Made by a program: the position numbers and the translations under genes
Assembly (NCBI RefSeq): GCF_000621125.1
Contig: NZ_KK211214.1
Coordinates: 933,300 to 997,299, forward strand
Reading direction: 5' to 3'
DNA: 64,000 nucleotides
Source: Maribacter antarcticus DSM 21422
GTDB lineage: Bacteria; Bacteroidota; Bacteroidia; Flavobacteriales; Flavobacteriaceae
Notes under the pieces: model-generated
The model's input: only the letters and a program-made list of their open reading frames with translations
Databases searched by the model: none
What the model was told of the DNA's origin: nothing
Shown here: positions 1 to 64,000 of the stretch, piece by piece
Position numbering within the stretch: the first letter of the stretch is position 1
How the letters are laid out: each line of letters begins with the position of its first letter

Positions 1-178
1 CCTCCTTAAATGGTTTCACATGGTCGCCAATGAATCGAGTCCCTTTTCCTTTCAACACCATAAATAATTGATATTCTGGATGAAAGTGCCAATTAGGATC
101 AAAAAAGGGTTGTTTTAACTCTTGGACAACAAAGGAATGAGCTATAGGAATAGGCGATTTTTGTAATGCAGATTTCAA
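1..178 (-). CDS. AraC-family regulator, N-terminal cupin part (partial)
   Basis: The minus strand is open from a TTG at 178 to the window edge and encodes about 59 residues. The sequence resembles the sugar-sensing cupin domain at the start of AraC-type activators: NWHFHPEYQLFMVLKGKG is the usual His-Pro-Glu-Tyr-Gln strand pair, followed by RFIGDH. The helix-turn-helix end lies outside the window. It diverges from the oxidative operon that starts at 356, with about 177 bp between them, so it is the obvious candidate regulator of that operon. The start is uncertain because there is no ATG at this point; TTG fits the family's N-terminus. Confidence 0.68.
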   Translation of the reverse strand, partial: MKSALQKSPIPIAHSFVVQELKQPFFDPNWHFHPEYQLFMVLKGKGTRFIGDHVKPFKE

Positions 179-355
179 AATAAAAGTATTTAGATTTTTT
201 TAGTAGTAGCGCTAAACCTGAAAAAGAATACTAACTTATCAATTAACTAGTTAAAATTAAAATAATATGATATAATAAAGTCGGTATTAGGTATAAAAAA
301 GTCTTTTTTCAATTTTTTTTACTCCTAATTTTAATCAACTTTTATACATAGGATA

Positions 356-3300
356 ATGGATATTATTTTTAAAAGATTCACGTTTCTCCCTTTTGTAGTT
401 ATTTTTTTAATGGGTTGTACAGCCGATAGTAAAAAAAAATTCGTGGATAATCAGCCACGTAGGATTGAAATACTATTCCTAGGTCACTCGCAAGAGCATC
501 ATAATTCAAAGGCCTATTTCCCGCTATTGACAGCAGCATTAACAAACGAGGGTATCAATATTACCTACACCGAAAATGTCAATGACCTTAATACAAAAAA
601 CCTTGATTTATATGATGGACTCATAGTTTATGCTAATCACGAAAGTATTGCTCCAAATCAGGAAAAGGCGTTACTTAATTTTGTGTCCGAAGGAAATGCT
701 TTTATACCCATACATTCCGCCAGCTTTTGTTTTAAGAACGCAGCAGAATATATCAATTTAGTAGGTGCCCAGTTTATGGAACATGGTACTGGAACCTTCA
801 ATGCCACAATCGTAGCTAAGGAACACCCTACGATGTTGGGATTGGAAGAGTTTTCAACTTGGGATGAAACTTATGTGCACGACAAAATTGCGGATGATAT
901 TACAGTGTTAATGGAACGGGTGGAAGCAGAACACCGTGAACCGTGGACATGGGTTAAAAAATATGGTAAAGGAAAAGTTTTTTATACCGCTTATGGTCAT
1001 GATGAACGTACTTGGAACAAACCAGAATTTCAACAATTGATTAAAAATGGGATTTTATGGGCAGTAGATGTAAATACTAAAAAAAATTGGGAAGCATTTT
1101 CCAAGGATATTCCAAAATTGACATATGAAGAGCGAGAAGGTATTCCTAATTATGAAAAGCGGGACCCAGCATTAAAATACCAAATACCTTTATTGCCAGA
1201 ACAATCTGCAAAATTGATTCAGGTACCGGCGGGTTTTGACCTTCAACTTTTTGCTTCAGAACCGGATATCATTAACCCTATTGCTATGAACTGGGATGCG
1301 AAAGGACGCCTTTGGGTAATAGAAACCGTGGATTACCCCAATACGGTAAGGGATGATAAAGGTTTGGGAGACGATAAAGTGAAAATACTTGAGGATACCA
1401 ATGGAGACGGAAGGGCTGACAAGGTTACTGTATTTGCTGAGAACCTGAATATTCCCACCAGTTTTGTGTTTTACGATGCCGGTATTATCGTTTCCCAGGC
1501 CCCACATTTTCTATTTTTGAAGGATACCAATGGAGACGACAAAGCAGATGTTAGAGAAGTTATTATGGATGGCTGGGGAGTTTTTGATACGCATGCTGGG
1601 CCATCTAATCTTCAAAATGGAATTGATAACAATATTTATGGTGTGGTCGGCTATTCAGGATTTAAAGGGAATATCTATGGTCAAGATTTAGAATTTAACC
1701 AGAATATGTACCGGTTTAACCCCCATAAAAAAATCTTTGAGGTTTTAATAAATACGAGTAACAACACTTGGGGCTTGGGTATAACAGAAGATAATTCTTT
1801 GTTTGCTTCAACAGCGAATAATACCCATAGTGTCTTCTTAGGTATTCCTAATAAAATTATGGCAGGTGTAACAGGGATTCCGGCTCAAGGTAGCTTAAAA
1901 ATAGATGGACATTATGATATGCAGCCTATCACTAAAAACTATAGACAAGTAGATGTTTTTGGAGGTTTTACCGCTGCCGCTGGACATCATTTCTATACCG
2001 CTCGCAAGTACCCTAGTTCTTACTGGAACAAAGTTGCTTTCGTCTGTGAACCTACTGGTGGTCTTGTACATATCGCTACTATAATAAAGAAGGGTGCCGG
2101 TTATATGGAAGAAGATGGAGGTAACCTATTTGCGAGTTCTGATGAATGGGTATCTCCCGTAGAAGCCAAGGTAGGGCCAGATGGTAATGTGTGGGTGGCA
2201 GATTGGTACAACTTTATCATCCAACACAATCCCACTCCAAGAATGGATAGAGGCGGCTTTGATGCTGAAAATGGAAAGGGTAATGCGTATGTTAATCCCT
2301 TACGAGACAAGTCAAGAGGACGTATTTGGCGTGTGGTTCCTAAGCAATCAACTGAAGAGCACATGTTTACTTTAGATAAGGGAGACCCAGAAACATTGCT
2401 AGCTGCGCTATCAAATGAGAATATGTTTTGGAGAATGACTGGTCAACGGCTGTTGATAGAAAGGGCCAATACGGATGTGCTGAAATCGTTATTTAAATTG
2501 GCAAATGATTCAAAAGTAGATGAAATGGGTTTAAATCCTGCGGCTTTGCACGCCTTTTGGACCATAGCGGGATTAGTGCATTTGCAAACCGATATAGAAG
2601 CTTATAAAGTTATTCAAGGGGGCCTTTACCACCCTTCTGGTGCTGTTCGTAAAGCGGCGATTCAAATACTTCCTAAAAATAAAACTACGGATGCAGCTAT
2701 AATTGATTCCAAAGTTTTATCCGATACCAATCCATCCGTGTTATTAGCGGCACTACTTTTTGTTGCAGAAAGACCAGCATCTAAAAAAGTGGGTAAAATT
2801 ATATATGGACTAAGTCAAGATGAGCGTGTTACAAAAGACAGTTGGCTCTCAAAAGGACTGTATGCAGCTGCTAGTAGCCATGCTGATGGATTTATGAAGG
2901 AGTATGTCAAAGCTAATCCAGCTTTTGATATAGATGCCGCTATCAGTGGGCAAAGACAAGCTATGGACTATAACGATAACAATTGGAAAACGATGGAATT
3001 ACCCCAATACATAGAAGATGCAGGTCTGGATATCAACGGAGTTATATGGTTTCGTAAAAATTTTAACGTCAACAATAGTGGTGGTTCGGCTTATGTCTCC
3101 TTAGGACGTATAGATGAATCTGACGTAGTGTATATCAATGGAAAACAAATTGGTGTTACCGAAAAAGATGCTCAAAGCTTTAGATCGTATAAGGTACCAA
3201 AAGGAGTATTAAAAAGTAATGGAAACACCATTGTGGTTCGAGTAGAGGATGCCAATGGTAAAGGGGGTTTTCATGGAAAGCCAGAGTGGATGCATATACG

Positions 3301-3859
3301 TTCTGGCGGTAAAAATGTCGGGCTTTCTGGGAGTTGGAAATATGAAGTAGAAACTGACTTTTCTCAAAGTGTACGTAATTCGTTTGGTGGTACTTCGATG
3401 GATGATATGTTTGCCAAAAACTATATGAATAATCAATTTGTATTAAAAAAAAGGGTGGAAACTCCAAACGAAAAAGCAACTTTGATTACCATTAAGACCG
3501 TTAAGAATGAAATGAAATATAATATTACCGAGTTTACGGTACAGGCAGGAAAACCTGTAGAACTGGTACTTGATAATGTAGATTTTATGCAGCATAATAT
3601 AGTTATTGTAAAGCCTGGTACAAAAGAGATAGTAGGAATTGCAGCAGATCAAATGGCTATGGATTCTAATGGTGTGGAACAAGATTACATTCCAAAAATA
3701 GAAGAAGTGCTCTTTGCCTCTGCTTTGGTTGATCCCGAGCAAAAAGTGACTTTAAAATTTATTGCGCCCAGCGAACCAGGGACGTATCCATTTATCTGTA
3801 CCTTCCCTGGTCATTGGCAAATTATGCAGGGGGTTATGAAAGTTATGGTGTCTAATTAA
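356..3859 (+). CDS. Lipoprotein: ThuA + PVC-type beta-propeller dehydrogenase + cupredoxin
   Basis: This 1167-residue protein is probably a periplasm-facing sugar dehydrogenase with its own electron carrier. A lipoprotein signal ends at LMGC. Residues about 36-240 are a ThuA-like flavodoxin-fold domain. Residues about 276-680 match the membrane-bound dehydrogenase beta-propeller of planctomycetes and Bacteroidota, with calcium-type loops such as DTNGDGRADK. HEAT-like helices follow to about 860, then a galactose-binding-like jelly roll at about 876-1003. The C-terminus (about 1040-1167) is a blue-copper domain. H1080, C1148, H1153 and M1157 give the azurin-type spacing Cys-x4-His-x3-Met. Relatives usually end in a haem c domain, so copper replaces haem here. 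The gene opens a four-gene operon; the next gene starts 19 bp downstream. The substrate is unknown. Domain calls are from recognised motifs and were not searched. Confidence 0.85.
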   Translation: MDIIFKRFTFLPFVVIFLMGCTADSKKKFVDNQPRRIEILFLGHSQEHHNSKAYFPLLTAALTNEGINITYTENVNDLNTKNLDLYDGLIVYANHESIAPNQEKALLNFVSEGNAFIPIHSASFCFKNAAEYINLVGAQFMEHGTGTFNATIVAKEHPTMLGLEEFSTWDETYVHDKIADDITVLMERVEAEHREPWTWVKKYGKGKVFYTAYGHDERTWNKPEFQQLIKNGILWAVDVNTKKNWEAFSKDIPKLTYEEREGIPNYEKRDPALKYQIPLLPEQSAKLIQVPAGFDLQLFASEPDIINPIAMNWDAKGRLWVIETVDYPNTVRDDKGLGDDKVKILEDTNGDGRADKVTVFAENLNIPTSFVFYDAGIIVSQAPHFLFLKDTNGDDKADVREVIMDGWGVFDTHAGPSNLQNGIDNNIYGVVGYSGFKGNIYGQDLEFNQNMYRFNPHKKIFEVLINTSNNTWGLGITEDNSLFASTANNTHSVFLGIPNKIMAGVTGIPAQGSLKIDGHYDMQPITKNYRQVDVFGGFTAAAGHHFYTARKYPSSYWNKVAFVCEPTGGLVHIATIIKKGAGYMEEDGGNLFASSDEWVSPVEAKVGPDGNVWVADWYNFIIQHNPTPRMDRGGFDAENGKGNAYVNPLRDKSRGRIWRVVPKQSTEEHMFTLDKGDPETLLAALSNENMFWRMTGQRLLIERANTDVLKSLFKLANDSKVDEMGLNPAALHAFWTIAGLVHLQTDIEAYKVIQGGLYHPSGAVRKAAIQILPKNKTTDAAIIDSKVLSDTNPSVLLAALLFVAERPASKKVGKIIYGLSQDERVTKDSWLSKGLYAAASSHADGFMKEYVKANPAFDIDAAISGQRQAMDYNDNNWKTMELPQYIEDAGLDINGVIWFRKNFNVNNSGGSAYVSLGRIDESDVVYINGKQIGVTEKDAQSFRSYKVPKGVLKSNGNTIVVRVEDANGKGGFHGKPEWMHIRSGGKNVGLSGSWKYEVETDFSQSVRNSFGGTSMDDMFAKNYMNNQFVLKKRVETPNEKATLITIKTVKNEMKYNITEFTVQAGKPVELVLDNVDFMQHNIVIVKPGTKEIVGIAADQMAMDSNGVEQDYIPKIEEVLFASALVDPEQKVTLKFIAPSEPGTYPFICTFPGHWQIMQGVMKVMVSN

Positions 3860-3878
3860 GTTTAAAAACGTAAAATAT

Positions 3879-4739
3879 ATGCCTGAAAACTTAAAATATG
3901 GTGTAAGTACGTGGCTATGGGAATCCCCTTTTATTACTACTTCAGTTTCACTATTTCCTATGATTAAAAAAATGGGATTTGATATCGTTGAGATTCCTGT
4001 GGAAGACCCTGCTCTTATTAATGGCGAAATAGTTAAAAAGGCATTAATAGCGCATGGTTTAAAAGCAACCATTTGCGGTGTATTTGGACCCACTAAGGAT
4101 TTGACTTCTAATGATGTTTCTATTCATGAAAATTGCTTCCGTTATGTAGAGCAATGTTTTGAACTCTGTAATTTATTGGGCGTTGATTTTTTAGCTGGAC
4201 CCATCTATTCTGCTGTAGGTAAAGCTCGAATGATACCGCAAGACCAACGGAAAGTGGAATGGGAATTGGCCGTTACTAATGTTCGTAAAGTTTGTGAAAT
4301 AGGAAAGGCTTCTGGGCAATATATAGCGCTAGAACCATTAAATCGTTTTGAATCGGATTTGGTCAATACTGCTGCCGATGTTATGCGGCTAATAACGGAT
4401 ATCAACCACGAAAATGCAATGGTTGTACTAGACGGTTTTCACATGACCATAGAGGAAAAAAATATCCGACAGGCGATAAATAGGGTAGGCGATAAACTCA
4501 TTCATATTCAGGTTTCTGAAAATCACAGGGGAATTCCCGGTACTGGATTGACCCCTTGGAACGAGTTTAAATTGGGTTTACAAGACATTGATTACAAAGG
4601 CGCTATGGTTATCGAAAGTTTTACACCAGAAATCAAGGAACTGGCCGGCGCGGTCTGTATTTGGAAGCATTTGGCACCCAGTCAGGATGAATTTGCCTTG
4701 GAAGGGTTGCGGTTTTTAAAAAAAATATTCAATTCGTAA
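3879..4739 (+). CDS. Sugar isomerase/epimerase, D-tagatose/D-allulose 3-epimerase-like
   Basis: This is a 286-residue TIM-barrel protein of the xylose-isomerase-like superfamily. It has no signal peptide and is probably cytoplasmic. The ketose 3-epimerase signature is clear: ALEPLNRFE holds E152, VLDGFHM holds D185, LIHIQVSENHRG holds H209 and R217, and VIESF holds E246. These correspond to the two catalytic glutamates and the metal ligands of tagatose 3-epimerase. The related enzymes acting on 3-keto-glycosides share the same fold, so the substrate could be a keto-sugar from the oxidative enzymes on either side rather than a free ketose. It lies between two propeller dehydrogenases and is probably co-transcribed with them (gaps of 19 and 70 bp). 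Confidence 0.85.
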   Translation: MPENLKYGVSTWLWESPFITTSVSLFPMIKKMGFDIVEIPVEDPALINGEIVKKALIAHGLKATICGVFGPTKDLTSNDVSIHENCFRYVEQCFELCNLLGVDFLAGPIYSAVGKARMIPQDQRKVEWELAVTNVRKVCEIGKASGQYIALEPLNRFESDLVNTAADVMRLITDINHENAMVVLDGFHMTIEEKNIRQAINRVGDKLIHIQVSENHRGIPGTGLTPWNEFKLGLQDIDYKGAMVIESFTPEIKELAGAVCIWKHLAPSQDEFALEGLRFLKKIFNS

Positions 4740-4809
4740 TCATACCAACATGAACATATCAATAAAGCGGCGCACCTAACTTTAAAAAATAGGAACTAAT
4801 AAAGATATA

Positions 4810-7800
4810 ATGAGAAAAATAGTAATTCTACTACTAGGGCTTACCTGTCTAATCGCCTGCAAACAAAAAAAAGAAAAAGAGATGGCTTCGGCTGATTTTA
4901 AGGCCCCCAGTTTCTATATCGAACAGACCGATACTGAAATAAAGGTTTTTGCCGATGGCGGATCAGCTGTCGTAGTTACTCAAAATACGCTACCAGATTT
5001 CCGTCCATATATCCATCCTATTCTAGCGCCTGGTACAGCGGTGGAACTTACTCAGTTTAGTCCAGGGCATCACAAACATCAGACCGGCCTTTACTGGGGT
5101 TTTACCCGGGTAAACGGGACAGGAGCATCTGCCGATGAATTAAAAAAGTGGTTCTATGACCTAGAAAAGCCAAAGGAAATTCAGAAAAAGATAGGGCTAG
5201 ACTTTTTCCATAACCCCGACGGAGACCATTGGCAAAAAGTATCTTCCGAAGTGTTGGTTGCCAAGGGAAAAGAAGTGCAATGGAAAACCGTCTACACTAT
5301 GTTGGACAGAGACAAAAACCCAATACTAAAAGAGACCCAAACGTGGACTTTTACCCAGAAAGACAATAAATATTTCTTAAGCTTAGAGTGGCAAGGCGAA
5401 GCTTTGACCGACTTTACGGTCAATGAATTTGATTACGGCGGACTGTTTCTTAGAATGCCCTGGGAGAAAGGGATAAAAGGAGAGGTAGTGAATGCCGCAC
5501 GCCAAAGAAATGAAAAAGCAAACGGGCAAAGAGCAATGTGGGCCGATGCTGGAATGGAAATCGATGGCCTTGAAGAGTGGGGGCACATCGCGATTTTGGA
5601 CCATACGGGAAACACAGGCTATCCACAACCTTGGCGTGTAGACGGACAGTTGGGTATGGGTCCGGTATTGGCAAAATTAGGAGATTGGCAGATAAAAAAA
5701 GGAGAGACAAAAATTTTTAAACATCAGATTGTAGCCTATACTGGGGAATTGGACGAAACAAAACTGAACGATCTTTGGGGTGAGTATGTGGGCGATAAAG
5801 GGATATACAATACGATTTCACTATGGGAGCTTGCCAAACAGGAAGGTCGGGATGCAAAATTTATGAGCCCTAAGGAGGCCGTGGAGGCGATGACAATTAA
5901 AGAAGGGTTTACCGTGAATGCCTTTGCCTCTGAACCTATGATTACCCAGCCCATGGCCTTTTGTTGGGACAACAGGGGAAGGATGTGGATTGCTGAAAAC
6001 AGGGACTATGAGTCCAGACAAAAAGGATTTTCCGGTTCCGGTGACAGTAGAATCCTTATACTTGAAGATACAGACCACGATGGCGTAGCGGACAGTAAAA
6101 AAATATTTATGGAAGGCATCCCTTTTCCTGCGGCCATCGCGGTGGGGCATGGTGGCGTATTTATAGGCGCCCCACCTAACCTCCTTTTTGTCCCCGATAA
6201 AAATGGGGATGACAAGGCTGATGAAAATGAAACAAAGGTTTTGTTGACCGGTTGGGGCATACGTGATCGGCACGAGACGATTAATAGTTTCCTTTGGGGT
6301 CCTGACGGTTGGCTTTATGGCCTTGAGGGATTTGCGACACCTTCAAAAATTCGTATACCTAAGGCTGGAGAAGGTCGACTTTATAAGCATAGGGATGAGT
6401 TTCCAAAAGATTTATTGGAAGCCGATGGTGTAGATGTAAATGGAGGCGTTTGGAGGTATCATCCAATAAAGGATCGCTTTGAGGTAGTCGCGCATGGTTT
6501 TAGTAATCCTTGGGGCATCGATTATGATGCTAAGGGACAATTGTTTATTTCTGCCTGCGTCATCCCACATATGTTTCATGTAATACCTGGTGGTATTTAC
6601 CACAGGCAGGGCGGTCAGCATTTCAACCCTTATGTATACGAGGATATCAAGACCATAGTAGACCACAGGCACCGTTCGGCGCATGGCGGCGCGCGTATCT
6701 ATCAATCGGATGCTTTTCCTGCTGAACATCAAGGGCGACTCTTTATGTCGAATATCCATGAACATGCTGTACTTTCTGATATTTTGACACCGAACGGCTC
6801 TGGTTTTACCGCCAGCCATGGGGAAGATTTTATGATGGCTAACAATGCCCAATGGATAGGATTCAGTATGGAGGTAGGGCCGGCAGGGGACCTTTATGTG
6901 CTCGACTGGCATGATGCGGAAATATGTGGTGATGCCGTTGTCAATAAGGATACGGGCAGGATATATCGAATGATGCCCGAAAAATCGGAGGCCGAAAACT
7001 GGTCCGGACGGTTTGATGACCTCAATATAAAAAGCGATATGGAACTAGTGGGACTGCAGCTGAGTAAAAGTAATTGGCATGCGCAACGGGCGCGTGTGAT
7101 ATTGCAATACCGTGCCTCTAAAAACGCTTTAGAGCGCGCCGCCATAAATCGGTTGAACGATTTGCTAGCCAATACTAAAAATGAAGATACCCGCCTCAGG
7201 GCATTATGGTCCCTATGGATAACCGACAATATAAGTACGGAAAAACTAGTAGGTTTATTGGACGATACCGATGAATACGTGCGCTCTTGGGCCATTCAGT
7301 TTTTGGTAGAGGATGAAAAACCATCGTCAACAGCCGTCCAAAAGTTAGCCACTTTGGCAAAAAAGGAATCCTCGCCCGTTGTCCGCCGTTACTTGGCAGG
7401 AGCTTTACAGCGCATGAACGGGAAAGATCGCTGGGATATCGCATCGGCCTTGGTAAAATACAAGGAGGATGCCAATGACCCGAATATTCCACTGATGCTC
7501 TGGTTTGGCATAGAGCCTTTGGTAGCCAAACAGCCGGAAAAAGCTATAGCCTTGGCAAAGCAATGTAAAATACCATCGTTGGTTCAAAAAATAGCAAGAC
7601 GCTTGGTCGATGGAAATCAAATGGAACAATTGATTGCGGCCATCGGCGATAAATCTGGCGTACAAAAGGATCTTTTAAACGGTTTATTGGCAGGAATGGA
7701 GGGGAATTCAGAATTAAAAGAACCATCGAATTGGGCAAGAAGCTACAAGCGTTTGCAATCAGATGAGGAACTTTCGGCCATTGCCGATGAAGTCGCCCAA

Positions 7801-8706
7801 AATTTTGGGAATGCCGAAGTGGCCAAAAAATTATTGACCATACTAAACAATCCGGAAGCAAATCTTGCCGAGAAGAACAACGCGATCCAGAGGTTGGCTA
7901 ACAAACAAAATTCTGAATTACAGAAAATCGTCCCAAAATTATTAGAAGATAAAGAATTACGATTAGAGGCTATCAAGGCGATAGCGGCCTATGATAGTCA
8001 AGATTTGGGAAGGGCCTTGTTCCAAAAATATAGCAGTCTTGCCGCAGCCGAAAAGGAAGAGGCCATATTGACTATGGCCTCTAGGCCTACTTATGGTCAG
8101 TTTTTAGGCGATGCTCTTAAAAATGGTACCATACCAAAATCAGATATTCCCGCACACGCAGTATTGCAATTGAGAGCTGTATTGGGTAACGGATTTGTGG
8201 AAATCTGGGGACCTATCGACGACATATCGCAGACACTACAGCAGGAATACAGGAAATACTCCACATTGCTGACCGATGCCGCCCTCTCTAAGGCAAATCT
8301 GTCAAACGGTAAGGAAATCTATGAGCGTACTTGCGCGGCCTGCCATATATTACATGAAGAAGGCGGCGAGATTGGCCCTGACCTTACGGGGTCTAACCGT
8401 ACCAATACTACCTATTTGATGAGCAATATCCTAAATCCGAGCGGAGATGTGCAGGACGATTATAAATTAGTGGTTGTCACAACACAGGATGGTCGAACCT
8501 ACAGCGGAAATATTATTGGCGAAAACGATAGGAACATCACCTTGCGCGTGGTAGGCCAGGCTCCTATTAACATCAACAAATCACAGATACGTACCAGAGA
8601 TATTTCTGAAAAATCGATGATGCCCGAAGGTTTGCTGAACAATCTGAACGATCAGGAAGTATTGGATTTGATAGGCTATTTGAAAAAATTGGAACCGTCA
8701 GTATAA
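4810..8706 (+). CDS. Lipoprotein: DUF6807 + PVC-type beta-propeller dehydrogenase + HEAT + cytochrome c
   Basis: This 1298-residue protein starts with a lipoprotein signal ending LIAC. Residues about 30-330 match DUF6807 (the PmoA-like domain), including the GHHKHQTGLYWG motif. A dehydrogenase beta-propeller follows at about 355-720, with DTDHDGVADS and DKNGDDKADE loops. HEAT-like repeats cover about 735-1130. The end is a PVC-type haem-binding domain with CAACH at residues 1175-1179 and GPDLTGSNR just after. It probably oxidises a sugar or glycoside in the periplasm and passes electrons to the bound haem. The fusion of DUF6807 to the propeller suggests that binding and oxidation act on one ligand. 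It looks richer in GC than the first gene of the operon, which may point to a separate origin. The substrate is unknown. Confidence 0.85.
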   Translation: MRKIVILLLGLTCLIACKQKKEKEMASADFKAPSFYIEQTDTEIKVFADGGSAVVVTQNTLPDFRPYIHPILAPGTAVELTQFSPGHHKHQTGLYWGFTRVNGTGASADELKKWFYDLEKPKEIQKKIGLDFFHNPDGDHWQKVSSEVLVAKGKEVQWKTVYTMLDRDKNPILKETQTWTFTQKDNKYFLSLEWQGEALTDFTVNEFDYGGLFLRMPWEKGIKGEVVNAARQRNEKANGQRAMWADAGMEIDGLEEWGHIAILDHTGNTGYPQPWRVDGQLGMGPVLAKLGDWQIKKGETKIFKHQIVAYTGELDETKLNDLWGEYVGDKGIYNTISLWELAKQEGRDAKFMSPKEAVEAMTIKEGFTVNAFASEPMITQPMAFCWDNRGRMWIAENRDYESRQKGFSGSGDSRILILEDTDHDGVADSKKIFMEGIPFPAAIAVGHGGVFIGAPPNLLFVPDKNGDDKADENETKVLLTGWGIRDRHETINSFLWGPDGWLYGLEGFATPSKIRIPKAGEGRLYKHRDEFPKDLLEADGVDVNGGVWRYHPIKDRFEVVAHGFSNPWGIDYDAKGQLFISACVIPHMFHVIPGGIYHRQGGQHFNPYVYEDIKTIVDHRHRSAHGGARIYQSDAFPAEHQGRLFMSNIHEHAVLSDILTPNGSGFTASHGEDFMMANNAQWIGFSMEVGPAGDLYVLDWHDAEICGDAVVNKDTGRIYRMMPEKSEAENWSGRFDDLNIKSDMELVGLQLSKSNWHAQRARVILQYRASKNALERAAINRLNDLLANTKNEDTRLRALWSLWITDNISTEKLVGLLDDTDEYVRSWAIQFLVEDEKPSSTAVQKLATLAKKESSPVVRRYLAGALQRMNGKDRWDIASALVKYKEDANDPNIPLMLWFGIEPLVAKQPEKAIALAKQCKIPSLVQKIARRLVDGNQMEQLIAAIGDKSGVQKDLLNGLLAGMEGNSELKEPSNWARSYKRLQSDEELSAIADEVAQNFGNAEVAKKLLTILNNPEANLAEKNNAIQRLANKQNSELQKIVPKLLEDKELRLEAIKAIAAYDSQDLGRALFQKYSSLAAAEKEEAILTMASRPTYGQFLGDALKNGTIPKSDIPAHAVLQLRAVLGNGFVEIWGPIDDISQTLQQEYRKYSTLLTDAALSKANLSNGKEIYERTCAACHILHEEGGEIGPDLTGSNRTNTTYLMSNILNPSGDVQDDYKLVVVTTQDGRTYSGNIIGENDRNITLRVVGQAPININKSQIRTRDISEKSMMPEGLLNNLNDQEVLDLIGYLKKLEPSV

Positions 8707-8727
8707 CTTGTAAATAAACTGCTAATT

Positions 8728-9861
8728 ATGAATACCAAAATAATAAGAATTGCCATTGTAGGCCTAGGCTTCGGAGCTGAGTTCATCCCTATTTATCAAA
8801 AACACCCCAACGCCAATCTGGTCGCTATTTGCCAACGTAACGAAGCAAAATTGAACGAACTAGCGGACGTATTTGGTATCGAGAAGAGATATACTTCTTA
8901 TGAAGAATTGCTAGAGGATGATGCTATTGATGCAGTACATATCAATACGCCCATTCCCAATCATGGTATTCAATCTATAAAAGCATTAAAGGCGGGAAAG
9001 CATGTCGCCTGTACCGTACCAATGGCGACTACGGTGGAAGAATGTCAAGAAATCGTCCGTTTGACCGAGGAAACAGGAGTAACGTATATGATGATGGAAA
9101 CAGTCGTCTACGCTAGAGAATTCCTATTTATGAAAGAACTCTATGATAATGGCGACCTTGGTAAAGTTCAATTTTTAAAAGCCAGTCATCAACAAGATAT
9201 GGATGGTTGGCCCAACTATTGGCCTGGTCTACCGCCTATGCATTATGCAACGCATTGTGTTGGCCCTGTTTTGGGACTAACAAGAGGCGAAGCGGAGTAT
9301 GTTTCCTGTTTTGGCTCGGGAACGATTCGTCAGGAATTAATAAAGGAATATAATTCTCCCTATGCGGTGGAGACCACGCATATCAAATTTCGGAATTCAG
9401 ATTTGAGCGCACAAGTGTATCGTTCCTTGTTTGATGTAGCGCGTCAATACCGGGAGAGTTTTGAAGTTTATGGTTCTAAAAAATCAGTAGAATGGCCATT
9501 AATGGAAGGTAAACCCTTGGTAATCCATACTGCCAAAAAACCAGAGACCGAAATTCCAGAGGAAGTTCAGAGTCCAGATTTTGCAAAATTACTACCCAAA
9601 GAGATTCAGCATTTTACGACCGAAGGTGTTTATGATGATGAAGAGCACCAACACCTTTCTTTTACGCAAGGTGCTGGTCATGGAGGCTCACATCCGCATT
9701 TGGTGCATGAATTTGTCAATGCTTTAGTTCAAAAAATCGCTCCTTACCCAAATGCCAAACAATCTGCCAACATAACTTGTGTTGGTATATTGGCACATGA
9801 ATCAGCTTTAAATGGAGGTGAAATCATGCAACTTCCAGAATTCACGTTCACAAATTTATAA
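8728..9861 (+). CDS. Gfo/Idh/MocA-family oxidoreductase (atypical, no EKP lysine)
   Basis: This is a 377-residue NAD(P)-dependent sugar oxidoreductase. The Rossmann motif is at the start (IAIVGLGFGAEF). The C-terminal alpha/beta domain includes HYATHCVGP, where the His could be catalytic. The place where most relatives carry the Glu-Lys-Pro motif reads CTVPMATTVEE, so the usual lysine is missing. This looks like a recognisable subgroup rather than a damaged gene, since the rest of the frame is intact. It has no signal peptide and is probably cytoplasmic. It is the last gene of the 356-9861 operon, 21 bp after its neighbour, and probably oxidises or reduces a keto-sugar made by that pathway. 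Confidence 0.85.
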   Translation: MNTKIIRIAIVGLGFGAEFIPIYQKHPNANLVAICQRNEAKLNELADVFGIEKRYTSYEELLEDDAIDAVHINTPIPNHGIQSIKALKAGKHVACTVPMATTVEECQEIVRLTEETGVTYMMMETVVYAREFLFMKELYDNGDLGKVQFLKASHQQDMDGWPNYWPGLPPMHYATHCVGPVLGLTRGEAEYVSCFGSGTIRQELIKEYNSPYAVETTHIKFRNSDLSAQVYRSLFDVARQYRESFEVYGSKKSVEWPLMEGKPLVIHTAKKPETEIPEEVQSPDFAKLLPKEIQHFTTEGVYDDEEHQHLSFTQGAGHGGSHPHLVHEFVNALVQKIAPYPNAKQSANITCVGILAHESALNGGEIMQLPEFTFTNL

Positions 9862-9972
9862 TTTAGTCACACATTAAATCAAACACTCCATAGAGTTCTT
9901 AGGAATATTTCTAAGCTAATGCCTTGATGTAATGAAATTCAGATAGCATAAATTTAGGTACTATATCAACAA

Positions 9973-10716
9973 CTATAGCTTTTTAACCCTTACCGGTTTT
10001 AACTGAATATAGCCAAGAGCATCTAATAGCTTAATGATTAAATAAGTAATATCAATCTCATACCATTTTACACCAAAATTTGCTCGACTTGCATGTTTGT
10101 GATGATTATTATGATACCCTTCTCCCATCATCAAAAAATCAAAACGAAAGAGGTTTTTACTGGTGTTTTTCATCTTATAATTAACATAGCCATAGATATG
10201 TCCAAACCAGTTAATTATCACGCCATGAATAGGCGCCATTAGTAAAGTTACTGGTAATAATAACCATTGCCACGAAGCTGTTGTGAAGTAAACAAAGAAT
10301 AAAATGTAAAATATAATCCAAAGCAACCTAGAAAACCGAGAGCTAGCGAACGAGTCAAATTTTGTCCATTGCGGAACGTTTTTGGTGAAACGCGAATCAA
10401 TTTGAACTCGTTGCTTATTAATGTCTTGATAGATTGTTTTTGTTTTCCACATCATCGCAAATAAGTTGGCATCGTGAGAAGGAGAATGCGGGTCGTCTTT
10501 TGTATCTGTGTAGGCATGATGCATGCGATGCATAATTCCATAACCATAAGCGCTTAAATAACTTGCGCCTTGAAAAACCCAAGTCAAAATAAAGGCAAGA
10601 CGTTCCATACCTTTAGACATGGTAAAAACCTGATGCGCAGCATACCGATGCAAAAAGAAAGACTGAAAAAACAAGCCTCCATACCAGAGTACTAAAACGA
10701 AAATAACAATAACCAT
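9973..10716 (-). CDS. Acyl-CoA (delta-9) fatty acid desaturase
   Basis: This is a 247-residue di-iron membrane desaturase that inserts a double bond into acyl chains. All three histidine boxes are visible: HRYAAH near residue 23, HRMHHAY near residue 62 and HNNHHKHA near residue 201. Hydrophobic segments lie at the N-terminus (FVLVLWYGGLFF) and around LLWIIFYILFFVYF and LLLPVTLLMAPI. The length fits short bacterial members. It converges on the oxidative operon across a 111-bp gap and has no link to sugar use, so it marks ordinary chromosomal flank. Confidence 0.9.
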   Translation of the reverse strand: MVIVIFVLVLWYGGLFFQSFFLHRYAAHQVFTMSKGMERLAFILTWVFQGASYLSAYGYGIMHRMHHAYTDTKDDPHSPSHDANLFAMMWKTKTIYQDINKQRVQIDSRFTKNVPQWTKFDSFASSRFSRLLWIIFYILFFVYFTTASWQWLLLPVTLLMAPIHGVIINWFGHIYGYVNYKMKNTSKNLFRFDFLMMGEGYHNNHHKHASRANFGVKWYEIDITYLIIKLLDALGYIQLKPVRVKKL

Positions 10717-10783
10717 AACTTTTTTTACAAAGTTAAATCGATGTTATAAGCGAAACAATGAACCTAAATCAATAAAATGAGTC

Positions 10784-11353
10784 TCATAACCGTTTTCTAA
10801 TTCTGCTTAAAGCCTGCGCAGTAACACCAATATAGGAACTGATGTATTTTAGCGGAATTACTTTTAAGAGTTCTGGTCTTTCTTTAAATAGCTTTACATA
10901 GCGTTGCTCTGCTGTAAGATGCAATAGGTCCTGTTCTCGCTTAGATTTGAGTAAGAAGAGGCGTTCTGCCGTTAACCTGCCAATAAGATTTCCAATTTGC
11001 GTTGTGTTATAGACGGCTTGCAAGTCGCTATAGCTTATACTTAAAATGCTAATTTCTGTAAGCGCTTGTAATTGATATGCAGAAGGTTTCTGTGTTAAGA
11101 AAGAATCATACGCACTAATAAACTGGTTCTTAAAACTAAAGCCAAAAGTGATTTCTTTTTCTGGGTCTTCCTTAGGAATATATAAGCGTACAACCCCATA
11201 TTCAATAAAAGAAATTGCATTTTCTATCTCATTCAGTTTTAAAAAAACAGTTTTTTTTGCAATAACACGTTGCCGTAATTTTGAAGTAAAAAAATCCCAA
11301 TCTCGGTCAGAAATAGTCGCTATTTGATCTAAGTAAGTTTTTATTTGTTTCAA
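10784..11353 (-). CDS. Crp/Fnr-family transcriptional regulator
   Basis: This 189-residue protein has a cyclic-nucleotide-binding-like beta-roll (about 25-115: VFLKLNEIENAISFIEYGVVRLY) and a C-terminal helix-turn-helix (about 150-189: IPLKYISSYIGVTAQALSRIRKRL). This is the common Bacteroidota Crp-like form, usually without conserved cAMP ligands. It lies 67 bp upstream of the desaturase on the same strand, so it could control or be co-transcribed with it. The effector is unknown. Confidence 0.88.
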   Translation of the reverse strand: MKQIKTYLDQIATISDRDWDFFTSKLRQRVIAKKTVFLKLNEIENAISFIEYGVVRLYIPKEDPEKEITFGFSFKNQFISAYDSFLTQKPSAYQLQALTEISILSISYSDLQAVYNTTQIGNLIGRLTAERLFLLKSKREQDLLHLTAEQRYVKLFKERPELLKVIPLKYISSYIGVTAQALSRIRKRL

Positions 11354-11774
11354 ATCAGTTAATCGTAATGATTAGGTGTACAAAGATAATTATTCATAGG
11401 TGCTCTGTTGTGATTGCTGAGAATTTAATCGCCTTGGACACAAAGTACTTTTTTTATGCTTGTGTCAAATAGTGGTACCTATTTGAAGGGGTAAGCGACT
11501 TCCCTAGGAGGTTTGAACTTTTTGCGCTTAAATCAATCAAAGTGAAGTGCTTATTAATCATGCTTGCTATAATTCTTGTAATTACCCATGCAGGTGTTTA
11601 CATGCGGTTACTATATCAAAATATATTTAATTAAAGCGCATGGAAATCGCTACAGATAAAAACTATTTGATTATTTATTCATCCATAGCATGGGGGTTCG
11701 TGCTTCCAGAAATGTTGCTACGAAACGATTGTTAGCATCGAATGTGATTATGTTGTTTTTTTAATTTGTACGTT
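11354..11774 (-). other. Gene-free spacer between crp-like gene and uxaB
   Basis: This spacer of about 420 bp holds no open frame I can support on either strand. It should contain the promoter of the Crp-like gene and any terminator of the uxa operon. I see no clear hairpin with a T-tract and no copy of the ACAGGA element. Confidence 0.5.
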
Positions 11775-13223
11775 CTACAAATTCTTCAAAGCGTGTCTTA
11801 TTCCATTTTTTTGAATAGCAGTAATGTTTAGGGTAACCATTTCCGTTAATCCAGTCAATTGATTTAAATCTGATTCCCAAATGGCAGTTTCGCTTAAAAT
11901 AGCGTTTACCAAAGTGAATATATTTATTTTATTTTTTAAATACTGCTCCCATTTTTCCGCAAAATAGGCAATGACTTTTGGGTCGTCATTTAGATTTATT
12001 TGCTCCCCATTGTATTCTCCTTTGTGAAAAAGTAGGAGTGCCGATAGCCCGAACACGATACGTTTCGGAAGCTCTTCTTCACTCTTAAGATAATCTTTCA
12101 GCGCAGGTAGTAAACGCGCTACGAATTTAGAGGTGCTATTTAGCGAAATACTTATTAAATGATGTTGCAACAGTGGATTTCTAAATCGATTTAGAACATC
12201 TGCCACGAATTGATGTTTTACCGCATCTGGAATATCAAGGGTAGGTGCTGCTTCCTCCATTAATAATTTTTTCACGTAGCTGTTAACAATATTGTCGTCC
12301 ATAGCCTCTTTTACGAATCGCATTCCTGCTAAATAAGCGACAGGAACCATAGCTGTGTGTGCTCCATTCAATATACGTACTTTCATTTTACGATACTGCG
12401 CCAAGTCATTTACGAAAGTTACGTTTAGCGTAGTTTTACTAAATGGAAGTTCTTTTTGAACCAATTGCGGACCCTGAATCACCCAGCTGTGATAGTATTC
12501 CCCTGCAACCATGAGCTGGTCGGAGTATCCTGTCGCAGTTTGTATCTCATCTTTACGATCAGTTGGGTAGCCAGAAACAATACGATCTACTAGTGTACTA
12601 CAGAAATAATTGGCTGTTTCTATCCAATGTTTAAAGGCATCTCCCAGTTGCCAATGTTCACTATTTTTTAAGATAATCTCTTTGAGAACTGTCCCGTTAT
12701 CCTCAATTAATTCAAGCGGTAATAGTATGCAGCCTTTAGTGCTGTCACCATGAAAATGCTGAAACCGGTGGTACAACCATATGGTTAGTTTTGCCGGAAA
12801 TTCTTTTGGTGGATTATCATTAAAAGCATCTTCTGGGTTGAACCGTATGCCTACTTCGGTAGTATTGGAAGTGATATATCGAATACTAGGTTCACGCGCC
12901 AATGCTAAATAGTTTTCCCATTCCGTATAAGGGTTGATTACTGCTGTTACACAGCTTACTATTTTTTTTTCGGCCACTAAGCTTCCGTTTTTGATACCGT
13001 CCAAAATCACGGTAAACAAACCGTCCTGAGATTTTAAAAGTTGGTAGTCGCCCCGTTTCGTTGGTTTTACGATTACTACGCCCCCGTTAAAATCGGTTTG
13101 TTCGTTCATTATTTGTATCATCCAGTCTACGAAGGCGCGTAGAAAGTTTCCTCCCCCAAACTGCATTACCTTCAATGGCAATGTTTTGTGAATAGCCGTT
13201 GTTGTTCTGTTTAGTTGCTTCAT
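11775..13223 (-). CDS. uxaB: Tagaturonate reductase (altronate oxidoreductase)
   Basis: This mannitol-dehydrogenase-family enzyme interconverts D-tagaturonate and D-altronate with NADH. The Rossmann motif VMQFGGGNFLRAFVDWM is near the N-terminus, and the C-terminal domain contains KVRILNGAHTAMVPVAYL, the typical lysine-containing active-site helix. I place the start at the ATG at 13223 (MKQLNRTTT). This is 5 bp after the uxaA stop, has AGAGA just upstream, and gives a family-like length of 482 residues; a longer frame to 13253 would overlap uxaA. The pair serves galacturonate breakdown. The isomerase uxaC and the KDG kinase and aldolase are not in the window. No ACAGGA element lies upstream. 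Confidence 0.9.
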   Translation of the reverse strand: MKQLNRTTTAIHKTLPLKVMQFGGGNFLRAFVDWMIQIMNEQTDFNGGVVIVKPTKRGDYQLLKSQDGLFTVILDGIKNGSLVAEKKIVSCVTAVINPYTEWENYLALAREPSIRYITSNTTEVGIRFNPEDAFNDNPPKEFPAKLTIWLYHRFQHFHGDSTKGCILLPLELIEDNGTVLKEIILKNSEHWQLGDAFKHWIETANYFCSTLVDRIVSGYPTDRKDEIQTATGYSDQLMVAGEYYHSWVIQGPQLVQKELPFSKTTLNVTFVNDLAQYRKMKVRILNGAHTAMVPVAYLAGMRFVKEAMDDNIVNSYVKKLLMEEAAPTLDIPDAVKHQFVADVLNRFRNPLLQHHLISISLNSTSKFVARLLPALKDYLKSEEELPKRIVFGLSALLLFHKGEYNGEQINLNDDPKVIAYFAEKWEQYLKNKINIFTLVNAILSETAIWESDLNQLTGLTEMVTLNITAIQKNGIRHALKNL

Positions 13224-13228
13224 TTTCT

Positions 13229-14881
13229 CTATAATGAAATACCCCGTTTCCAAGGAATAAAATCATCTTGTCCTAATCGTACCGCAGCAGGGCTAATGGT
13301 TCCGTTGGCGACTTGTATGAGATATTCTAGTAATTCGGCTCCTTTTGCTTCTATGGTGTCATCACCGGTTATGATACCGCCCGTATTAAAGTCTATAATA
13401 TCTTTCATGCGATCGCTCAGCGTGTTGTTACTAGATATTTTGATAACGGGTGCTATAGGATTCCCCGTCGGCGTACCTAAGCCAGTAGTGAAACAAATAA
13501 GGGTACACCCAGAACCTGCGAGGCCTGTCGTACTTTCAACATCATTACCGGGAGTACACAGTAAATTTAGTCCTTTTTTGGATATGGGTTCTGCATAGTC
13601 CAAAACATCTGTTATTGGACTAGTACCCCCTTTTTTTGCTGCCCCTGCAGATTTCATGGCATCCGTAATGAGACCGTCCTTAATATTCCCAGGGGAAGGA
13701 TTGTTTTCAAACCCCGAACCTAAAGCTACTGCCTTTGCCGAATAGGCACGCATTAACTGTTCGAATTTTTCGGCCTTTTCCCTAGTATCACAACGGTTTA
13801 TTAATTCTTGTTCTACTCCGTTTAGTTCTGGAAATTCTGATAAAACCGTAGTTCCGCCCAAGGCTACCAATAGGTCAGAGGCATATCCCAACGCAGGATT
13901 GGCAGAAATTCCAGAAAAACCGTCCGAGCCCCCGCATTCCAATCCTAATGTCAAATGGCTCAAGGGAGCTGGTTTACGTTCTGTTTTATTAGCGGCTATT
14001 AATCCCAAAAAGGTCTTCTTAACGGCTTCTTCAATAAAGTGTCTTTCGCTTTTACTTTTCTGCTGCTCTAACACCACTAAGGGTTTTGTGAAATTGGAAT
14101 CCCGTTTTGCAATGGCCGCCTCCAATAGCTTGTATTGTGCATTTTGGCAGCCTAAACTAAGAATGGTTGCCCCAGCCGTATTGGGATTCGTAATATAACC
14201 TGCCAATAGATTACAAAGCGTTTCCGAATCTTGTCGAATGCCGCCACAGCCACCATCATGGTTTAGGAATTTAATACCGTCTATATTATGAAAGGTTCTG
14301 TTCTGTTTGATTTCCTCCGGTGTTCTTAAAATGTCTGAAGCCAGTAGGGTCTCGTCAGATGCACCGTTTTTATATTGGTTCACCAAGCTTTTTGTATCCA
14401 CTATAAAATCACTGGTGGTTGCATAGCCTAAAGCATCTAGAAGTGTAGACTTTATAACATCTACGTTTCTATTTTCACAAAAAACCAAAGGAATCACCAA
14501 CCAATTATTACTAGTACCTACACTACCATCGTGTCTGTGGTAGCCGTTGAACGTACGGTTTTTAAAAGCATCTATATTTGGAGCCTCCCAAGACAATTTT
14601 TCATTTCTAATCTTATAATCTGAAGATGCATGCATTATATTCTTCGTAGTAAGTGTTTCTCCTTGAAGAATCGACTGGGTAGCCTTACCTACCAAACTAC
14701 CGTACATGATGATTTTATCTCCTGCAGTAAAACTTTTTATTGCAAATTTATGCTTTGCTTTAGTAGTTGCTAGCAATTGAAAATTACTATTTAAATGGAC
14801 AATAGAAGTACCTTTAGGCAAATCTGCTAAGGCGACCAGTACATTATCTTTAGGATGTATTTCTAGAAACTGTTTTGACAT
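13229..14881 (-). CDS. uxaA: Altronate dehydratase
   Basis: This 550-residue UxaA dehydrates D-altronate to 2-keto-3-deoxy-gluconate. An SAF-type small domain at residues about 8-90 is followed by the large catalytic domain, with YHRHDGSVGTSNNWL near residue 107 and FLNHDGGCGGIRQDSE around 205. Late motifs include LECGGSDGFSGISANPA and CTPGNDVESTTGLAGSG. The length matches full-length UxaA. It is the first gene of a tight two-gene operon with uxaB. The upstream 14.9-15.4 kb region should hold its promoter. It serves hexuronate use and could feed on galacturonate from pectin or, less directly, on other uronates. Confidence 0.92.
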   Translation of the reverse strand: MSKQFLEIHPKDNVLVALADLPKGTSIVHLNSNFQLLATTKAKHKFAIKSFTAGDKIIMYGSLVGKATQSILQGETLTTKNIMHASSDYKIRNEKLSWEAPNIDAFKNRTFNGYHRHDGSVGTSNNWLVIPLVFCENRNVDVIKSTLLDALGYATTSDFIVDTKSLVNQYKNGASDETLLASDILRTPEEIKQNRTFHNIDGIKFLNHDGGCGGIRQDSETLCNLLAGYITNPNTAGATILSLGCQNAQYKLLEAAIAKRDSNFTKPLVVLEQQKSKSERHFIEEAVKKTFLGLIAANKTERKPAPLSHLTLGLECGGSDGFSGISANPALGYASDLLVALGGTTVLSEFPELNGVEQELINRCDTREKAEKFEQLMRAYSAKAVALGSGFENNPSPGNIKDGLITDAMKSAGAAKKGGTSPITDVLDYAEPISKKGLNLLCTPGNDVESTTGLAGSGCTLICFTTGLGTPTGNPIAPVIKISSNNTLSDRMKDIIDFNTGGIITGDDTIEAKGAELLEYLIQVANGTISPAAVRLGQDDFIPWKRGISL

Positions 14882-15396
14882 AAATTCGTATTACTTTATA
14901 AACGTTTCGGTAACCCCTATTTCTTCCTTTGTGAGAATAGGCTGAAAATATATTTATCTAAAACGCTAAACTAATTGTTCCTCAAGATTAAAAACCTTTT
15001 GTCAATTTACCAAAAGATTAGTATAAATTAAAACTCGGTATCGTCGCATCGGTACTTATTGAGGCTTTTTTGAATATTTATTTGCTGTCGTTTCGAATCC
15101 CAAGCAATAATAGTTTCGATATATTGTAGCCTTAACACAGGCTTTTTTTAATGACCGTAATCAAGCCATAAATAATTATTTATTTTTTATCAGTACGCTT
15201 TGCAAGAATCCAAAGATGCGTATAAGATGCAGAAGAATTAGTATAGTTGTCTTCTTTTAATATTCAGCAATCATCAGGACGAAAGTCAAATCAATTAAGC
15301 GAGTATTTACCCTTAATTTAAGTCCGGCTAAAATAATATGGACGCTTTGTAGATATTTAAAATCAAATCATAACGCCTGATATATTGCCATAAAAG
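14882..15396. other. Gene-free region upstream of uxaA
   Basis: About 515 bp with no supported gene. It is AT-rich and frames are broken in all directions. It lies between the uxa operon and the tRNA/Fic debris and presumably carries the uxaA promoter. No recognisable operator was found. Confidence 0.5.
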
Positions 15397-15432
15397 AAAA
15401 AACCTTGCAAAACATACGATTAGTAAGGTTTT
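15397..15432 (-). terminator. Hairpin terminator downstream of the tRNA remnant
   Basis: Read on the minus strand, AAAACCTT pairs with AAGGTTTT across an 18-base loop and is followed by a T-rich tail (TTCTTTTAT). Stem-loops of this kind often follow tRNA genes in Flavobacteriia. It sits directly behind the tRNA-like 3' end at 15441-15466. Confidence 0.5.
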
Positions 15433-15440
15433 GGTCTTTA

Positions 15441-15466
15441 GTGGTAACCTGGCTGGGGCTCAAAAT
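15441..15466 (-). pseudogene. Probable tRNA 3'-end remnant
   Basis: On the minus strand the sequence reads as a T-arm and acceptor end: TTTTGAGCCCCAGCC, then AGGTTACCA, with a terminal CCA. The T-loop motif TTCGA is degraded to TTTGA, and no matching 5' half is found upstream on that strand. Partial tRNA ends are typical scars of integrated elements. This is suggestive, not proven; the tRNA identity cannot be told. Confidence 0.4.
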
Positions 15467-15622
15467 ATTTATGTAACTATATAATATAGTGTAAGTTAAA
15501 ATCTATATTCTAAAGTATGCACCGAAGAATGATACAGGTTGTATTTATTTTTAATAGCAACCTGTATGGACCCATTTGGCACCAAATAATACTCGTACTA
15601 TAAATATCGGATTCCTATTTTA

Positions 15623-16690
15623 TTATTTTTCTAAAATGGCCATCAATCGATAGTTAAGATATAATTTATCTCTAATCACCTTCACCGATTTTAGAAAATC
15701 TTCTTTTTTAAGATTTCTTAAGTAATTGCACACTGTTTTAAGTTTTCCTAAGCCTTTATCTATGGAATACTGCCTTTTGGTATTCCGTAATCTGAATAGA
15801 ATTCCTTGGAGTTCTTTGGGATATGTTTGCGGTAATTTCTACTTTATTTCGGCATAGGTTCCATGATGGTAATGATACTTTGGCGAGGGAGTCCTTATTC
15901 TGATGTTGTTTCAATCATGCCGAGCATATCCAAACTTTCCAATATTACTTTTTGGTAACCAATCCTAGTTTTTAATAATAGGTTGCTTTATTAACCATGA
16001 TATATTCACTTAGATAGATGACACCATATCCAATGATTTTCTAATTTGAGATAGAGTAGGAGTAATATACGACCCGTTCTTCCACTCACATCGGCGAAAG
16101 GATGAATTGCTTCAAATGAATAGTGCATAAAAGCTATTTCTATGATAGGGTTTAGCTTATTGTGCTTGTTAATGAATTTCACAAGTCGGCTAACTTATTC
16201 CTAATGATAACTCCTCTTGTCCTTGGTGAATATATGGTTTCCCCTTTGCTATTAAATATAAGTAGTTGCTCGAGTGGTCATGATTCTAGAAGTATTTTGT
16301 TTTATTCCTTTTACAAAATCATTGTAAAGGTTGGTCGTTATCAACGGTTTATTTCAATGATGTTTTAATCTATGCATAGTGCTTCTTTTTAACATATCAC
16401 TTCTTTTGTCGAAGTGTTATCAAATCTTTCATCAGTGACCACTGGCAGATATAAATCGTCGTATGTGTTATGAATGTTTTCTATTTCGGAACATGCTTTT
16501 GCTTCTTAAAAAAAGAGTGTCTAGAAAAAGTATAGGGTTTGGTTGATTGGTAATGGCTTCATGTAATTTTGAAAATTTCTTGCTGGCCGTTATGGTTTTT
16601 TGAGAACAGCAATAGTTTCCAATTCCTGTTTTGTAGGTAATAAAAGAACATCATTTTAGTGATTATATTTGTTAATTGTATACGTTGGAT
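15623..16690 (-). pseudogene. Fic/DOC-family AMPylase pseudogene
   Basis: The minus strand carries Fic-protein similarity broken into several frames. In order: NDVLLLPTKQELETIAVLK, then KFSKLHEAITNQPNPI, a SEIENIHNTYDDLY segment, the core IHPFADVSGRTGR (16069-16107), LDMLGMIETTSE, and the C-terminus KLYLNYRLMAILEK ending at 15623. Intact Fic motifs read HPFxDGNGRxGR, so the core Asn has become Ser in addition to the frameshifts and stops. The spacing fits a roughly 350-residue Fic protein. A 68-codon plus-strand frame inside it (16162-16368) is noise. It neighbours a tRNA remnant, suggesting a decayed mobile cargo region. Confidence 0.72.
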
Positions 16691-16923
16691 AAGGAGTAGA
16701 ATTTCACTTATAGGAATCGCAACAGTAGATACAGTAAAAAGTTATACTCGTTTTATGTTTAGGTATAACAGTTACTCTCGTTGGTTTATTAAAAAATACG
16801 TTTTTCTTTTATAAGAGCAGCCTCTAAATTTAGTTCTGTCGCATTTGCTAAAAATGAAAAGATTTTTATACTTTTCAAGTCACAAAATAGATACAAAACC
16901 ATTGTGCTTCATTAAAAGATATA

Positions 16924-19350
16924 ATGAAAATATTAAAATTACTTTTTGGAATTTGGGTGCTAGTACTTTTTTCATGTACTAGTGCTCCCGAACAACTAGT
17001 ATCAAATTTAGAACTAGGTGATAATGCTTTTTGGATAGAAGATGGTATAGCACTTCCGAAAAGCGATTCTATTTTCTATTTAAATCACCCTTCACCACTT
17101 TTTAGAAAGGAGTTCAAAATAGCTAAAAGCATTAAATCTGCTTCTTTACATATAACAGCTGCTGGTTATTACAAAGTATCTATAAATGGAAATGGTATTG
17201 AGAAAAATGTACTTGATCCCGCATGGACAGACTTTAGTAAACGAATATATTATTCTGAATATGATGTTACTTCCCTTATTCAAGATGGTGACAATTGCAT
17301 GGGGGTGTCACTTGGTAACGGTTTTTATAATCCTTTGCCAATGAGAAAATGGGGAGCAAGAAACCTGAGGGAGGACCTTACAGTTGGCAAACCGCTCTTT
17401 ATCACAAAACTTTATATCAACTACGAAAATGGAGAATCAGAAGAGATTGTCTCTGATAATTCTTGGAAATATGCTTTAGGCCCAATTATAAAAAACAGTG
17501 TCTACATAGGAGTTGCCTATAACGCAAATAATGAATTAGACGGATGGGACAAAGCTGGGTTTGATGATTCGAAATGGCAAGCAGCTACTATTGGAAATCC
17601 TCCTGGCGGTAAACTCCAAAAGGCATTTTTTCCTCCTGTTGAAATAACCCAAGAAATAACTCCTGTCAGTATTTCTTCTCCTGATAAAGGCATTTGGATG
17701 GTTGATATGGGTGTCAATTTCACAGGTACTTATAAAATTAAATTATCTGGAAATGTAGGCGACACCATTACCTTTAAGTTTGGTGAACGCGTTTATGAGA
17801 ATGGAAGAGTAAACCCTATGACCACGGTGGCAGGTCAAATTAAGAGAAAGGGAGTTGGCGGTCCTGGCTCTCCAGACATCGCATGGCAGACGGATAGCTA
17901 TATCATAGGTAATAAAAAGGAGCAATGGTTCAGTCCTGATTTTACCTACCACACATATCGATATATGGAGATAACAGGTTTGAAAGAAAAGCCTAAAACT
18001 GATCACGTTCAGGGGCTTTTTATGCATACTAATGTCACCAATGAAAATAGCTTTTCCAGTTCATCGGAATTACTAAATTCGATTCAGGATGCTTCAGAAC
18101 GGACATTTTTGGCAAATTTGGTAAGTGTTCAATCAGATTGTCCCGCCAGAGAAAAATTTGCCTATGGTGGTGATTTAAATGCTACAAGTGAAGCCTTTAT
18201 TTATAATTTCGATATGCAATCCTTCTATCGTAAAACCATCTATGATTGGGTAGATGCTATGAAAGATTCAAGTTTTGTAGATACTGCACCATTTACAGGT
18301 ATAGCATATTGTGGCATTAGTTGGGAATCAGCGTATTTGACCACGCAATATAATCTATACCTCTACTATAATGATATCGAAATCATCAAGGAACTTTATG
18401 ATTTAAATAACCAATGGATGGATAAAGTAGCAACGATTCATCCTGAAGGAATTGTTGATGAAGGTTTAAGTGATCATGAATCACTGGAGCCCGTTCCTGT
18501 GCAACTCACTGGTACTAGTCATTATTTGCAATGTGCTCGTATCATGAAGACCTTTGCCGGCGTAATGGGCAAAGAGGTAGATATAAAAAAATATGAAGCG
18601 TTGGCTGATAAATTAAAAAATCAGATAAGAGGTGAATTTTGGGACAAACAATTCATGGGCAAAATTAATCGACAAACGCTATTTTCGACTTTACTCTATC
18701 ACAAGATTATACCGAAAGATGATATTCCTGCGGCAATGGATTCATTACTAATGGCAATTAAAAAGGGACCATCAGAACATTTTAATACCGGTATTTTTGG
18801 CACTAAGTATGTGTTAGAAACCTTAGCTGAAAACGGTGCTCCAAATGCAGTTTTTGATATCGTGAATAGCACAACATATCCAGGTTGGGGCTTTATGATT
18901 AATCAAGGAGCAACTTCAATATGGGAAACATGGAAAGAGAGCGATAATACATATTCGAATAACCATCCAATGTTCGGGACAGTTTCAGAGTGGTATTATC
19001 GATGGTTAGCTGGTGTAAGACCTGATCCAGATTATCCAGGATTTAAAGAGTTTTTTATAACACCCACTACGCCTAAAGGGCTTCAATTTGTGAACTGCAC
19101 TTATAATTCCCCATATGGAGCAATCGTATCTAATTGGAAAAAGATATCATCCAAGAGTTATATCTATGAAATAAAGATTCCTAATGATACCAAGGCCAAT
19201 ATAACGTTGCCAGTGTACCAATCACAAATATTGGTAATTAGTAATGAAGAGGGAATAATCCAATCTAGTAGGATTGATGGTGTGCAGACTGGGCAATTTT
19301 CTTTACAAGAAGGAGACTACGTGATTACAGTAACGTCTGAACAGGAATAG
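16924..19350 (+). CDS. GH78 alpha-L-rhamnosidase, lipoprotein
   Basis: This 808-residue exported enzyme should cleave terminal alpha-L-rhamnose from glycans. A lipoprotein signal ends LFSC. The N-terminal beta-sandwich domains (about 40-370) resemble the rhamnosidase N and concanavalin-like modules, followed by the (alpha/alpha)6 catalytic barrel. The catalytic region reads DCPAREKFAYGGD with D405 and E410, and the second acidic residue is E668 in TSIWETW. The DCPAREK form differs from the commoner DCPQRDE, so substrate preference may differ from that of the GH78 at 24346. It stands alone: debris lies on both sides and no clear ACAGGA element lies upstream. Confidence 0.9.
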   Translation: MKILKLLFGIWVLVLFSCTSAPEQLVSNLELGDNAFWIEDGIALPKSDSIFYLNHPSPLFRKEFKIAKSIKSASLHITAAGYYKVSINGNGIEKNVLDPAWTDFSKRIYYSEYDVTSLIQDGDNCMGVSLGNGFYNPLPMRKWGARNLREDLTVGKPLFITKLYINYENGESEEIVSDNSWKYALGPIIKNSVYIGVAYNANNELDGWDKAGFDDSKWQAATIGNPPGGKLQKAFFPPVEITQEITPVSISSPDKGIWMVDMGVNFTGTYKIKLSGNVGDTITFKFGERVYENGRVNPMTTVAGQIKRKGVGGPGSPDIAWQTDSYIIGNKKEQWFSPDFTYHTYRYMEITGLKEKPKTDHVQGLFMHTNVTNENSFSSSSELLNSIQDASERTFLANLVSVQSDCPAREKFAYGGDLNATSEAFIYNFDMQSFYRKTIYDWVDAMKDSSFVDTAPFTGIAYCGISWESAYLTTQYNLYLYYNDIEIIKELYDLNNQWMDKVATIHPEGIVDEGLSDHESLEPVPVQLTGTSHYLQCARIMKTFAGVMGKEVDIKKYEALADKLKNQIRGEFWDKQFMGKINRQTLFSTLLYHKIIPKDDIPAAMDSLLMAIKKGPSEHFNTGIFGTKYVLETLAENGAPNAVFDIVNSTTYPGWGFMINQGATSIWETWKESDNTYSNNHPMFGTVSEWYYRWLAGVRPDPDYPGFKEFFITPTTPKGLQFVNCTYNSPYGAIVSNWKKISSKSYIYEIKIPNDTKANITLPVYQSQILVISNEEGIIQSSRIDGVQTGQFSLQEGDYVITVTSEQE

Positions 19351-19356
19351 CTACTG

Positions 19357-19521
19357 ATGTACAACTTGGAATCAGCTTCAGAATTCCCTAGTTATACGAA
19401 TGGCCAAGTGTTATCAACGGATATGACTATTGAAAAAAATAATGAAAGCCAAAATGTATATGAAATCGCATCACCCTTTGGGTCGCTAAACTTCGTATTC
19501 GAGGCTGTTATTAAAATTTAA
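19357..19521 (+). CDS. Short ORF, 54 codons, unknown
   Basis: An ATG 6 bp after the GH78 stop opens a frame MYNLESASEFPSYTNG ending at TAA 19521. It has a plausible amino acid mix with beta-strand-like hydrophobic spacing and ends NFVFEAVIKI, like the last strand of an immunoglobulin-like or carbohydrate-binding domain. It may be the remnant tail of a larger gene. I recognise no family. Confidence 0.25.
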   Translation: MYNLESASEFPSYTNGQVLSTDMTIEKNNESQNVYEIASPFGSLNFVFEAVIKI

Positions 19522-19689
19522 ATATGGAATGAGTTAGGACACATTTTCTGCGAATAAAAACAAAATTAAAAGTAATAATAAAGAATTTTTTTATGTTCCC
19601 AATAAGCCTTGTGGTGCCCTTGGCAGATTAATGTACTTGCATCTAGGTTAATTTTTTCCAAACTAGTTTTCCAGTATTTTTAGATTTTT

Positions 19690-20460
19690 ATAAAACCGAC
19701 TATGACTCACAATATTAAGCGCTTATTCAAACAAATGAATGATTTTACTAAGGAGGATACAATCGCTTGTCTTTGAAAGCAGATCAATGCTAATTGTAGA
19801 AAATGAATCGTGAACGAATGGGAACAGCTGGTAGAATACCCGAGACTTCCCAAGAAAAAATTGTAACGTTGTTTCAAAAACTACGAAGAAAATAAGCAGT
19901 TGCCATAAAGAGATAATTTCTACCTATTCAGAATTGTTAGTTCTATTCTCAATCGTTTAAATAAAGGAGAGTTAAATATTGTCTTTACAGTATTAGATGA
20001 ATTCTAATTTATTGCAAAAAATAAAAAATTAGGTGTTCCAAATCGAAAGTAAGATTCGCCCTATTTCGATTTCACTTTACGATTATCTATCGCAACACTA
20101 TAAAATCGAAACAGGAACTACACGCAATTAAGTAATGGTATAGTTGAGGGGTTGTATCTTTTTCTTTTCAAAAGCCATAAATAGGAGCAAATTGCGTGAA
20201 AATTTATTGAGGAATTATAAAACAATATTAGAGGTGTGAGATTCGGTTTTACTACTATTTGTATCCCTTTAAAGCCATACTTATATGGCCCTGAAAATAA
20301 TTATAGAATTCCCACCTAGATTACTCAATAGGAAAGCTATAGTTTCTGCCTCGTTTTTTTATACTAAGGACAATATTGGTTCAATAATTCAATTTGAATT
20401 GTTTCTGGAATAAATGAATTTGTTTAAACCTAACGGAGGATAATGATGCTCCATAATCAA
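19690..20460 (+). pseudogene. Decayed ORF of unknown family
   Basis: From about 19905 to 20460 one plus-strand frame has protein-like composition but is broken by many stops. Many could be single-base changes from CAA, CAG or GAA. Readable pieces include LFRIVSSILNRLNKGELN, SPYFDFTLRLSIATL, SNGIVEGLYLFLFKSHK and CIPLKPYLYGPENNYRIP. An upstream part from about 19702 (MTHNIKRLFKQMNDFTKED) seems to belong to it in shifted frames. I could not name the family. No transposase motif is apparent. It lies between the GH78 gene and a converging sulfatase. Confidence 0.4.
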
Positions 20461-20569
20461 AATACATAATTCTCATAAAGTGTTAGTTTTTTCTTCTGTT
20501 GAGATTTTCGATGTTCTCGTAAGAGCAATAAATTTTGAGAAGGTTACCGATATGGTTGTAAATTACTAA

Positions 20570-22021
20570 TCACTGGGTGTAAGGCACAGTTCCGGTCCCA
20601 TCAACAGAATATCCCCATTTTTTGATATAGCTCATCCCTAGAAGAAATTCATCTCCGGTTTCTTTTAATCGAGAGGTCAATTGTTTTTCTAAATCATCTT
20701 GAAGTGTTATGAATTCATCAGTGCCTATTAGATTACTCTTTTGATAGGGATCGTTAATATTGTCAAATAACAACCAGGGGCCGTTCAAATCTCTGGCGTA
20801 GGTATACTGTTTCGTTTTTATAGCCCTATACTCTCGTCCTCCATGTTTAACGCTATTCCATTGACCAAAAGGTTGTACGCAGGTTAATAGTGCAGCATCA
20901 CCTACTTGCTCTTTTCCTTCCAAATAAGGACGGTAGTTGATTCCTTCAACCGTCTCTGGAATGGATATGTTACACAGACCTAAAATAGTTGGCAATATAT
21001 CCTCAGAATTCATTAGAGCATCTTTTGTTCCGGTAGCTATTTTTAGTTCTTTTGGAATGTAATATAACATAGGGACACGTGCTGACTCCTCATAGGGCTG
21101 CTGTTTTTTATACGCTCCATGAGAACCTAAAAGGTCGCCATGGTCGGCTGTAAAGAGAATAATGGTGTTATCTAATTGACCGTTTTCTTTCAAATTTTCG
21201 ATGATTTTTCCAATCATATCGTCTAAAGCCGCGATATGGGCATAGTAGCCAGCAAGGTCTTTTTTGACCTGCTTTTTCATATTGTCTGGAACATTGTCTC
21301 GAAGAATGATTTTATTTGGATTAAAGCGCTTTCTATATCCTTCTGGAGCGGTATGGTATGGTGCATGGGGAGTGCCATAAGAGACCACCATTAAGAAAGG
21401 ATTTTCAGAAGAGTTTTTGTCCTTTATATAATCGATGGCAGCATCCGTCTGTTCAAAAGTATCATAACCCTCCCATATTTTTTTTTCTGTGTCGTCATTG
21501 TCATAATAGACAGATTTATTATAGTCATGCGTACACTCATTGCCCTTCCAGTACTCAAAGCCTTGTCTTCTTTTGCCAGGTGCTACGTTCTGTAGTCGTC
21601 CATGCCCATCTAAGTGCCACTTACCAATATACCCAGTGTCATAACCTTCCTTTGCGAATATCTTCGCCATGGTCACAGCATTAGTATCCAATTGCACATC
21701 GTTCATAAATACACCATGTGTCAATGGACGCTGCCCGGTTAAAAGTGATGCCCTAAAGGGTGAACAAACGGGCATACCCGAAACAGCATTTTGAAAATTT
21801 ACACTTTTGGCCGCTAGGCTATCTAGATTAGGGGTGCTTACATTTGGGTCCCCAGCATAACCTGTTGCCTGTGCGCGCCATTGGTCGGTTAAGAGTATCA
21901 AAACATTTGGAGGCGATTCTTCTAATGTGGCTGTAAATTTTTCCTTTTTTGAATTACAGGATACACTAACGCTCAGTATGGTAACAATAAGAATTAAATG
22001 TTTAAGATAGGTCATATACAA
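20570..22021 (-). CDS. Formylglycine-dependent sulfatase (S1 family), lipoprotein
   Basis: This 483-residue arylsulfatase-fold enzyme hydrolyses sulfate esters. The maturation motif CSPFRASLLTG places the formylglycine cysteine at C86 and R90. The metal-site start is NVLILLTDQWR, and FTADHGDLLGSHG is the second metal motif. The signal ends SVSC, so it is probably an outer-membrane or periplasmic lipoprotein; the start could also be the ATG 6 bp in. A maturase is not in the window. It is tail to tail with the GH78 debris and divergent to nothing nearby. I do not assign an S1 subfamily or regiospecificity, although the setting makes rhamnose- or uronate-sulfate a fair guess. Confidence 0.9.
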   Translation of the reverse strand: MYMTYLKHLILIVTILSVSVSCNSKKEKFTATLEESPPNVLILLTDQWRAQATGYAGDPNVSTPNLDSLAAKSVNFQNAVSGMPVCSPFRASLLTGQRPLTHGVFMNDVQLDTNAVTMAKIFAKEGYDTGYIGKWHLDGHGRLQNVAPGKRRQGFEYWKGNECTHDYNKSVYYDNDDTEKKIWEGYDTFEQTDAAIDYIKDKNSSENPFLMVVSYGTPHAPYHTAPEGYRKRFNPNKIILRDNVPDNMKKQVKKDLAGYYAHIAALDDMIGKIIENLKENGQLDNTIILFTADHGDLLGSHGAYKKQQPYEESARVPMLYYIPKELKIATGTKDALMNSEDILPTILGLCNISIPETVEGINYRPYLEGKEQVGDAALLTCVQPFGQWNSVKHGGREYRAIKTKQYTYARDLNGPWLLFDNINDPYQKSNLIGTDEFITLQDDLEKQLTSRLKETGDEFLLGMSYIKKWGYSVDGTGTVPYTQ

Positions 22022-22350
22022 TGGTTTTTAGGTTGAGCTCATAATTTACCGCATGTGAAAAATAGGTGTTAATTATATCGAAACGGAACTATCATGCGTA
22101 TTGGTTTTCATGTAGGCCGATAATGTTTTATAAATCAGGGTAAACGAAATCGTATTTTTTTCTTAGGACTCAACCTATGCATATCCAAAATAAAACTCAC
22201 ATCTCATTATCAAAAAAAATACTGTAATTATGAACCCCATGGTTATTTATCACCTTTTCAAGCTAAGGCCAAATCAGGTTATGACTTTCAGTATACTCTT
22301 TAATTTTATGAAAAAAAACCTTCATTTTTGAATCCTTTTCGAATCCTTTG
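22022..22350. other. Gene-free spacer upstream of sulfatase
   Basis: About 330 bp without a supported gene, between two minus-strand genes (GH78 ending at 22351 and the sulfatase starting at 22021). It presumably holds the sulfatase promoter. No ACAGGA repeat is seen here, so this sulfatase may be controlled differently. Confidence 0.45.
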
Positions 22351-24111
22351 TTATTTGACTATAATCAGGCCTTCAGGAGCGTCTACCTCTGTTTTTATAC
22401 TGCCGTTGGAACTCTTTTGGTGACTAACTTTCAATACGCCATATTTGGTAGGAAAGCTTCCTTTCGCCCATTCAAGATCACCTAAATTGGGTTTAATTTT
22501 TACTTTTGTTCCTCCGTCCAATACATGAATTCCTAGCACATGTTGACTCAACCAAGAAGTAGGGCCACTTGCCCAACCATGACAAAGGCTATGTCGATAG
22601 CCTACATAGCAGTATTCACCAAAATCCCCATGAATATCAAAATTGGAAGAAGGAATCATTTCATCAATACGTCCACTATTAGCAACATCAAGTACATCAA
22701 AATCTTCCCAAAAAGTGGTTGCTCCTAAATCGAGCATTCCACCCCAATAATCGCGTATTACTCGAAGTCCGCCATCATAATCCTTTGCTTTGGCCATAGC
22801 TTCTAAAATGTAGTATCCGTAGAAAGTGGACATACGCTGCACGCCATCTTTGGTCAAAACTTGGGTATTGACTTTTTCTGCATCCAGCAAATCAGCCAAC
22901 ACCATCAAAGCAGCTGCTTGCTTGGTGGTGTTATCTTTCGGCTTATGTTTTTTGAGTCGTTCGGCTATCTTTGCGTATTTTGTTTCAAGGTCATTCTTCC
23001 CTAGAATTACCATCATCTCGGCTCCCGCCTTAAAGGTCATGACCATCATAGCTTGCAGGCCTGCATGAATGGCTTCGGGTTTTTCACTAGTCGGCCAATC
23101 CAAAAATCTATTCCCGTTCAAAATTTCTTTGTTTTTATCATTAATGAACGTACTCAATTGTTCTAATAGTCCAATCATGTAGGTTTCCTGTTCTTTTAAA
23201 TAAGACTCGTCTCCGTGATAATCATAAATATTCTTGTGAATGAGCAACCACCACATCGAATACGAACTGATACCGTTCATCCATTGCGGAAGAGGATGCT
23301 GGTCACGCGCTAAATCGAGACTTTTATGTACAATGTCGTGGTTTCCGAAAACGGTATTAATGGTCATAACCTCAGGGTGCATATCACCTACCCAAACTAA
23401 CCGATCGCGTTTAACACCATCCCATAAATAATTCTGCATATTAAGATGTACGGTATAGGCTCCGGTCATCCAGATTTTGTTTAAGCGTTCATCATTGCTT
23501 TCAAAACTTCCCAAGTAGGGAATATCACGATAAACAAAAGCTGCATCTATCGATTTTATTGGCGCAATTTCATCAGCTTCTACCACATCAACGCGTAGAA
23601 AGCGAAAACCGGTTTCACCTACTTCAACACTTCCCAGCCAGGGGACTTCAATAATAAAATCGCGTAATGAATGTTCATTGGTAGCATTTTGTTTTCCTCC
23701 AATATTGGACATCGCCTCCCCAACCGATTCCCCAAAACGCAGTCGTAATTTCAAGGGAGTTTTACTTTTACGAATTCCCATCGATATTTTCACACCACCT
23801 TGAATCTCCTTACCGTAATCTAATAGAATTCCTGGTTTTTTATTTTCAGTGCTTACAAAACGAAATAAGTTTTTATCATTTACGGCAACTTGTCCATTTC
23901 CCTTTTTGAGTAGCGTTTTGGCATTTTTAATGTAGGTTTCCGAATCGTCGGACTGCCAAACGATACGGTGTGGCGTAAGATATGTTTTAACCATTTCAGA
24001 TGGACTTGACTTACCTGCAATCTCATCTCCAAAAGCAGGGGGGAGTTGGAGTTGTCCGTATGTAAATTGAATAAAAAATATGAGATAAAAAGTCCGAACT
24101 ATTTTTTTCAT
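22351..24111 (-). CDS. GH78-like alpha-L-rhamnosidase (short form)
   Basis: This 586-residue secreted enzyme has a Sec signal ending TYGQ. It lacks most of the N-terminal sandwich modules of large GH78 proteins. A jelly-roll region (about 90-200: GKEIQGGVKISM, LRLRFGES) precedes the catalytic barrel with WDGVKRDRLVWVGD (D231, D236) and TTFWEDFD later, corresponding to the two acidic clusters of GH78. The C-terminal beta domain includes GIHVLDGGTKVKIKPN. It diverges from the GH78 at 24346 across 234 bp that hold two ACAGGA-type elements, so the two rhamnosidases are probably co-regulated. Confidence 0.87.
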   Translation of the reverse strand: MKKIVRTFYLIFFIQFTYGQLQLPPAFGDEIAGKSSPSEMVKTYLTPHRIVWQSDDSETYIKNAKTLLKKGNGQVAVNDKNLFRFVSTENKKPGILLDYGKEIQGGVKISMGIRKSKTPLKLRLRFGESVGEAMSNIGGKQNATNEHSLRDFIIEVPWLGSVEVGETGFRFLRVDVVEADEIAPIKSIDAAFVYRDIPYLGSFESNDERLNKIWMTGAYTVHLNMQNYLWDGVKRDRLVWVGDMHPEVMTINTVFGNHDIVHKSLDLARDQHPLPQWMNGISSYSMWWLLIHKNIYDYHGDESYLKEQETYMIGLLEQLSTFINDKNKEILNGNRFLDWPTSEKPEAIHAGLQAMMVMTFKAGAEMMVILGKNDLETKYAKIAERLKKHKPKDNTTKQAAALMVLADLLDAEKVNTQVLTKDGVQRMSTFYGYYILEAMAKAKDYDGGLRVIRDYWGGMLDLGATTFWEDFDVLDVANSGRIDEMIPSSNFDIHGDFGEYCYVGYRHSLCHGWASGPTSWLSQHVLGIHVLDGGTKVKIKPNLGDLEWAKGSFPTKYGVLKVSHQKSSNGSIKTEVDAPEGLIIVK

Positions 24112-24193
24112 TTTCTATAGTAAATTACGCTATTTAATTAAACTTTTTTAATGGGCTAATTTTATAAAAATAAGGTTTGAGGTGAGTTTAAGT

Positions 24194-24211
24194 GTCCTGC
24201 ACAATACTGCT
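24194..24211 (-). promoter_or_regulatory. ACAGGA-type operator element, copy 6
   Basis: The minus strand reads GCAGTATTGTGCAGGACA. The two GCAG cores start exactly 10 bp apart. This matches half of the four-copy array upstream of susC (ACAGTATTGT then ACAGGATG). It lies 83-100 bp upstream of the minus-strand GH78 start and about 135-152 bp upstream of the plus-strand GH78 start. Confidence 0.6.
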
Positions 24212-24262
24212 ATTTTAAAATAATTAAAGACTCAAAACTGGAAACACGATATAAAACCATAT

Positions 24263-24276
24263 AGTACAGGATACTT
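24263..24276 (+). promoter_or_regulatory. ACAGGA-type operator element, copy 7
   Basis: The plus strand reads AGTACAGGATACTT, identical at its core to the susC-upstream repeat unit. It is a single full core with a partial neighbour (AGT). It sits 70-83 bp upstream of the ATG of the GH78 gene at 24346 and in the same intergenic gap as copy 6, in the opposite orientation. Confidence 0.55.
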
Positions 24277-24345
24277 TTAGATACAAAGGCCGTTATCTTG
24301 CTTTTAACTAATTACTCCTTTTTAAATCACCAAAGTGGAACACCT

Positions 24346-27114
24346 ATGAGCACTAAACTTAGTATTGTTCTTATTGTATTTTTAACAGTTAACTTTTTCT
24401 CTGCTCAAAAAAAGAATTCTAATCAACTTTCAATCCAGGAACTTAGGGTAGAGTACCATAAAAATCCTGAGGGAATTGATGTGATGCAACCTCGATTCAG
24501 TTGGATTTTAAATGGGGAAGGGCGAAATAGGTCGCAATCTGCCTATCAAATTATCGTGGCTTCTTCCGAAGTAAAACTAACAAATAATCAAGGTGATATT
24601 TGGAATAGTGGCAAAGTAAATTCCAAAGCTACCAATCAAATCGAATACAGCGGAAGTTCATTAGAATCAGACACCAAATATTATTGGAAAGCAAAAATAT
24701 GGGACGAGTCTGGGAATGCATCTGAATGGAGCGCACCTGCACATTGGTCAATGGGACTTCTAAATTTTTCAAATTGGAAAGGGATTTTCATAGGCCATGA
24801 TGTGGGGTACAACAAAGTAGATAAATACGATAGTCTTTATCTCCCGCCTGCCAGATATCTGCGCAAGTCTTTCACGTTAGAGAAGAAAATAAAAAAGGCG
24901 ACGGCCTACACCACGGCATTAGGTCTTTATGAATTACGCTTGAACGGAAAGAAAGTCGGGGACGACTATTTTCTGCCGGGATGGACAAATTATAACAAAC
25001 GCTTATACTATCAAACTTTTGATATTACTAAAAGCTTAACAGAAGGCGAGAACGTAATAGGAGCGGTCATTTCCGATGGCTGGTACGCAGGTTATATTGG
25101 TTACGCCCTTCTAGTACGTTTGGATAAGGTGCGCGAATTCTATGGGGTGAACCCCTCGTTTATGGGACAACTACAAATCGACTATGAGGACGGTACTACT
25201 GAAATCATTGCTTCTGATCGTTCTTGGAAATCAAACGAAGGCGCCATACGAGAAGCGGATATTATTATGGGCGAAACCTATGACGCCCGATTGGAAAATT
25301 CAGGTTGGGACACTCCCGATTATGATGACAGCGAATGGAAGAGTCCTAAAGTATATACGTATCCCAATGGAAAATTACAGGCACATCCTGGTACGAAAGT
25401 TAAAAATACAGAGGTTCTAAAACCTATTGCCATGACAGAGCCAAGTCCTGGCACCTATGTTTTTAACCTTGGGAAGAATATTGCCGGTATTGCAGAACTA
25501 AAAGTCAAGGGGCCAAAGGGAACAAGAGTACAGCTTCGATTTGGCGAAATCTTAAAACGTGATGGTCAAATACAGACCGAAAACCTTCGGAAAGCAAGAG
25601 CAACCGATGCTTATACCTTAAAAGGGGAAGGCATTGAAATTTGGCAACCAAAGTTCACCTATCATGGTTTTCAATATGTGGAGGTTACGGGGTATCCTGG
25701 AAAACCTAGCGTGGATGCTATTACCGGAATAGTTTTAAGTTCCATTGAAACTGATGCCAGTACGTTTACTGCTTCCAATCCGATGAACAACACGCTATTT
25801 GAAAATATTAAGACGACACAAAGTGCAAACTTTTTTGAAATTCCGACCGACTGTCCGCAACGCGATGAACGTTTGGGTTGGACGGGTGATGCGCAGGTGT
25901 ATGTGCGCTCCGCCTCCTATAATTCAGATGTAGCTGCTTTTATGACCAAATTCTTGGTTGATTTAGACGATGCGCAACGTTGGTACGGCGCCTATCCTAA
26001 TTTTGCGCCTTTTCCATATTCACGTCCCAATCAATATGCTCCGGCTTGGATGGATGCGGGAATTATAATTCCGTATAACATGTACAAAGTTTATAACGAT
26101 ACACGTGTTTTAGAATATATGTATGAAGGTATGGAAAAGTTTATGGACTTTCAAGAGGATGCTAGTACCGATTATTTGCGACCCGGTGGGGGAAATAATT
26201 GGGGAGATTGGCTTGCGGTTAACGAGGAAACCAGTCATGATTTTATCGGAGCCTCTTTTTACGGTTACGATGCAAAGCTCATGGGAGCGATGGCCAAAGC
26301 GTTAGGAAAAACCGAAGACGCTACCAAGTACAGGAAACTATTTGAAAACATTAAAAAAGCCTTTGCTGAAAAGTATATTTTAGCGGACGGTCGTACCTCA
26401 GAAGACACACAGACAACATATGCCTTAGCGCTATACTTCGACTTATATCCCGATGATTTGGCAAAAAAAGGAGCGGCACGTTTGGCTAAAAAAATAGAGA
26501 AAAACGGATTCAAATTCGCAACTGGCTTTCTTGGAACGAAGCATGTCATGTTGGCCTTATCAAAATATGGCTATGATGATATCTCCTATAAAATTTTCCA
26601 ACAGACCGAATACCCTAGTTGGGGATATTCTGTAGAAAATGGAAGCACTTCTATTTGGGAACGATGGAATAGTTATACTAAGGATGATGCGGCAAATTCC
26701 GATATCAACGCGGCCATGAATTCCTTTAGTCATTATGCTTTTGGTTCGGTTGCCGAATGGATGTTTCAACATGCCGTCGGCATTGATACCCAAGATTCGG
26801 GATATAGAAACATTATAATAAAACCTGCTATCAGCAAAGAAATGGATTTTATAAACGGGAGTTATAAAAGTATCAACGGCACCATAGCATCTGCTTGGAA
26901 TTGGAAGGATAATATGGTACTCATGAATATCGAAATTCCCGTAAATACGAAAGCCAAAGTACATATTCCAACGGGAAAAGTTTCGGACATTAGAGAAGGG
27001 AATAAAAGTATTTCAAAAATTCCTTCTATTACTATTTTGGAATCCAACGAAAAAGAAACCATTCTTGAAATTGGTTCCGGAACATATTCTTTTAGTGCTA
27101 AGTTAGAAAGGTAA
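24346..27114 (+). CDS. GH78 alpha-L-rhamnosidase, full-length multidomain
   Basis: I start this at the ATG at 24346 (MSTKLSIVLIVFL), which gives a clean Sec signal ending FFSAQ; an in-frame TTG at 24298 would bury it. The 922-residue protein has the complete GH78 layout: a fibronectin-like N-terminal domain (IQELRVEYHKNPEGID), the N-terminal sandwich with YELRLNGKKVG and FLPGWTNYNKRLYY, the rhamnosidase sandwich around KVKGPKGTRVQLRFGE, then the (alpha/alpha)6 barrel. DCPQRDERLGWTGD carries D502, D507 and E508, and TSIWERW carries E772. It should release alpha-linked rhamnose in the periplasm. Two ACAGGA elements lie in the divergent promoter region. Confidence 0.93.
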   Translation: MSTKLSIVLIVFLTVNFFSAQKKNSNQLSIQELRVEYHKNPEGIDVMQPRFSWILNGEGRNRSQSAYQIIVASSEVKLTNNQGDIWNSGKVNSKATNQIEYSGSSLESDTKYYWKAKIWDESGNASEWSAPAHWSMGLLNFSNWKGIFIGHDVGYNKVDKYDSLYLPPARYLRKSFTLEKKIKKATAYTTALGLYELRLNGKKVGDDYFLPGWTNYNKRLYYQTFDITKSLTEGENVIGAVISDGWYAGYIGYALLVRLDKVREFYGVNPSFMGQLQIDYEDGTTEIIASDRSWKSNEGAIREADIIMGETYDARLENSGWDTPDYDDSEWKSPKVYTYPNGKLQAHPGTKVKNTEVLKPIAMTEPSPGTYVFNLGKNIAGIAELKVKGPKGTRVQLRFGEILKRDGQIQTENLRKARATDAYTLKGEGIEIWQPKFTYHGFQYVEVTGYPGKPSVDAITGIVLSSIETDASTFTASNPMNNTLFENIKTTQSANFFEIPTDCPQRDERLGWTGDAQVYVRSASYNSDVAAFMTKFLVDLDDAQRWYGAYPNFAPFPYSRPNQYAPAWMDAGIIIPYNMYKVYNDTRVLEYMYEGMEKFMDFQEDASTDYLRPGGGNNWGDWLAVNEETSHDFIGASFYGYDAKLMGAMAKALGKTEDATKYRKLFENIKKAFAEKYILADGRTSEDTQTTYALALYFDLYPDDLAKKGAARLAKKIEKNGFKFATGFLGTKHVMLALSKYGYDDISYKIFQQTEYPSWGYSVENGSTSIWERWNSYTKDDAANSDINAAMNSFSHYAFGSVAEWMFQHAVGIDTQDSGYRNIIIKPAISKEMDFINGSYKSINGTIASAWNWKDNMVLMNIEIPVNTKAKVHIPTGKVSDIREGNKSISKIPSITILESNEKETILEIGSGTYSFSAKLER

Positions 27115-27968
27115 TTATATCAGTAGTTAGTTATTAATTATTTGTTTTATGTCCCATAGGACCTGTTCATTGTAGTAATAAAGTTACTGATAACCCTATT
27201 TTTACTTTGAGACAGTTTTATAATGAAGCAGAACTCGTTAAAATATTCACTGATATTGAAATCGCTTAACTATAATCAGGTTGTTTGTATCTAAAATCCC
27301 AACTGAAGAGTCATGGTATGGAAGTTTGTAAGTTCGCTCAGGTCTTGCTTTCCATCCGGTTTTTTGCGGAAGGTATTAGCATTGAGCCTTTAGTCTTTCC
27401 CTCTTGGACGCTGCCAACCACGTTCTTATCTGTGTATATTATCCCTTATATCGGCTGGACTACCTTATCTCTAGGATAACAAGTAGATGGTCTTCACTAT
27501 CGCACAGTAGAGTGATATTGTACATTTTATTGAAAGGTTCTATATACTACGAGCCATCACGAAGCCAATAAAACTAACTAGCTTACCCCATACATTATCA
27601 TGTGGAAGAAAATGTTAGGAGGACTTATTTTATATAAGAACTCATGTTCTAAAACCTTCGAAAATTTTCTTATACTTGATGGTTTTTCGTTCTTCAAAAA
27701 TTGAAGGTACCGCCAAATATGTTTAGATATAATTAAAAAAATTATGCTATATCACTTAAACTTTACGTGTTGAAATCTATCTTTATACAGTATAGAACAG
27801 GATACCCATACAGGAAAATTTCACTAAGATTGTGTACGAAATTACCTAACTTTTTGACAAAGCTCAAAAATAGGGTTGATTGCTAGTAGTGAAATTCTTG
27901 TTCTTAAAGGTAAAACCTCTTTAATGTTACGTGTAATATTATATCCTAAAATTGAAAAGTGATGTTTT
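27115..27968. other. Long gene-free region with operator copy 8
   Basis: About 850 bp without a supported gene. Short frames (such as 27285-27479) show no family resemblance. The region presumably held a gene or transcript end for the GH78 upstream. The only recognisable element is the ACAGGA repeat near 27785-27815 ahead of the PSCyt gene. Confidence 0.5.
27785..27815 (+). promoter_or_regulatory. ACAGGA-type operator element, copy 8
   Basis: The plus strand reads ACAGTATAGAACAGGATAC (27787-27805). The two ACAG cores start exactly 10 bp apart, and a third ACAGG follows at 27810. It lies about 155-185 bp upstream of the PSCyt/DUF1549 gene and ties that oxidative gene to the rhamnosidase and SusC promoters. 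Confidence 0.55.
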
Positions 27969-30803
27969 ATGGAAGATTTTAATTGGATATTACAACTATT
28001 GGGAAGGTTTCATCCGCTATTGGTTCATTTTCCGATTGGTCTCTTGGTCGTTGCTTTCTTTTTTGAACTGTTGAGCATTGGCGGAAAACGAAAAGGTCTG
28101 AGGCAGGGAACGCATTGGATGCTCTACTTGGGTACCCTGTTCGCAATACTGTCTGCTCTGTTAGGATGGTTGTTGCGCACACAGGAGGATTATACAGGAG
28201 AACTGGTAGATAACCATCAGTACACAGGAATCGCTACTGCGGTTTTTGCACTCGTTACTACACTTTTGCTACTGCAGACGCTAAAGGGAAAATTACCTAA
28301 TTTCTGGGCTTATAGAGTTTCGCTTACTATAACGGTAATATTATTGTCGATTGCAGGCCATTTGGGCTCTTCTTTGACCCACGGCGAAGATTATCTGACC
28401 AATGTCCTGCCGGGTAATCAAGATTCTTATGACAATACAAAAGGTTTGGCCTTGTTGACGGATTTAAAGGCTTCGGATTCTATTACACTTGCCCAACAGG
28501 ATCATTTGAATTTAGAGGTGAGGGCCATTTTTGCCCATAACTGCTATCAATGCCATAATGAGAACAAGCAAAAAGGAGGACTTGTTTTAGATAGTAAGGA
28601 AGGGGTTTTCAAAGGAGGCGAGTCCGGCATGGCGGTAGTTGCAGGAATGATTAACGAAAGTGAATTGTATAGGCGGATAACGTTGTCCCCAAACGACGAT
28701 GAGGTTATGCCAAAAAAAGGGAAGGTGCTAAAAGACAGTGAGATTTCCTTGGTCAAGTTGTGGATAGAAAATGGCGCACATTGGTCGTATAAAGCGGTTA
28801 AAATATTTCCCGAGGCGGAGATGGCGCTTGTAAAACCAGAGCTGCCACAGTCAGAGAAATCCCAACCCGTAGATAAATTGATAGATGCATATTTTGAAAC
28901 GCAAGGTCTTGATTGGTCTTCTGCGGTGGAGGATCGAATTTTTATTAGGCGTGCTTATATGGATGTTATAGGTCTGTTGCCCGAACCTGAGGCTATTGTA
29001 GTATTTCAACAGAATAGGGATACCGACAAAAAGGAAAAACTTATAGATATGCTCTTGGCCGACACGCATAATTATACCCAACATTGGATCAGCTTTTGGA
29101 ACGACCTCCTGCGGAACGATTATAGCGGTACCGGATTTATTACTGGAGGCAGAAAACAGATTACGGATTGGCTCTACAAGGTCTTGGAAGAAAACAAACC
29201 GTACGACGAAATTGTAGCTGAATTGGTCAATCCCGTTAAAGGTTCCGAAGGTTTCATAAAAGGAATAGAATGGCGAGGCGTTGTTAATGCCAGCCAGCGC
29301 ACCGAAATGCAGGCCGCCCAGAATATCGGGCAGTCACTCATGGGGGCGAACGTAAAATGTGCCTCTTGCCATAATAGTTTTGTGAGTAACATGACCTTAG
29401 ATCAAGCCTATGGTTTTGCGACTATTTTTGCTGAGGAGGCGTTAGAACTGAACCGTTGCGATAAACCCATCGGTAAAATGGCCAAAGTAAACTTTCTGTA
29501 TCCTGAATTGGGCAGTATAGCGGGCGATAACGTGCAAGAGCGTTTATTTAACCTTTCTAAGCTGATGGTAAAGCGCGAAAATGGCCGTCTGTACCGTACT
29601 ATTACCAATCGGTTTTGGGACCGTTTAATGGGTAGGGGCATCATAGTACCCTTGGATGAAATGGACAATGTGCCTTGGAGCGGCGAGCTGCTGGATTGGC
29701 TAGCTTCTGATTTTATAGAATCGGGCCATGACCTCAAACATTTGATCAAGCGCATTATGATGTCGAACACCTATCAATTGCCTACCGTGAAATATGGGAA
29801 TAAAGAAGAGCTAAAATCAGAGTATGTATTTGAAGGACCTGTGGTAAGGCGTTTGAGTGCTGAGCAGTTTTCTGATGCAGTAAGCCAAGTTATCTCTCCG
29901 GTATATCATTCGGTAGCATATAATCCTACAGACGAGAAATTACCCATAAAACGAATATGGCATCCGGAAATAAAGTTTGACCGAAGTGTGCTTCCAGAAC
30001 CAGGGAAACGTTATTTCAGGAAAACCATCACGCTTCCCACAACAGCTATACAAGATGCCAACCTTTTGATTTCGGTAGATCATTCCTATGTGCTTTATCT
30101 GAACGGAACCAAAGTATTAGAAGGTTCCAATTGGGAAAAAGTGGGCAAACTGAATGCAACTAAATTTTTGAAACCAGGAGAAAATCTTATCGCGATAGCC
30201 GGCACCAATGAAGGAAGTATTGCCAACCCTGCCGGACTATTGTTTTCTATGAAAGTTGCTTATGACAATGGAGCTATTTCACAAATCGATTCCGATACTA
30301 GTTGGAAGAGTACCGCCGATATTCCCGATTCCAATTGGGCTTCTAAGGATTATAAGGATACCGAATGGAACACTGTCCGGAATTATGGTACTTCCAATTG
30401 GGGCAGATTAATTAATTTTAGCTTTGAAGACCAAAATGGGTCTTTTGCAAGGGCAAGTCTCGTAAAGCAGCATCCGTTTATGAAAGCACTGGGAAGACCT
30501 AGTCGTGAAAACGTGACCACGTCCAGGGATGATCAGGCTACCTTGTTACAGGCCTTGGAATTGACCAACGGCAAATTTTTTAACGGAGTTTTGGCGGAAG
30601 GGGCAACCCTTTGGATAGATCGTTATGGGAACGATAGTAAGAAATTAGTGGAGCGGTTATACCAAAAATCCTTGGGTAGAAATCCCTCGGAAGAGGAACG
30701 GGAAATCTTGTTGAGCGTCTTGGGCGACAAACCAAAACCAGAAGACGTACAGGATGTATTTTGGTCGACTCTGATGTTGCCCGAATTTCAGTTTATTAAC
30801 TAG
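27969..30803 (+). CDS. PSCyt1/DUF1549/DUF1553 multihaem-type protein with N-terminal membrane domain
   Basis: This 944-residue protein begins with four hydrophobic segments (about 10-150; HPLLVHFPIGLLVVAFF), like the DUF2231 membrane domain. A cytochrome-c-like PSCyt1 segment has CYQCH at residues 192-196. DUF1549 follows (about 300-470; RIFIRRAYMDVIGLLPEP) with a second CASCH at 464-468. DUF1553 forms the C-terminal half (LYRTITNRFWDRLMGRG; SLGRNPSEEEREILL). A galactose-binding-like jelly roll seems inserted at about 665-820 (YFRKTITLP, YVLYLNGTKVLEG). This architecture is typical of Planctomycetes and some Bacteroidota, always next to DUF1501, as here. The role is probably extracytoplasmic oxidation of a carbohydrate. 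The exact reaction is unknown. Confidence 0.88.
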   Translation: MEDFNWILQLLGRFHPLLVHFPIGLLVVAFFFELLSIGGKRKGLRQGTHWMLYLGTLFAILSALLGWLLRTQEDYTGELVDNHQYTGIATAVFALVTTLLLLQTLKGKLPNFWAYRVSLTITVILLSIAGHLGSSLTHGEDYLTNVLPGNQDSYDNTKGLALLTDLKASDSITLAQQDHLNLEVRAIFAHNCYQCHNENKQKGGLVLDSKEGVFKGGESGMAVVAGMINESELYRRITLSPNDDEVMPKKGKVLKDSEISLVKLWIENGAHWSYKAVKIFPEAEMALVKPELPQSEKSQPVDKLIDAYFETQGLDWSSAVEDRIFIRRAYMDVIGLLPEPEAIVVFQQNRDTDKKEKLIDMLLADTHNYTQHWISFWNDLLRNDYSGTGFITGGRKQITDWLYKVLEENKPYDEIVAELVNPVKGSEGFIKGIEWRGVVNASQRTEMQAAQNIGQSLMGANVKCASCHNSFVSNMTLDQAYGFATIFAEEALELNRCDKPIGKMAKVNFLYPELGSIAGDNVQERLFNLSKLMVKRENGRLYRTITNRFWDRLMGRGIIVPLDEMDNVPWSGELLDWLASDFIESGHDLKHLIKRIMMSNTYQLPTVKYGNKEELKSEYVFEGPVVRRLSAEQFSDAVSQVISPVYHSVAYNPTDEKLPIKRIWHPEIKFDRSVLPEPGKRYFRKTITLPTTAIQDANLLISVDHSYVLYLNGTKVLEGSNWEKVGKLNATKFLKPGENLIAIAGTNEGSIANPAGLLFSMKVAYDNGAISQIDSDTSWKSTADIPDSNWASKDYKDTEWNTVRNYGTSNWGRLINFSFEDQNGSFARASLVKQHPFMKALGRPSRENVTTSRDDQATLLQALELTNGKFFNGVLAEGATLWIDRYGNDSKKLVERLYQKSLGRNPSEEEREILLSVLGDKPKPEDVQDVFWSTLMLPEFQFIN

Positions 30804-31100
30804 TTTGTTGTAAAATAATTTATAGTGATTTAGAAAAAATAGTATAGTAGTCTTAAGGATTAAATTTTTATTGGACTCTCACATCTAGCGCAGTCGAGAT
30901 GTTTTGATTAGGCGCTCATTGTTTTAACCTGAGCGTAGGCATTGAGGAAAGTAGAAATGCAGTTTACGGGTAATACAAGATTTCGTCCAAGCTTTAAGAA
31001 GCGTTGCTTAGGAGCTTGAAAAAGTATAATAATTTAGCTCTTTTAAATAGCGAACTAGAGAACGAATATAGTGGCAAGCGAATGTAAAAAAGTAAAAGTA

Positions 31101-32561
31101 ATGGACAAGCAAAATACAAGACGGGAATTTATTAAAAAAATGTCGGCTGCAAGTTTGGGAGCTTCCACGGCCACAATTCCATTAACCAGTTTCTTAAGTT
31201 CCTGCACGCCAGAAGTTGCGAAACTAGCTTCCACGGCAGACACCGTGATTCTTCTTTGGATGGCGGGTGGTATGGCACACACAGAAACCTTTGATCCTAA
31301 GGCCTACGTGCCTTATGAAAAAGGGGTGGAAAGTAAAAGAGTGCTCAGTACCTTCCCTAAAATACCTACGGTAGTAGACGGACTCGATTTCTCTAAGGGA
31401 CTGGAGTCTATTGCCGGAGTAATGGATAAGGGCGCTATTATCCGTTCCTATAAATCCGCCGACTTGGGACATATTTTGCATACAAGACATCAATACCATT
31501 GGCATACTTGCTACGAACCGCCACAATCGGTTCAGGCGCCACATATCGGCGCATGGATTGCAAAGGAATTGGGACCTTCCAATCCTGTGATTCCACCTTT
31601 TATCAGTATGGGGCAACGTTTCACGGTGGGGGAAGCTGAAGAGTTGAAAGCGTTTCATTCTGCAGGATTCTTGGGATCCGAGTTCGGTCCGTTTCTGATT
31701 CCCGACCCCTCGGGCGGACTCGAAAGTGTGCGTCCGCCCCAAGGCATGTCGCTAAAAAGATTCGAGGCGCGCTATAAGTTGTACAAAGAGTTGGCCAATA
31801 AGAATAAGCTCATGGAAGAAGGGAGTGATTACCAGCGGGAGTCGCTTATGCGTTCCATGGAGCAGTCGTACCGTTTGTTGAATTCCCCCGAGGCAAAGGT
31901 ATTCGATTTGTCACAAGAACCCAAAGAAGTCTATGATACCTATAATACTGGCAGATTTGGTCTAGGTTGTTTATTAGCAAAGCGGTTGGCCATGAATGGT
32001 GGACGGTTTATCAGCGTTTCAACTGAATATGAACCATTTTTAGGTTGGGATACCCACGAAAATGGCCATACTAGAGCCAAGAAAATGAAGGAATTGATTG
32101 ATAGACCCATCGCCCAACTGATAAAAGATTTGGAAGAAAGCGGCCATTTGGACAGAACCTTGATTGTTTTAGCCAGCGAATTCAGTCGCGACGCCATAAT
32201 GGAAGGGAGACCTGGTGAACAAGTACAAGACCAAGTGAACCAACCGGATATTATAGAGGATGAAAAGTTCTACGGTATGCACCGCCATTTTACCGATGGC
32301 AGCTCCATATTGATGTGGGGCGGCGGTGTCGAGAAAGGTTTGGTTTACGGGAAAACAGCCGATGAGCGGCCTTGTTCTTCCATAGAAAATCCCGTGGTCA
32401 TCGATCAGGTACATCAATCCATATACCACGCATTGGGTATTCATCCCCAAACGGAGTATACCATTGAAGGGCGACCTTTTTACACTACGCCCGATGGCCA
32501 CGGAGAACCTATTTTAGATTTGTTCGGTAAACCATTTAATAAGGCTACGAAAACAAATTAG
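31101..32561 (+). CDS. DUF1501 family protein, Tat-exported
   Basis: This protein of about 486 residues has an alkaline-phosphatase/sulfatase-like fold. The Tat signal NTRREFIKKMSAASLGAS follows the ATG at 31101, which I prefer over the in-frame GTG at 31071. It contains VILLWMAGGMAHTETFDPK, HTRHQYHWHTCY, ETHENGH-like WDTHENGHTRAKKM and VLASEFSR, all usual DUF1501 motifs. Family members almost always pair with a DUF1549/DUF1553 gene; here that partner ends 298 bp upstream on the same strand. The biochemical role is not established, but the pairing suggests a joint extracytoplasmic complex. Confidence 0.9.
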   Translation: MDKQNTRREFIKKMSAASLGASTATIPLTSFLSSCTPEVAKLASTADTVILLWMAGGMAHTETFDPKAYVPYEKGVESKRVLSTFPKIPTVVDGLDFSKGLESIAGVMDKGAIIRSYKSADLGHILHTRHQYHWHTCYEPPQSVQAPHIGAWIAKELGPSNPVIPPFISMGQRFTVGEAEELKAFHSAGFLGSEFGPFLIPDPSGGLESVRPPQGMSLKRFEARYKLYKELANKNKLMEEGSDYQRESLMRSMEQSYRLLNSPEAKVFDLSQEPKEVYDTYNTGRFGLGCLLAKRLAMNGGRFISVSTEYEPFLGWDTHENGHTRAKKMKELIDRPIAQLIKDLEESGHLDRTLIVLASEFSRDAIMEGRPGEQVQDQVNQPDIIEDEKFYGMHRHFTDGSSILMWGGGVEKGLVYGKTADERPCSSIENPVVIDQVHQSIYHALGIHPQTEYTIEGRPFYTTPDGHGEPILDLFGKPFNKATKTN

Positions 32562-32725
32562 ATATATCTGTAAAGGTTCCTAGTACGGCAGAAAAAAACG
32601 TTTAAAGCAAAAGTAATTTTCGCTTTAAAAGTTTTTATAGTAAGGGCGGTTTAATCCGAAAATCATTACTTCTTCATCAAATAAAAATCAAGAACTGTTT
32701 AAACTTCGCTATAAAAGAGAACCGT

Positions 32726-33193
32726 ATGGAATTAGTAAAAACCAATAGAAGAAATTTCTCACAAACCATTACTAAGGCAAGTGCAGGGGTTATTTTAGTG
32801 CCCCATTTCAATATCAATAGTTCCAGACCCAAATTATCCGATACGATTACCGGTCATGGCAATTTTAAATATAAATTCCATAAAGAATGGGGCAGCCTAG
32901 ACCCTACCAAAACGCCTGTGAACAATTGCCATGAAATGGTTGTGGATTCCCAAGGAAGCTTGGTAATGGTTGGTGATGACGTCCATAATAATATTTTGAT
33001 TTACGACAAGTCCGGAAAACTATTAGACAGTTGGGGCATTCGCTATAAAGGTAATCATGGACTCACCCTTTGGAACGATGGCGAACAGGATTTTCTTTTT
33101 ATTTGCGATACAGACGGTGTTATGATAAAAACAACCTTGGATGGCCGGGAACTGATGATAATCGGGTATCCTTCTGATTACGGGGCGTACTAA
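32726..33193 (+). pseudogene. Truncated NHL-repeat protein with Tat-like signal
   Basis: This is a 155-residue frame with an N-terminal twin-arginine motif (TNRRNFSQTITKASAG). It then starts a six-bladed beta-propeller: KFHKEWGSLDPTKTPVNN, CHEMVVDSQGSLVMVGDD, ILIYDKSGKLLDSWG, HGLTLWNDGEQDFLFICD. The frame stops after GYPSDYGAY, roughly two blades in, where related proteins continue for some 200 further residues. No continuation is found in the 214 bp downstream. It is therefore probably a deletion remnant, though a short secreted product is possible. It follows the DUF1501 gene, the usual place for such a protein. Confidence 0.6.
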
Positions 33194-33406
33194 AAATTTG
33201 TATTAGTATTTTTAATAGAGATACATATCAGAGGATAGCTAAGATTTTAAATAAAATACGAATCATAACGCTAAAAGGATTTTATTTTTTATAATAAGTA
33301 TTTGAGCGTGAAACAATTTATAATTATACGATTAACCGTTTTAGTGTGTTAAACAATAAATCAAAAAACTAATTTACTTTTCTAATCTCTAAAAATTTCC
33401 TTTTTA

Positions 33407-34213
33407 ATGAATAAACTAAAATTAGTAGTTCTATTTTTTTTGGTGCTTGGCTGTTCTACTGCCAAAGATCAGCCTTTGGTAAATGCACATGCACATAATG
33501 ATTATGAACATAGAAGCCCTCTTTTTGGAGCTCTTGAAAATAAGTTTATATCCGTAGAGGTGGATGTCCATCTAATTGATGATAATCTATATGTATCGCA
33601 TGACACACCAATTTCTAAAGACCTCACAAAAACTTTGGAAGCACTTTATTTAAAACCTTTATTAAATAGAGTTGATAAAAACAAAGGAGAAGTATATACT
33701 GGATATGAAGGTTATTTTTATTTGATGATTGATATCAAAACAGAAGCTGCGCCTTCTTACAGTGTATTAAAGAACATCTTAAAAGATTATCATTCAATAA
33801 TTTCTTCAGTAGTTAATGGCGTTGAAGAAAAAGGCAAACCGATTAAAATAGTTGTGACAGGTATGAAGGGTAGACCTTTTCGCAAGATATTGGACGATGA
33901 ACCTAAGTTAGTTTCAATTGATGGCAGATTAGCTGAATTAGGAAAAGGGATTTCAAAAGAAATAATGCCTTTCATAAGTGAAAATTATAACAATCACTTA
34001 TCCTTTTCTGGTGAAGGTAAACCATCAAAGAAAGATTTGAATACGATAGCAAGAATCGTAGGTGCGACTCATAGTGAAGGAAAAATGTTAAGATTTTGGG
34101 CTTCTAAAGATAATCCCCAAGTATGGGAGTTTTTATTGAGAAACAACGTTGATTTAATCAATACAGATAGTTTGGTTCAATTCAGGAAATATATAAGAAA
34201 TAGAACTAATTAG
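33407..34213 (+). CDS. PI-PLC/glycerophosphodiester-phosphodiesterase-like lipoprotein
   Basis: This 268-residue protein has a lipoprotein signal ending VLGC. The TIM-barrel start reads NAHAHNDYEHRSPLFGAL with the first catalytic-type His. SVEVDVHLIDDNLYVSHD supplies the Glu, Asp and second His of the phosphodiesterase family. FYLMIDIKTEAA is the next metal-binding strand, and LRFWASKDNPQVW and DLINTDSL close the barrel. It may cleave lipid head groups or sugar phosphodiesters in the periplasm. No partner gene explains it in this locus. It ends before a 287-bp gap and converges with rhaM. Confidence 0.82.
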   Translation: MNKLKLVVLFFLVLGCSTAKDQPLVNAHAHNDYEHRSPLFGALENKFISVEVDVHLIDDNLYVSHDTPISKDLTKTLEALYLKPLLNRVDKNKGEVYTGYEGYFYLMIDIKTEAAPSYSVLKNILKDYHSIISSVVNGVEEKGKPIKIVVTGMKGRPFRKILDDEPKLVSIDGRLAELGKGISKEIMPFISENYNNHLSFSGEGKPSKKDLNTIARIVGATHSEGKMLRFWASKDNPQVWEFLLRNNVDLINTDSLVQFRKYIRNRTN

Positions 34214-34500
34214 GAAGGGTGAAGGTTCAATTTACCGCCTTTATTTTCTTTTTTAATATATGTATCCTTAACCGCAAACGAATCAATGACCTGCTTGTTC
34301 TTCTCTTTTTTCGATTAATTAGATTGTCGGGAGTTCTATCTTAAATCATCTACGCCAAGAGGTTTTTTATGCCTTCGCCCTTCTTTTAGTCGATTGCACC
34401 AGAGAGTATCTAGGAAACCCTAGTACAATACTAGAGACACGGCAGATAATCAAACAAAATTCCTTCTTTTAATGGGGTAGGACAATTGTAATCTCTTCTC

Positions 34501-34815
34501 TTATTCCATATAAAATACTTCTTTCAGAGTAAGAAACACCGGCGAATTGTCCGGATTTGTTTCCATAAGGTCTGCCATGTAGGCCCACCATTTTTTGACT
34601 ATGTGATTTTCTGCCAAATCTTGGGAAGAGGCATCGCCAGATAGTTTTTGAAAGGCAAAAAGTGTGTGGGTCTCTTCGTCTAAAAAAATCGAATATTCGC
34701 TTACACCAGACTCTTTGAGCAGCAATTTTAACTCGGGCCACAACTCCTTATGCCTTTTGGTGTAGGCTTCCTCTTGACCAGGATTTAATTTCATTTTAAA
34801 GGCTAATCGTTGCAT
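34501..34815 (-). CDS. rhaM: L-rhamnose mutarotase
   Basis: This 104-residue dimeric ferredoxin-like enzyme interconverts alpha- and beta-L-rhamnose, feeding the isomerase with the right anomer. It matches RhaM along its full length: QRLAFKMKLNPGQEEAY, H22 in KRHKELWPEL at the position of the catalytic His of E. coli RhaM, FAFQKLSGD, and KKWWAYMADLM with the paired Trp residues. It lies 83 bp after a Tat-exported Gfo/Idh gene on the same strand, and the other rhamnose genes are at the right end of the window. A frame on the same strand at 34469-34741 is a shadow. Confidence 0.93.
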   Translation of the reverse strand: MQRLAFKMKLNPGQEEAYTKRHKELWPELKLLLKESGVSEYSIFLDEETHTLFAFQKLSGDASSQDLAENHIVKKWWAYMADLMETNPDNSPVFLTLKEVFYME

Positions 34816-34897
34816 ATTAAATTTTTTTACGCGGTGGCCATTGCCGGCTCTTTGTTACAGTGATAATTTTCAAAAAAACTCCTATTGTCCTCTCAAA

Positions 34898-36208
34898 TTA
34901 ATATTTTCTACGTTTGCGCTTTCTCATCTTATTGGCCTGAGCATCATCCTTGAATTTTTCCTTTTCAGGGTTCCACTCTAGAGGCCTGCCAAGTTCGTAA
35001 GCAATATTGGCCACGTTGCAGATGGTGGCAGATCTGTGACCGGTTTCCACGCTGCAAATAGGTTCCTTTCTGGTTTTTATGGTATCTAGCCAATTTTGGT
35101 AGTGGTTGCCTTGGTCTTTAAAAAGTTCCTTGGGGACGCCGCTGTTAGGTACAAGAATGTTGGTGGGAGTGGTTTCAATAAAACCCCTGCTCACATCCAT
35201 AGTGCCTTCCGTACCAATAAAACGAACGGCCCATTTCCTACCAAAATCCTCATGAACCATTTCAATACCGTTTTCATAGAACATCCGTAAGCCCCGAACG
35301 GCCTTGGAGTCTTTTGGGGGAATAAAAGATACCGGGCCCGTCTTGTCCATTCCTAAACACCATTGAGCGATATCGAACATGTGGGTGCCCCAATCGGACA
35401 AGATGCCACCGCCAGTTTCTTTGAAATCGCGCCAAGCGGGATAGCTTTTGACCACTTCAGGGGCAATGGTATTGTGATAACTAAGTAGAGGAGCGGGTCC
35501 GCACCAAAGGTTCCAGTCCACACCTTCCGGTGTAGGTTCTGCCGGCAAGTCGTAGGCACGATAAGGGTCTCCTACATTAACCAAGACTTTAGTAATGTCG
35601 CCCAACTTTCCTGTACTTACAATTTCATGGGCCTTCCTAAACCGGTCCCAAGAGCGTTGCATACTGCCAACTTGTAGCACCCTTTCGTATTTTTCCTTGG
35701 CGTCTACCATTTTTCTACCATCATCTATGGTGTTAGTCATGGGTTTTTCACAATAGACATCCTTGCCGGCTTTCATGGCGTGGATGGATTGTATGGCGTG
35801 CCAATGATCTGGTGTTGCGATCACTACAGCATCTATACCTTCTTGCTCTAAAAGTTCCTTATAATTTAAATAAGTAGTGACTCCGTTATATTTTGATACT
35901 CGTCTTTTTTCTGCGTAAGAACTTTCTATTACTCCTTTAAACCAATCTCGCTTAGCAGTCCAAACATCACTACCTGCCACTATTTGTACGTTGGTGTTCG
36001 AAACAAATCGTTCTCCTAAAATACCGCCTTGTTTTCCCAAGCCTATATATCCCAAGTTTATTTTATCACTTGGGGCTACAAAACCTTGGCCCATAACGCG
36101 CCTAGGTATAATGGATATTAAACCGGCAGCCAAGGCTGTTTTTTTGATGAAGGTTCGTCTAGAATTTTGCTCTCGGTTTTCTGCTTTGTGACCTTTGTAT
36201 TTTTTCAT
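34898..36208 (-). CDS. Gfo/Idh/MocA-family oxidoreductase, Tat-exported
   Basis: This protein of about 436 residues starts at the ATG at 36208 and carries a Tat signal (NSRRTFIKKTALAAGLIS). After it come the Rossmann motif INLGYIGLGKQGGI, the EKP motif DVYCEKPMTNTIDDG and the domain-2 motif GGGILSDWGTHMFDIAQW. Tat export suggests it folds with bound NAD(P) in the cytoplasm and acts in the periplasm, as known for glucose-fructose oxidoreductase and for glycosidases that use a tightly bound cofactor. In this setting it may oxidise rhamnosides or uronosides, or be an NAD-dependent glycosidase. It is followed by rhaM. A basic tail (KMRKRKRRKY) ends the protein. Confidence 0.88.
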   Translation of the reverse strand: MKKYKGHKAENREQNSRRTFIKKTALAAGLISIIPRRVMGQGFVAPSDKINLGYIGLGKQGGILGERFVSNTNVQIVAGSDVWTAKRDWFKGVIESSYAEKRRVSKYNGVTTYLNYKELLEQEGIDAVVIATPDHWHAIQSIHAMKAGKDVYCEKPMTNTIDDGRKMVDAKEKYERVLQVGSMQRSWDRFRKAHEIVSTGKLGDITKVLVNVGDPYRAYDLPAEPTPEGVDWNLWCGPAPLLSYHNTIAPEVVKSYPAWRDFKETGGGILSDWGTHMFDIAQWCLGMDKTGPVSFIPPKDSKAVRGLRMFYENGIEMVHEDFGRKWAVRFIGTEGTMDVSRGFIETTPTNILVPNSGVPKELFKDQGNHYQNWLDTIKTRKEPICSVETGHRSATICNVANIAYELGRPLEWNPEKEKFKDDAQANKMRKRKRRKY

Positions 36209-36390
36209 TGTTTGTATGTTATTAAGCAATTGTTATTTGTATTAATGTTTTTTCAATAGTTTTAAAAACAAGGAAATATGCATCTCTATAAGAGCTCTTT
36301 TTTATTTTTTAATTCTCTCAGATTTCCAATAAACCTCTATTTTAATACTGACCAATAAAAAAGAACCTATGCCAAAATTCTACCAGTTAT

Positions 36391-37395
36391 TTAAAGTGGC
36401 AAGTAGGTGGTCGGTACCAATATTGTGTATCCACCCACCATTCCCCTGTCTTGCTGGAAAATCATTAAGGATTTCCATGTTTTGGTAACTGCGGGTGTGT
36501 ATGCTGTCTTATCTAGAAGACCATCATTGATTCCCCAAGCCAGGGTAAAGGTGTAAAAACCACTTCCACTCACCTTAGCATGGTTAAAAGATGCTGGTGA
36601 AAGAAAGCTAGTACGCCATAGACCATCTTTATGTTGTAGTTCCTTAATTTTCAAAGCCATTTCTTTAAATAGCCTCAAATTAAAATCACGGTGTCTGTAT
36701 TCTTTGGGCATGTCATCGATAACAAGGGCTGAACTGCCAAGAACCCATCCATTGTCACATGACCAAAATATCTTATTATCTTCTTTCAAATTTTTTATAT
36801 TTCCTTCCCACTGATGGCGGGTGTCCCGTGAAAAAATATGCTCCTCTTTTTTGTAAAGAAGGTCGTAGATTTCTATATATAGTGTGAGTACGGAATCCAA
36901 GCATCTCATATCTCCTGTATGGTTTTACATATAATGTTAGCATCGGTGGAGCCATAAAAAGGGTATGTCAACACCACCATAGATCTTTTTTGATTCGTCT
37001 TTATTGGTACCATATCTCTATTTGTTTGGCTCGTACAAATACTTTTGAACAAAAGTTTTTGTAGTTTCTAAATCAACATCGTTCTTGTCTCTCTCGTTCA
37101 TATCTAAATATCCATAAGAAACAGTAACATCATCAGCGTGATAAAATCGATTATGTGTTTTCCATAGATTTCGGCGGCCAAAATTTTTTAATTCGGCAAA
37201 AGAAATCTGCTTTTTTACCGTCACGTGTGCCCTTGCATTACCTGTAAGGTAAGCACTGTTGGTCCAATCTGTTTGGGAAACTGGAAAGATATCATGTGCC
37301 TCTTGCCATTCCATTCCATTGCACGCACCATGGCTTTTTCGATGTTGGTTTTATTCAATTGTTTTGGTGTTAACCAAGCTGAACACTATGGCCAT
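36391..37395 (-). pseudogene. GH105/GH88-type unsaturated glucuronyl hydrolase pseudogene
   Basis: Reading from about 37395 down, the pieces are KAMVRAMEWQEAHDIFP, QTDWTNSAYLTGNARAHV, YGYLDMNERDKND, then LFMAPPMLTLYVK and MRCLDSVLTLYIEIYDLL in two frames. IFWSCDNGWVLGSSALV and FLSPASFNHAKVSGSGF follow. These are the successive motifs of YteR-type hydrolases that remove unsaturated uronate from lyase products. A TGA at 36968-36970 and at least two frame changes (37018 and about 36910-36960) break it. The N-terminal signal is not recognisable. Such an enzyme normally acts just after ulvan or pectin lyases. Confidence 0.85.
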
Positions 37396-37505
37396 TATCA
37401 TTTATCTTCTAGCTTTATTTTTCTTCATTGAAATTAAGATTAGATAAAGTTCATAGTTCTATTTTTAATTTCTCAATATAAAGGCTGAGGTCAAGTATAT
37501 GTTTC

Positions 37506-40500
37506 TTAAAATGAATTAATAACTACTTTAATTTCATGCTTACCTGGGTCTAATTGTACGGAACCGAAAGCTGAATTCACTTTTTTACCGTTATGCATGA
37601 GTTCCTCTCCAGGTGCGGGAGCGATTTCAAATTCAGCCACCATATTCGCAGGAATTTCAATGGTGTATACTTGTAACCTTTTATTTTTGAACTCATAATC
37701 CCCTTTAATGGTTCCTTTTATAGTGGGTACTTCAATGCTACTATTTTTCAGGTCGCTCATTTGTGGTTTTATGGCCGCAATACTAAAACCAGGAGTTTTG
37801 GGTTGAATACCCCAAAGTCCACGTGGTATGGCATTAGCAGGTACGGCGCCCCAAGCATGGTTCCAATCGAGATTATTCTTGTATTTCAAATCCCAAGCTT
37901 CCAACGTAATGGTAGAACCAATTCGAATCATATTATACCAACTTCGGTCGCTCGTATCTGTCAAAAGGTCTAAGGCATAATCGGCAGCTCCTGCATTATA
38001 AAGGCCATCCATCAAATACTGAGAACCATAAACGCTACATGCCATTCCGCGTGATTTTACATGTTCAACTACAGATGCGATATGCTCGTCAGGAACCATA
38101 TTGAAAGCCAGCGGAAGCATGTTGGCGTGTAATGCCGCATGGTCGGTGCCAATGCCGTCAATATAAACGCCTCTTTCGAAGTCGAATAGTTGCTCGTTTA
38201 CAGCTTTTTTGGCTTTTAAGGCACGAAGTTTGAAACCCATAGATTCTTGGGTTTTGCCCAATACTTCCGCAAATTCAGCCATGATGTTCATGTTCTGATA
38301 GTAAAATGCATTTACTACCGTGTTGTACTCTTTAAAAACATAACCATCACGTTCGCCCTTGTTACTAGGGTCACCGCCCCAACCAGCAGATGGCCAATCG
38401 ACAATATCCCTAAAAGTCTCTTTCATTTTCTTAGGAAAACCCAAATTCGCCATTAACTCGGGAGTCATCTTCGTAGAAGTTATCAACCCATTTTCATTGG
38501 CTAATTCGTAAAGTGTCTTATATTTTAATTGCTCGTAATATTTTTCCACTAGTTCGGTATTGCCGGTGTACATATAATCGGCGTAAAACATTAATGCTAC
38601 ATGTTGTTGCCACTCCGTTGGCCAAGTGGGGTGTTCCATAAAATATTCTATAGTTTGGCGCGCAATGGCATATTCGCGATCTGTTGTATAATGGCTCAAT
38701 TGGTTCAAATAGGCATCGGCTTCATAAGGAATTCGTTCTCGGTCACCGTCAACGTAGAGGCCATTAAAGGTGGTAGCTTTAATCGAATATTTACATAAAT
38801 CCCAGACTTGGTTTAGAATATCATTCGAGCTTTTAAAACTACTAGCATCTTCTTCCCAATAGCTGAAATGTGCCAGTTGTTTGAAATTGTCTGCCGTGAT
38901 TGGTTCTTGCGCACCTTCTATCTCGGCATAACGAAAAGGCATCAAAACTGGGAACCCTTCCGGTAGTGGTAATGCCTTTCCTAACAAGGTGTTTCGCTGA
39001 TTCACTTTTATGGGAAGTTGGTATTCCGTTTGTCCCGGTTTCACGAGAACCTCAATTTCTTGATATCGTATATGGCTTTTTTTTAAAGGCTCTCTGTTTA
39101 TATTTTCACCTTCCAGTTGTTCTCCAATCCGGAAGGTCAAGGTATGTGCTGTTTTCGTATTGTAGGTAAAGTCTATAGTTGCGAATGCAGATTTCCCAAA
39201 ATCTATAAAATAAAAATCACCTCTGTTCTCAAAGGCAACCGGTGATATTTGCTCAACTTGAAAACTATTGGCAGTAGTGATGTTTTTTTCAGTACTCCCC
39301 ATGGTATAGGCTTGGGAATCTGAGTATCGCGACAACCGATTGTCTTGGTCCCAAATGCGAACTTTCCAATAATAAGTTTCTCCAGTTTTTAGTGCAATTC
39401 CAGCGTGTTCGATTTCAGAGGAAGCATTCGTTCGTATTTGTCCACTATCCCAAACATCACCAATATTATTCGTGCTATATTCTTTGGATGACGCAACCAA
39501 TAGTTGATACGCTGACTGCGAAACAGCACCATCAGGAACCACCCAGCCAAACTCGGGATTAGGGTCGATTATCGAAACATCTTTTGTATTCCGTATCCAT
39601 TCTACAACCAAGTCACTAGGTCCTTCAGAATACTCATCTGAAAGTTGGAGAATCATTCGGTTTGTTTTTCCTCGGAATGCTTTTAGCTTTTTATAAAATT
39701 TAGAATCCTTAGCAAGATTATTGATTTCTTTTGGGTCATCTTTTAGATGATAGAGTTCCTCAACGGATTGGTCATTTACGTACCGAAAATACTTCCAGTC
39801 CTTAGTGCGAAGACCTTCGCTTGGGGGAATATTTTTGAATTCCCAAATATGTTCGATGAAAGCAGTATCCCTTTGGATGGACTTGGTATTTCCGGAAACC
39901 AACGGTATTAAACTCTTACCTTGCCAACCTTTTGGTTGTTGTACGCCTGCTAAATCTAAAATCGTTGCCGGTACATCAACGTTCATGGCCATTTCACGGC
40001 TATCTCGTTGCTTCTTCACCCTTGGGTCAAACACAATCAACGGTACCCTTACTGAATTATCGTAGAGCAGCCATTTACCCGATAGTTGTCTTTCCCCAAG
40101 AAAATACCCATTATCACCCATTAAAATAATGACTGTATTTTTATCCAATCCTTTTTTCTTGAGCTGTTCTCTGATTTTTGTAATTTCTCGATCAATGCCC
40201 GAAAGCATTCGATAATACCCCTTAATACTATGTTGGTATTTTTCGGGTGTATCATATCGCCAGTACCATCGCTTTCTGTTAAATCCGTCACGGACAAGAT
40301 TCGGTTGTGCTTCAAAATATTTATCCTCTCCAAGGTCTGGACCTGGCATAGTTATGTTTTGTAATAAGGTATCCGACTCCGGTTGCCAAAAATATTGGTC
40401 CTCCGCAGAATCATGTGCGTGCGGAGCACTAAAACTAAGTGAAAGACAAAAGGGTTCGTCGGCTTTCGCATCAGCAATAAAATTCATCGCTTTTTGACCT

Positions 40501-41018
40501 GTGTATCGGGTCAAGTGTACCGTGTCTTTTCCTAAGGTTTTATAATAATAACCGCGTCTATCTTTGTATTTATTGTTACGGTCGTACGATTCATATTCGT
40601 CAAATTGTGTCTCTAAATCATCATAGCGAACACCGTATTTGCCGTAAAACCCAGTTTTGTATCCATTATTCTTTAAAATTGTTGGGTAGGAATTCACCAT
40701 ATATGACTCTCGAATATTACCGGTCTGAAAGTTGAAATTATGTTTACGTTCATAAAGTCCGGTCAAGATGGTAGCTCTACTTGCCGCGCAGATTGGTGTG
40801 GTTACCATGGCATTTTCAAAATAAGTGCCCTCCTTGGCCAGTTTGTCCATTTCTGGGGTAGAAATTAGGCCGTTACCTGCATAACCAAGAGCACTGTACC
40901 TTTGATCATCGGTTAAGATGAAAATAATATTGGGTTTTTGTGTTTGTTTTTGAGGAGATTTCTGGGCTTTAAGTGGGTGTATGGATACACAAAAAAGGAC
41001 TACTAAAAAAATTCTCAT
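37506..41018 (-). CDS. Bifunctional S1 sulfatase / GH78 alpha-L-rhamnosidase fusion
   Basis: I start at the ATG at 41018 ([10 protein letters not shown]), which gives a Sec signal ending LKAQ and 1170 residues. Residues about 28-490 are a formylglycine sulfatase ([16 protein letters not shown]77 and R81 in [22 protein letters not shown]). Residues about 510-1170 are GH78: a fibronectin-like domain ([13 protein letters not shown]), a sandwich, then the barrel with [12 protein letters not shown] (D757, E761) and ITLEAWD. Both active sites look intact. Fused enzymes of this design are known from ulvan loci of marine flavobacteria, where one polypeptide can desulfate and then release rhamnose. 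Operator copy 5 lies 117-133 bp upstream. Confidence 0.93.
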
Positions 41019-41134
41019 ATTTACACATTTGTTAGTTAACAGGTTGGATTCAATTAGCCTTTTATTCCATAAGATGAAAGTATAAATCAATTGAAAAATA
41101 CACAATCAAACATAGGTTTTAGCTTGAAATAACC

Positions 41135-41151
41135 CATCCTGTGCTGTCCTG
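41135..41151 (-). promoter_or_regulatory. ACAGGA-type operator element, copy 5
   Basis: The minus strand reads CAGGACAGCACAGGATG, an exact match to part of the susC-upstream array. The two CAGGA cores are 10 bp apart, with another CAG at the half-turn. It lies 117-133 bp upstream of the sulfatase-GH78 start, a distance close to that seen at susC. Confidence 0.62.
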
Positions 41152-41693
41152 AAAAATGGCTGCTACTGGCAAATTATTTGGGTCTCCCTATTTGGCTGCG
41201 GCGGTTCGCTTGATAATGAAATTATAGAACGGATATCCATCAATCCGAATAGGAGTAGTTTAGGAAGTTGCAAAATACCCTGGGCCAATGCCGTTGATTT
41301 GTATATTAGGCTTTGCCTCCTTGGTTACCATATTTTGTGTCAACATCTTGAGTCCACCTTTGGCTCCCATTTCAATATAAAGTGCGTCCTTATGAGACAT
41401 TGTGTACGAAGGGCCATCTACCTCTACTGAAATGCCATTGCCCACATTGATGCTACCTAATTTGCGACTTTTTAGAAAGTATTCGGTACTAAGGAGGGCA
41501 ATTTTAGCTAGTTTCAGCGGCCCATGGGGCACTGCAGAACCTGTAATATGGTGATTGTAATATGTATAACTGAGATTAATTTTTCCATTTTACATGAGAT
41601 CGTCAAGGAGGAATTCATCTCTTAGCTTGGTAGTATCATATTTTTAACTACTGCATTACAGGATGTATATCTTGTTTTATACGATAGCGCCAT
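41152..41693 (-). pseudogene. kduI-kduD: kduI-kduD fused relic (uronate isomerase and dehydrogenase)
   Basis: From an ATG at 41693, KduI (5-keto-4-deoxyuronate isomerase) similarity begins with YKTRYTS, shifts frame, and continues TKLRDEFLLDDLM, a stop, INLSYTYYNHHITGSAVPH, then YFLKSRKLGSINVG and KDALYIEMGAK. At about 41358 it joins directly to the late part of KduD (2-deoxy-gluconate 3-dehydrogenase type): GGLKMLTQNMVTKEAK, INGIGPGYFATS. KduD then continues beyond a TAA (41260-41262, expected Gln) with TPIRIDGYPFYNFIIKRTAAAK, cut by TAG (41188-41190, expected Trp). So two adjacent genes were merged by a deletion and then decayed. It abuts operator copy 5. Confidence 0.85.
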
Positions 41694-41783
41694 TTTTGAG
41701 GTTTTTTAAATTATGTTTAAAACGTTTCTTTGACAATTTATAAATTACAATAATTATACGTAGTTTTTTGATTAAAAACTTCA

Positions 41784-41809
41784 CCCTGTATTATCTTGCA
41801 TTATCCAGT
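41784..41809 (-). promoter_or_regulatory. ACAGGA-type operator element, copy 4
   Basis: The plus strand reads CCTGTATTAT, CTTGCATTAT, CCAGT: three units starting at 41785, 41795 and 41805, exactly 10 bp apart. The second and third are degenerate. It is 91-116 bp upstream of the old kduI start at 41693, so it appears to be the preserved promoter of a dead gene pair. Confidence 0.5.
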
Positions 41810-41864
41810 AACCATATTATCTAGAAGAGAAATTAGGTGCGCTTCAGAATAGATTTCAGATAAT

Positions 41865-43325
41865 TTAATCGTTGTTAATGATAACAATATTTTTTTGAGA
41901 AACCTCATAAGATAAATGTCCTGTAGAGCCTTTGCCTAATATTGTATGCCGCTCTTTGGGTAGCTGAGCCCTATGGTTTTCAATTACATCAGCATAGTCT
42001 TGATTTTCAATTTTATTGTGCCATTCGTTCGGGTCGTTTAAGTGGTCATAAAACTCTTCGGAACCATCATTATATTGAATGAAACGATAATGTTCTGACA
42101 CTATGGCGTAATTACCTGGGCCAAAACTAGTTCTCGCGTAATGAGTCCAAGGAACATCAAGCTGTTGTAACAAAGGAACTAATGAGTTTCCTTCGTGGCT
42201 TGTGTCAGGTTCGAGCTTGCTTAGTTCTAAAAGTGTTGGATAAATATCTAAAAGTTGAACTGGTCTATTAGATACTTTTCCTTTGGTAATGCCTGGCCCC
42301 ATTAGTATCATTGGTACTCTAGTTCCATCTTCCCATAAACTCCGTTTCGCATGGCGTTCTTTTTCACCGATATGAAATCCGTGATCACTGAACAAAACCA
42401 CATAGGTATTTTTTCCATAGTCCCCCTTATCCAGTGCTTTAAGAACCCTTCCGACTTGTTCATCTACAAAGCTTACACAGGCCAAATATGACTGTACAAT
42501 GGGCTTCCATTCATCATTTTCTGTTACCCATTCATGGGTAGGAGAAACATGTTTTTCTCGGGTAATATCTTTTCCATATGAAGAAATATCATTTAAATCA
42601 TCCGCAATGGTCTTCGGTAATTCCAAGGATTCTAAAGGATATAAATCAAACCATTTTTTAGGTACGAATTGTGGAACATGTGGCCGATAGAAACCGACCC
42701 CCATCCAAAAGGGTTGCTCTTGTTTTTCTGCCAATTTTACTTCGGCCCAAGTGGCGATTTTATAGTCCGGCATCTGCTCGTCCCGTTGCGGATATGCACC
42801 CCAATCCCAAAGAGGATGGCCGGGATAGGCACTTATTTTTGCGTCTGGCATAGGACCAAACCCTCCAAACTGACCTGCGTAATTAGGTATATGGGCTTCG
42901 TTGATTCCTTTCCCATTATGAAATAGCTTTCCGGCCGCAAATACGTTATAACCCTCTAGTTGAAAGCGCTTGGGCATTACCTTATTCTTTCTTGCTATGG
43001 GTGACTCAGAAATATCGGGGTTTAAAAAGTAAATTCCAGTTGTGCTAGGATAAAGAGAAGTCATTAAACTGGCACGACTTGGATTGCAGGCAGGAGCTTG
43101 ACACTGGGCATTGCTGAATAGAACACCACGGTTGGCAAGTTCATCTATATTAGGTGTTTTAGCCTGTGGATGACCACCTAAAACACCTATCCAGTCATTA
43201 AGGTCGTCCACGGCAATTAACAACACATTTGGTCTTTCTGTCGTTTCAGCACTTTTCTTCTTTTTACTTTCGTTACAGCTCAATAAAAATCCTATTAATG
43301 CTATTAATATAATTTTTGCTTTCAT
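41865..43325 (-). CDS. Iduronate-2-sulfatase-like S1 sulfatase, lipoprotein
   Basis: This 486-residue sulfatase has a lipoprotein signal ending LLSC. NVLLIAVDDLNDWIGVLGGHP and TPNIDELANRGVLFSNA are the hallmark start of the iduronate-2-sulfatase-like branch. The maturation motif CNPSRASLMTS gives C80 and R84, and VVLFSDHGFHIGEKERHAK is the second metal/substrate motif. HVPQFVPKKW and GKLFHNGKG also fit this branch. It probably removes sulfate from a rhamnose or uronate unit during stepwise breakdown. Operator copy 3 lies about 137-157 bp upstream. It ends 171 bp before the kduI relic. Confidence 0.92.
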   Translation of the reverse strand: MKAKIILIALIGFLLSCNESKKKKSAETTERPNVLLIAVDDLNDWIGVLGGHPQAKTPNIDELANRGVLFSNAQCQAPACNPSRASLMTSLYPSTTGIYFLNPDISESPIARKNKVMPKRFQLEGYNVFAAGKLFHNGKGINEAHIPNYAGQFGGFGPMPDAKISAYPGHPLWDWGAYPQRDEQMPDYKIATWAEVKLAEKQEQPFWMGVGFYRPHVPQFVPKKWFDLYPLESLELPKTIADDLNDISSYGKDITREKHVSPTHEWVTENDEWKPIVQSYLACVSFVDEQVGRVLKALDKGDYGKNTYVVLFSDHGFHIGEKERHAKRSLWEDGTRVPMILMGPGITKGKVSNRPVQLLDIYPTLLELSKLEPDTSHEGNSLVPLLQQLDVPWTHYARTSFGPGNYAIVSEHYRFIQYNDGSEEFYDHLNDPNEWHNKIENQDYADVIENHRAQLPKERHTILGKGSTGHLSYEVSQKNIVIINND

Positions 43326-43461
43326 ATAAGTATCTCTAATAGATGTTTTCTTTTCTAAAAACTAACTGCTCAACAACGTTACAAGTTAAGAGATTACGGT
43401 TGGTAGATAGTTAAGTATATTATGCTCAGAAGAAAATTTTTATAATTTGAAATCAAATTAT

Positions 43462-43482
43462 AGCAGGGTAGTGCAGGATGCT
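43462..43482 (+). promoter_or_regulatory. ACAGGA-type operator element, copy 3
   Basis: The plus strand reads AGCAGGGTAGTGCAGGATGCT. The GCAGG cores start at 43463 and 43473, 10 bp apart. It is 137-157 bp upstream of the sulfatase start on the opposite strand, so its orientation relative to the gene is reversed compared with copies 1, 4 and 5. Confidence 0.55.
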
Positions 43483-43587
43483 TTTCAAATCAATTGTAAC
43501 TAATATTAAACTAGAAGAGTTGTTAACTTCTGTTGAGTTAGTTTATAAAGGGATGAATATTTAATTATCATCCCTTTATTTAAATTC

Positions 43588-44733
43588 TCAATTAATAGTT
43601 TTCCAACTTCTACTTTTCCCCGATTCGATAACCGCCTCACATACCTTCTGTGTTACCAAGGCATCTTCGAAAGTAGGTGAACAGGGTTCACCGGTTTCTA
43701 AACTTTTAAGAAAATCAGCGACATGGTGTACGAAGGAATGTTCGTAACCTATGCTTAGCCCTGGCACCCACCATTTGTCCATATATGGTTGGTCACCATC
43801 CGTAACATGTATAGAGCGCCAGCCACGTACTATGGAATCGTCATTGTGGTCAAAATATTCAAGTCGGTTCAAGTCATGTAAATCCCATCGGATAGAGGCA
43901 TTTTCGCCATTGATTTCAAAGGTGTATTGGGCTTTATGACCTCTTGCATAACGGGTAGACTCAAAAACTCCCAAAGACCCGTTGTCGAAATGACAGTGGA
44001 AGATACAGGCATCATCAATATCCACCTTTTGGACTTTTCCACTGGCTTGATGAACCCGTTCTTTGATAAAGGTCTCCGTCATAGCAGAAACATCTTCGAT
44101 AGAGCCGTTGAGCCAGATAGCGGTATCTATACAGTGCGCCAAAAGATCTCCGGTTACGCCCGATCCGGCTGCAGCAGCATCTAAACGCCATAGTCCTTCG
44201 CCTCCTTGAGGTAGTTCTGGGCTAATGGTCCAATCTTGTAAAAAATTAGCACGGTAATGAAAAATACGACCTAGTTTCCCAGAATCAATGATTTGTTTTG
44301 CTAAGGTAACGGCCGGGATACGACGGTAGTTGTACCATACCGTATTTTTTACACCTGTCTTTTTTATGATTTCTACCATTTTTTCTCCCTCTTCCAAAGT
44401 GCGTGAAAGTGGTTTTTCACAAAGAATCATTTTACCCGCATTTGCTGCGGCAATAGCAATTTCGGCATGCATATTATTTGGTGTGCAAATATCAACAGCA
44501 TCGATATCATCTCGGGCAATAAGGGTTTTCCAATCGGTTTCCCAAGATTTATAGCCCCATTGCTCGGCAAAGGTCTTGACCTTGCTTTCTGTGCGGGAAC
44601 AAACTGCCTGTAATACGGGTCGATATTCCAAGTCAGGAAAAAAGTTAGAAACACGGTTATATCCGTTAGAATGTGTCCTTCCCATAAATCCACATCCTAT
44701 TAATCCAATTCTAAGTTCTTTTTTATTTGCCAT
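43588..44733 (-). CDS. Gfo/Idh/MocA-family oxidoreductase, cytoplasmic
   Basis: This is a 381-residue NAD(P)-dependent sugar oxidoreductase. It has no signal. The Rossmann motif is [18 protein letters not shown], the catalytic-lysine motif is [16 protein letters not shown], and [16 protein letters not shown] carries the candidate active-site Asp and His. It is the last gene of the long minus-strand cluster that begins with SusC. The upstream gene, a TIM-barrel isomerase, is 76 bp away. Such pairs (Gfo/Idh plus isomerase plus DUF1080) are associated with conversion of sugars through 3-keto intermediates. I infer that role here; the sugar is unknown. Confidence 0.88.
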
Positions 44734-44809
44734 AATTTCGTTTATTTTACTTTTACAATATGAATTATTGGTTCTAGTACCAGTAACTCTCAGATTCTTT
44801 TAATGGCTC

Positions 44810-45838
44810 CTAGCTCCAACCGTGTTGCTCACGAACCTTAATCATTGTGGCTAAAATATCGTTCCATGTTTGCTGTTGGGTCAATACAGAATTGTCGAAC
44901 ATGCAACCGTCCCAACAAATGTGTTCAAACGCTTTAGTAAGTATGCTATTTTCATCGCGTAGCCAAAAACCAGCATCATTGGCAACGTCAAGTTTACCGT
45001 TGGGGTCGGTCGCCAGACAATGTCTGCCCGTTTTATCGTGGGACCCTATGCCGTATGAGGTTCCGTCATTTTGTGCCACATGAAAATCGATGGTCCAGGG
45101 GCGAAGTGCCGCTGTCAATTTTCTCAGTCCTGCGGTCAAGGCTTTACGATCATTCCAATCGAAGCCTTCTGGTAGTATGCGGTCTTCGGGTGCATTGTAG
45201 CCCAATAAATAAAGTAAGGTGTGTGACATATCTGCCTGAAAACCGATGTTAGGTCGGTCTACCGCTTCAAGGGTCTCTACCATGGCTTTCCAACTGTGCA
45301 TACCGCCCCAGCATATTTCGCCTTCAGCGGCCAGTTTCTCATCGTATTCTGCAGCTACATCACAGGCTTCCCTAAAGGTCTGGGCTATTAAATTGGTATT
45401 GTTCACAGGATTTTTTGACCATTCTTCAGGGCTAGATGCAGAGTCGATACGAATCACTCCGTAAGTCCTGACACCGTGTTCCCTCAAGACTTTTCCGAAA
45501 CGGCAGGATTTCTTGACCATTTCAACAAAGGTCTTGCGGTCGTCGGAACTGCCTAAAGTAGGACCGCCCCATATAGGAGCTACCAAACTACCCACGTTTA
45601 AGCCTAGGTTGGCTATTTTATCGGCAATTTTTTTTATTTCATCATCCGAACTGTAAATGTTGATGTGGGGATCTAAAAGCCCTAAATCTACTCCATCGAA
45701 TTTAACCCCATTTACTTCTGCTGCTGCGGTCATTTCGAGCATTTTGTCAAAAGATATAGGGAGTTCGGAGTCAGGTCCTTTCCCTACTATTCCAGGCCAA
45801 GTGGCGTTGTGCAATTTTGGAAAACTATTCGTCTGCAT
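44810..45838 (-). CDS. Sugar phosphate isomerase/epimerase-family TIM barrel
   Basis: This 342-residue xylose-isomerase-like TIM-barrel protein has no signal. Metal-site residues can be read as E174 in [14 protein letters not shown]203 and H206 in GFQADMSH, and H253 in [21 protein letters not shown] is the usual early strand. It is longer than the one at 3879 and belongs to a different subfamily. In the 3-keto-sugar context such proteins can isomerise or hydrate keto-sugars rather than phosphates. It lies between a cupin isomerase and Gfo/Idh. Confidence 0.83.
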
Positions 45839-45910
45839 ATTATCGTTGATTTTAAGAGATTGCTTTCAAATATTTACTGTAAAACATTCTCTGAGTTAAT
45901 ATAATTTTAA

Positions 45911-47122
45911 TCAAAGCTTAAGATCGGGATTTTTAGGACCAAAATGTTTTAACATGACAATGGGGTCCGTATTACTCTGGTTCACAACTGTAACCCCCTC
46001 TTTTGCTGCCTTTTCGGTTACAAAGTACTCATCATGTGTTAATTGGCCGTACCGTATCAAGGAAGGTGTTTCAATATCCCAAACACCCATTTTACCATGC
46101 CCTTGCATCATGATCATACCGTAACAGGCGCTATCTTTAATAGTTACGGTCTGGCCCGGTAGTACCGTCAGCTCTTTAGCACTAAAGGCATTGGAACGGT
46201 AACAGATCCATTTATCGATATAGCCCTTAGCTTTCATTTCATCTAGGGGAGCTACAGGTATCGGGTTCATGAAGCGCGTCTCCAACATGTTGGGGTCAGT
46301 GTTTAGTTCCCAGTCTATAACCTCCATCAATTGGTCAAAGTCGCCCATACGGTTTTCCGGTGTGCCATTCCATAGGAGATTTTCAGGAATGATCGCCTCG
46401 TTTACTAAAGACTGATACATTGCAAACACATCGGAGGCTTTTTGGGGTTCGTACGTACACATACTTCCAGGCGCATGAAGCATTCCCGGGGGTACGTCCC
46501 AACCAGTACCGGGCTCCAAACGAAAGGCCGATGAATAATTGGTAATCTTATTATCGCCTTTGGTAAAGTTGACCAAACACTCACGAATTTGCTCTTTGGT
46601 GGTTCCGGGGGTTATTCCGAAAAAAGTATAGGGAAAATCCCCGCCATGGTTATTTAGTTGTGGCGGAAAATAATAGGCTTCTGGCTTTCCTTTTTGTCCG
46701 ATTTTAGCGGCATGTTCGTCATTGTGATGAATATGATGGGGTAGGGGACCCATGTTGTCAAAAAATTTCGAGTACATGGGCCAGCTTTGGTATTCGTTCC
46801 AAAGCCGGTCGCCGATGATTTTGCCTTTGAGCTCTTCAACTACGTCTTTTAGAAGTATCTGTACCTCTTTACCGCTGTCTTTCAAGACAACAGGACTAAG
46901 GCCTTCGTTCTTTCCGGTCAAAGGGCCGTTTTGTGCAGGGGTGGTGGAAGCGAACCAACGCTCGTCGATGCCGCCGCGTTCGCCACCGAGAACATAATAG
47001 TCATCAGGATGTAGTTTGATGCGTCTCCCCGGTACGCAAAAGGATCTTGGAACCCAAGTTGGTGCAAGTCGCAAGATGCCTTTACCTTGCTCTACGGCGT
47101 TTTCTGCTAGTGTTTTCCCCAT
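45911..47122 (-). CDS. Cupin protein, class I mannose-6-phosphate-isomerase-like
   Basis: This 403-residue cupin-fold protein has a zinc-type motif PLPHHIHHNDEHAAK (H129, H130, H132, H133, E136), a second cupin strand WDVPPGMLHAPGSMC and a late SACYGMIMMQGHG strand. These resemble phosphomannose isomerases, but the classical substrate-binding arginine region is not obvious. So the substrate may be a free or keto-sugar rather than mannose 6-phosphate. No signal peptide. The gene follows DUF4432 by 202 bp and precedes the TIM-barrel isomerase by 72 bp in the same direction. Confidence 0.75.
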   Translation of the reverse strand: MGKTLAENAVEQGKGILRLAPTWVPRSFCVPGRRIKLHPDDYYVLGGERGGIDERWFASTTPAQNGPLTGKNEGLSPVVLKDSGKEVQILLKDVVEELKGKIIGDRLWNEYQSWPMYSKFFDNMGPLPHHIHHNDEHAAKIGQKGKPEAYYFPPQLNNHGGDFPYTFFGITPGTTKEQIRECLVNFTKGDNKITNYSSAFRLEPGTGWDVPPGMLHAPGSMCTYEPQKASDVFAMYQSLVNEAIIPENLLWNGTPENRMGDFDQLMEVIDWELNTDPNMLETRFMNPIPVAPLDEMKAKGYIDKWICYRSNAFSAKELTVLPGQTVTIKDSACYGMIMMQGHGKMGVWDIETPSLIRYGQLTHDEYFVTEKAAKEGVTVVNQSNTDPIVMLKHFGPKNPDLKL

Positions 47123-47324
47123 TGTATTATTTGTTTTTGATATCCAATAGGCTCAATAACCATTTTTCTTTTGGCTAGGATTTTGGTCTTGCCCCATTTG
47201 GGATATTTGTTATTGTTTAGTTAGTTCGTATTATTTTCCACATCTGTTTATTACTTTGGCGTGTTACAATTTTATCATGGAAACTCGGTTGTAATTTTTT
47301 TTAATTGAAACCATCATACGGGTA

Positions 47325-48380
47325 TCAAAATGTTGTAATCTTGTTTTTTTCCAAGACTTCTAATTCTACGCGATAGGTTCTTTTTTCTCCAGGTTCCAAC
47401 ATGATTAAGGTATTTTCTTTTCTAGCGTTTGACTGACCTATAGGCGGATTGGTTGCTGGTTCTAGTGCAGTTACATATTCATTCTTTCCCCAATGCTGCC
47501 AGTTAATCAACCAAGGCAACTGTTTTTTAGGAAAATTCAAAAATACCCCCAACTTAAGATTTTCATTATAGATACCGCAATGCGCATTGCCCTTTTCATC
47601 GGCCTGTATGTCTATGAACGCGATATCTTCTCCCGTTCCGGAATGGGCAGCTAAAACATCGGGGCACGTTTTGAAATCGGTACCGTCTTTAAAAATTTTT
47701 GCAGGCGAATCTGGTGTTGGCGAATTCCATTTACCTTTCCATAATAACTTGGTGCCCTTGTCTACCAATGGCCAACCGAAGTTGATATGGTAAAGCAGCA
47801 TATGCGGACTAGCAGTATTACTGCGATTTACCACTTCATCATTGATGATGATTTTAGATTCGCCTAATTTTCCGGAAATAGTGCGTCTTAGTTCTAAAAC
47901 TGGTCCAAAAACCTGTGTCTCTTTTATAATGCCCGTGATACTCATTTCCAGTTTACCTTCAGCCGGATTGGGTTGAATAATAGAAATAATTTCGGCAGGC
48001 GTATTGCTGATAAGCCCGTGAAGCCCGCGCTCCCCGTAGCCATCCTTTTCTGGGCCACCCACGTGCGATAGTCCACAAGTAGTTACCAGTCCCCCACTAA
48101 AATTACGAATCCATTGCATGCCGGAATCGGAAAAGCGGGCTGGAGGCGAAACGCCCATATGGCTCAACCAAGCCAAACTGTAGGCATTATAAAAAGCATC
48201 AGCAATATCCATGGCACGGTCTATAACTACCTTGTAACGAAGTCCGGTTCCTGTATTTATCCAAGCAATTCGTGTACCCTTGGCTAATCCGTTATCCAAA
48301 ATAGACGTTTCAATACCACCTATCTGTGTGGTGTTTGAAAACTTATTTGAGCCATTTTTTATAAATTTTTTTTGCTCCAT
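47325..48380 (-). CDS. DUF4432 / aldose-1-epimerase-like protein
   Basis: This is a 351-residue beta-sandwich protein of the galactose-mutarotase superfamily. Motifs include KGTRIAWINTGTGLRYKVVIDRAMDIADA, GGLVTTCGLSHVGGPE, LHGLISNTPAEI and LLYHINFGWPLVDKG, which fit DUF4432. The late TALEPATNPPIGQ is the family's C-terminal signature. It probably interconverts anomers or binds a sugar made by the neighbouring oxidative enzymes. No signal, so cytoplasmic. There are 150- and 202-bp gaps to its neighbours, so an internal promoter is possible. Confidence 0.83.
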   Translation of the reverse strand: MEQKKFIKNGSNKFSNTTQIGGIETSILDNGLAKGTRIAWINTGTGLRYKVVIDRAMDIADAFYNAYSLAWLSHMGVSPPARFSDSGMQWIRNFSGGLVTTCGLSHVGGPEKDGYGERGLHGLISNTPAEIISIIQPNPAEGKLEMSITGIIKETQVFGPVLELRRTISGKLGESKIIINDEVVNRSNTASPHMLLYHINFGWPLVDKGTKLLWKGKWNSPTPDSPAKIFKDGTDFKTCPDVLAAHSGTGEDIAFIDIQADEKGNAHCGIYNENLKLGVFLNFPKKQLPWLINWQHWGKNEYVTALEPATNPPIGQSNARKENTLIMLEPGEKRTYRVELEVLEKNKITTF

Positions 48381-48530
48381 GAAATTGATGGTTGATTTAT
48401 GGATAATGTCAAATAGTATTAATTCCGTTTAATTTGTTGTTGGTATTTACTAGTATTAAAGATAAAAGAACTGATTTCAATTTTCATAAAGAGACGCGTG
48501 ATTTACTGCTTTTTAAAAGGTTTATGTAAT

Positions 48531-49334
48531 CTATAGATTTTTCAACCTAATATTTCTATATTCGATTTTCATGGGCGGTCCAACATGTACTTGTACGCCC
48601 AAATGTCCTTTGAGTTTTCTGTTTATCATATCGTTATCCGTTACATCGCTCATTAGAATATCATTTACATAGTGTTGAAGTCGGTTGCCGTTGATGACCA
48701 AATGAACTTCGTTCCAATCTTCACTTTTTATTTTTGTTTTCAGGGAATCGGATACCCCAAGGCTACCGGTAATTATTCTGCTTTGCCAGCAGTTTTTTAG
48801 TACGTTGGACTTTAGCGATCCCGGAGCCTCGGGTTTATCTTGACTATTGATGATCACTTTTTCACCTCGATAGGCCAAGGTCGCCCTTTTTCTCTCCTCG
48901 TAGTTTTGTCCTGTGTATCTGATTTTCCCGTCTATATCGGCTTGATAGCCTCTTAAAGCATTGGGGATGCTATCAATGACCTCACTTCGGTAATTGATTC
49001 CGCTGTTGCCGGCCTCGGTAATCCTGAATTCAAGTTTTAGTTCGAAATCATCGGGTTGGTCTCCTTGCCAAACCATGAAAGTGTTTGATTTTAAAAGAGT
49101 TTCAGGGGTTACCTCACCCACTAAATTACCATTTTCTACTCGCCAATAGTTAGAGTCACCTTTCCATTCGGACAGGGTTTTCCCGTCAAAAATTTGTTTA
49201 AAATCATCAGCTTCCAAAATTGTTTCCACTGTTTTCTGGGCAGTGTCGTTGGTCTTTTCTTCCTTGCAGGAAGCTATGCCTGTTACTATGAAAAGTACTA
49301 CCGGCATAGCGATAAAAATACGTTTTAGTTTCAT
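48531..49334 (-). CDS. DUF1080 protein (3-keto-disaccharide hydrolase-type), lipoprotein
   Basis: This 267-residue protein has a lipoprotein signal ending IASC. The concanavalin-like DUF1080 domain covers about 45-267, with FKQIFDGKTLSEWKGD, YWRVENGNLVGE, FELKLEFRITEAGNSGINYRS and GHLGVQVHVGPPMKIEYRNI. Members of this family act on glycosides after C3 oxidation, cleaving 3-keto-glycosides by elimination or hydration. Here it sits 15 bp downstream of an FG-GAP protein and two genes after a propeller/cytochrome dehydrogenase, so oxidation and cleavage could occur together in the periplasm. Confidence 0.9.
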   Translation of the reverse strand: MKLKRIFIAMPVVLFIVTGIASCKEEKTNDTAQKTVETILEADDFKQIFDGKTLSEWKGDSNYWRVENGNLVGEVTPETLLKSNTFMVWQGDQPDDFELKLEFRITEAGNSGINYRSEVIDSIPNALRGYQADIDGKIRYTGQNYEERKRATLAYRGEKVIINSQDKPEAPGSLKSNVLKNCWQSRIITGSLGVSDSLKTKIKSEDWNEVHLVINGNRLQHYVNDILMSDVTDNDMINRKLKGHLGVQVHVGPPMKIEYRNIRLKNL

Positions 49335-49349
49335 GTTGAAATCTTTAGT

Positions 49350-50501
49350 TTAGTTGTTGTAATATATATATAGGCCGTCTTTCCCAGCCATAATTATATC
49401 TTTTTTTCCGGAAACATTAATGTCGATTACGGTAAAAAACACACCTGTACCCTTACCTTCCCCATAAGTGCCATAATCAATCACTTGTTTACTGAATGCA
49501 GATCCGGTCCATTTAAAATAATAGATTCCTGTTGGGTCATTTCCACCAGGATCTTTACCGTTATGGGCGCGGTATCTTTTTCCCGTGACCAACTCTTTAG
49601 TACCATCATTGTCTATATCTTCCCACTCCATGCTATGGTATTGAGAATTAAAAGGGTCAATAGGGTGTTTTATCCAATTAGATTCTTTTACTTGCTGGTA
49701 CCAATCCAGACCATAATCATGTCCTTGGCCTACGATTAGGTCGTTCTTTCCATCTTGATTGACATCTGCCACGACGATAGGAATACTTGCCGTACCTAAT
49801 TCAAATTCTTGATGAAGCGTCCAGTCTTCTTTAAAAGGTTGTTTGGGTGCTTCGGCCCAACCTTTTCGGATTATAAAATCTCCCCTTCCATCACCGTTGA
49901 TATCCCCAAAGCCCAATCCATGACCATGCTTTCCAGTTATGGTGTAGTTTTGAAACTCACCGGTTCCTTTCCCTTGGTCGTCAAGAATCAGTTGGTAAAC
50001 GACCAATGGATTATTGGGAGTGTTGGGTATTATTTCTATTGAGCCATCACCGTCAATATCCCAGCTTCGGATAGTTTCAATATTGCCAGCCATAGCGATG
50101 AGGTGTATTTTCCATTCAGAGTTATCGCCAGGGTTTTCTTTCCAAATCAATTCTTTACCGAACCATCCTCCAGTAATAAAATCCATATGACCGTCTCCGT
50201 TCACATCTAAAGGTATGGTAGAAAAATCATCATAGTACTCTCCATAGCGTTTGGCCGAACCAATATAATGTCGGTTTTTGAAATCAGGCCCCACATACCA
50301 ATAAGCACCAGAGATAATATCTAGCACATTGTCATTGTTTACATCAAAAACCCCAACTGACTCATAACTTTCCGATGCAATTTTGGTTTTTACAAAATTT
50401 AGTGGCGATTGAAATTCTGCCTTTATTGTTTCACTTTTTTGGGCTAGAATAAACTGCCCCAAAAACAGGAAACCAAAAAGACCTACACCTAAATTTCTCA
50501 T
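49350..50501 (-). CDS. FG-GAP/VCBS-repeat secreted protein
   Basis: I start at the ATG at 50501 (MRNLGVGLFGFLFLGQ), which gives a Sec signal ending ILAQ; a frame to 50633 would place 44 extra residues before it. The 384-residue protein holds about seven calcium-loop repeats: DVNNDNVLDIISG, DVNGDGHMDFITG, DIDGDGSIEIIPN, DINGDGRGDFIIR, DVNQDGKNDLIVG, DIDNDGTKELVTG and DINVSGKKDIIM. That fits a seven-bladed calcium-stabilised propeller. No catalytic residues are evident. It may bind glycan or be a lyase-like relative; FG-GAP proteins are often neighbours of DUF1080 genes. Confidence 0.82.
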   Translation of the reverse strand: MRNLGVGLFGFLFLGQFILAQKSETIKAEFQSPLNFVKTKIASESYESVGVFDVNNDNVLDIISGAYWYVGPDFKNRHYIGSAKRYGEYYDDFSTIPLDVNGDGHMDFITGGWFGKELIWKENPGDNSEWKIHLIAMAGNIETIRSWDIDGDGSIEIIPNTPNNPLVVYQLILDDQGKGTGEFQNYTITGKHGHGLGFGDINGDGRGDFIIRKGWAEAPKQPFKEDWTLHQEFELGTASIPIVVADVNQDGKNDLIVGQGHDYGLDWYQQVKESNWIKHPIDPFNSQYHSMEWEDIDNDGTKELVTGKRYRAHNGKDPGGNDPTGIYYFKWTGSAFSKQVIDYGTYGEGKGTGVFFTVIDINVSGKKDIIMAGKDGLYIYYNN

Positions 50502-50638
50502 ATACCCATACTGAACCTGATGTATATGTTTAAAGAATTTGGCTATTAAAAACCTGTTCCCAGTAAGGCCGTATGAATAATTGAAATTAGGTATGTGCAT
50601 TCTAGAAAGTACATATTTATATTGTATGGCCAAGGATT

Positions 50639-53332
50639 CTAATCACCCGCTTGGCCTTCCGAGGTTTTGTAAATAGGATTATCGGAATTCCCCCCTGAAA
50701 TCATATAGCCTAATAGATCTTTGACTTCTTCCTCGTTCAATCGATTGATTGTTCCAGGAGGCATTAAGGACATGGTTGACATTTTTGTGCCGATTACCTC
50801 ATTTTTAGGAATACTTCGAATCACATCGGGAGCGTATGGGTTTTGGGAAATCCTATAGGTGTCATCTTCCTCGCTAATCAATCTTCCTACTACGGAATTT
50901 CCACCTTTAAGTGAAAAAACTGTGGAGTTGTACTGATCTGAGATGACCTCATTCGGGTTTATGATAGACTTTAGCATATCTTCAGGCGAAAAACGATTAC
51001 CTATCTGCGATAGCTCAGGTCCAATATTCTGTCCTTCGCCTCCCATGGCGTGGCACGTTATGCAATTGGTCGCCAAGAACATATTTCGGCCCTGTTCGTA
51101 ATTTCTATTGCCAAGACCGTTGGCCAAGAGCGGTGCAATGTCTTCTTCCTTCCAATTTTTTCGCGGCCCTTTGGGTTGAATGGCGTTGCTTACTAAATCG
51201 TTACCTGAACTACTTAGTAAAGTATCGCCTGACATTTTATTATAAAAATCAAGCTTATTTTTAGAAACCTTAGCTAAAGCATTTTTTCTTGCCTTATCTA
51301 CGAAACCTATATAACTTCTTCCTGCTTTGTATGAAAATGCTTTGTAAAACCAGTTGAAATATCGCTCATGTAATTCTGGTGACCACCCGTTTGTAGCATC
51401 GCTTAAAACGTTTCCGTAATAGGTGCTTTGGGCCGGCGGCATGTTTTTGAGCGTTTCTGCGATTGCCATACCATATTGTGGGTTTCTTAATATGAGATCG
51501 GCTGCTTCTGTAGCGGTATTACTCATTACATCTGTATTTTCGCCTTGGGGCGTTTCTAACATGGCAATGGTCTTTGCTACTACTAAGGGTTCGCTAACAT
51601 ACACCAATGTTTTGCTTAACAACTGGTTCAATACATCAGTTTTAGTGGGATAATGGGAAGCAAGGTAATTACCTACAATTTTTTCTGTTGTTAAACTTGG
51701 CCTACCTAAACGTGAAAGTGCTAATTCGATGGCTCGAACCAAGTCTACCTGCTGTCCCGTATTAAGACTTTCAAAATTGATGTTGGTTAGGGTTTTTATT
51801 AGGTTTGCCTGTTGATCTTTGTTTCCTTGACGGGCCATTGCAATCGCTGCTTGAATTTTTTTTATAGCATCTTTTTCTTCATATACTTTTGCTTGCCACA
51901 TGGAAACTGGTTGGTGTTCTAATGCAATACGAGCTGCATATTGTATAAAGCGATCTTCGCTATCGAGATGGTGCCAAGCTGCTTCAACACCTCCTTTTTT
52001 TGACCCTGTGTGAAAAGTCTCAAGTTCTTTTCTAATCTTATTTCCATCCGTTTGTTCCAACGCGATAGTTTCGGTGGGAATATTTTTTTCATCTCCAGCA
52101 TAAAACACGCGATAAAGATCAGAATCAAGCCTGCGGCCACCGGTCATAAAGTACATGGCACCGTCTGGACCAATAACGCCATCTGTAAGTGGTAATGGTA
52201 TGCCAGATAAAAATTCCTCTTTCGTACCGGTATAGGATGAACCTTTTGTTTCTAGTTCCATTGCGTAGATAATTCCAAAACTCCAATCAAAAGCAAAAAC
52301 ACTGCGTTTGTATTTTTCAGGAAACTTTGCGTTCATACCATAAATAACGTTGGTAGGCGAACCTTGACCAATATCCATTACAGCTGGAAGATTATCTGGA
52401 TAAGCTGGGGACCATTTTCCATTACCAGTACGCCAGCCAAATTCAGACCCGCTGGTGACATGACAAATTCTTGTAGGTCGGTACCAAGGCATGCCTAAAT
52501 CCCACTCCATATCTGAATCATAAACGAACATGTCGCCAAGTTCGTTAAATGCTAAGTCAAATGGATTGCGAAAGCCGGCTGAGACCAGTTCCCAATTTTT
52601 CCCTTCAGGATCAGTGTTTGCTACCCAACCTCCTGGTGCTCCTCGATCATTGGCATGCCCGCGAGGATCTTTGATTTGGTAGAGGAGGTTATCATCTTTC
52701 CAGTTATTTGGCAAACGATAGCTATCCATTTCGGGCAGATCTGTATGGTTTCCTGCAATAATGTATAATGATTTACCATCTGGAGACGGTACAATACTGT
52801 GTGGCCCATGTTCTCCAGCCCCGTTTAATAATTTTAGTAACGTTATGCTGTCGTATTGATCATCATTATTTGTGTCTTGTAGGCGGTAAAGTCCACTAGT
52901 TTTTTCGAACTCTTCGTTACCACGATGGTTCACCATAACATAGAGGCTGTTAAAAGCATATAACAGGCCTTGTGCATAACCCATTTGAATGACTGAATCG
53001 GCTACTTGCTCCTCTGTTTGTATCTTGAGTTTTTCTATGTTGGGCGTAAGGTTTTCAGAGCCAATCGGTGCAATCTCCATACGGTATAGTGTTCCGTACT
53101 GGTCTGAAGTAATCAAACGGCCTTTGTCATCAAAGGTCATTGCTACCCAAGAACCTTTATCGTTTTCGGCCGGACTATATAAGTGCTCTGCCTCAAAGCC
53201 AGGTTGTAATTTCAACTTTGTCAATTTAGGATTTGTTGACTGTGCAGCGCTAAGGTCAGCTTCATTTTGTTCACCACATGAAATGGTCAGCACAAGGCTG
53301 ACCATTATCAAAATATATTTTCTCATAAGCAT
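50639..53332 (-). CDS. PVC-type beta-propeller dehydrogenase + HEAT + cytochrome c, lipoprotein
   Basis: This 897-residue protein (or 895 from an ATG at 53326) has a lipoprotein signal ending TISC. A beta-propeller (about 35-415) contains WVAMTFDDKGRLITSDQYG, DTNNDDQYDS, SAGFRNPFDLAFNELGDMF and FDWSFGIIYAME. HEAT-like repeats run about 440-640. The C-terminal haem domain has CITCH at 757-761 and GQNIGPELSQIGNR, then MSLMPPGTINRL with the candidate Met ligand. It probably oxidises an imported glycan and sends electrons to the respiratory chain. It follows SusD by about 45 bp, so it is the first enzyme of that operon. Confidence 0.88.
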   Translation of the reverse strand: MLMRKYILIMVSLVLTISCGEQNEADLSAAQSTNPKLTKLKLQPGFEAEHLYSPAENDKGSWVAMTFDDKGRLITSDQYGTLYRMEIAPIGSENLTPNIEKLKIQTEEQVADSVIQMGYAQGLLYAFNSLYVMVNHRGNEEFEKTSGLYRLQDTNNDDQYDSITLLKLLNGAGEHGPHSIVPSPDGKSLYIIAGNHTDLPEMDSYRLPNNWKDDNLLYQIKDPRGHANDRGAPGGWVANTDPEGKNWELVSAGFRNPFDLAFNELGDMFVYDSDMEWDLGMPWYRPTRICHVTSGSEFGWRTGNGKWSPAYPDNLPAVMDIGQGSPTNVIYGMNAKFPEKYKRSVFAFDWSFGIIYAMELETKGSSYTGTKEEFLSGIPLPLTDGVIGPDGAMYFMTGGRRLDSDLYRVFYAGDEKNIPTETIALEQTDGNKIRKELETFHTGSKKGGVEAAWHHLDSEDRFIQYAARIALEHQPVSMWQAKVYEEKDAIKKIQAAIAMARQGNKDQQANLIKTLTNINFESLNTGQQVDLVRAIELALSRLGRPSLTTEKIVGNYLASHYPTKTDVLNQLLSKTLVYVSEPLVVAKTIAMLETPQGENTDVMSNTATEAADLILRNPQYGMAIAETLKNMPPAQSTYYGNVLSDATNGWSPELHERYFNWFYKAFSYKAGRSYIGFVDKARKNALAKVSKNKLDFYNKMSGDTLLSSSGNDLVSNAIQPKGPRKNWKEEDIAPLLANGLGNRNYEQGRNMFLATNCITCHAMGGEGQNIGPELSQIGNRFSPEDMLKSIINPNEVISDQYNSTVFSLKGGNSVVGRLISEEDDTYRISQNPYAPDVIRSIPKNEVIGTKMSTMSLMPPGTINRLNEEEVKDLLGYMISGGNSDNPIYKTSEGQAGD

Positions 53333-53377
53333 ATTTTGTTTTTAATTATATCGATAATGCTACTATTCTATAATGTT

Positions 53378-54871
53378 CTAAAAATTAGGATTAAATTCTG
53401 ATTCGCCTGCGGGCAATGCATAACGCTCCCTAATATTGGTAAAAGCATTTCCCGCAGCTTCTACCCCTACTGGGAAATAATAAGCATTAGGATTGTTTAT
53501 GACCCTATCACCAAATTCTGTCATGACCTGAATAGCTTGTCCTGTTCTTACTAAATCAAACCAACGCTTGTTCTCGAAAGCCAGTTCTACTCGTCTTTCC
53601 CTAAAAATCGCATCCCCTAGATCTCCAGTATGTGCTCCTAATCCTGCCCGGGTTCTAACTTGAGTAAGATAAGGGAGTGCCTCACCGCCTTTACCTTGCT
53701 CTTCTAAGGCTTCAGCCAAAAATAATAAAACTTCTGAATATCGATACACAGGAAAGTTCATACCATGGTTGTTATGCAAGGCATGTGGCTCTACAAACTT
53801 CTTGATAATAGGATAAACCCCATCGTTCCAAAAACTTTCCCTGGTCAAAACATACATGATAGAGGCATCCTCTCTTAAATCACCCTCTTCATAGGCTTCA
53901 ATAATGTCTGGGGTTGGAATATTATTTCCCTGCCCGTTAATAGGTTGCGCATCGGGTGTGCCGAATAGTAATGCAAGTTCATCTGCCTCTATGGGACGGG
54001 GAAGAAAATTATACATGAAATTTCCCTGAACTCCTTCTGCACCCTCTCTATACTGCACTTCAAAGACGGACTCCATGTTGTTCTTATTATCGCTATTGCC
54101 GGTAAAGGCATCCTCATAATTAGGCATTAGCATATATTCTCCGCTGCCCACTACAGACTTCAACAATGCTTCAGCAGCCTCCCATTCTTCTAGCACCATA
54201 TGAACATTTGCCAAAAGTGTTTGTGCTGCTCCCGAAGTTACCCTACCAGGTTGTTGGTCTGATTTAAGTGGTAATAAGGGAATAGCTGCCAGCGCGTCAG
54301 CTACGATTTGTCCGTAAAGAACGTCTTCTGAAGTAAGGGGCAAGGCGGCTCCTTCTCGGTCTAACACAGGTTCTAAATGCATGGGCACCGACTCATATAA
54401 TTGAACTAGGTCAAAATAGGCAAATGCCCTTAAAAAAAGTGCCTGACCTTTTACATTGGCTTTTACGGCAGCGTCTATTTCGGCATCGTCTATCGTTACC
54501 AAAATTTGATTTGACCTTGCAATGATGGCATATAAAGTCCTGTAGTAGTTCGTAACATTTCCATTGGGTGTAATACCGCCTTGGGTAATCATCGAATGAT
54601 CGGCAATATCTTGATTTGTTTCTGTCGCTCCAAAAGCCGTGTTTCTTGCAAAATAGGTGTTGTCCGCACTCATTTCGGTCATAAACGGTTTCGTTGAATT
54701 GTAGAGTGACCTCAAGGGTTCGTAATTAGCATTTACCGCTTGTGTAAAATCATCTTCCGTATTAAAGAAGGTCGGTACACTTAAAGAATCTTCGGGAAAG
54801 ACGTTTAGTTCGTCTTCACAGCTCATTGCAATAAAGCAGATAAGACCAAGAAATAAGATTATTTTTTTCAT
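53378..54871 (-). CDS. SusD-like starch-binding lipoprotein
   Basis: This 497-residue SusD/RagB-family protein has a lipoprotein signal with C18 in IAMSCEDELN. It binds glycan at the cell surface and lids the SusC channel. The family N-terminus is FFNTEDDFTQAVNANYEPLR. GQALFLRAFAYFDLVQLYESVP is the TPR core, and FPVYRYSEVLLFLAEALEEQG with RRVELAFENKRWFDLVRTG is the conserved C-terminal part. It follows SusC by 29 bp. Sequence alone does not tell the ligand; neighbouring enzymes suggest rhamnose-rich, probably sulfated oligosaccharide. Confidence 0.95.
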   Translation of the reverse strand: MKKIILFLGLICFIAMSCEDELNVFPEDSLSVPTFFNTEDDFTQAVNANYEPLRSLYNSTKPFMTEMSADNTYFARNTAFGATETNQDIADHSMITQGGITPNGNVTNYYRTLYAIIARSNQILVTIDDAEIDAAVKANVKGQALFLRAFAYFDLVQLYESVPMHLEPVLDREGAALPLTSEDVLYGQIVADALAAIPLLPLKSDQQPGRVTSGAAQTLLANVHMVLEEWEAAEALLKSVVGSGEYMLMPNYEDAFTGNSDNKNNMESVFEVQYREGAEGVQGNFMYNFLPRPIEADELALLFGTPDAQPINGQGNNIPTPDIIEAYEEGDLREDASIMYVLTRESFWNDGVYPIIKKFVEPHALHNNHGMNFPVYRYSEVLLFLAEALEEQGKGGEALPYLTQVRTRAGLGAHTGDLGDAIFRERRVELAFENKRWFDLVRTGQAIQVMTEFGDRVINNPNAYYFPVGVEAAGNAFTNIRERYALPAGESEFNPNF

Positions 54872-54900
54872 TTTTAAGTATTTAAGTTTTATGCTTTCGA

Positions 54901-57900
54901 TTAAAAGTTAAGGTTTACACCAATATTGATAATACGTGGTATCGGATACCCTGAGAGATCTACTCCGGGCGCTAAATTTCCTCCATCGCCTTGTCCGTTA
55001 TTTTGAACGCTTATTTCTGGGTTTGGTCCCCCCCAGTATTTTGTAAATATGTGTACGTTTTGAATAGAACCATAGATACGTGCCGATTTAAAATATTTCT
55101 CCAATCCTGGTAGTGTATATCCTAAGGTAATATTTCTAATATTGAAAAAAGAGGCATCTGCAACAAAACGATCGTTTACCCAATCCCTTTCTATACCGGT
55201 AACTCTACCTCCACCTACTGTGGTGCCATAAAAACCATCCCCAGGATTTTCTACAGACCTAAAACGATTTTCTACATCTTTCAAAAGATTAAAAACCCCA
55301 TCTAGGTTGGTAGTACTGAACAAGTGGCGTACCAAAACCTCGTTACCTTGTGATCCTGTAGCGATGACTGAAAAATCCCAGTTGTCGTAGGTAATCCTAT
55401 TGGTGATACCATATGTAAAGTCAGGAAACGGATTACCCGTGATTGCTCGATCATCATCAAGACCTCCTCGGGTTATTACGCCATCGCCATTAACATCTAT
55501 AAGTTTGATACTACCAACCGTAGAACGGCCGGGTACTTGTGGCGAACTATCCAAATCTGCTTGATTTAAATAATTGCCGTCCGATAAATGCCCATAAAAT
55601 TGAGCAAAAGGCTGCCCTACTTGTGTTATATGTAAATTACCGGGTCCAAATACCTGGTCTATGCCCTCGGCCAATGCTACCACTTCATTTCTATTGAACG
55701 AAATGTTGGCATTCGTGGTCCATTTGAATCTTCCTGTGGTGTTTACCGTATTCAATGAAAATTCATGACCCCAGAAACGAAGTTCTCCAATGTTATCACT
55801 AAAGTTGGAAAAACCGGATTCTCTAGGCACTTGAATGTTGAACAATAGATTGGTCGTATTCTTAGTGTAATAATCATAGATAAAAGATACCCTATCCTTA
55901 AAAAGGCTTAAATCGAGACCAATATCAAATTGTTCGGTTGTTTCCCATCCTAAATTAGGGTTGGATAATGAGTTTACTGCTGACCCTGGTGCAAATGTAT
56001 CACCAAAGACCGCGGGAACGTTGTTATCAACTAAAGCATATTGGGTATAGTTACCAATATTTTGATTACCGGTAACGCCCCAACTTCCGCGTATTTTCAA
56101 TAGCGAAATAGCTTCTGCATTTTCCAAAAACGATTCATCGGAAGCTATCCAACCACCTGAAACGGAAGGGAAGGTACCCCATCTGTTTTCAGAACCAAAT
56201 CTGGAAGAACCATCGGTACGTATCGATCCAGTTAACAAGTACTTTCCTTTGTAGTTGTATGTTAATCCGGCAACTCCAGAAACCAACGTGCTTTCTTGTA
56301 CTTCATCAAAAGTACCTCCCCGATCGATATTTATAGCACCTTGTATAACCGGCAATCTATCGTCTGGAAAATCGGTAGCTCGAATTCTGGTTCTATCTAT
56401 TCTGAATTGTTGGTATGAAAAAACACCTAAAACGGAGAAATTATGATTTCCAATAGAGTTAGTATAGGTAGCGATATTTTCATTTAACCAATTAAATTCA
56501 TCTCTATTGTTCCAAATAGCTTCGTTGTTCGTAGGTATGGGGCGGTTGATTCTATTAGTAGCATTCGTTGGACTAAAGAATTCGGTGTTCCTTTGGTAGA
56601 ACTCGGCATTTATGCTAGATTTAATACTCAGCCCTTTAATAGGTTTCCAATCGACATAAGCATTGGAAACTAAATTAAGGTCTCTGTCCTCATTTTTTAT
56701 TCGCTCCGCCGAATTCAACCAGTTGGCGTAAGCGAATATGTTTCCAGTATCTGCCGGAAACCTATTAAATTCAGTCCTAGTCCCATCAGCATTGTTGATA
56801 GGCATTATAGGCCATGTGTGCAAGGCGTTGAACAAGATACCTGTTCCTCTACTACCATCAGTTGCTGGGTCATTTCTTACAACCCAACTAGGGGCAATAT
56901 TTACGCCTATCTCTACTTTGTCGTTCGGGTTAAAGGCCATATTGGCCCGTAAGGTAACTTGCTGAAAGTCACTTCCTAAAACTACACCATCTTGGTTTGT
57001 TAAACCGGCAACGAGTGAAGCACGAAATTTTTCCGAACCGCCAGATACCGACAGGTTATATATGGATATTGGTGCTGTACGAAGCATGGCATCATACCAA
57101 TCGTTCGTTTGACCTTCATATTGCGATGGGTTTTGAAAAATATCTGGAACCGGGTCACCCTGATCCTGATAGTATTCTTGTTTAAACTGGGCAAATTCAA
57201 CAGCATCCATCATTTCTACTCTACCACGTTGTGGAACACTTTGGAGACCTGTAGACATGTTGAAGCTCACGTTGGTCTTGCCTATCTTACCCTGTTTCGT
57301 GGTAATCAATACGACCCCGTTGGCAGCCCTAGAACCGTACAAAGAAGTAGATGCTGCATCTTTTAGGACGGTTAAAGTTTCAATTTCTGCTGGATTTATG
57401 TTATTTAGATTACCTGCAATTGGAAATCCATCCACTACATATAACGGTTCGCTACCGCCTGAAACCGATAATTGCCCCCTTATACGGATGTTCAGACCCT
57501 CACCAGGCGTACCTGTGGTCTGGTTAATTTGAACACCTGCCAGTTGTCCTTGTAGTTTTTGACCAACTTGCGTTACCGGAATATCAGACAGCTCGGTAAG
57601 GTTTACTGTCTGTACAGATCCCGTAACCTCTCTTTTAATTTGTGTACCATAACCTACAAGGATTACTTCATCAAGCGATGTGGCATCTTCGGTCATACTT
57701 GCATCTACTTGGTTTTGCCCTTTTATTGTGATTTCCTGTGTGGTAAAACCAATATAAGAAAATACCAAGGTTGCATTTGAGTTTGCTACAATACTATAGT
57801 TACCATCAAAATCCGTTACGGCACCTTGTGTCGTGCCTTTGACTAAAACGTTTACCCCTGGTAGCGCTTGACCATCTTCTATGGAAGTTACAGTACCTGT

Positions 57901-57993
57901 CACAGTAGCATCTTGTGCATGGGTGCTAAAACTCCATAAAAAGACTAAAACCAAGAGAAATCTCGGAGAAATCATATTTAATTTTTTTTTCAT
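54901..57993 (-). CDS. SusC-like TonB-dependent outer-membrane transporter
   Basis: This 1030-residue SusC/RagA protein has a Sec signal ending STHAQ. A carboxypeptidase-regulatory-like domain (about 28-105: VTGTVTSIEDGQALPGVNVLVKG) precedes the TonB region and the plug (SLDEVILVGYGTQ; TPGEGLNIRIRGQLS; LYVVDGFPIAGN; NPAEIETLTVLKDAASTSLYG). The barrel ends IGVNLNF. It imports oligosaccharide with SusD. The four-unit ACAGGA array lies 98-136 bp upstream. There is no anti-sigma or HTCS gene adjacent, so control probably comes from the operator-binding regulator. Confidence 0.96.
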   Translation of the reverse strand: MKKKLNMISPRFLLVLVFLWSFSTHAQDATVTGTVTSIEDGQALPGVNVLVKGTTQGAVTDFDGNYSIVANSNATLVFSYIGFTTQEITIKGQNQVDASMTEDATSLDEVILVGYGTQIKREVTGSVQTVNLTELSDIPVTQVGQKLQGQLAGVQINQTTGTPGEGLNIRIRGQLSVSGGSEPLYVVDGFPIAGNLNNINPAEIETLTVLKDAASTSLYGSRAANGVVLITTKQGKIGKTNVSFNMSTGLQSVPQRGRVEMMDAVEFAQFKQEYYQDQGDPVPDIFQNPSQYEGQTNDWYDAMLRTAPISIYNLSVSGGSEKFRASLVAGLTNQDGVVLGSDFQQVTLRANMAFNPNDKVEIGVNIAPSWVVRNDPATDGSRGTGILFNALHTWPIMPINNADGTRTEFNRFPADTGNIFAYANWLNSAERIKNEDRDLNLVSNAYVDWKPIKGLSIKSSINAEFYQRNTEFFSPTNATNRINRPIPTNNEAIWNNRDEFNWLNENIATYTNSIGNHNFSVLGVFSYQQFRIDRTRIRATDFPDDRLPVIQGAINIDRGGTFDEVQESTLVSGVAGLTYNYKGKYLLTGSIRTDGSSRFGSENRWGTFPSVSGGWIASDESFLENAEAISLLKIRGSWGVTGNQNIGNYTQYALVDNNVPAVFGDTFAPGSAVNSLSNPNLGWETTEQFDIGLDLSLFKDRVSFIYDYYTKNTTNLLFNIQVPRESGFSNFSDNIGELRFWGHEFSLNTVNTTGRFKWTTNANISFNRNEVVALAEGIDQVFGPGNLHITQVGQPFAQFYGHLSDGNYLNQADLDSSPQVPGRSTVGSIKLIDVNGDGVITRGGLDDDRAITGNPFPDFTYGITNRITYDNWDFSVIATGSQGNEVLVRHLFSTTNLDGVFNLLKDVENRFRSVENPGDGFYGTTVGGGRVTGIERDWVNDRFVADASFFNIRNITLGYTLPGLEKYFKSARIYGSIQNVHIFTKYWGGPNPEISVQNNGQGDGGNLAPGVDLSGYPIPRIINIGVNLNF

Positions 57994-58090
57994 AATCTGG
58001 AATTATTAATTAGTTAGTTCTGCGGTATTCTTAATTGTTTAACTTACATATTAAGAACATCATAAAATTATTGTAAGATTATTGATTGGG

Positions 58091-58129
58091 CATCCTGTAC
58101 AATACTGTGCTGTCCTGTACTATCCTGTT
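58091..58129 (-). promoter_or_regulatory. Four-unit ACAGGA array, copy 1 (susC promoter)
   Basis: The plus strand has CCTGT, ACTGT, CCTGT and CCTGT starting at 58094, 58104, 58114 and 58124: four units exactly 10 bp apart. On the minus strand the units read ACAGGATAGT, ACAGGACAGC, ACAGTATTGT, ACAGGATG. The array is 98-136 bp upstream of the SusC ATG. It is the longest copy and contains the sequences of most other copies, so it looks like the reference site of a regulon. Confidence 0.68.
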
Positions 58130-58130
58130 A

Positions 58131-58554
58131 AAATTGATTTTTAGAACAGAATAATAATGTTTCAGTAGCCGGCAACACTCGTGTTAATTTTTTTAAAAGT
58201 CAGCTTTGATACGCGTTTTTTGTTATTAAAACCACCTAAAGCACTTTGCTTAATTAATAAAAAAGTTGTTAAATGGGATTTCCCTAATTTCTTTGCCCGG
58301 AATAACTTAAAGCCAATATCTTTTTTCCATGTTTGTGCTTAGCCAATCCATTAACTTTTCAAAGAGCTTGTCTATTAGATTAGTATTCGTAGAGCTTATG
58401 TCATTTTTTCAAAAGGGTATTGTTCAATAGTATAGAGGCGCAATCATTCATGCCAATCAAAAATCAACTTATAATATCCATCTTGTATTGCTGAATGTGA
58501 AGTGAGGGGATAGGATTCATATGGTCTGTTATAACTTACATTAAAAGAATAATG
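58131..58554. other. Gene-free spacer between susC array and sulfatase relic
   Basis: About 420 bp with no supported gene. Together with 57994-58090 it separates SusC from a sulfatase pseudogene on the same strand. Nothing recognisable apart from the array at its left end. Confidence 0.5.
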
Positions 58555-59860
58555 CTAATAGCATGTCTTTTTAGGGTACGAGTTTTGAACGTTTTCACAG
58601 TCAGTAATTAAAGGCTTAATACGTTCTCGATCAAGAGAATTAGTTTGGGCAATGGTTTTTGAATCGTAACCTGCACCCTCTAAAATAGTAAGATGAATAT
58701 CCGTGTAGTCTATTGGGATATCTACCCATTGAACTTCTTTGATTTTTCCTTTCCAACGAACTATAAGTGGCAACCGTATACCACCTTCTGTCAAACAAGC
58801 TTTACCACCTAAAAATGGACCATTGTCACTGCCATCTCCTCTTGGTTTTATTTTTGAATCGATTCCTCCGTTATCCGCCATAAATACGGCCAATGTATTT
58901 TCTTCCAATCCTATTTCTTTTACTTACTCAAGTATTTTGCCTAAAAAGCAATCCATACTTTTTATCATGGAGGCAGATACCGGGTCTTTGTGGTCGTTCC
59001 AACCTTTGTAAGTTTTATGCCCAAAATAGGCTAGCTCATCCTCTTTTCCTTGATAAGGAGAATGAACAACAAAGTTTAAAAAATAGAGAAAAGAAGGGGG
59101 TATCTTTTGTTTTAAATTTTTATTAATGAAATTGAGCGCCTTAACCGTCAAGTCATCCATTAGATACACTTGTTTCGTTTTTTGACCTGAGTGGCCTATT
59201 GTAGAAGATTCCTGCGGTATCTTGGGGAATCTGTTCTTGGCCTTATTGTCCCATCATTCTTTCCAATTATAATATGCCGATTTACCGGCATCGAACAAGG
59301 CTAAAGGTTTAAAGCTTTAGTCGGCCGGTTGGTATCCCTCGGTACCGAAACCACCGATATGCTACTTACTGATAAATACAGAATGATAGTCTTTTAAAGC
59401 TTCGGCAATAGAAAGTTCGTCTCTGCTCGTATCATAAGTTGCTGCTGAAGGTACGGTAGAGTTGGATGTGCCATTAATCAAAGCTTGTTTGATTAGAATA
59501 TTGTTTTTAACTCCGGAATATCGTGCGCACAATTGCCCTCAGGAATAGTCATGTTTTGGTTGTAAGAAGTTTTAGGTGGCATTGCGGTCGTGAACCCCAA
59601 TCTGCTCGGGTACTTTCCTGTCATAATGCCAGCAAGGTTGGGAGAGCATAATTGATTTGCATAGGCTTGGAAGAATGCAACCCCTTCCGGAATCAATTGA
59701 TGTATGTTCGGTGTTTCATAAAACATCACCTAAGTTTTGCGCAGAAAACTTGGGAGCATAGGCCCTACTGTCCATAATACCGTAATCCTCCACTAAAACA
59801 AAAATGATGTTTGGCCTTATTGGCTGCTTTATTTCGGTATTGATTTTTCTTTTTCAGATT
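58555..59860 (-). pseudogene. S1 sulfatase pseudogene
   Basis: Pieces in three frames follow sulfatase order. First QPIRPNIIFVLVEDYGIMD and YAPKFSAQNLGDVL (about 59840-59730), then FYETPNIHQLIPEGVAFF, ANQLCSPNLAGIMTGKYPSRLGF, NQNMTIPEG, later INKNLKQKIPPSFLYFLNFVVHSPY, and finally AVFMADNGGIDSK and LTEGGIRLPLIVRWKGK. The active-site motif reads CSPNLAG, so the arginine that should follow the cysteine by four has become Leu. Frame changes near 59730, 59490-59170 and 58920 break it. It was probably a member of the SusC locus. Confidence 0.85.
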
Positions 59861-60202
59861 TACCTATTATAAAAACAAGCGTGAAGGGCATAGGAGGATA
59901 ATTATTGACCGAACTTTCATGTTTACGGAGCATAATTTGGAAACTAGTTAGTGTGCTTTGAAAGGTTTGCATAGTAGAAAACCGCAAGCATAATTAAAAA
60001 ATGAAACCTCGAAATAGCCAATGAGTATACCTCCACGGCGATTAAGATTAACTAATTTTTGAATATAGGAATGCCTTTCAATAACCATTTTACTGTATGC
60101 TGATTGAAAGTGGACACAGTCGCGCAATCTACTTTTTAAAACTTAAAAGGATACAAGTGCAACATGGAAGAAATATGTATTGTTATGAAAATTCGGAACA
60201 GC
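59861..60202. other. Gene-free spacer upstream of sulfatase relic
   Basis: About 340 bp with no supported gene. It lies between the broken sulfatase and the end of the GntR gene, both on the minus strand. No ACAGGA element is seen, which fits a dead promoter. Confidence 0.45.
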
Positions 60203-61249
60203 TTAGATAGAATTTCTATCGATAAAATTGAAAGGGTTCTTGATTTTCCCCTTCTCTTTATTCATAATCATATGAGCTGCGTTTTCACCCATTGCTTTAA
60301 AATCAGTTGAGATACAAGTAATACCTAATAGTTGTTTCAAAGGAGTGTCATTATAAGAAATAACGCCAATATCATCGCCCAATATGAACTCTTGATTGCG
60401 AATTTGATTGACTAGATTAACCAAGTCAGATTCACTAATGGTTATAAATAAATCGCCTTTTCTTAGAATAATATCATCGTAAAGTTCTTCTAAAACTTCG
60501 AAATCTATACGGTGTTCGATACAAAATTTTCGAAACCCATGGAGTATTCTTTTAGGATAAGGATATACTGAACTTTCTGGATATGCTATAATTAATTTAT
60601 CATATTTCGAAATTTTTGCGAGACCTTTTTGCAGGGCATCGTAGATATCATTTTCAAAATCTTGGTATATTTCGATAAGTGCATTGTTTACTTCAGGAAT
60701 ACGGTTATCCATTACTACCAATCTATCCCTTGGTATTTTTTTTATTGCTTTAAGCACATTTGGGGTAATGCTGACATGCTTTAATTTATCTGTCTTAAAA
60801 TGGGGCATAATTACATAATAATCATAAGCTCCCATATTTTTATCAAGTAGATTGAGGAAAAGCTCTTCTTCACAATGGTAAATATGAAGATCGGTATGTG
60901 ATGTTCCTATAAAACTATTGACGAATGAATTATAGATTCGCATCTTGTAGGAACTTAATTTATTAATCAAGAAGAGAATATTTACTTTAGAAATCAATTT
61001 GGTACGCGCAATATAATACCCTTTTCCTCTTATGGATAGGATGACTTTCCGTTCTTTTAAAATATTATATGCCTTTTCAACCGTATCTCTTGAGAGAAGA
61101 TATTCCTCACTAAATAGATTTATAGATGGTATCTTATCATCCATTTTTAAGTTTCCAGAGGAGATATTATGAATAATACCGTCTACAATTTGCTTGTATT
61201 TTGGCACCCTTGAATCCTCGTTTATTTTTATGAAATTAAATATATCCAT
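60203..61249 (-). CDS. GntR-family regulator with LacI-type sensor domain (rhamnose regulator candidate)
   Basis: This 348-residue protein has a winged helix at about 15-80 (VPKYKQIVDGIIHNISSGNL, KIPSINLFSEEYLLSRDTVEKAY, SIRGKGYYIA) followed by a periplasmic-binding-like domain (KVNILFLINKLSSY, YDYYVIMPHF, LVVMDNRIPEVN, DDIGVISYNDTPLKQLLGI). This is the AraR-type arrangement used for sugar repressors. It diverges from rhaEW across 180 bp that contain operator copy 2, so it most likely controls the rhamnose genes and itself. Whether it binds the ACAGGA element elsewhere is inference. Confidence 0.88.
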   Translation of the reverse strand: MDIFNFIKINEDSRVPKYKQIVDGIIHNISSGNLKMDDKIPSINLFSEEYLLSRDTVEKAYNILKERKVILSIRGKGYYIARTKLISKVNILFLINKLSSYKMRIYNSFVNSFIGTSHTDLHIYHCEEELFLNLLDKNMGAYDYYVIMPHFKTDKLKHVSITPNVLKAIKKIPRDRLVVMDNRIPEVNNALIEIYQDFENDIYDALQKGLAKISKYDKLIIAYPESSVYPYPKRILHGFRKFCIEHRIDFEVLEELYDDIILRKGDLFITISESDLVNLVNQIRNQEFILGDDIGVISYNDTPLKQLLGITCISTDFKAMGENAAHMIMNKEKGKIKNPFNFIDRNSI

Positions 61250-61362
61250 TTAGTAGTATCTTCACTTTTTTACAATTTATATTTTAAATACAAAACTATT
61301 GTGGTGTACATATGATACAATGAAGAAGTCAAATGTAAACAATTTTATTTTTGACATGAACG

Positions 61363-61378
61363 GTACAGTACAGGACAG
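61363..61378 (+). promoter_or_regulatory. ACAGGA-type operator element, copy 2 (gntR/rhaEW)
   Basis: The plus strand reads GTACAGTACAGGACAG. ACAG cores begin at 61365, 61370 and 61375, so a 10-bp pair with a half-turn copy. Its last 12 bases match the susC array. It is 52-67 bp upstream of the rhaEW ATG and 114-129 bp upstream of the gntR start, linking the sugar regulator and the catabolic genes to the glycan-degradation promoters. Confidence 0.6.
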
Positions 61379-61429
61379 AAAGCATTTCTACATCAGCTAA
61401 TTTAGCTACCAAACACAATAATCCTTAAA

Positions 61430-63535
61430 ATGGAAAAGACCATACAGAAGTTTAAATATGTTGATTATCTATGGGACGAACAAAAAGCTACATCCCTCGG
61501 TGACGATCAGGTGGCCCTGTTTCTTTATCGTTCAAATATACTCGGAGCAGACCTTAGAATTACGAATTATGGAGGTGGAAATACAAGCTGCAGGACTGTT
61601 GAGAAAGATCCATTAACGAATGAAGATGTTGAGGTAATGTGGATCAAAGGTTCTGGTGGAGATATTGGAACTTTAAATAGAGCAGGTATAGCAGGAATCT
61701 ACACAGGTAGATTACGTGATTTAAAAAATGTTTACGGAGGTTTAGAAGATGAAGATAGAATGGTTGGTCTATTCAATCATTGTATTTATGATTTAGATAG
61801 TAAAGCACCTTCTATTGATACTCCCTTGCACGGTTTATTACCATTCGCTCATATAGATCACTTACATCCAGACGCTTTAATTGCGGTTGCAGCTGCAAAA
61901 GATAGTCAGCAAGTAACTAAGGAAATCTGGGGAGAATCAATGGGCTGGGTGCCTTGGCAACGGCCTGGTTTCGATTTAGGTCTTCAGATAGAAAAATGTT
62001 TAGTAGATAACCCAGGTATTAGAGGAATTGTTTTAGGTTCTCACGGTCTATTTACTTGGGGTGATACTTCTTATGACTGTTATATGAATAGTCTTGAAGT
62101 TATTGAAATGGCTTCTGAATTCATTGAAACTAAAATTAAAGAAAAAGGGAGTGTTTTTGGTGGTCAAAAAATTAACAGCGTACCAAAAGAAAAGCGGCTA
62201 GACAAAGCTGCACAACTAATGCCCTTATTAAGAGGCTTATGTTCTTCTGAAAATAGAATGATTGGTCATTTTTCAGATACTGATGTTGTTCTTGAATTTA
62301 TAAACAGTAATGATTTAACAAGATTGGCGCCAATGGGAACATCTTGTCCAGATCATTTTTTGAGAACTAAAATTCAGCCTCTAGTTTTAACTTTAGGTGA
62401 AAATGAAGATTTATCTGATTCAGACGCCATCTTCAAAAAATTAGAACCAGCTTTTGAAGCTTATAGACAGGAATATGCAGATTACTATAACACGTGTAAA
62501 AAGGATAACAGTCCGGCTATGCGTGACGCAAACCCTGTAATTATAATTTATCCTGGAGTTGGTATGTTTAGTTTTGCGAAAAACAAACAAACTACACGGG
62601 TAGCGAATGAATTTTACATTAATGCTATTAATGTAATGCGCGGTGCAGAAGCAATTACCTCTTACACATCGTTACCAAGACAAGAAGCTTTTGATATCGA
62701 GTACTGGTTGCTAGAAGAAGCAAAATTATCCCGTATGCCAAAAGAACAACCATTATCTCGTAAAGTTGCATTTATAACTGGTGCGGGTGGTGGAATCGGT
62801 AAGGCCATTGCAGATAAACTAGCGGCTGAAGGAGCTAATGTAGTTTTAACAGATATAAATGAACAAAGTTTAATTGAAGCTAACGCAACCTACAAAAGGG
62901 ATGTGGCAACCTATGTGACTTGTGATGTTACCGATACCATTTCTATTGCAGCTGCCTTTAAGAAAGCATGTGTAACATTTGGGGGTGTAGATATTATTGT
63001 TCACAGTGCCGGTTTGGCGATTTCAAAACCATTGGAGGATACAACCGATCATGACTGGAATATTTTACAAAATATTTTAGTGAAAGGACAGTTTGATTTG
63101 GCAAAACAAGCTGCAGCAACTATGCGTAAACAAGGCTTAGGAGGTAATTATATAGCTATCGCAAGCAAAAATGGTTTGGTTGCAGGGCCAAACAATGTTG
63201 CCTATGGCACGGCAAAAGCGGCACAACAACATATGGTACGTTTGTTAGCTGCGGAATTAGGTAAAGATAAAATTAGAGTAAACACAGTAAACCCAGACGG
63301 TGTAATTATAGGAAGTAAGATTTGGGAAGGTGATTGGGCAGCAGGCAGAGCAAAAGCAAACGGGATCACAGTTGATGAGTTGCCTGCATTTTATGCAAAA
63401 AGAAATTTATTGAATGAAATCATTACCCCAGAGGATATTGCAAATGGTGTATTTACATTAGTAGGTATTCTTGATAAATCAACAGGGAATATAATTAATG
63501 TAGATGGCGGAATGGCCAATGCATTTGTACGATAG
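61430..63535 (+). CDS. rhaEW: Bifunctional rhamnulose-1-phosphate aldolase / L-lactaldehyde dehydrogenase
   Basis: This 701-residue fusion cleaves L-rhamnulose 1-phosphate to dihydroxyacetone phosphate and L-lactaldehyde, then oxidises the aldehyde. The N-terminal class II aldolase domain (about 15-430) has NYGGGNTSCR, PFAHIDHLHPDALI with metal-binding His residues, and VLGSHGLFTWGDT. The C-terminal short-chain dehydrogenase (about 440-701) has FITGAGGGIGKAIADKLA, IASKNGLV and the catalytic YGTAK. The same fusion is known from rhamnose loci of Bacillus and Bacteroidota. A rhamnulokinase is not in the window. It diverges from GntR, and rhaI follows 79 bp later after a strong hairpin. Confidence 0.93.
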   Translation: MEKTIQKFKYVDYLWDEQKATSLGDDQVALFLYRSNILGADLRITNYGGGNTSCRTVEKDPLTNEDVEVMWIKGSGGDIGTLNRAGIAGIYTGRLRDLKNVYGGLEDEDRMVGLFNHCIYDLDSKAPSIDTPLHGLLPFAHIDHLHPDALIAVAAAKDSQQVTKEIWGESMGWVPWQRPGFDLGLQIEKCLVDNPGIRGIVLGSHGLFTWGDTSYDCYMNSLEVIEMASEFIETKIKEKGSVFGGQKINSVPKEKRLDKAAQLMPLLRGLCSSENRMIGHFSDTDVVLEFINSNDLTRLAPMGTSCPDHFLRTKIQPLVLTLGENEDLSDSDAIFKKLEPAFEAYRQEYADYYNTCKKDNSPAMRDANPVIIIYPGVGMFSFAKNKQTTRVANEFYINAINVMRGAEAITSYTSLPRQEAFDIEYWLLEEAKLSRMPKEQPLSRKVAFITGAGGGIGKAIADKLAAEGANVVLTDINEQSLIEANATYKRDVATYVTCDVTDTISIAAAFKKACVTFGGVDIIVHSAGLAISKPLEDTTDHDWNILQNILVKGQFDLAKQAAATMRKQGLGGNYIAIASKNGLVAGPNNVAYGTAKAAQQHMVRLLAAELGKDKIRVNTVNPDGVIIGSKIWEGDWAAGRAKANGITVDELPAFYAKRNLLNEIITPEDIANGVFTLVGILDKSTGNIINVDGGMANAFVR

Positions 63536-63556
63536 TTTGTTTGAGTTAGTTTTCTT

Positions 63557-63595
63557 AAGCTTCCATGGACTTTTGTCCATGGAAGCTTATTTTTA
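63557..63595 (+). terminator. Perfect 14-bp hairpin with T-tract between rhaEW and rhaI
   Basis: AAGCTTCCATGGAC (63557-63570) pairs perfectly with GTCCATGGAAGCTT (63575-63588) across a TTTT loop, followed by ATTTTT. It is 21 bp after the rhaEW stop and ends 26 bp before the preferred rhaI ATG. It looks like an intrinsic terminator that would leave rhaI at lower levels unless read through. Confidence 0.8.
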
Positions 63596-63614
63596 AAAAA
63601 TGAAAAGCTTCTTT

Positions 63615-64000
63615 ATGAGAATAGATAAAAGCCAACTTAGCGATATAAATAAAATACAGGTACAAGGTCACAACGCACGATTTGCTTTTTTGGCTGATAC
63701 GCTATTGGAACAAGGTAAGGACGTAAATACCATCGTTCAAAAACTACAGGATTTTCAGGTAGCCATACCAAGTTGGGCCTTGGGTGCGGGAGGAACCCGT
63801 TTTGGGCGTTTCGGGTTTCAAGGCGAACCATCTAATTTAGAACAAAAAATAGATGATGTTGGCTTAATTCATTCACTAACGCAAACTTCTGGAGCCATAT
63901 CATTACATATTCCATGGGATGTTCCGAATGATTATTCAGCAATCAAAGAACTGGCTGTCTCACATAATATTCTTTTTGACGCTGTCAATTCCAATACATT
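63615..64000 (+). CDS. rhaI: L-rhamnose isomerase, RhaI type (partial, runs off window)
   Basis: The frame from the ATG at 63615 (MRIDKSQLSD) runs to the window edge, giving about 128 residues; an alternative in-frame ATG is at 63600. It matches the N-terminus of the catabolic rhamnose isomerase that converts L-rhamnose to L-rhamnulose: FQVAIPSWALGAGGTRFGRF, GLIHSLTQTSGAISLHIPWD and AVSHNILFDAVNSNT. It follows rhaEW on the same strand after the hairpin terminator. It is the first metabolic step after RhaM. The rest, including metal-binding residues, is outside the window. Confidence 0.92.
   Translation, partial: MRIDKSQLSDINKIQVQGHNARFAFLADTLLEQGKDVNTIVQKLQDFQVAIPSWALGAGGTRFGRFGFQGEPSNLEQKIDDVGLIHSLTQTSGAISLHIPWDVPNDYSAIKELAVSHNILFDAVNSNT

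Follow-up and report, generated by a model that had tools for sequence, protein, structure and literature searches.

Most of the GntR-family proteins that have been studied outside the MocR group are repressors, and the half-sites of AraR of Bacillus subtilis form a palindrome. AraR consists of a GntR winged helix and a LacI-type domain, and the operator typical of the GntR family is a palindrome with GT and AC boxes (PMC4494728). Direct repeats are on record as well, since NanR of Escherichia coli, a GntR/FadR protein, binds tandem GGTATA direct repeats cooperatively with its dimers about half a turn apart (PMC8012715), and the MocR regulators GabR, PdxR and TauR, in which the GntR winged helix is joined to a flexible linker, use direct repeats, often in a divergent arrangement and with activation (PMC5320631). 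Moreover, XylRA of strain EA2 is an activator with a direct-repeat motif (PMC12125979).

The DNA analysed here, a stretch of 64,000 nucleotides of Maribacter antarcticus DSM 21422 referred to as the window, carries a promoter-associated direct repeat together with a gntR gene. Neither such an operator nor a GntR-type regulator of rhamnose or ulvan genes in flavobacteria was found in the accessible part of the open literature, which mostly leaves subscription journals outside; nor did it show a regulator of any kind with an operator for the ulvan and rhamnan loci of marine flavobacteria. On the sequence comparisons given below, it is probable that a GntR-LacI chimera, bound to repeats arranged head to tail where the −33 element would be, activates genes for rhamnose and for ulvan and rhamnan.

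Proposed operator sites in the window

Eight intergenic places with cores starting exactly 10 bp apart had been described in the initial annotation. A PWM was trained on nine strict sites, found in other genomes at 7 of 29 loci with GntR homologues, and the window was excluded. Over the whole window it gave 11 overlapping matches at a score of at least 8, all at seven of the eight places (61358, 58089-58130, 27785, 24191, 24254, 41133 and 43461), but it missed the degenerate eighth at 41784. The exact spacing stands as a general 10-bp repeat, but the copies at 61363 are 5 bp apart. The regions ahead of uxaA, the 356 operon and the GH78 gene at 16924, for which sites had been denied, contained no PWM match at a score of at least 8.

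The operator facing rhaEW (61430-63535, +) is GAACGGTACAGTACAGGACAGA at 61358-61379 (+); it scores 25.4 with the PWM and is centred 62 bp from the start of rhaEW, and the −7 box TAATTTAG at 61398-61405 (+) lies 18 bp past it. Four CAGKA cores spaced 10 bp apart at 58089-58130 (−), of which 58089-58110 is the promoter-proximal 22-mer, face susC (54901-57993, −; susD next at 53378-54871), and the −7 box of this promoter is TAATTTTA at 58063-58070 (−). Further operators face the GH78 gene 22351-24111 (24191-24212, −; −7 box TATTTTTA at 24165-24172), the PSCyt/PSD1 gene 27969-30803 (27785-27806, +; TAAGATTG at 27825-27832) and the sulfatase-GH78 fusion 37506-41105 (41133-41154, −; TATGTTTG at 41107-41114). 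The site facing the GH78 gene 24298-27114 had been taken for a lone core at 24263; it has two boxes, the first of them weak, at 24254-24275 (+), with a TA at +18 and the −7 box TATCTTGC (4/6) at 24294-24301. At the GH78 gene (24298) and at the sulfatase-GH78 fusion (41105), the mechanically assigned TTG start overlaps the predicted transcription start or comes before it, and the true start codons are therefore probably further downstream.

Two places had been assigned to the wrong gene. The 41784 site, said to lie ahead of a sulfatase, is a decayed three-copy array (41784-41809, −) with TA at +17 in place of +18, and it actually precedes a broken reading frame, presumably kduI/D-like when judged by eye. 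The 43462 site, assigned to the kduI relic, occupies 43461-43482 (+) with the −7 box TAATATTA (4/6) at 43501-43508; it is 136 bp from the start of the sulfatase gene 41865-43325 but directed away from it. It faces no gene seen and opens a small-RNA-like element, and the interval up to the next gene end (43588) showed no gene-like frame. Signs of decay were noted in the broken frame itself (41150-41700, −), in a 172-aa GH88 match that spans roughly half of the profile (36391-36909, −) and in a sulfatase match of 117 aa (58555-58908, −).

The strict pattern RCAGKA-N4-RCAGKA has five matches in the window, where 0.04 would be expected from 100 dinucleotide shuffles, and nine in the whole 4.85-Mb genome (G000), five of which are those of the window; the reversed-pattern control gave two. 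A sequence-only model with all seven window places in its training set gave its eight top matches in the genome (E 0.0018 to 0.08) at these same seven places, followed by a match at E 0.31, so that the strong sites of the genome are confined to this locus; due to this overlap with the training set, the PWM scan is the cleaner test. The two-mismatch pattern, with 46 matches in the window against 30.9 by chance and with 3 of 100 shuffles reaching 46, was rejected as evidence because its count is near chance. A chance origin of the repeats in AT-rich intergenic DNA could point to this loose count and to the weak 41784 array, but the strict-pattern excess, the PWM from other genomes, the genome ranking, the fixed spacing to the −7 box and the link to GntR described below speak against it. 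It is refuted for seven of the eight sites, and its overall probability is negligible.

Sequence of the proposed operator and promoter geometry

The consensus of the operator is RCAGKA-YAGT-ACAGGATAG, a direct repeat with a 10-bp period. Oriented sites were collected from the window and its relatives (95, or 94 after removal of a duplicate), from loci picked by GntR homology or model matches with no random draw. The core over the 94 distinct sites reads C-A-G-K-A-Y-A-G-T-A-C-A-G-G-A-T-A-G, and the C, A and G of the second box are invariant. The log-odds columns correlate at 0.82 for a shift of 10 and 0.35 for a shift of 5, the N4 spacer itself being partly repeated, and at 0.34 for the best inverted arrangement; the operator is therefore a direct repeat of 10-bp period with a fainter echo at half a turn, and not a palindrome. 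A palindrome reading was rejected on the inverted value, and the operator thus departs both from the palindrome of the AraR subfamily and from the typical GntR-family form with GT and AC boxes, GTAC being common in the sites and not invariant.

The initial annotation had overlooked that the motif is directional and lies a fixed 18 bp from a −7 box. Bacteroidota promoters have the consensus TTTG at −33 and TANNTTTG at −7. A TA was found at +18 past the 22-mer in 80 of the 94 sites, and a TANNTTTG-like box with at least five of the six fixed bases at this offset in 72; elsewhere between −30 and +59 the count never exceeded 7 at a single offset. In the window, TA stands at +18 in each of the seven good sites, and in five of them the box matches at 5/6 or better. 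A co-directional gene start lies within 300 bp of 86 of the 94 sites, 64 of which are without an opposing start; the remainder have an opposing start only (4), neither (2), or are inside genes (2).

Counting back from the −7 box of these predicted promoters, the second CAGGA sits at the position of the −33 element, which is the fixed location over the −33/−35 element expected of a class II activator. With a spacer of N17-23 to the −7 box, TTG occurred in 0 of 72 motif promoters versus 9 of 41 control boxes from motif-free upstream regions, a comparison that is partly circular because the motif itself occupies these columns. The rigid distance would also fit a CAGGA box that is recognized as a −35 element by an alternative sigma factor, but the −7 box is of the ordinary Bacteroidota form, a second copy 10 bp upstream would be unexpected for such an element, and the association with GntR would go unexplained, so that this reading is highly improbable.

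The same geometry bears on the direction of control. A third copy of YAGKA, matching in at least 4 of the 5 bases, lies upstream in 9 of 72 promoters and downstream in 1 of 72. Activation is favoured because of the rigid spacing, the single orientation, the missing −33 word and the extension in the upstream direction only. The same GntR protein could instead act on the same operator as a repressor that covers the −33 region and is freed by rhamnose or a pathway intermediate. Repression is the usual role in the GntR family, and the site overlaps the core promoter. The flavobacterial GntR protein AusR, which represses alginate genes (PMC8286568), likewise favours repression. A repressor, however, would need neither exact spacing nor a single orientation, and it would not account for the absence of TTG at the −33 place or for extra copies that lie upstream with none over the start; repression is therefore considered rather unlikely, and activation the more probable of the two.

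The proposed regulator and its distribution

The proposed binder is the GntR-LacI chimeric regulator encoded at 60203-61249 (−), with the helix SRDTVEKAY (E58, K59). A Pfam match to GntR (PF00392; 3.9e-10, 39.7 bits, cut-off 27) places it among the winged-helix proteins of the GntR superfamily, and a match to Peripla_BP_3 (1.1e-5, 26.0 bits) falls just below the cut-off of 26.5. Foldseek with the AlphaFold model (pLDDT 89.3) gave LacI, CcpA and RbsR as top matches, LacI and CcpA at E about 1e-13. The borderline Peripla_BP_3 match and the Foldseek result indicate a LacI/GalR-type effector domain like that of the AraR subfamily, and in the model the protein is of AraR architecture, with a GntR winged helix and a LacI-type domain. 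Tandem gntR paralogue pairs, 61-72% identical to the protein of the window, were seen in several relatives (G070:C8 12854-15055, G163:C5 185815-188091 and G132:C7 348238-350475).

In order to follow site and regulator across the family, the composite pattern CAGKA-N5-CAGGA-N22-TANNTT was searched in 299 genomes; it was found in 64, with a total of 10 matches for the reversed controls, and a GntR orthologue (E<1e-80) was found in 62. The composite promoter was present in 59 of the 62 genomes with the orthologue and in 5 of the 237 without it, these five having one match each. The cut-off was chosen after the matches were known, and at E<1e-100 the counts are 57/60 and 7/239. The Fisher value of the association is 1.5e-52, which overstates independence as the genomes are related. 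Some of the 59 genomes have a single composite match, that of G075 being on a contig other than that of gntR, and the location of the match in G020 is absent from the site listing. Of the three orthologue carriers without the composite, G190 and G256 have a CGG-variant site adjoining gntR, and G271, which is 76% complete, has no site in 7 kb. As a control for lifestyle, 70 genomes with rhaEW were compared: the composite occurred in 59 of 61 with GntR and in 1 of 9 without it (G249), so that the association cannot be put down to rhaEW alone.

The sequence model agrees with this distribution. A match at E<0.01 was obtained in 14 of 14 genomes with a GntR protein at least 53% identical, and none of eight GntR-free genomes reached 0.1; of the two genomes with a 42%-identical protein, G064 did and G020 did not (best E 0.57), and no site with a score of at least 13 lies between gntR and rhaEW of G020. 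Among GntR loci outside the training set, 18 of 21 have a site and 17 have TA at +18, and the loci of GntR proteins with other helices (L028-L039) have a site in 0 of 12. In named genomes, some of them of the same species as the G genomes, a site was found in 65 of 80 GntR loci and TA at +18 in 61, three Lewinella/Neolewinella loci being included; 15 of the 80, several of them from Flavobacterium, are without a site at a score of 18. Carriers of the orthologue include Zobellia, Maribacter, Arenibacter, Algibacter, Flavobacterium, Nonlabens ulvanivorans and Lewinella-type bacteria.

The initial annotation had offered an AraC/HTCS-type site as one reading, in which an AraC-type or hybrid two-component regulator encoded elsewhere would bind the repeats and gntR would be a mere neighbour. 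The class II position and the direct repeats would suit AraC proteins, the AraC-type RhaR of Bacteroides has a predicted 21-bp period (PMC3870299, PMC3878776), and an AraC gene is located about 10 kb downstream of rhaEW, outside the window (L040, 11970-12821). The period here, however, is 10 and not 21, no AraC/HTCS match was obtained in the 39 of 45 window ORFs that were scanned (six short ones were left out), the presence of the site tracks the GntR orthologue across the 299 genomes, and helix and site co-vary as described below. An AraC-type binder is therefore quite improbable, and the GntR protein of 60203-61249 is very probably what binds the repeats. The view that the sites form one regulon, that their direct repeats are phased and that a protein probably binds them cooperatively is, in contrast, upheld. 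A small protein with a cyclic-nucleotide-binding domain (10784-11353, −) was noted as a possible second regulator.

In the alignment, all 38 of 38 proteins at E<1e-80 share the helix SR[DN]T[VI]EKAY, including the 42%-identical proteins of G064 and G020. A sister clade of 11 proteins, about 40% identical, has SRDTV[LIM][MT]AF, and CTRGTAGGNNCTRGTAGG-like 10-bp repeats are found at 10 of its 11 loci, the eleventh of which starts at its gntR gene; a −7 box follows these repeats by 16 to 21 bp in nine of the ten loci, with none found in one. This clade (L028, L030-L039) thus has an operator-like CTRGTAGGNNCTRGTAGG of its own adjoining the gene, in which the direct repeat again has a period of 10 bp and a −7 box is close by. 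The third clade (G037, G108, G222 and G247), with VVKAY or IVRAY, is encoded near rhaEW, and CAGAA-type repeats with TA at +18 lie by gntR or rhaEW in three of its four loci. Residue 58 appears to vary with the fourth box base, E with G, V with A, and L, I or M with T, as judged from these three clades. One exception is G024, with SRVTIEKGY, in which E58 is kept and the motif is missing. The idea that the CAGAA composite marks the third clade across whole genomes was rejected, as this composite was present in 2 of 4 genomes of the clade versus 5 of 28.

Regulon content and a small-RNA-like element

Here the predicted regulon comprises the rhaEW-rhaI-rhaB-lldD-469aa run, which begins with rhaEW and extends beyond the window (L040), as well as susCD, the sulfatase-GH78 gene, two GH78 genes, the PSCyt gene, the relic and the small-RNA-like element. 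Among 83 genes downstream of sites, those of the window included, were 13 rhaEW, 12 susC and 7 sulfatase-GH78 genes, so that sites stand ahead of rhamnose catabolic genes as in a RhaR-type regulon. Forty downstream genes were without a panel match. Thirty of these were sent to Pfam, which returned PL28 ulvan lyase, ulvan-lyase trefoil domains, GH106, GH88, GH31, GH39 and glucuronate isomerase, a few off-theme families, e.g. fructose bisphosphatase and an O-antigen ligase-type protein, and no family for 3 of the 30. Taken together, these genes make ulvan and related rhamnose polymers the probable targets. The rhaM gene for rhamnose mutarotase (34501-34815, −) has no site directly ahead of it; the sulfatase-GH78 gene lies upstream of it in the same orientation. 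Additionally, the regulon contains cytochrome genes of the planctomycete type (PSCyt/PSD1, PVC-type heme) as well as an enzyme of the 3-keto-sugar type (27969-30803, 31071-32561, 50639-53332 and 48531-49334), and genes of both kinds recur in the regulon of at least one other genome each (L043, L111, L143).

The small-RNA-like element (43509-43585, +) has a possible 5′ hairpin, UUGAGUUAGUUU (with GAGTTAG at 43535-43541) and a terminator-like hairpin at 43547-43577; the 5′ hairpin is missing from the predicted fold of the window copy. The order under the regulon promoter, UUUGAGUUAGUY and then the terminator-like hairpin, recurs so that it follows 8 of 220 sites, that of the window included (the others being L122 (11187), L129 (4136), L143, L303, L304, L327 and L329), with GAGTTAG at position 45-66. 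Of these, L122, L129 and L143 were unselected, and L303, L304, L327 and L329 came only from a search with a pattern that contains GAGTTAG. In 62 genomes this search listed 31 matches in 22 genomes, versus 11 for the reversed control, and many resemble coding DNA. The eight were retained at a site score of at least 18 and position 45-66; L301 and L307, which are similar and have no scored site, and L109 (position 157) were left out. Rfam gave no family at the gathering score in the window and four weak sub-threshold matches in nine loci. Since a long reading frame begins shortly after the element in four of the eight (L143, L303, L327 and L329), attenuation is a possible alternative to a small RNA. 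A possible pairing of UUGAGUUAGUU with susC leaders was considered by eye.

Proposed mechanism and comparison with known systems

In the proposed mechanism, the operator is embedded in the promoter and would be read by the GntR-family protein of 60203-61249, which probably senses the rhamnose pathway through its LacI-type sugar-binding domain. At least two DNA-binding domains would lie head to tail on the CAGKA-N5-CAGGA repeats along one face of the helix, with additional repeat copies extending the array upstream. The promoter-proximal CAGGA, 22 bp before the TA of the TANNTTTG −7 box, would substitute for the −33 element, and the ligand-bound protein most likely aids RNA polymerase at promoters that are without the −33 TTG. 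Rhamnose catabolism, transport, rhamnosidases and sulfatases would in this way be turned on jointly.

More tentatively, the class II GntR-LacI activator and its −33-replacing repeats may form a portable, rigid regulator-promoter module, in which one cytosolic deoxysugar sensor runs ulvan and rhamnan loci across many genera, residue 58 retunes the site (E for CAGGA, V for CAGAA, and L, I or M for TAGTA) and a small RNA with a conserved UUUGAGUUAGU before its terminator is driven as well. Seaweed-polysaccharide genes may then be switched as one set by a rhamnose-type regulator. The base-exact composite pattern allows the regulon to be listed in any Bacteroidota genome and told apart from loci that other regulators control. 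GntR clades in which helix and repeats have changed provide a natural series on the reading of direct repeats by a winged helix.

The effector domain of NanR is of another type, and that of the MocR regulators is aminotransferase-like, whereas a LacI-type domain is found here. NanR, moreover, recognizes a different repeat as a repressor, whereas the present operator has a rigid spacing to the −7 box and the −33 position; NanR and the MocR regulators are both precedents for the proposed GntR mechanism on direct repeats. The LacI-type sugar domain is joined to a non-LacI DNA-binding domain also in XylR of E. coli and in XylRA (PMC12125979), but there the DNA-binding domain is of the AraC type and here of the GntR type. 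FucR and ManR of Bacteroides are likewise described as GntR regulators of monosaccharide use, but the FucR regulon is a single operon and RhaR of Bacteroides is an AraC protein (PMC3878776). AusR of Zobellia galactanivorans is a flavobacterial GntR protein for polysaccharide genes like the present one, but it represses the alginate genes (PMC8286568). AraR of B. subtilis, the DNA-binding domain of which (4egy) is among the PDB sequence matches of the GntR protein, shares with it the domain architecture and the control of sugar catabolism (PMC4494728). In place of the AraR palindrome, however, the operator described here consists of 10-bp direct repeats with no inverted symmetry.
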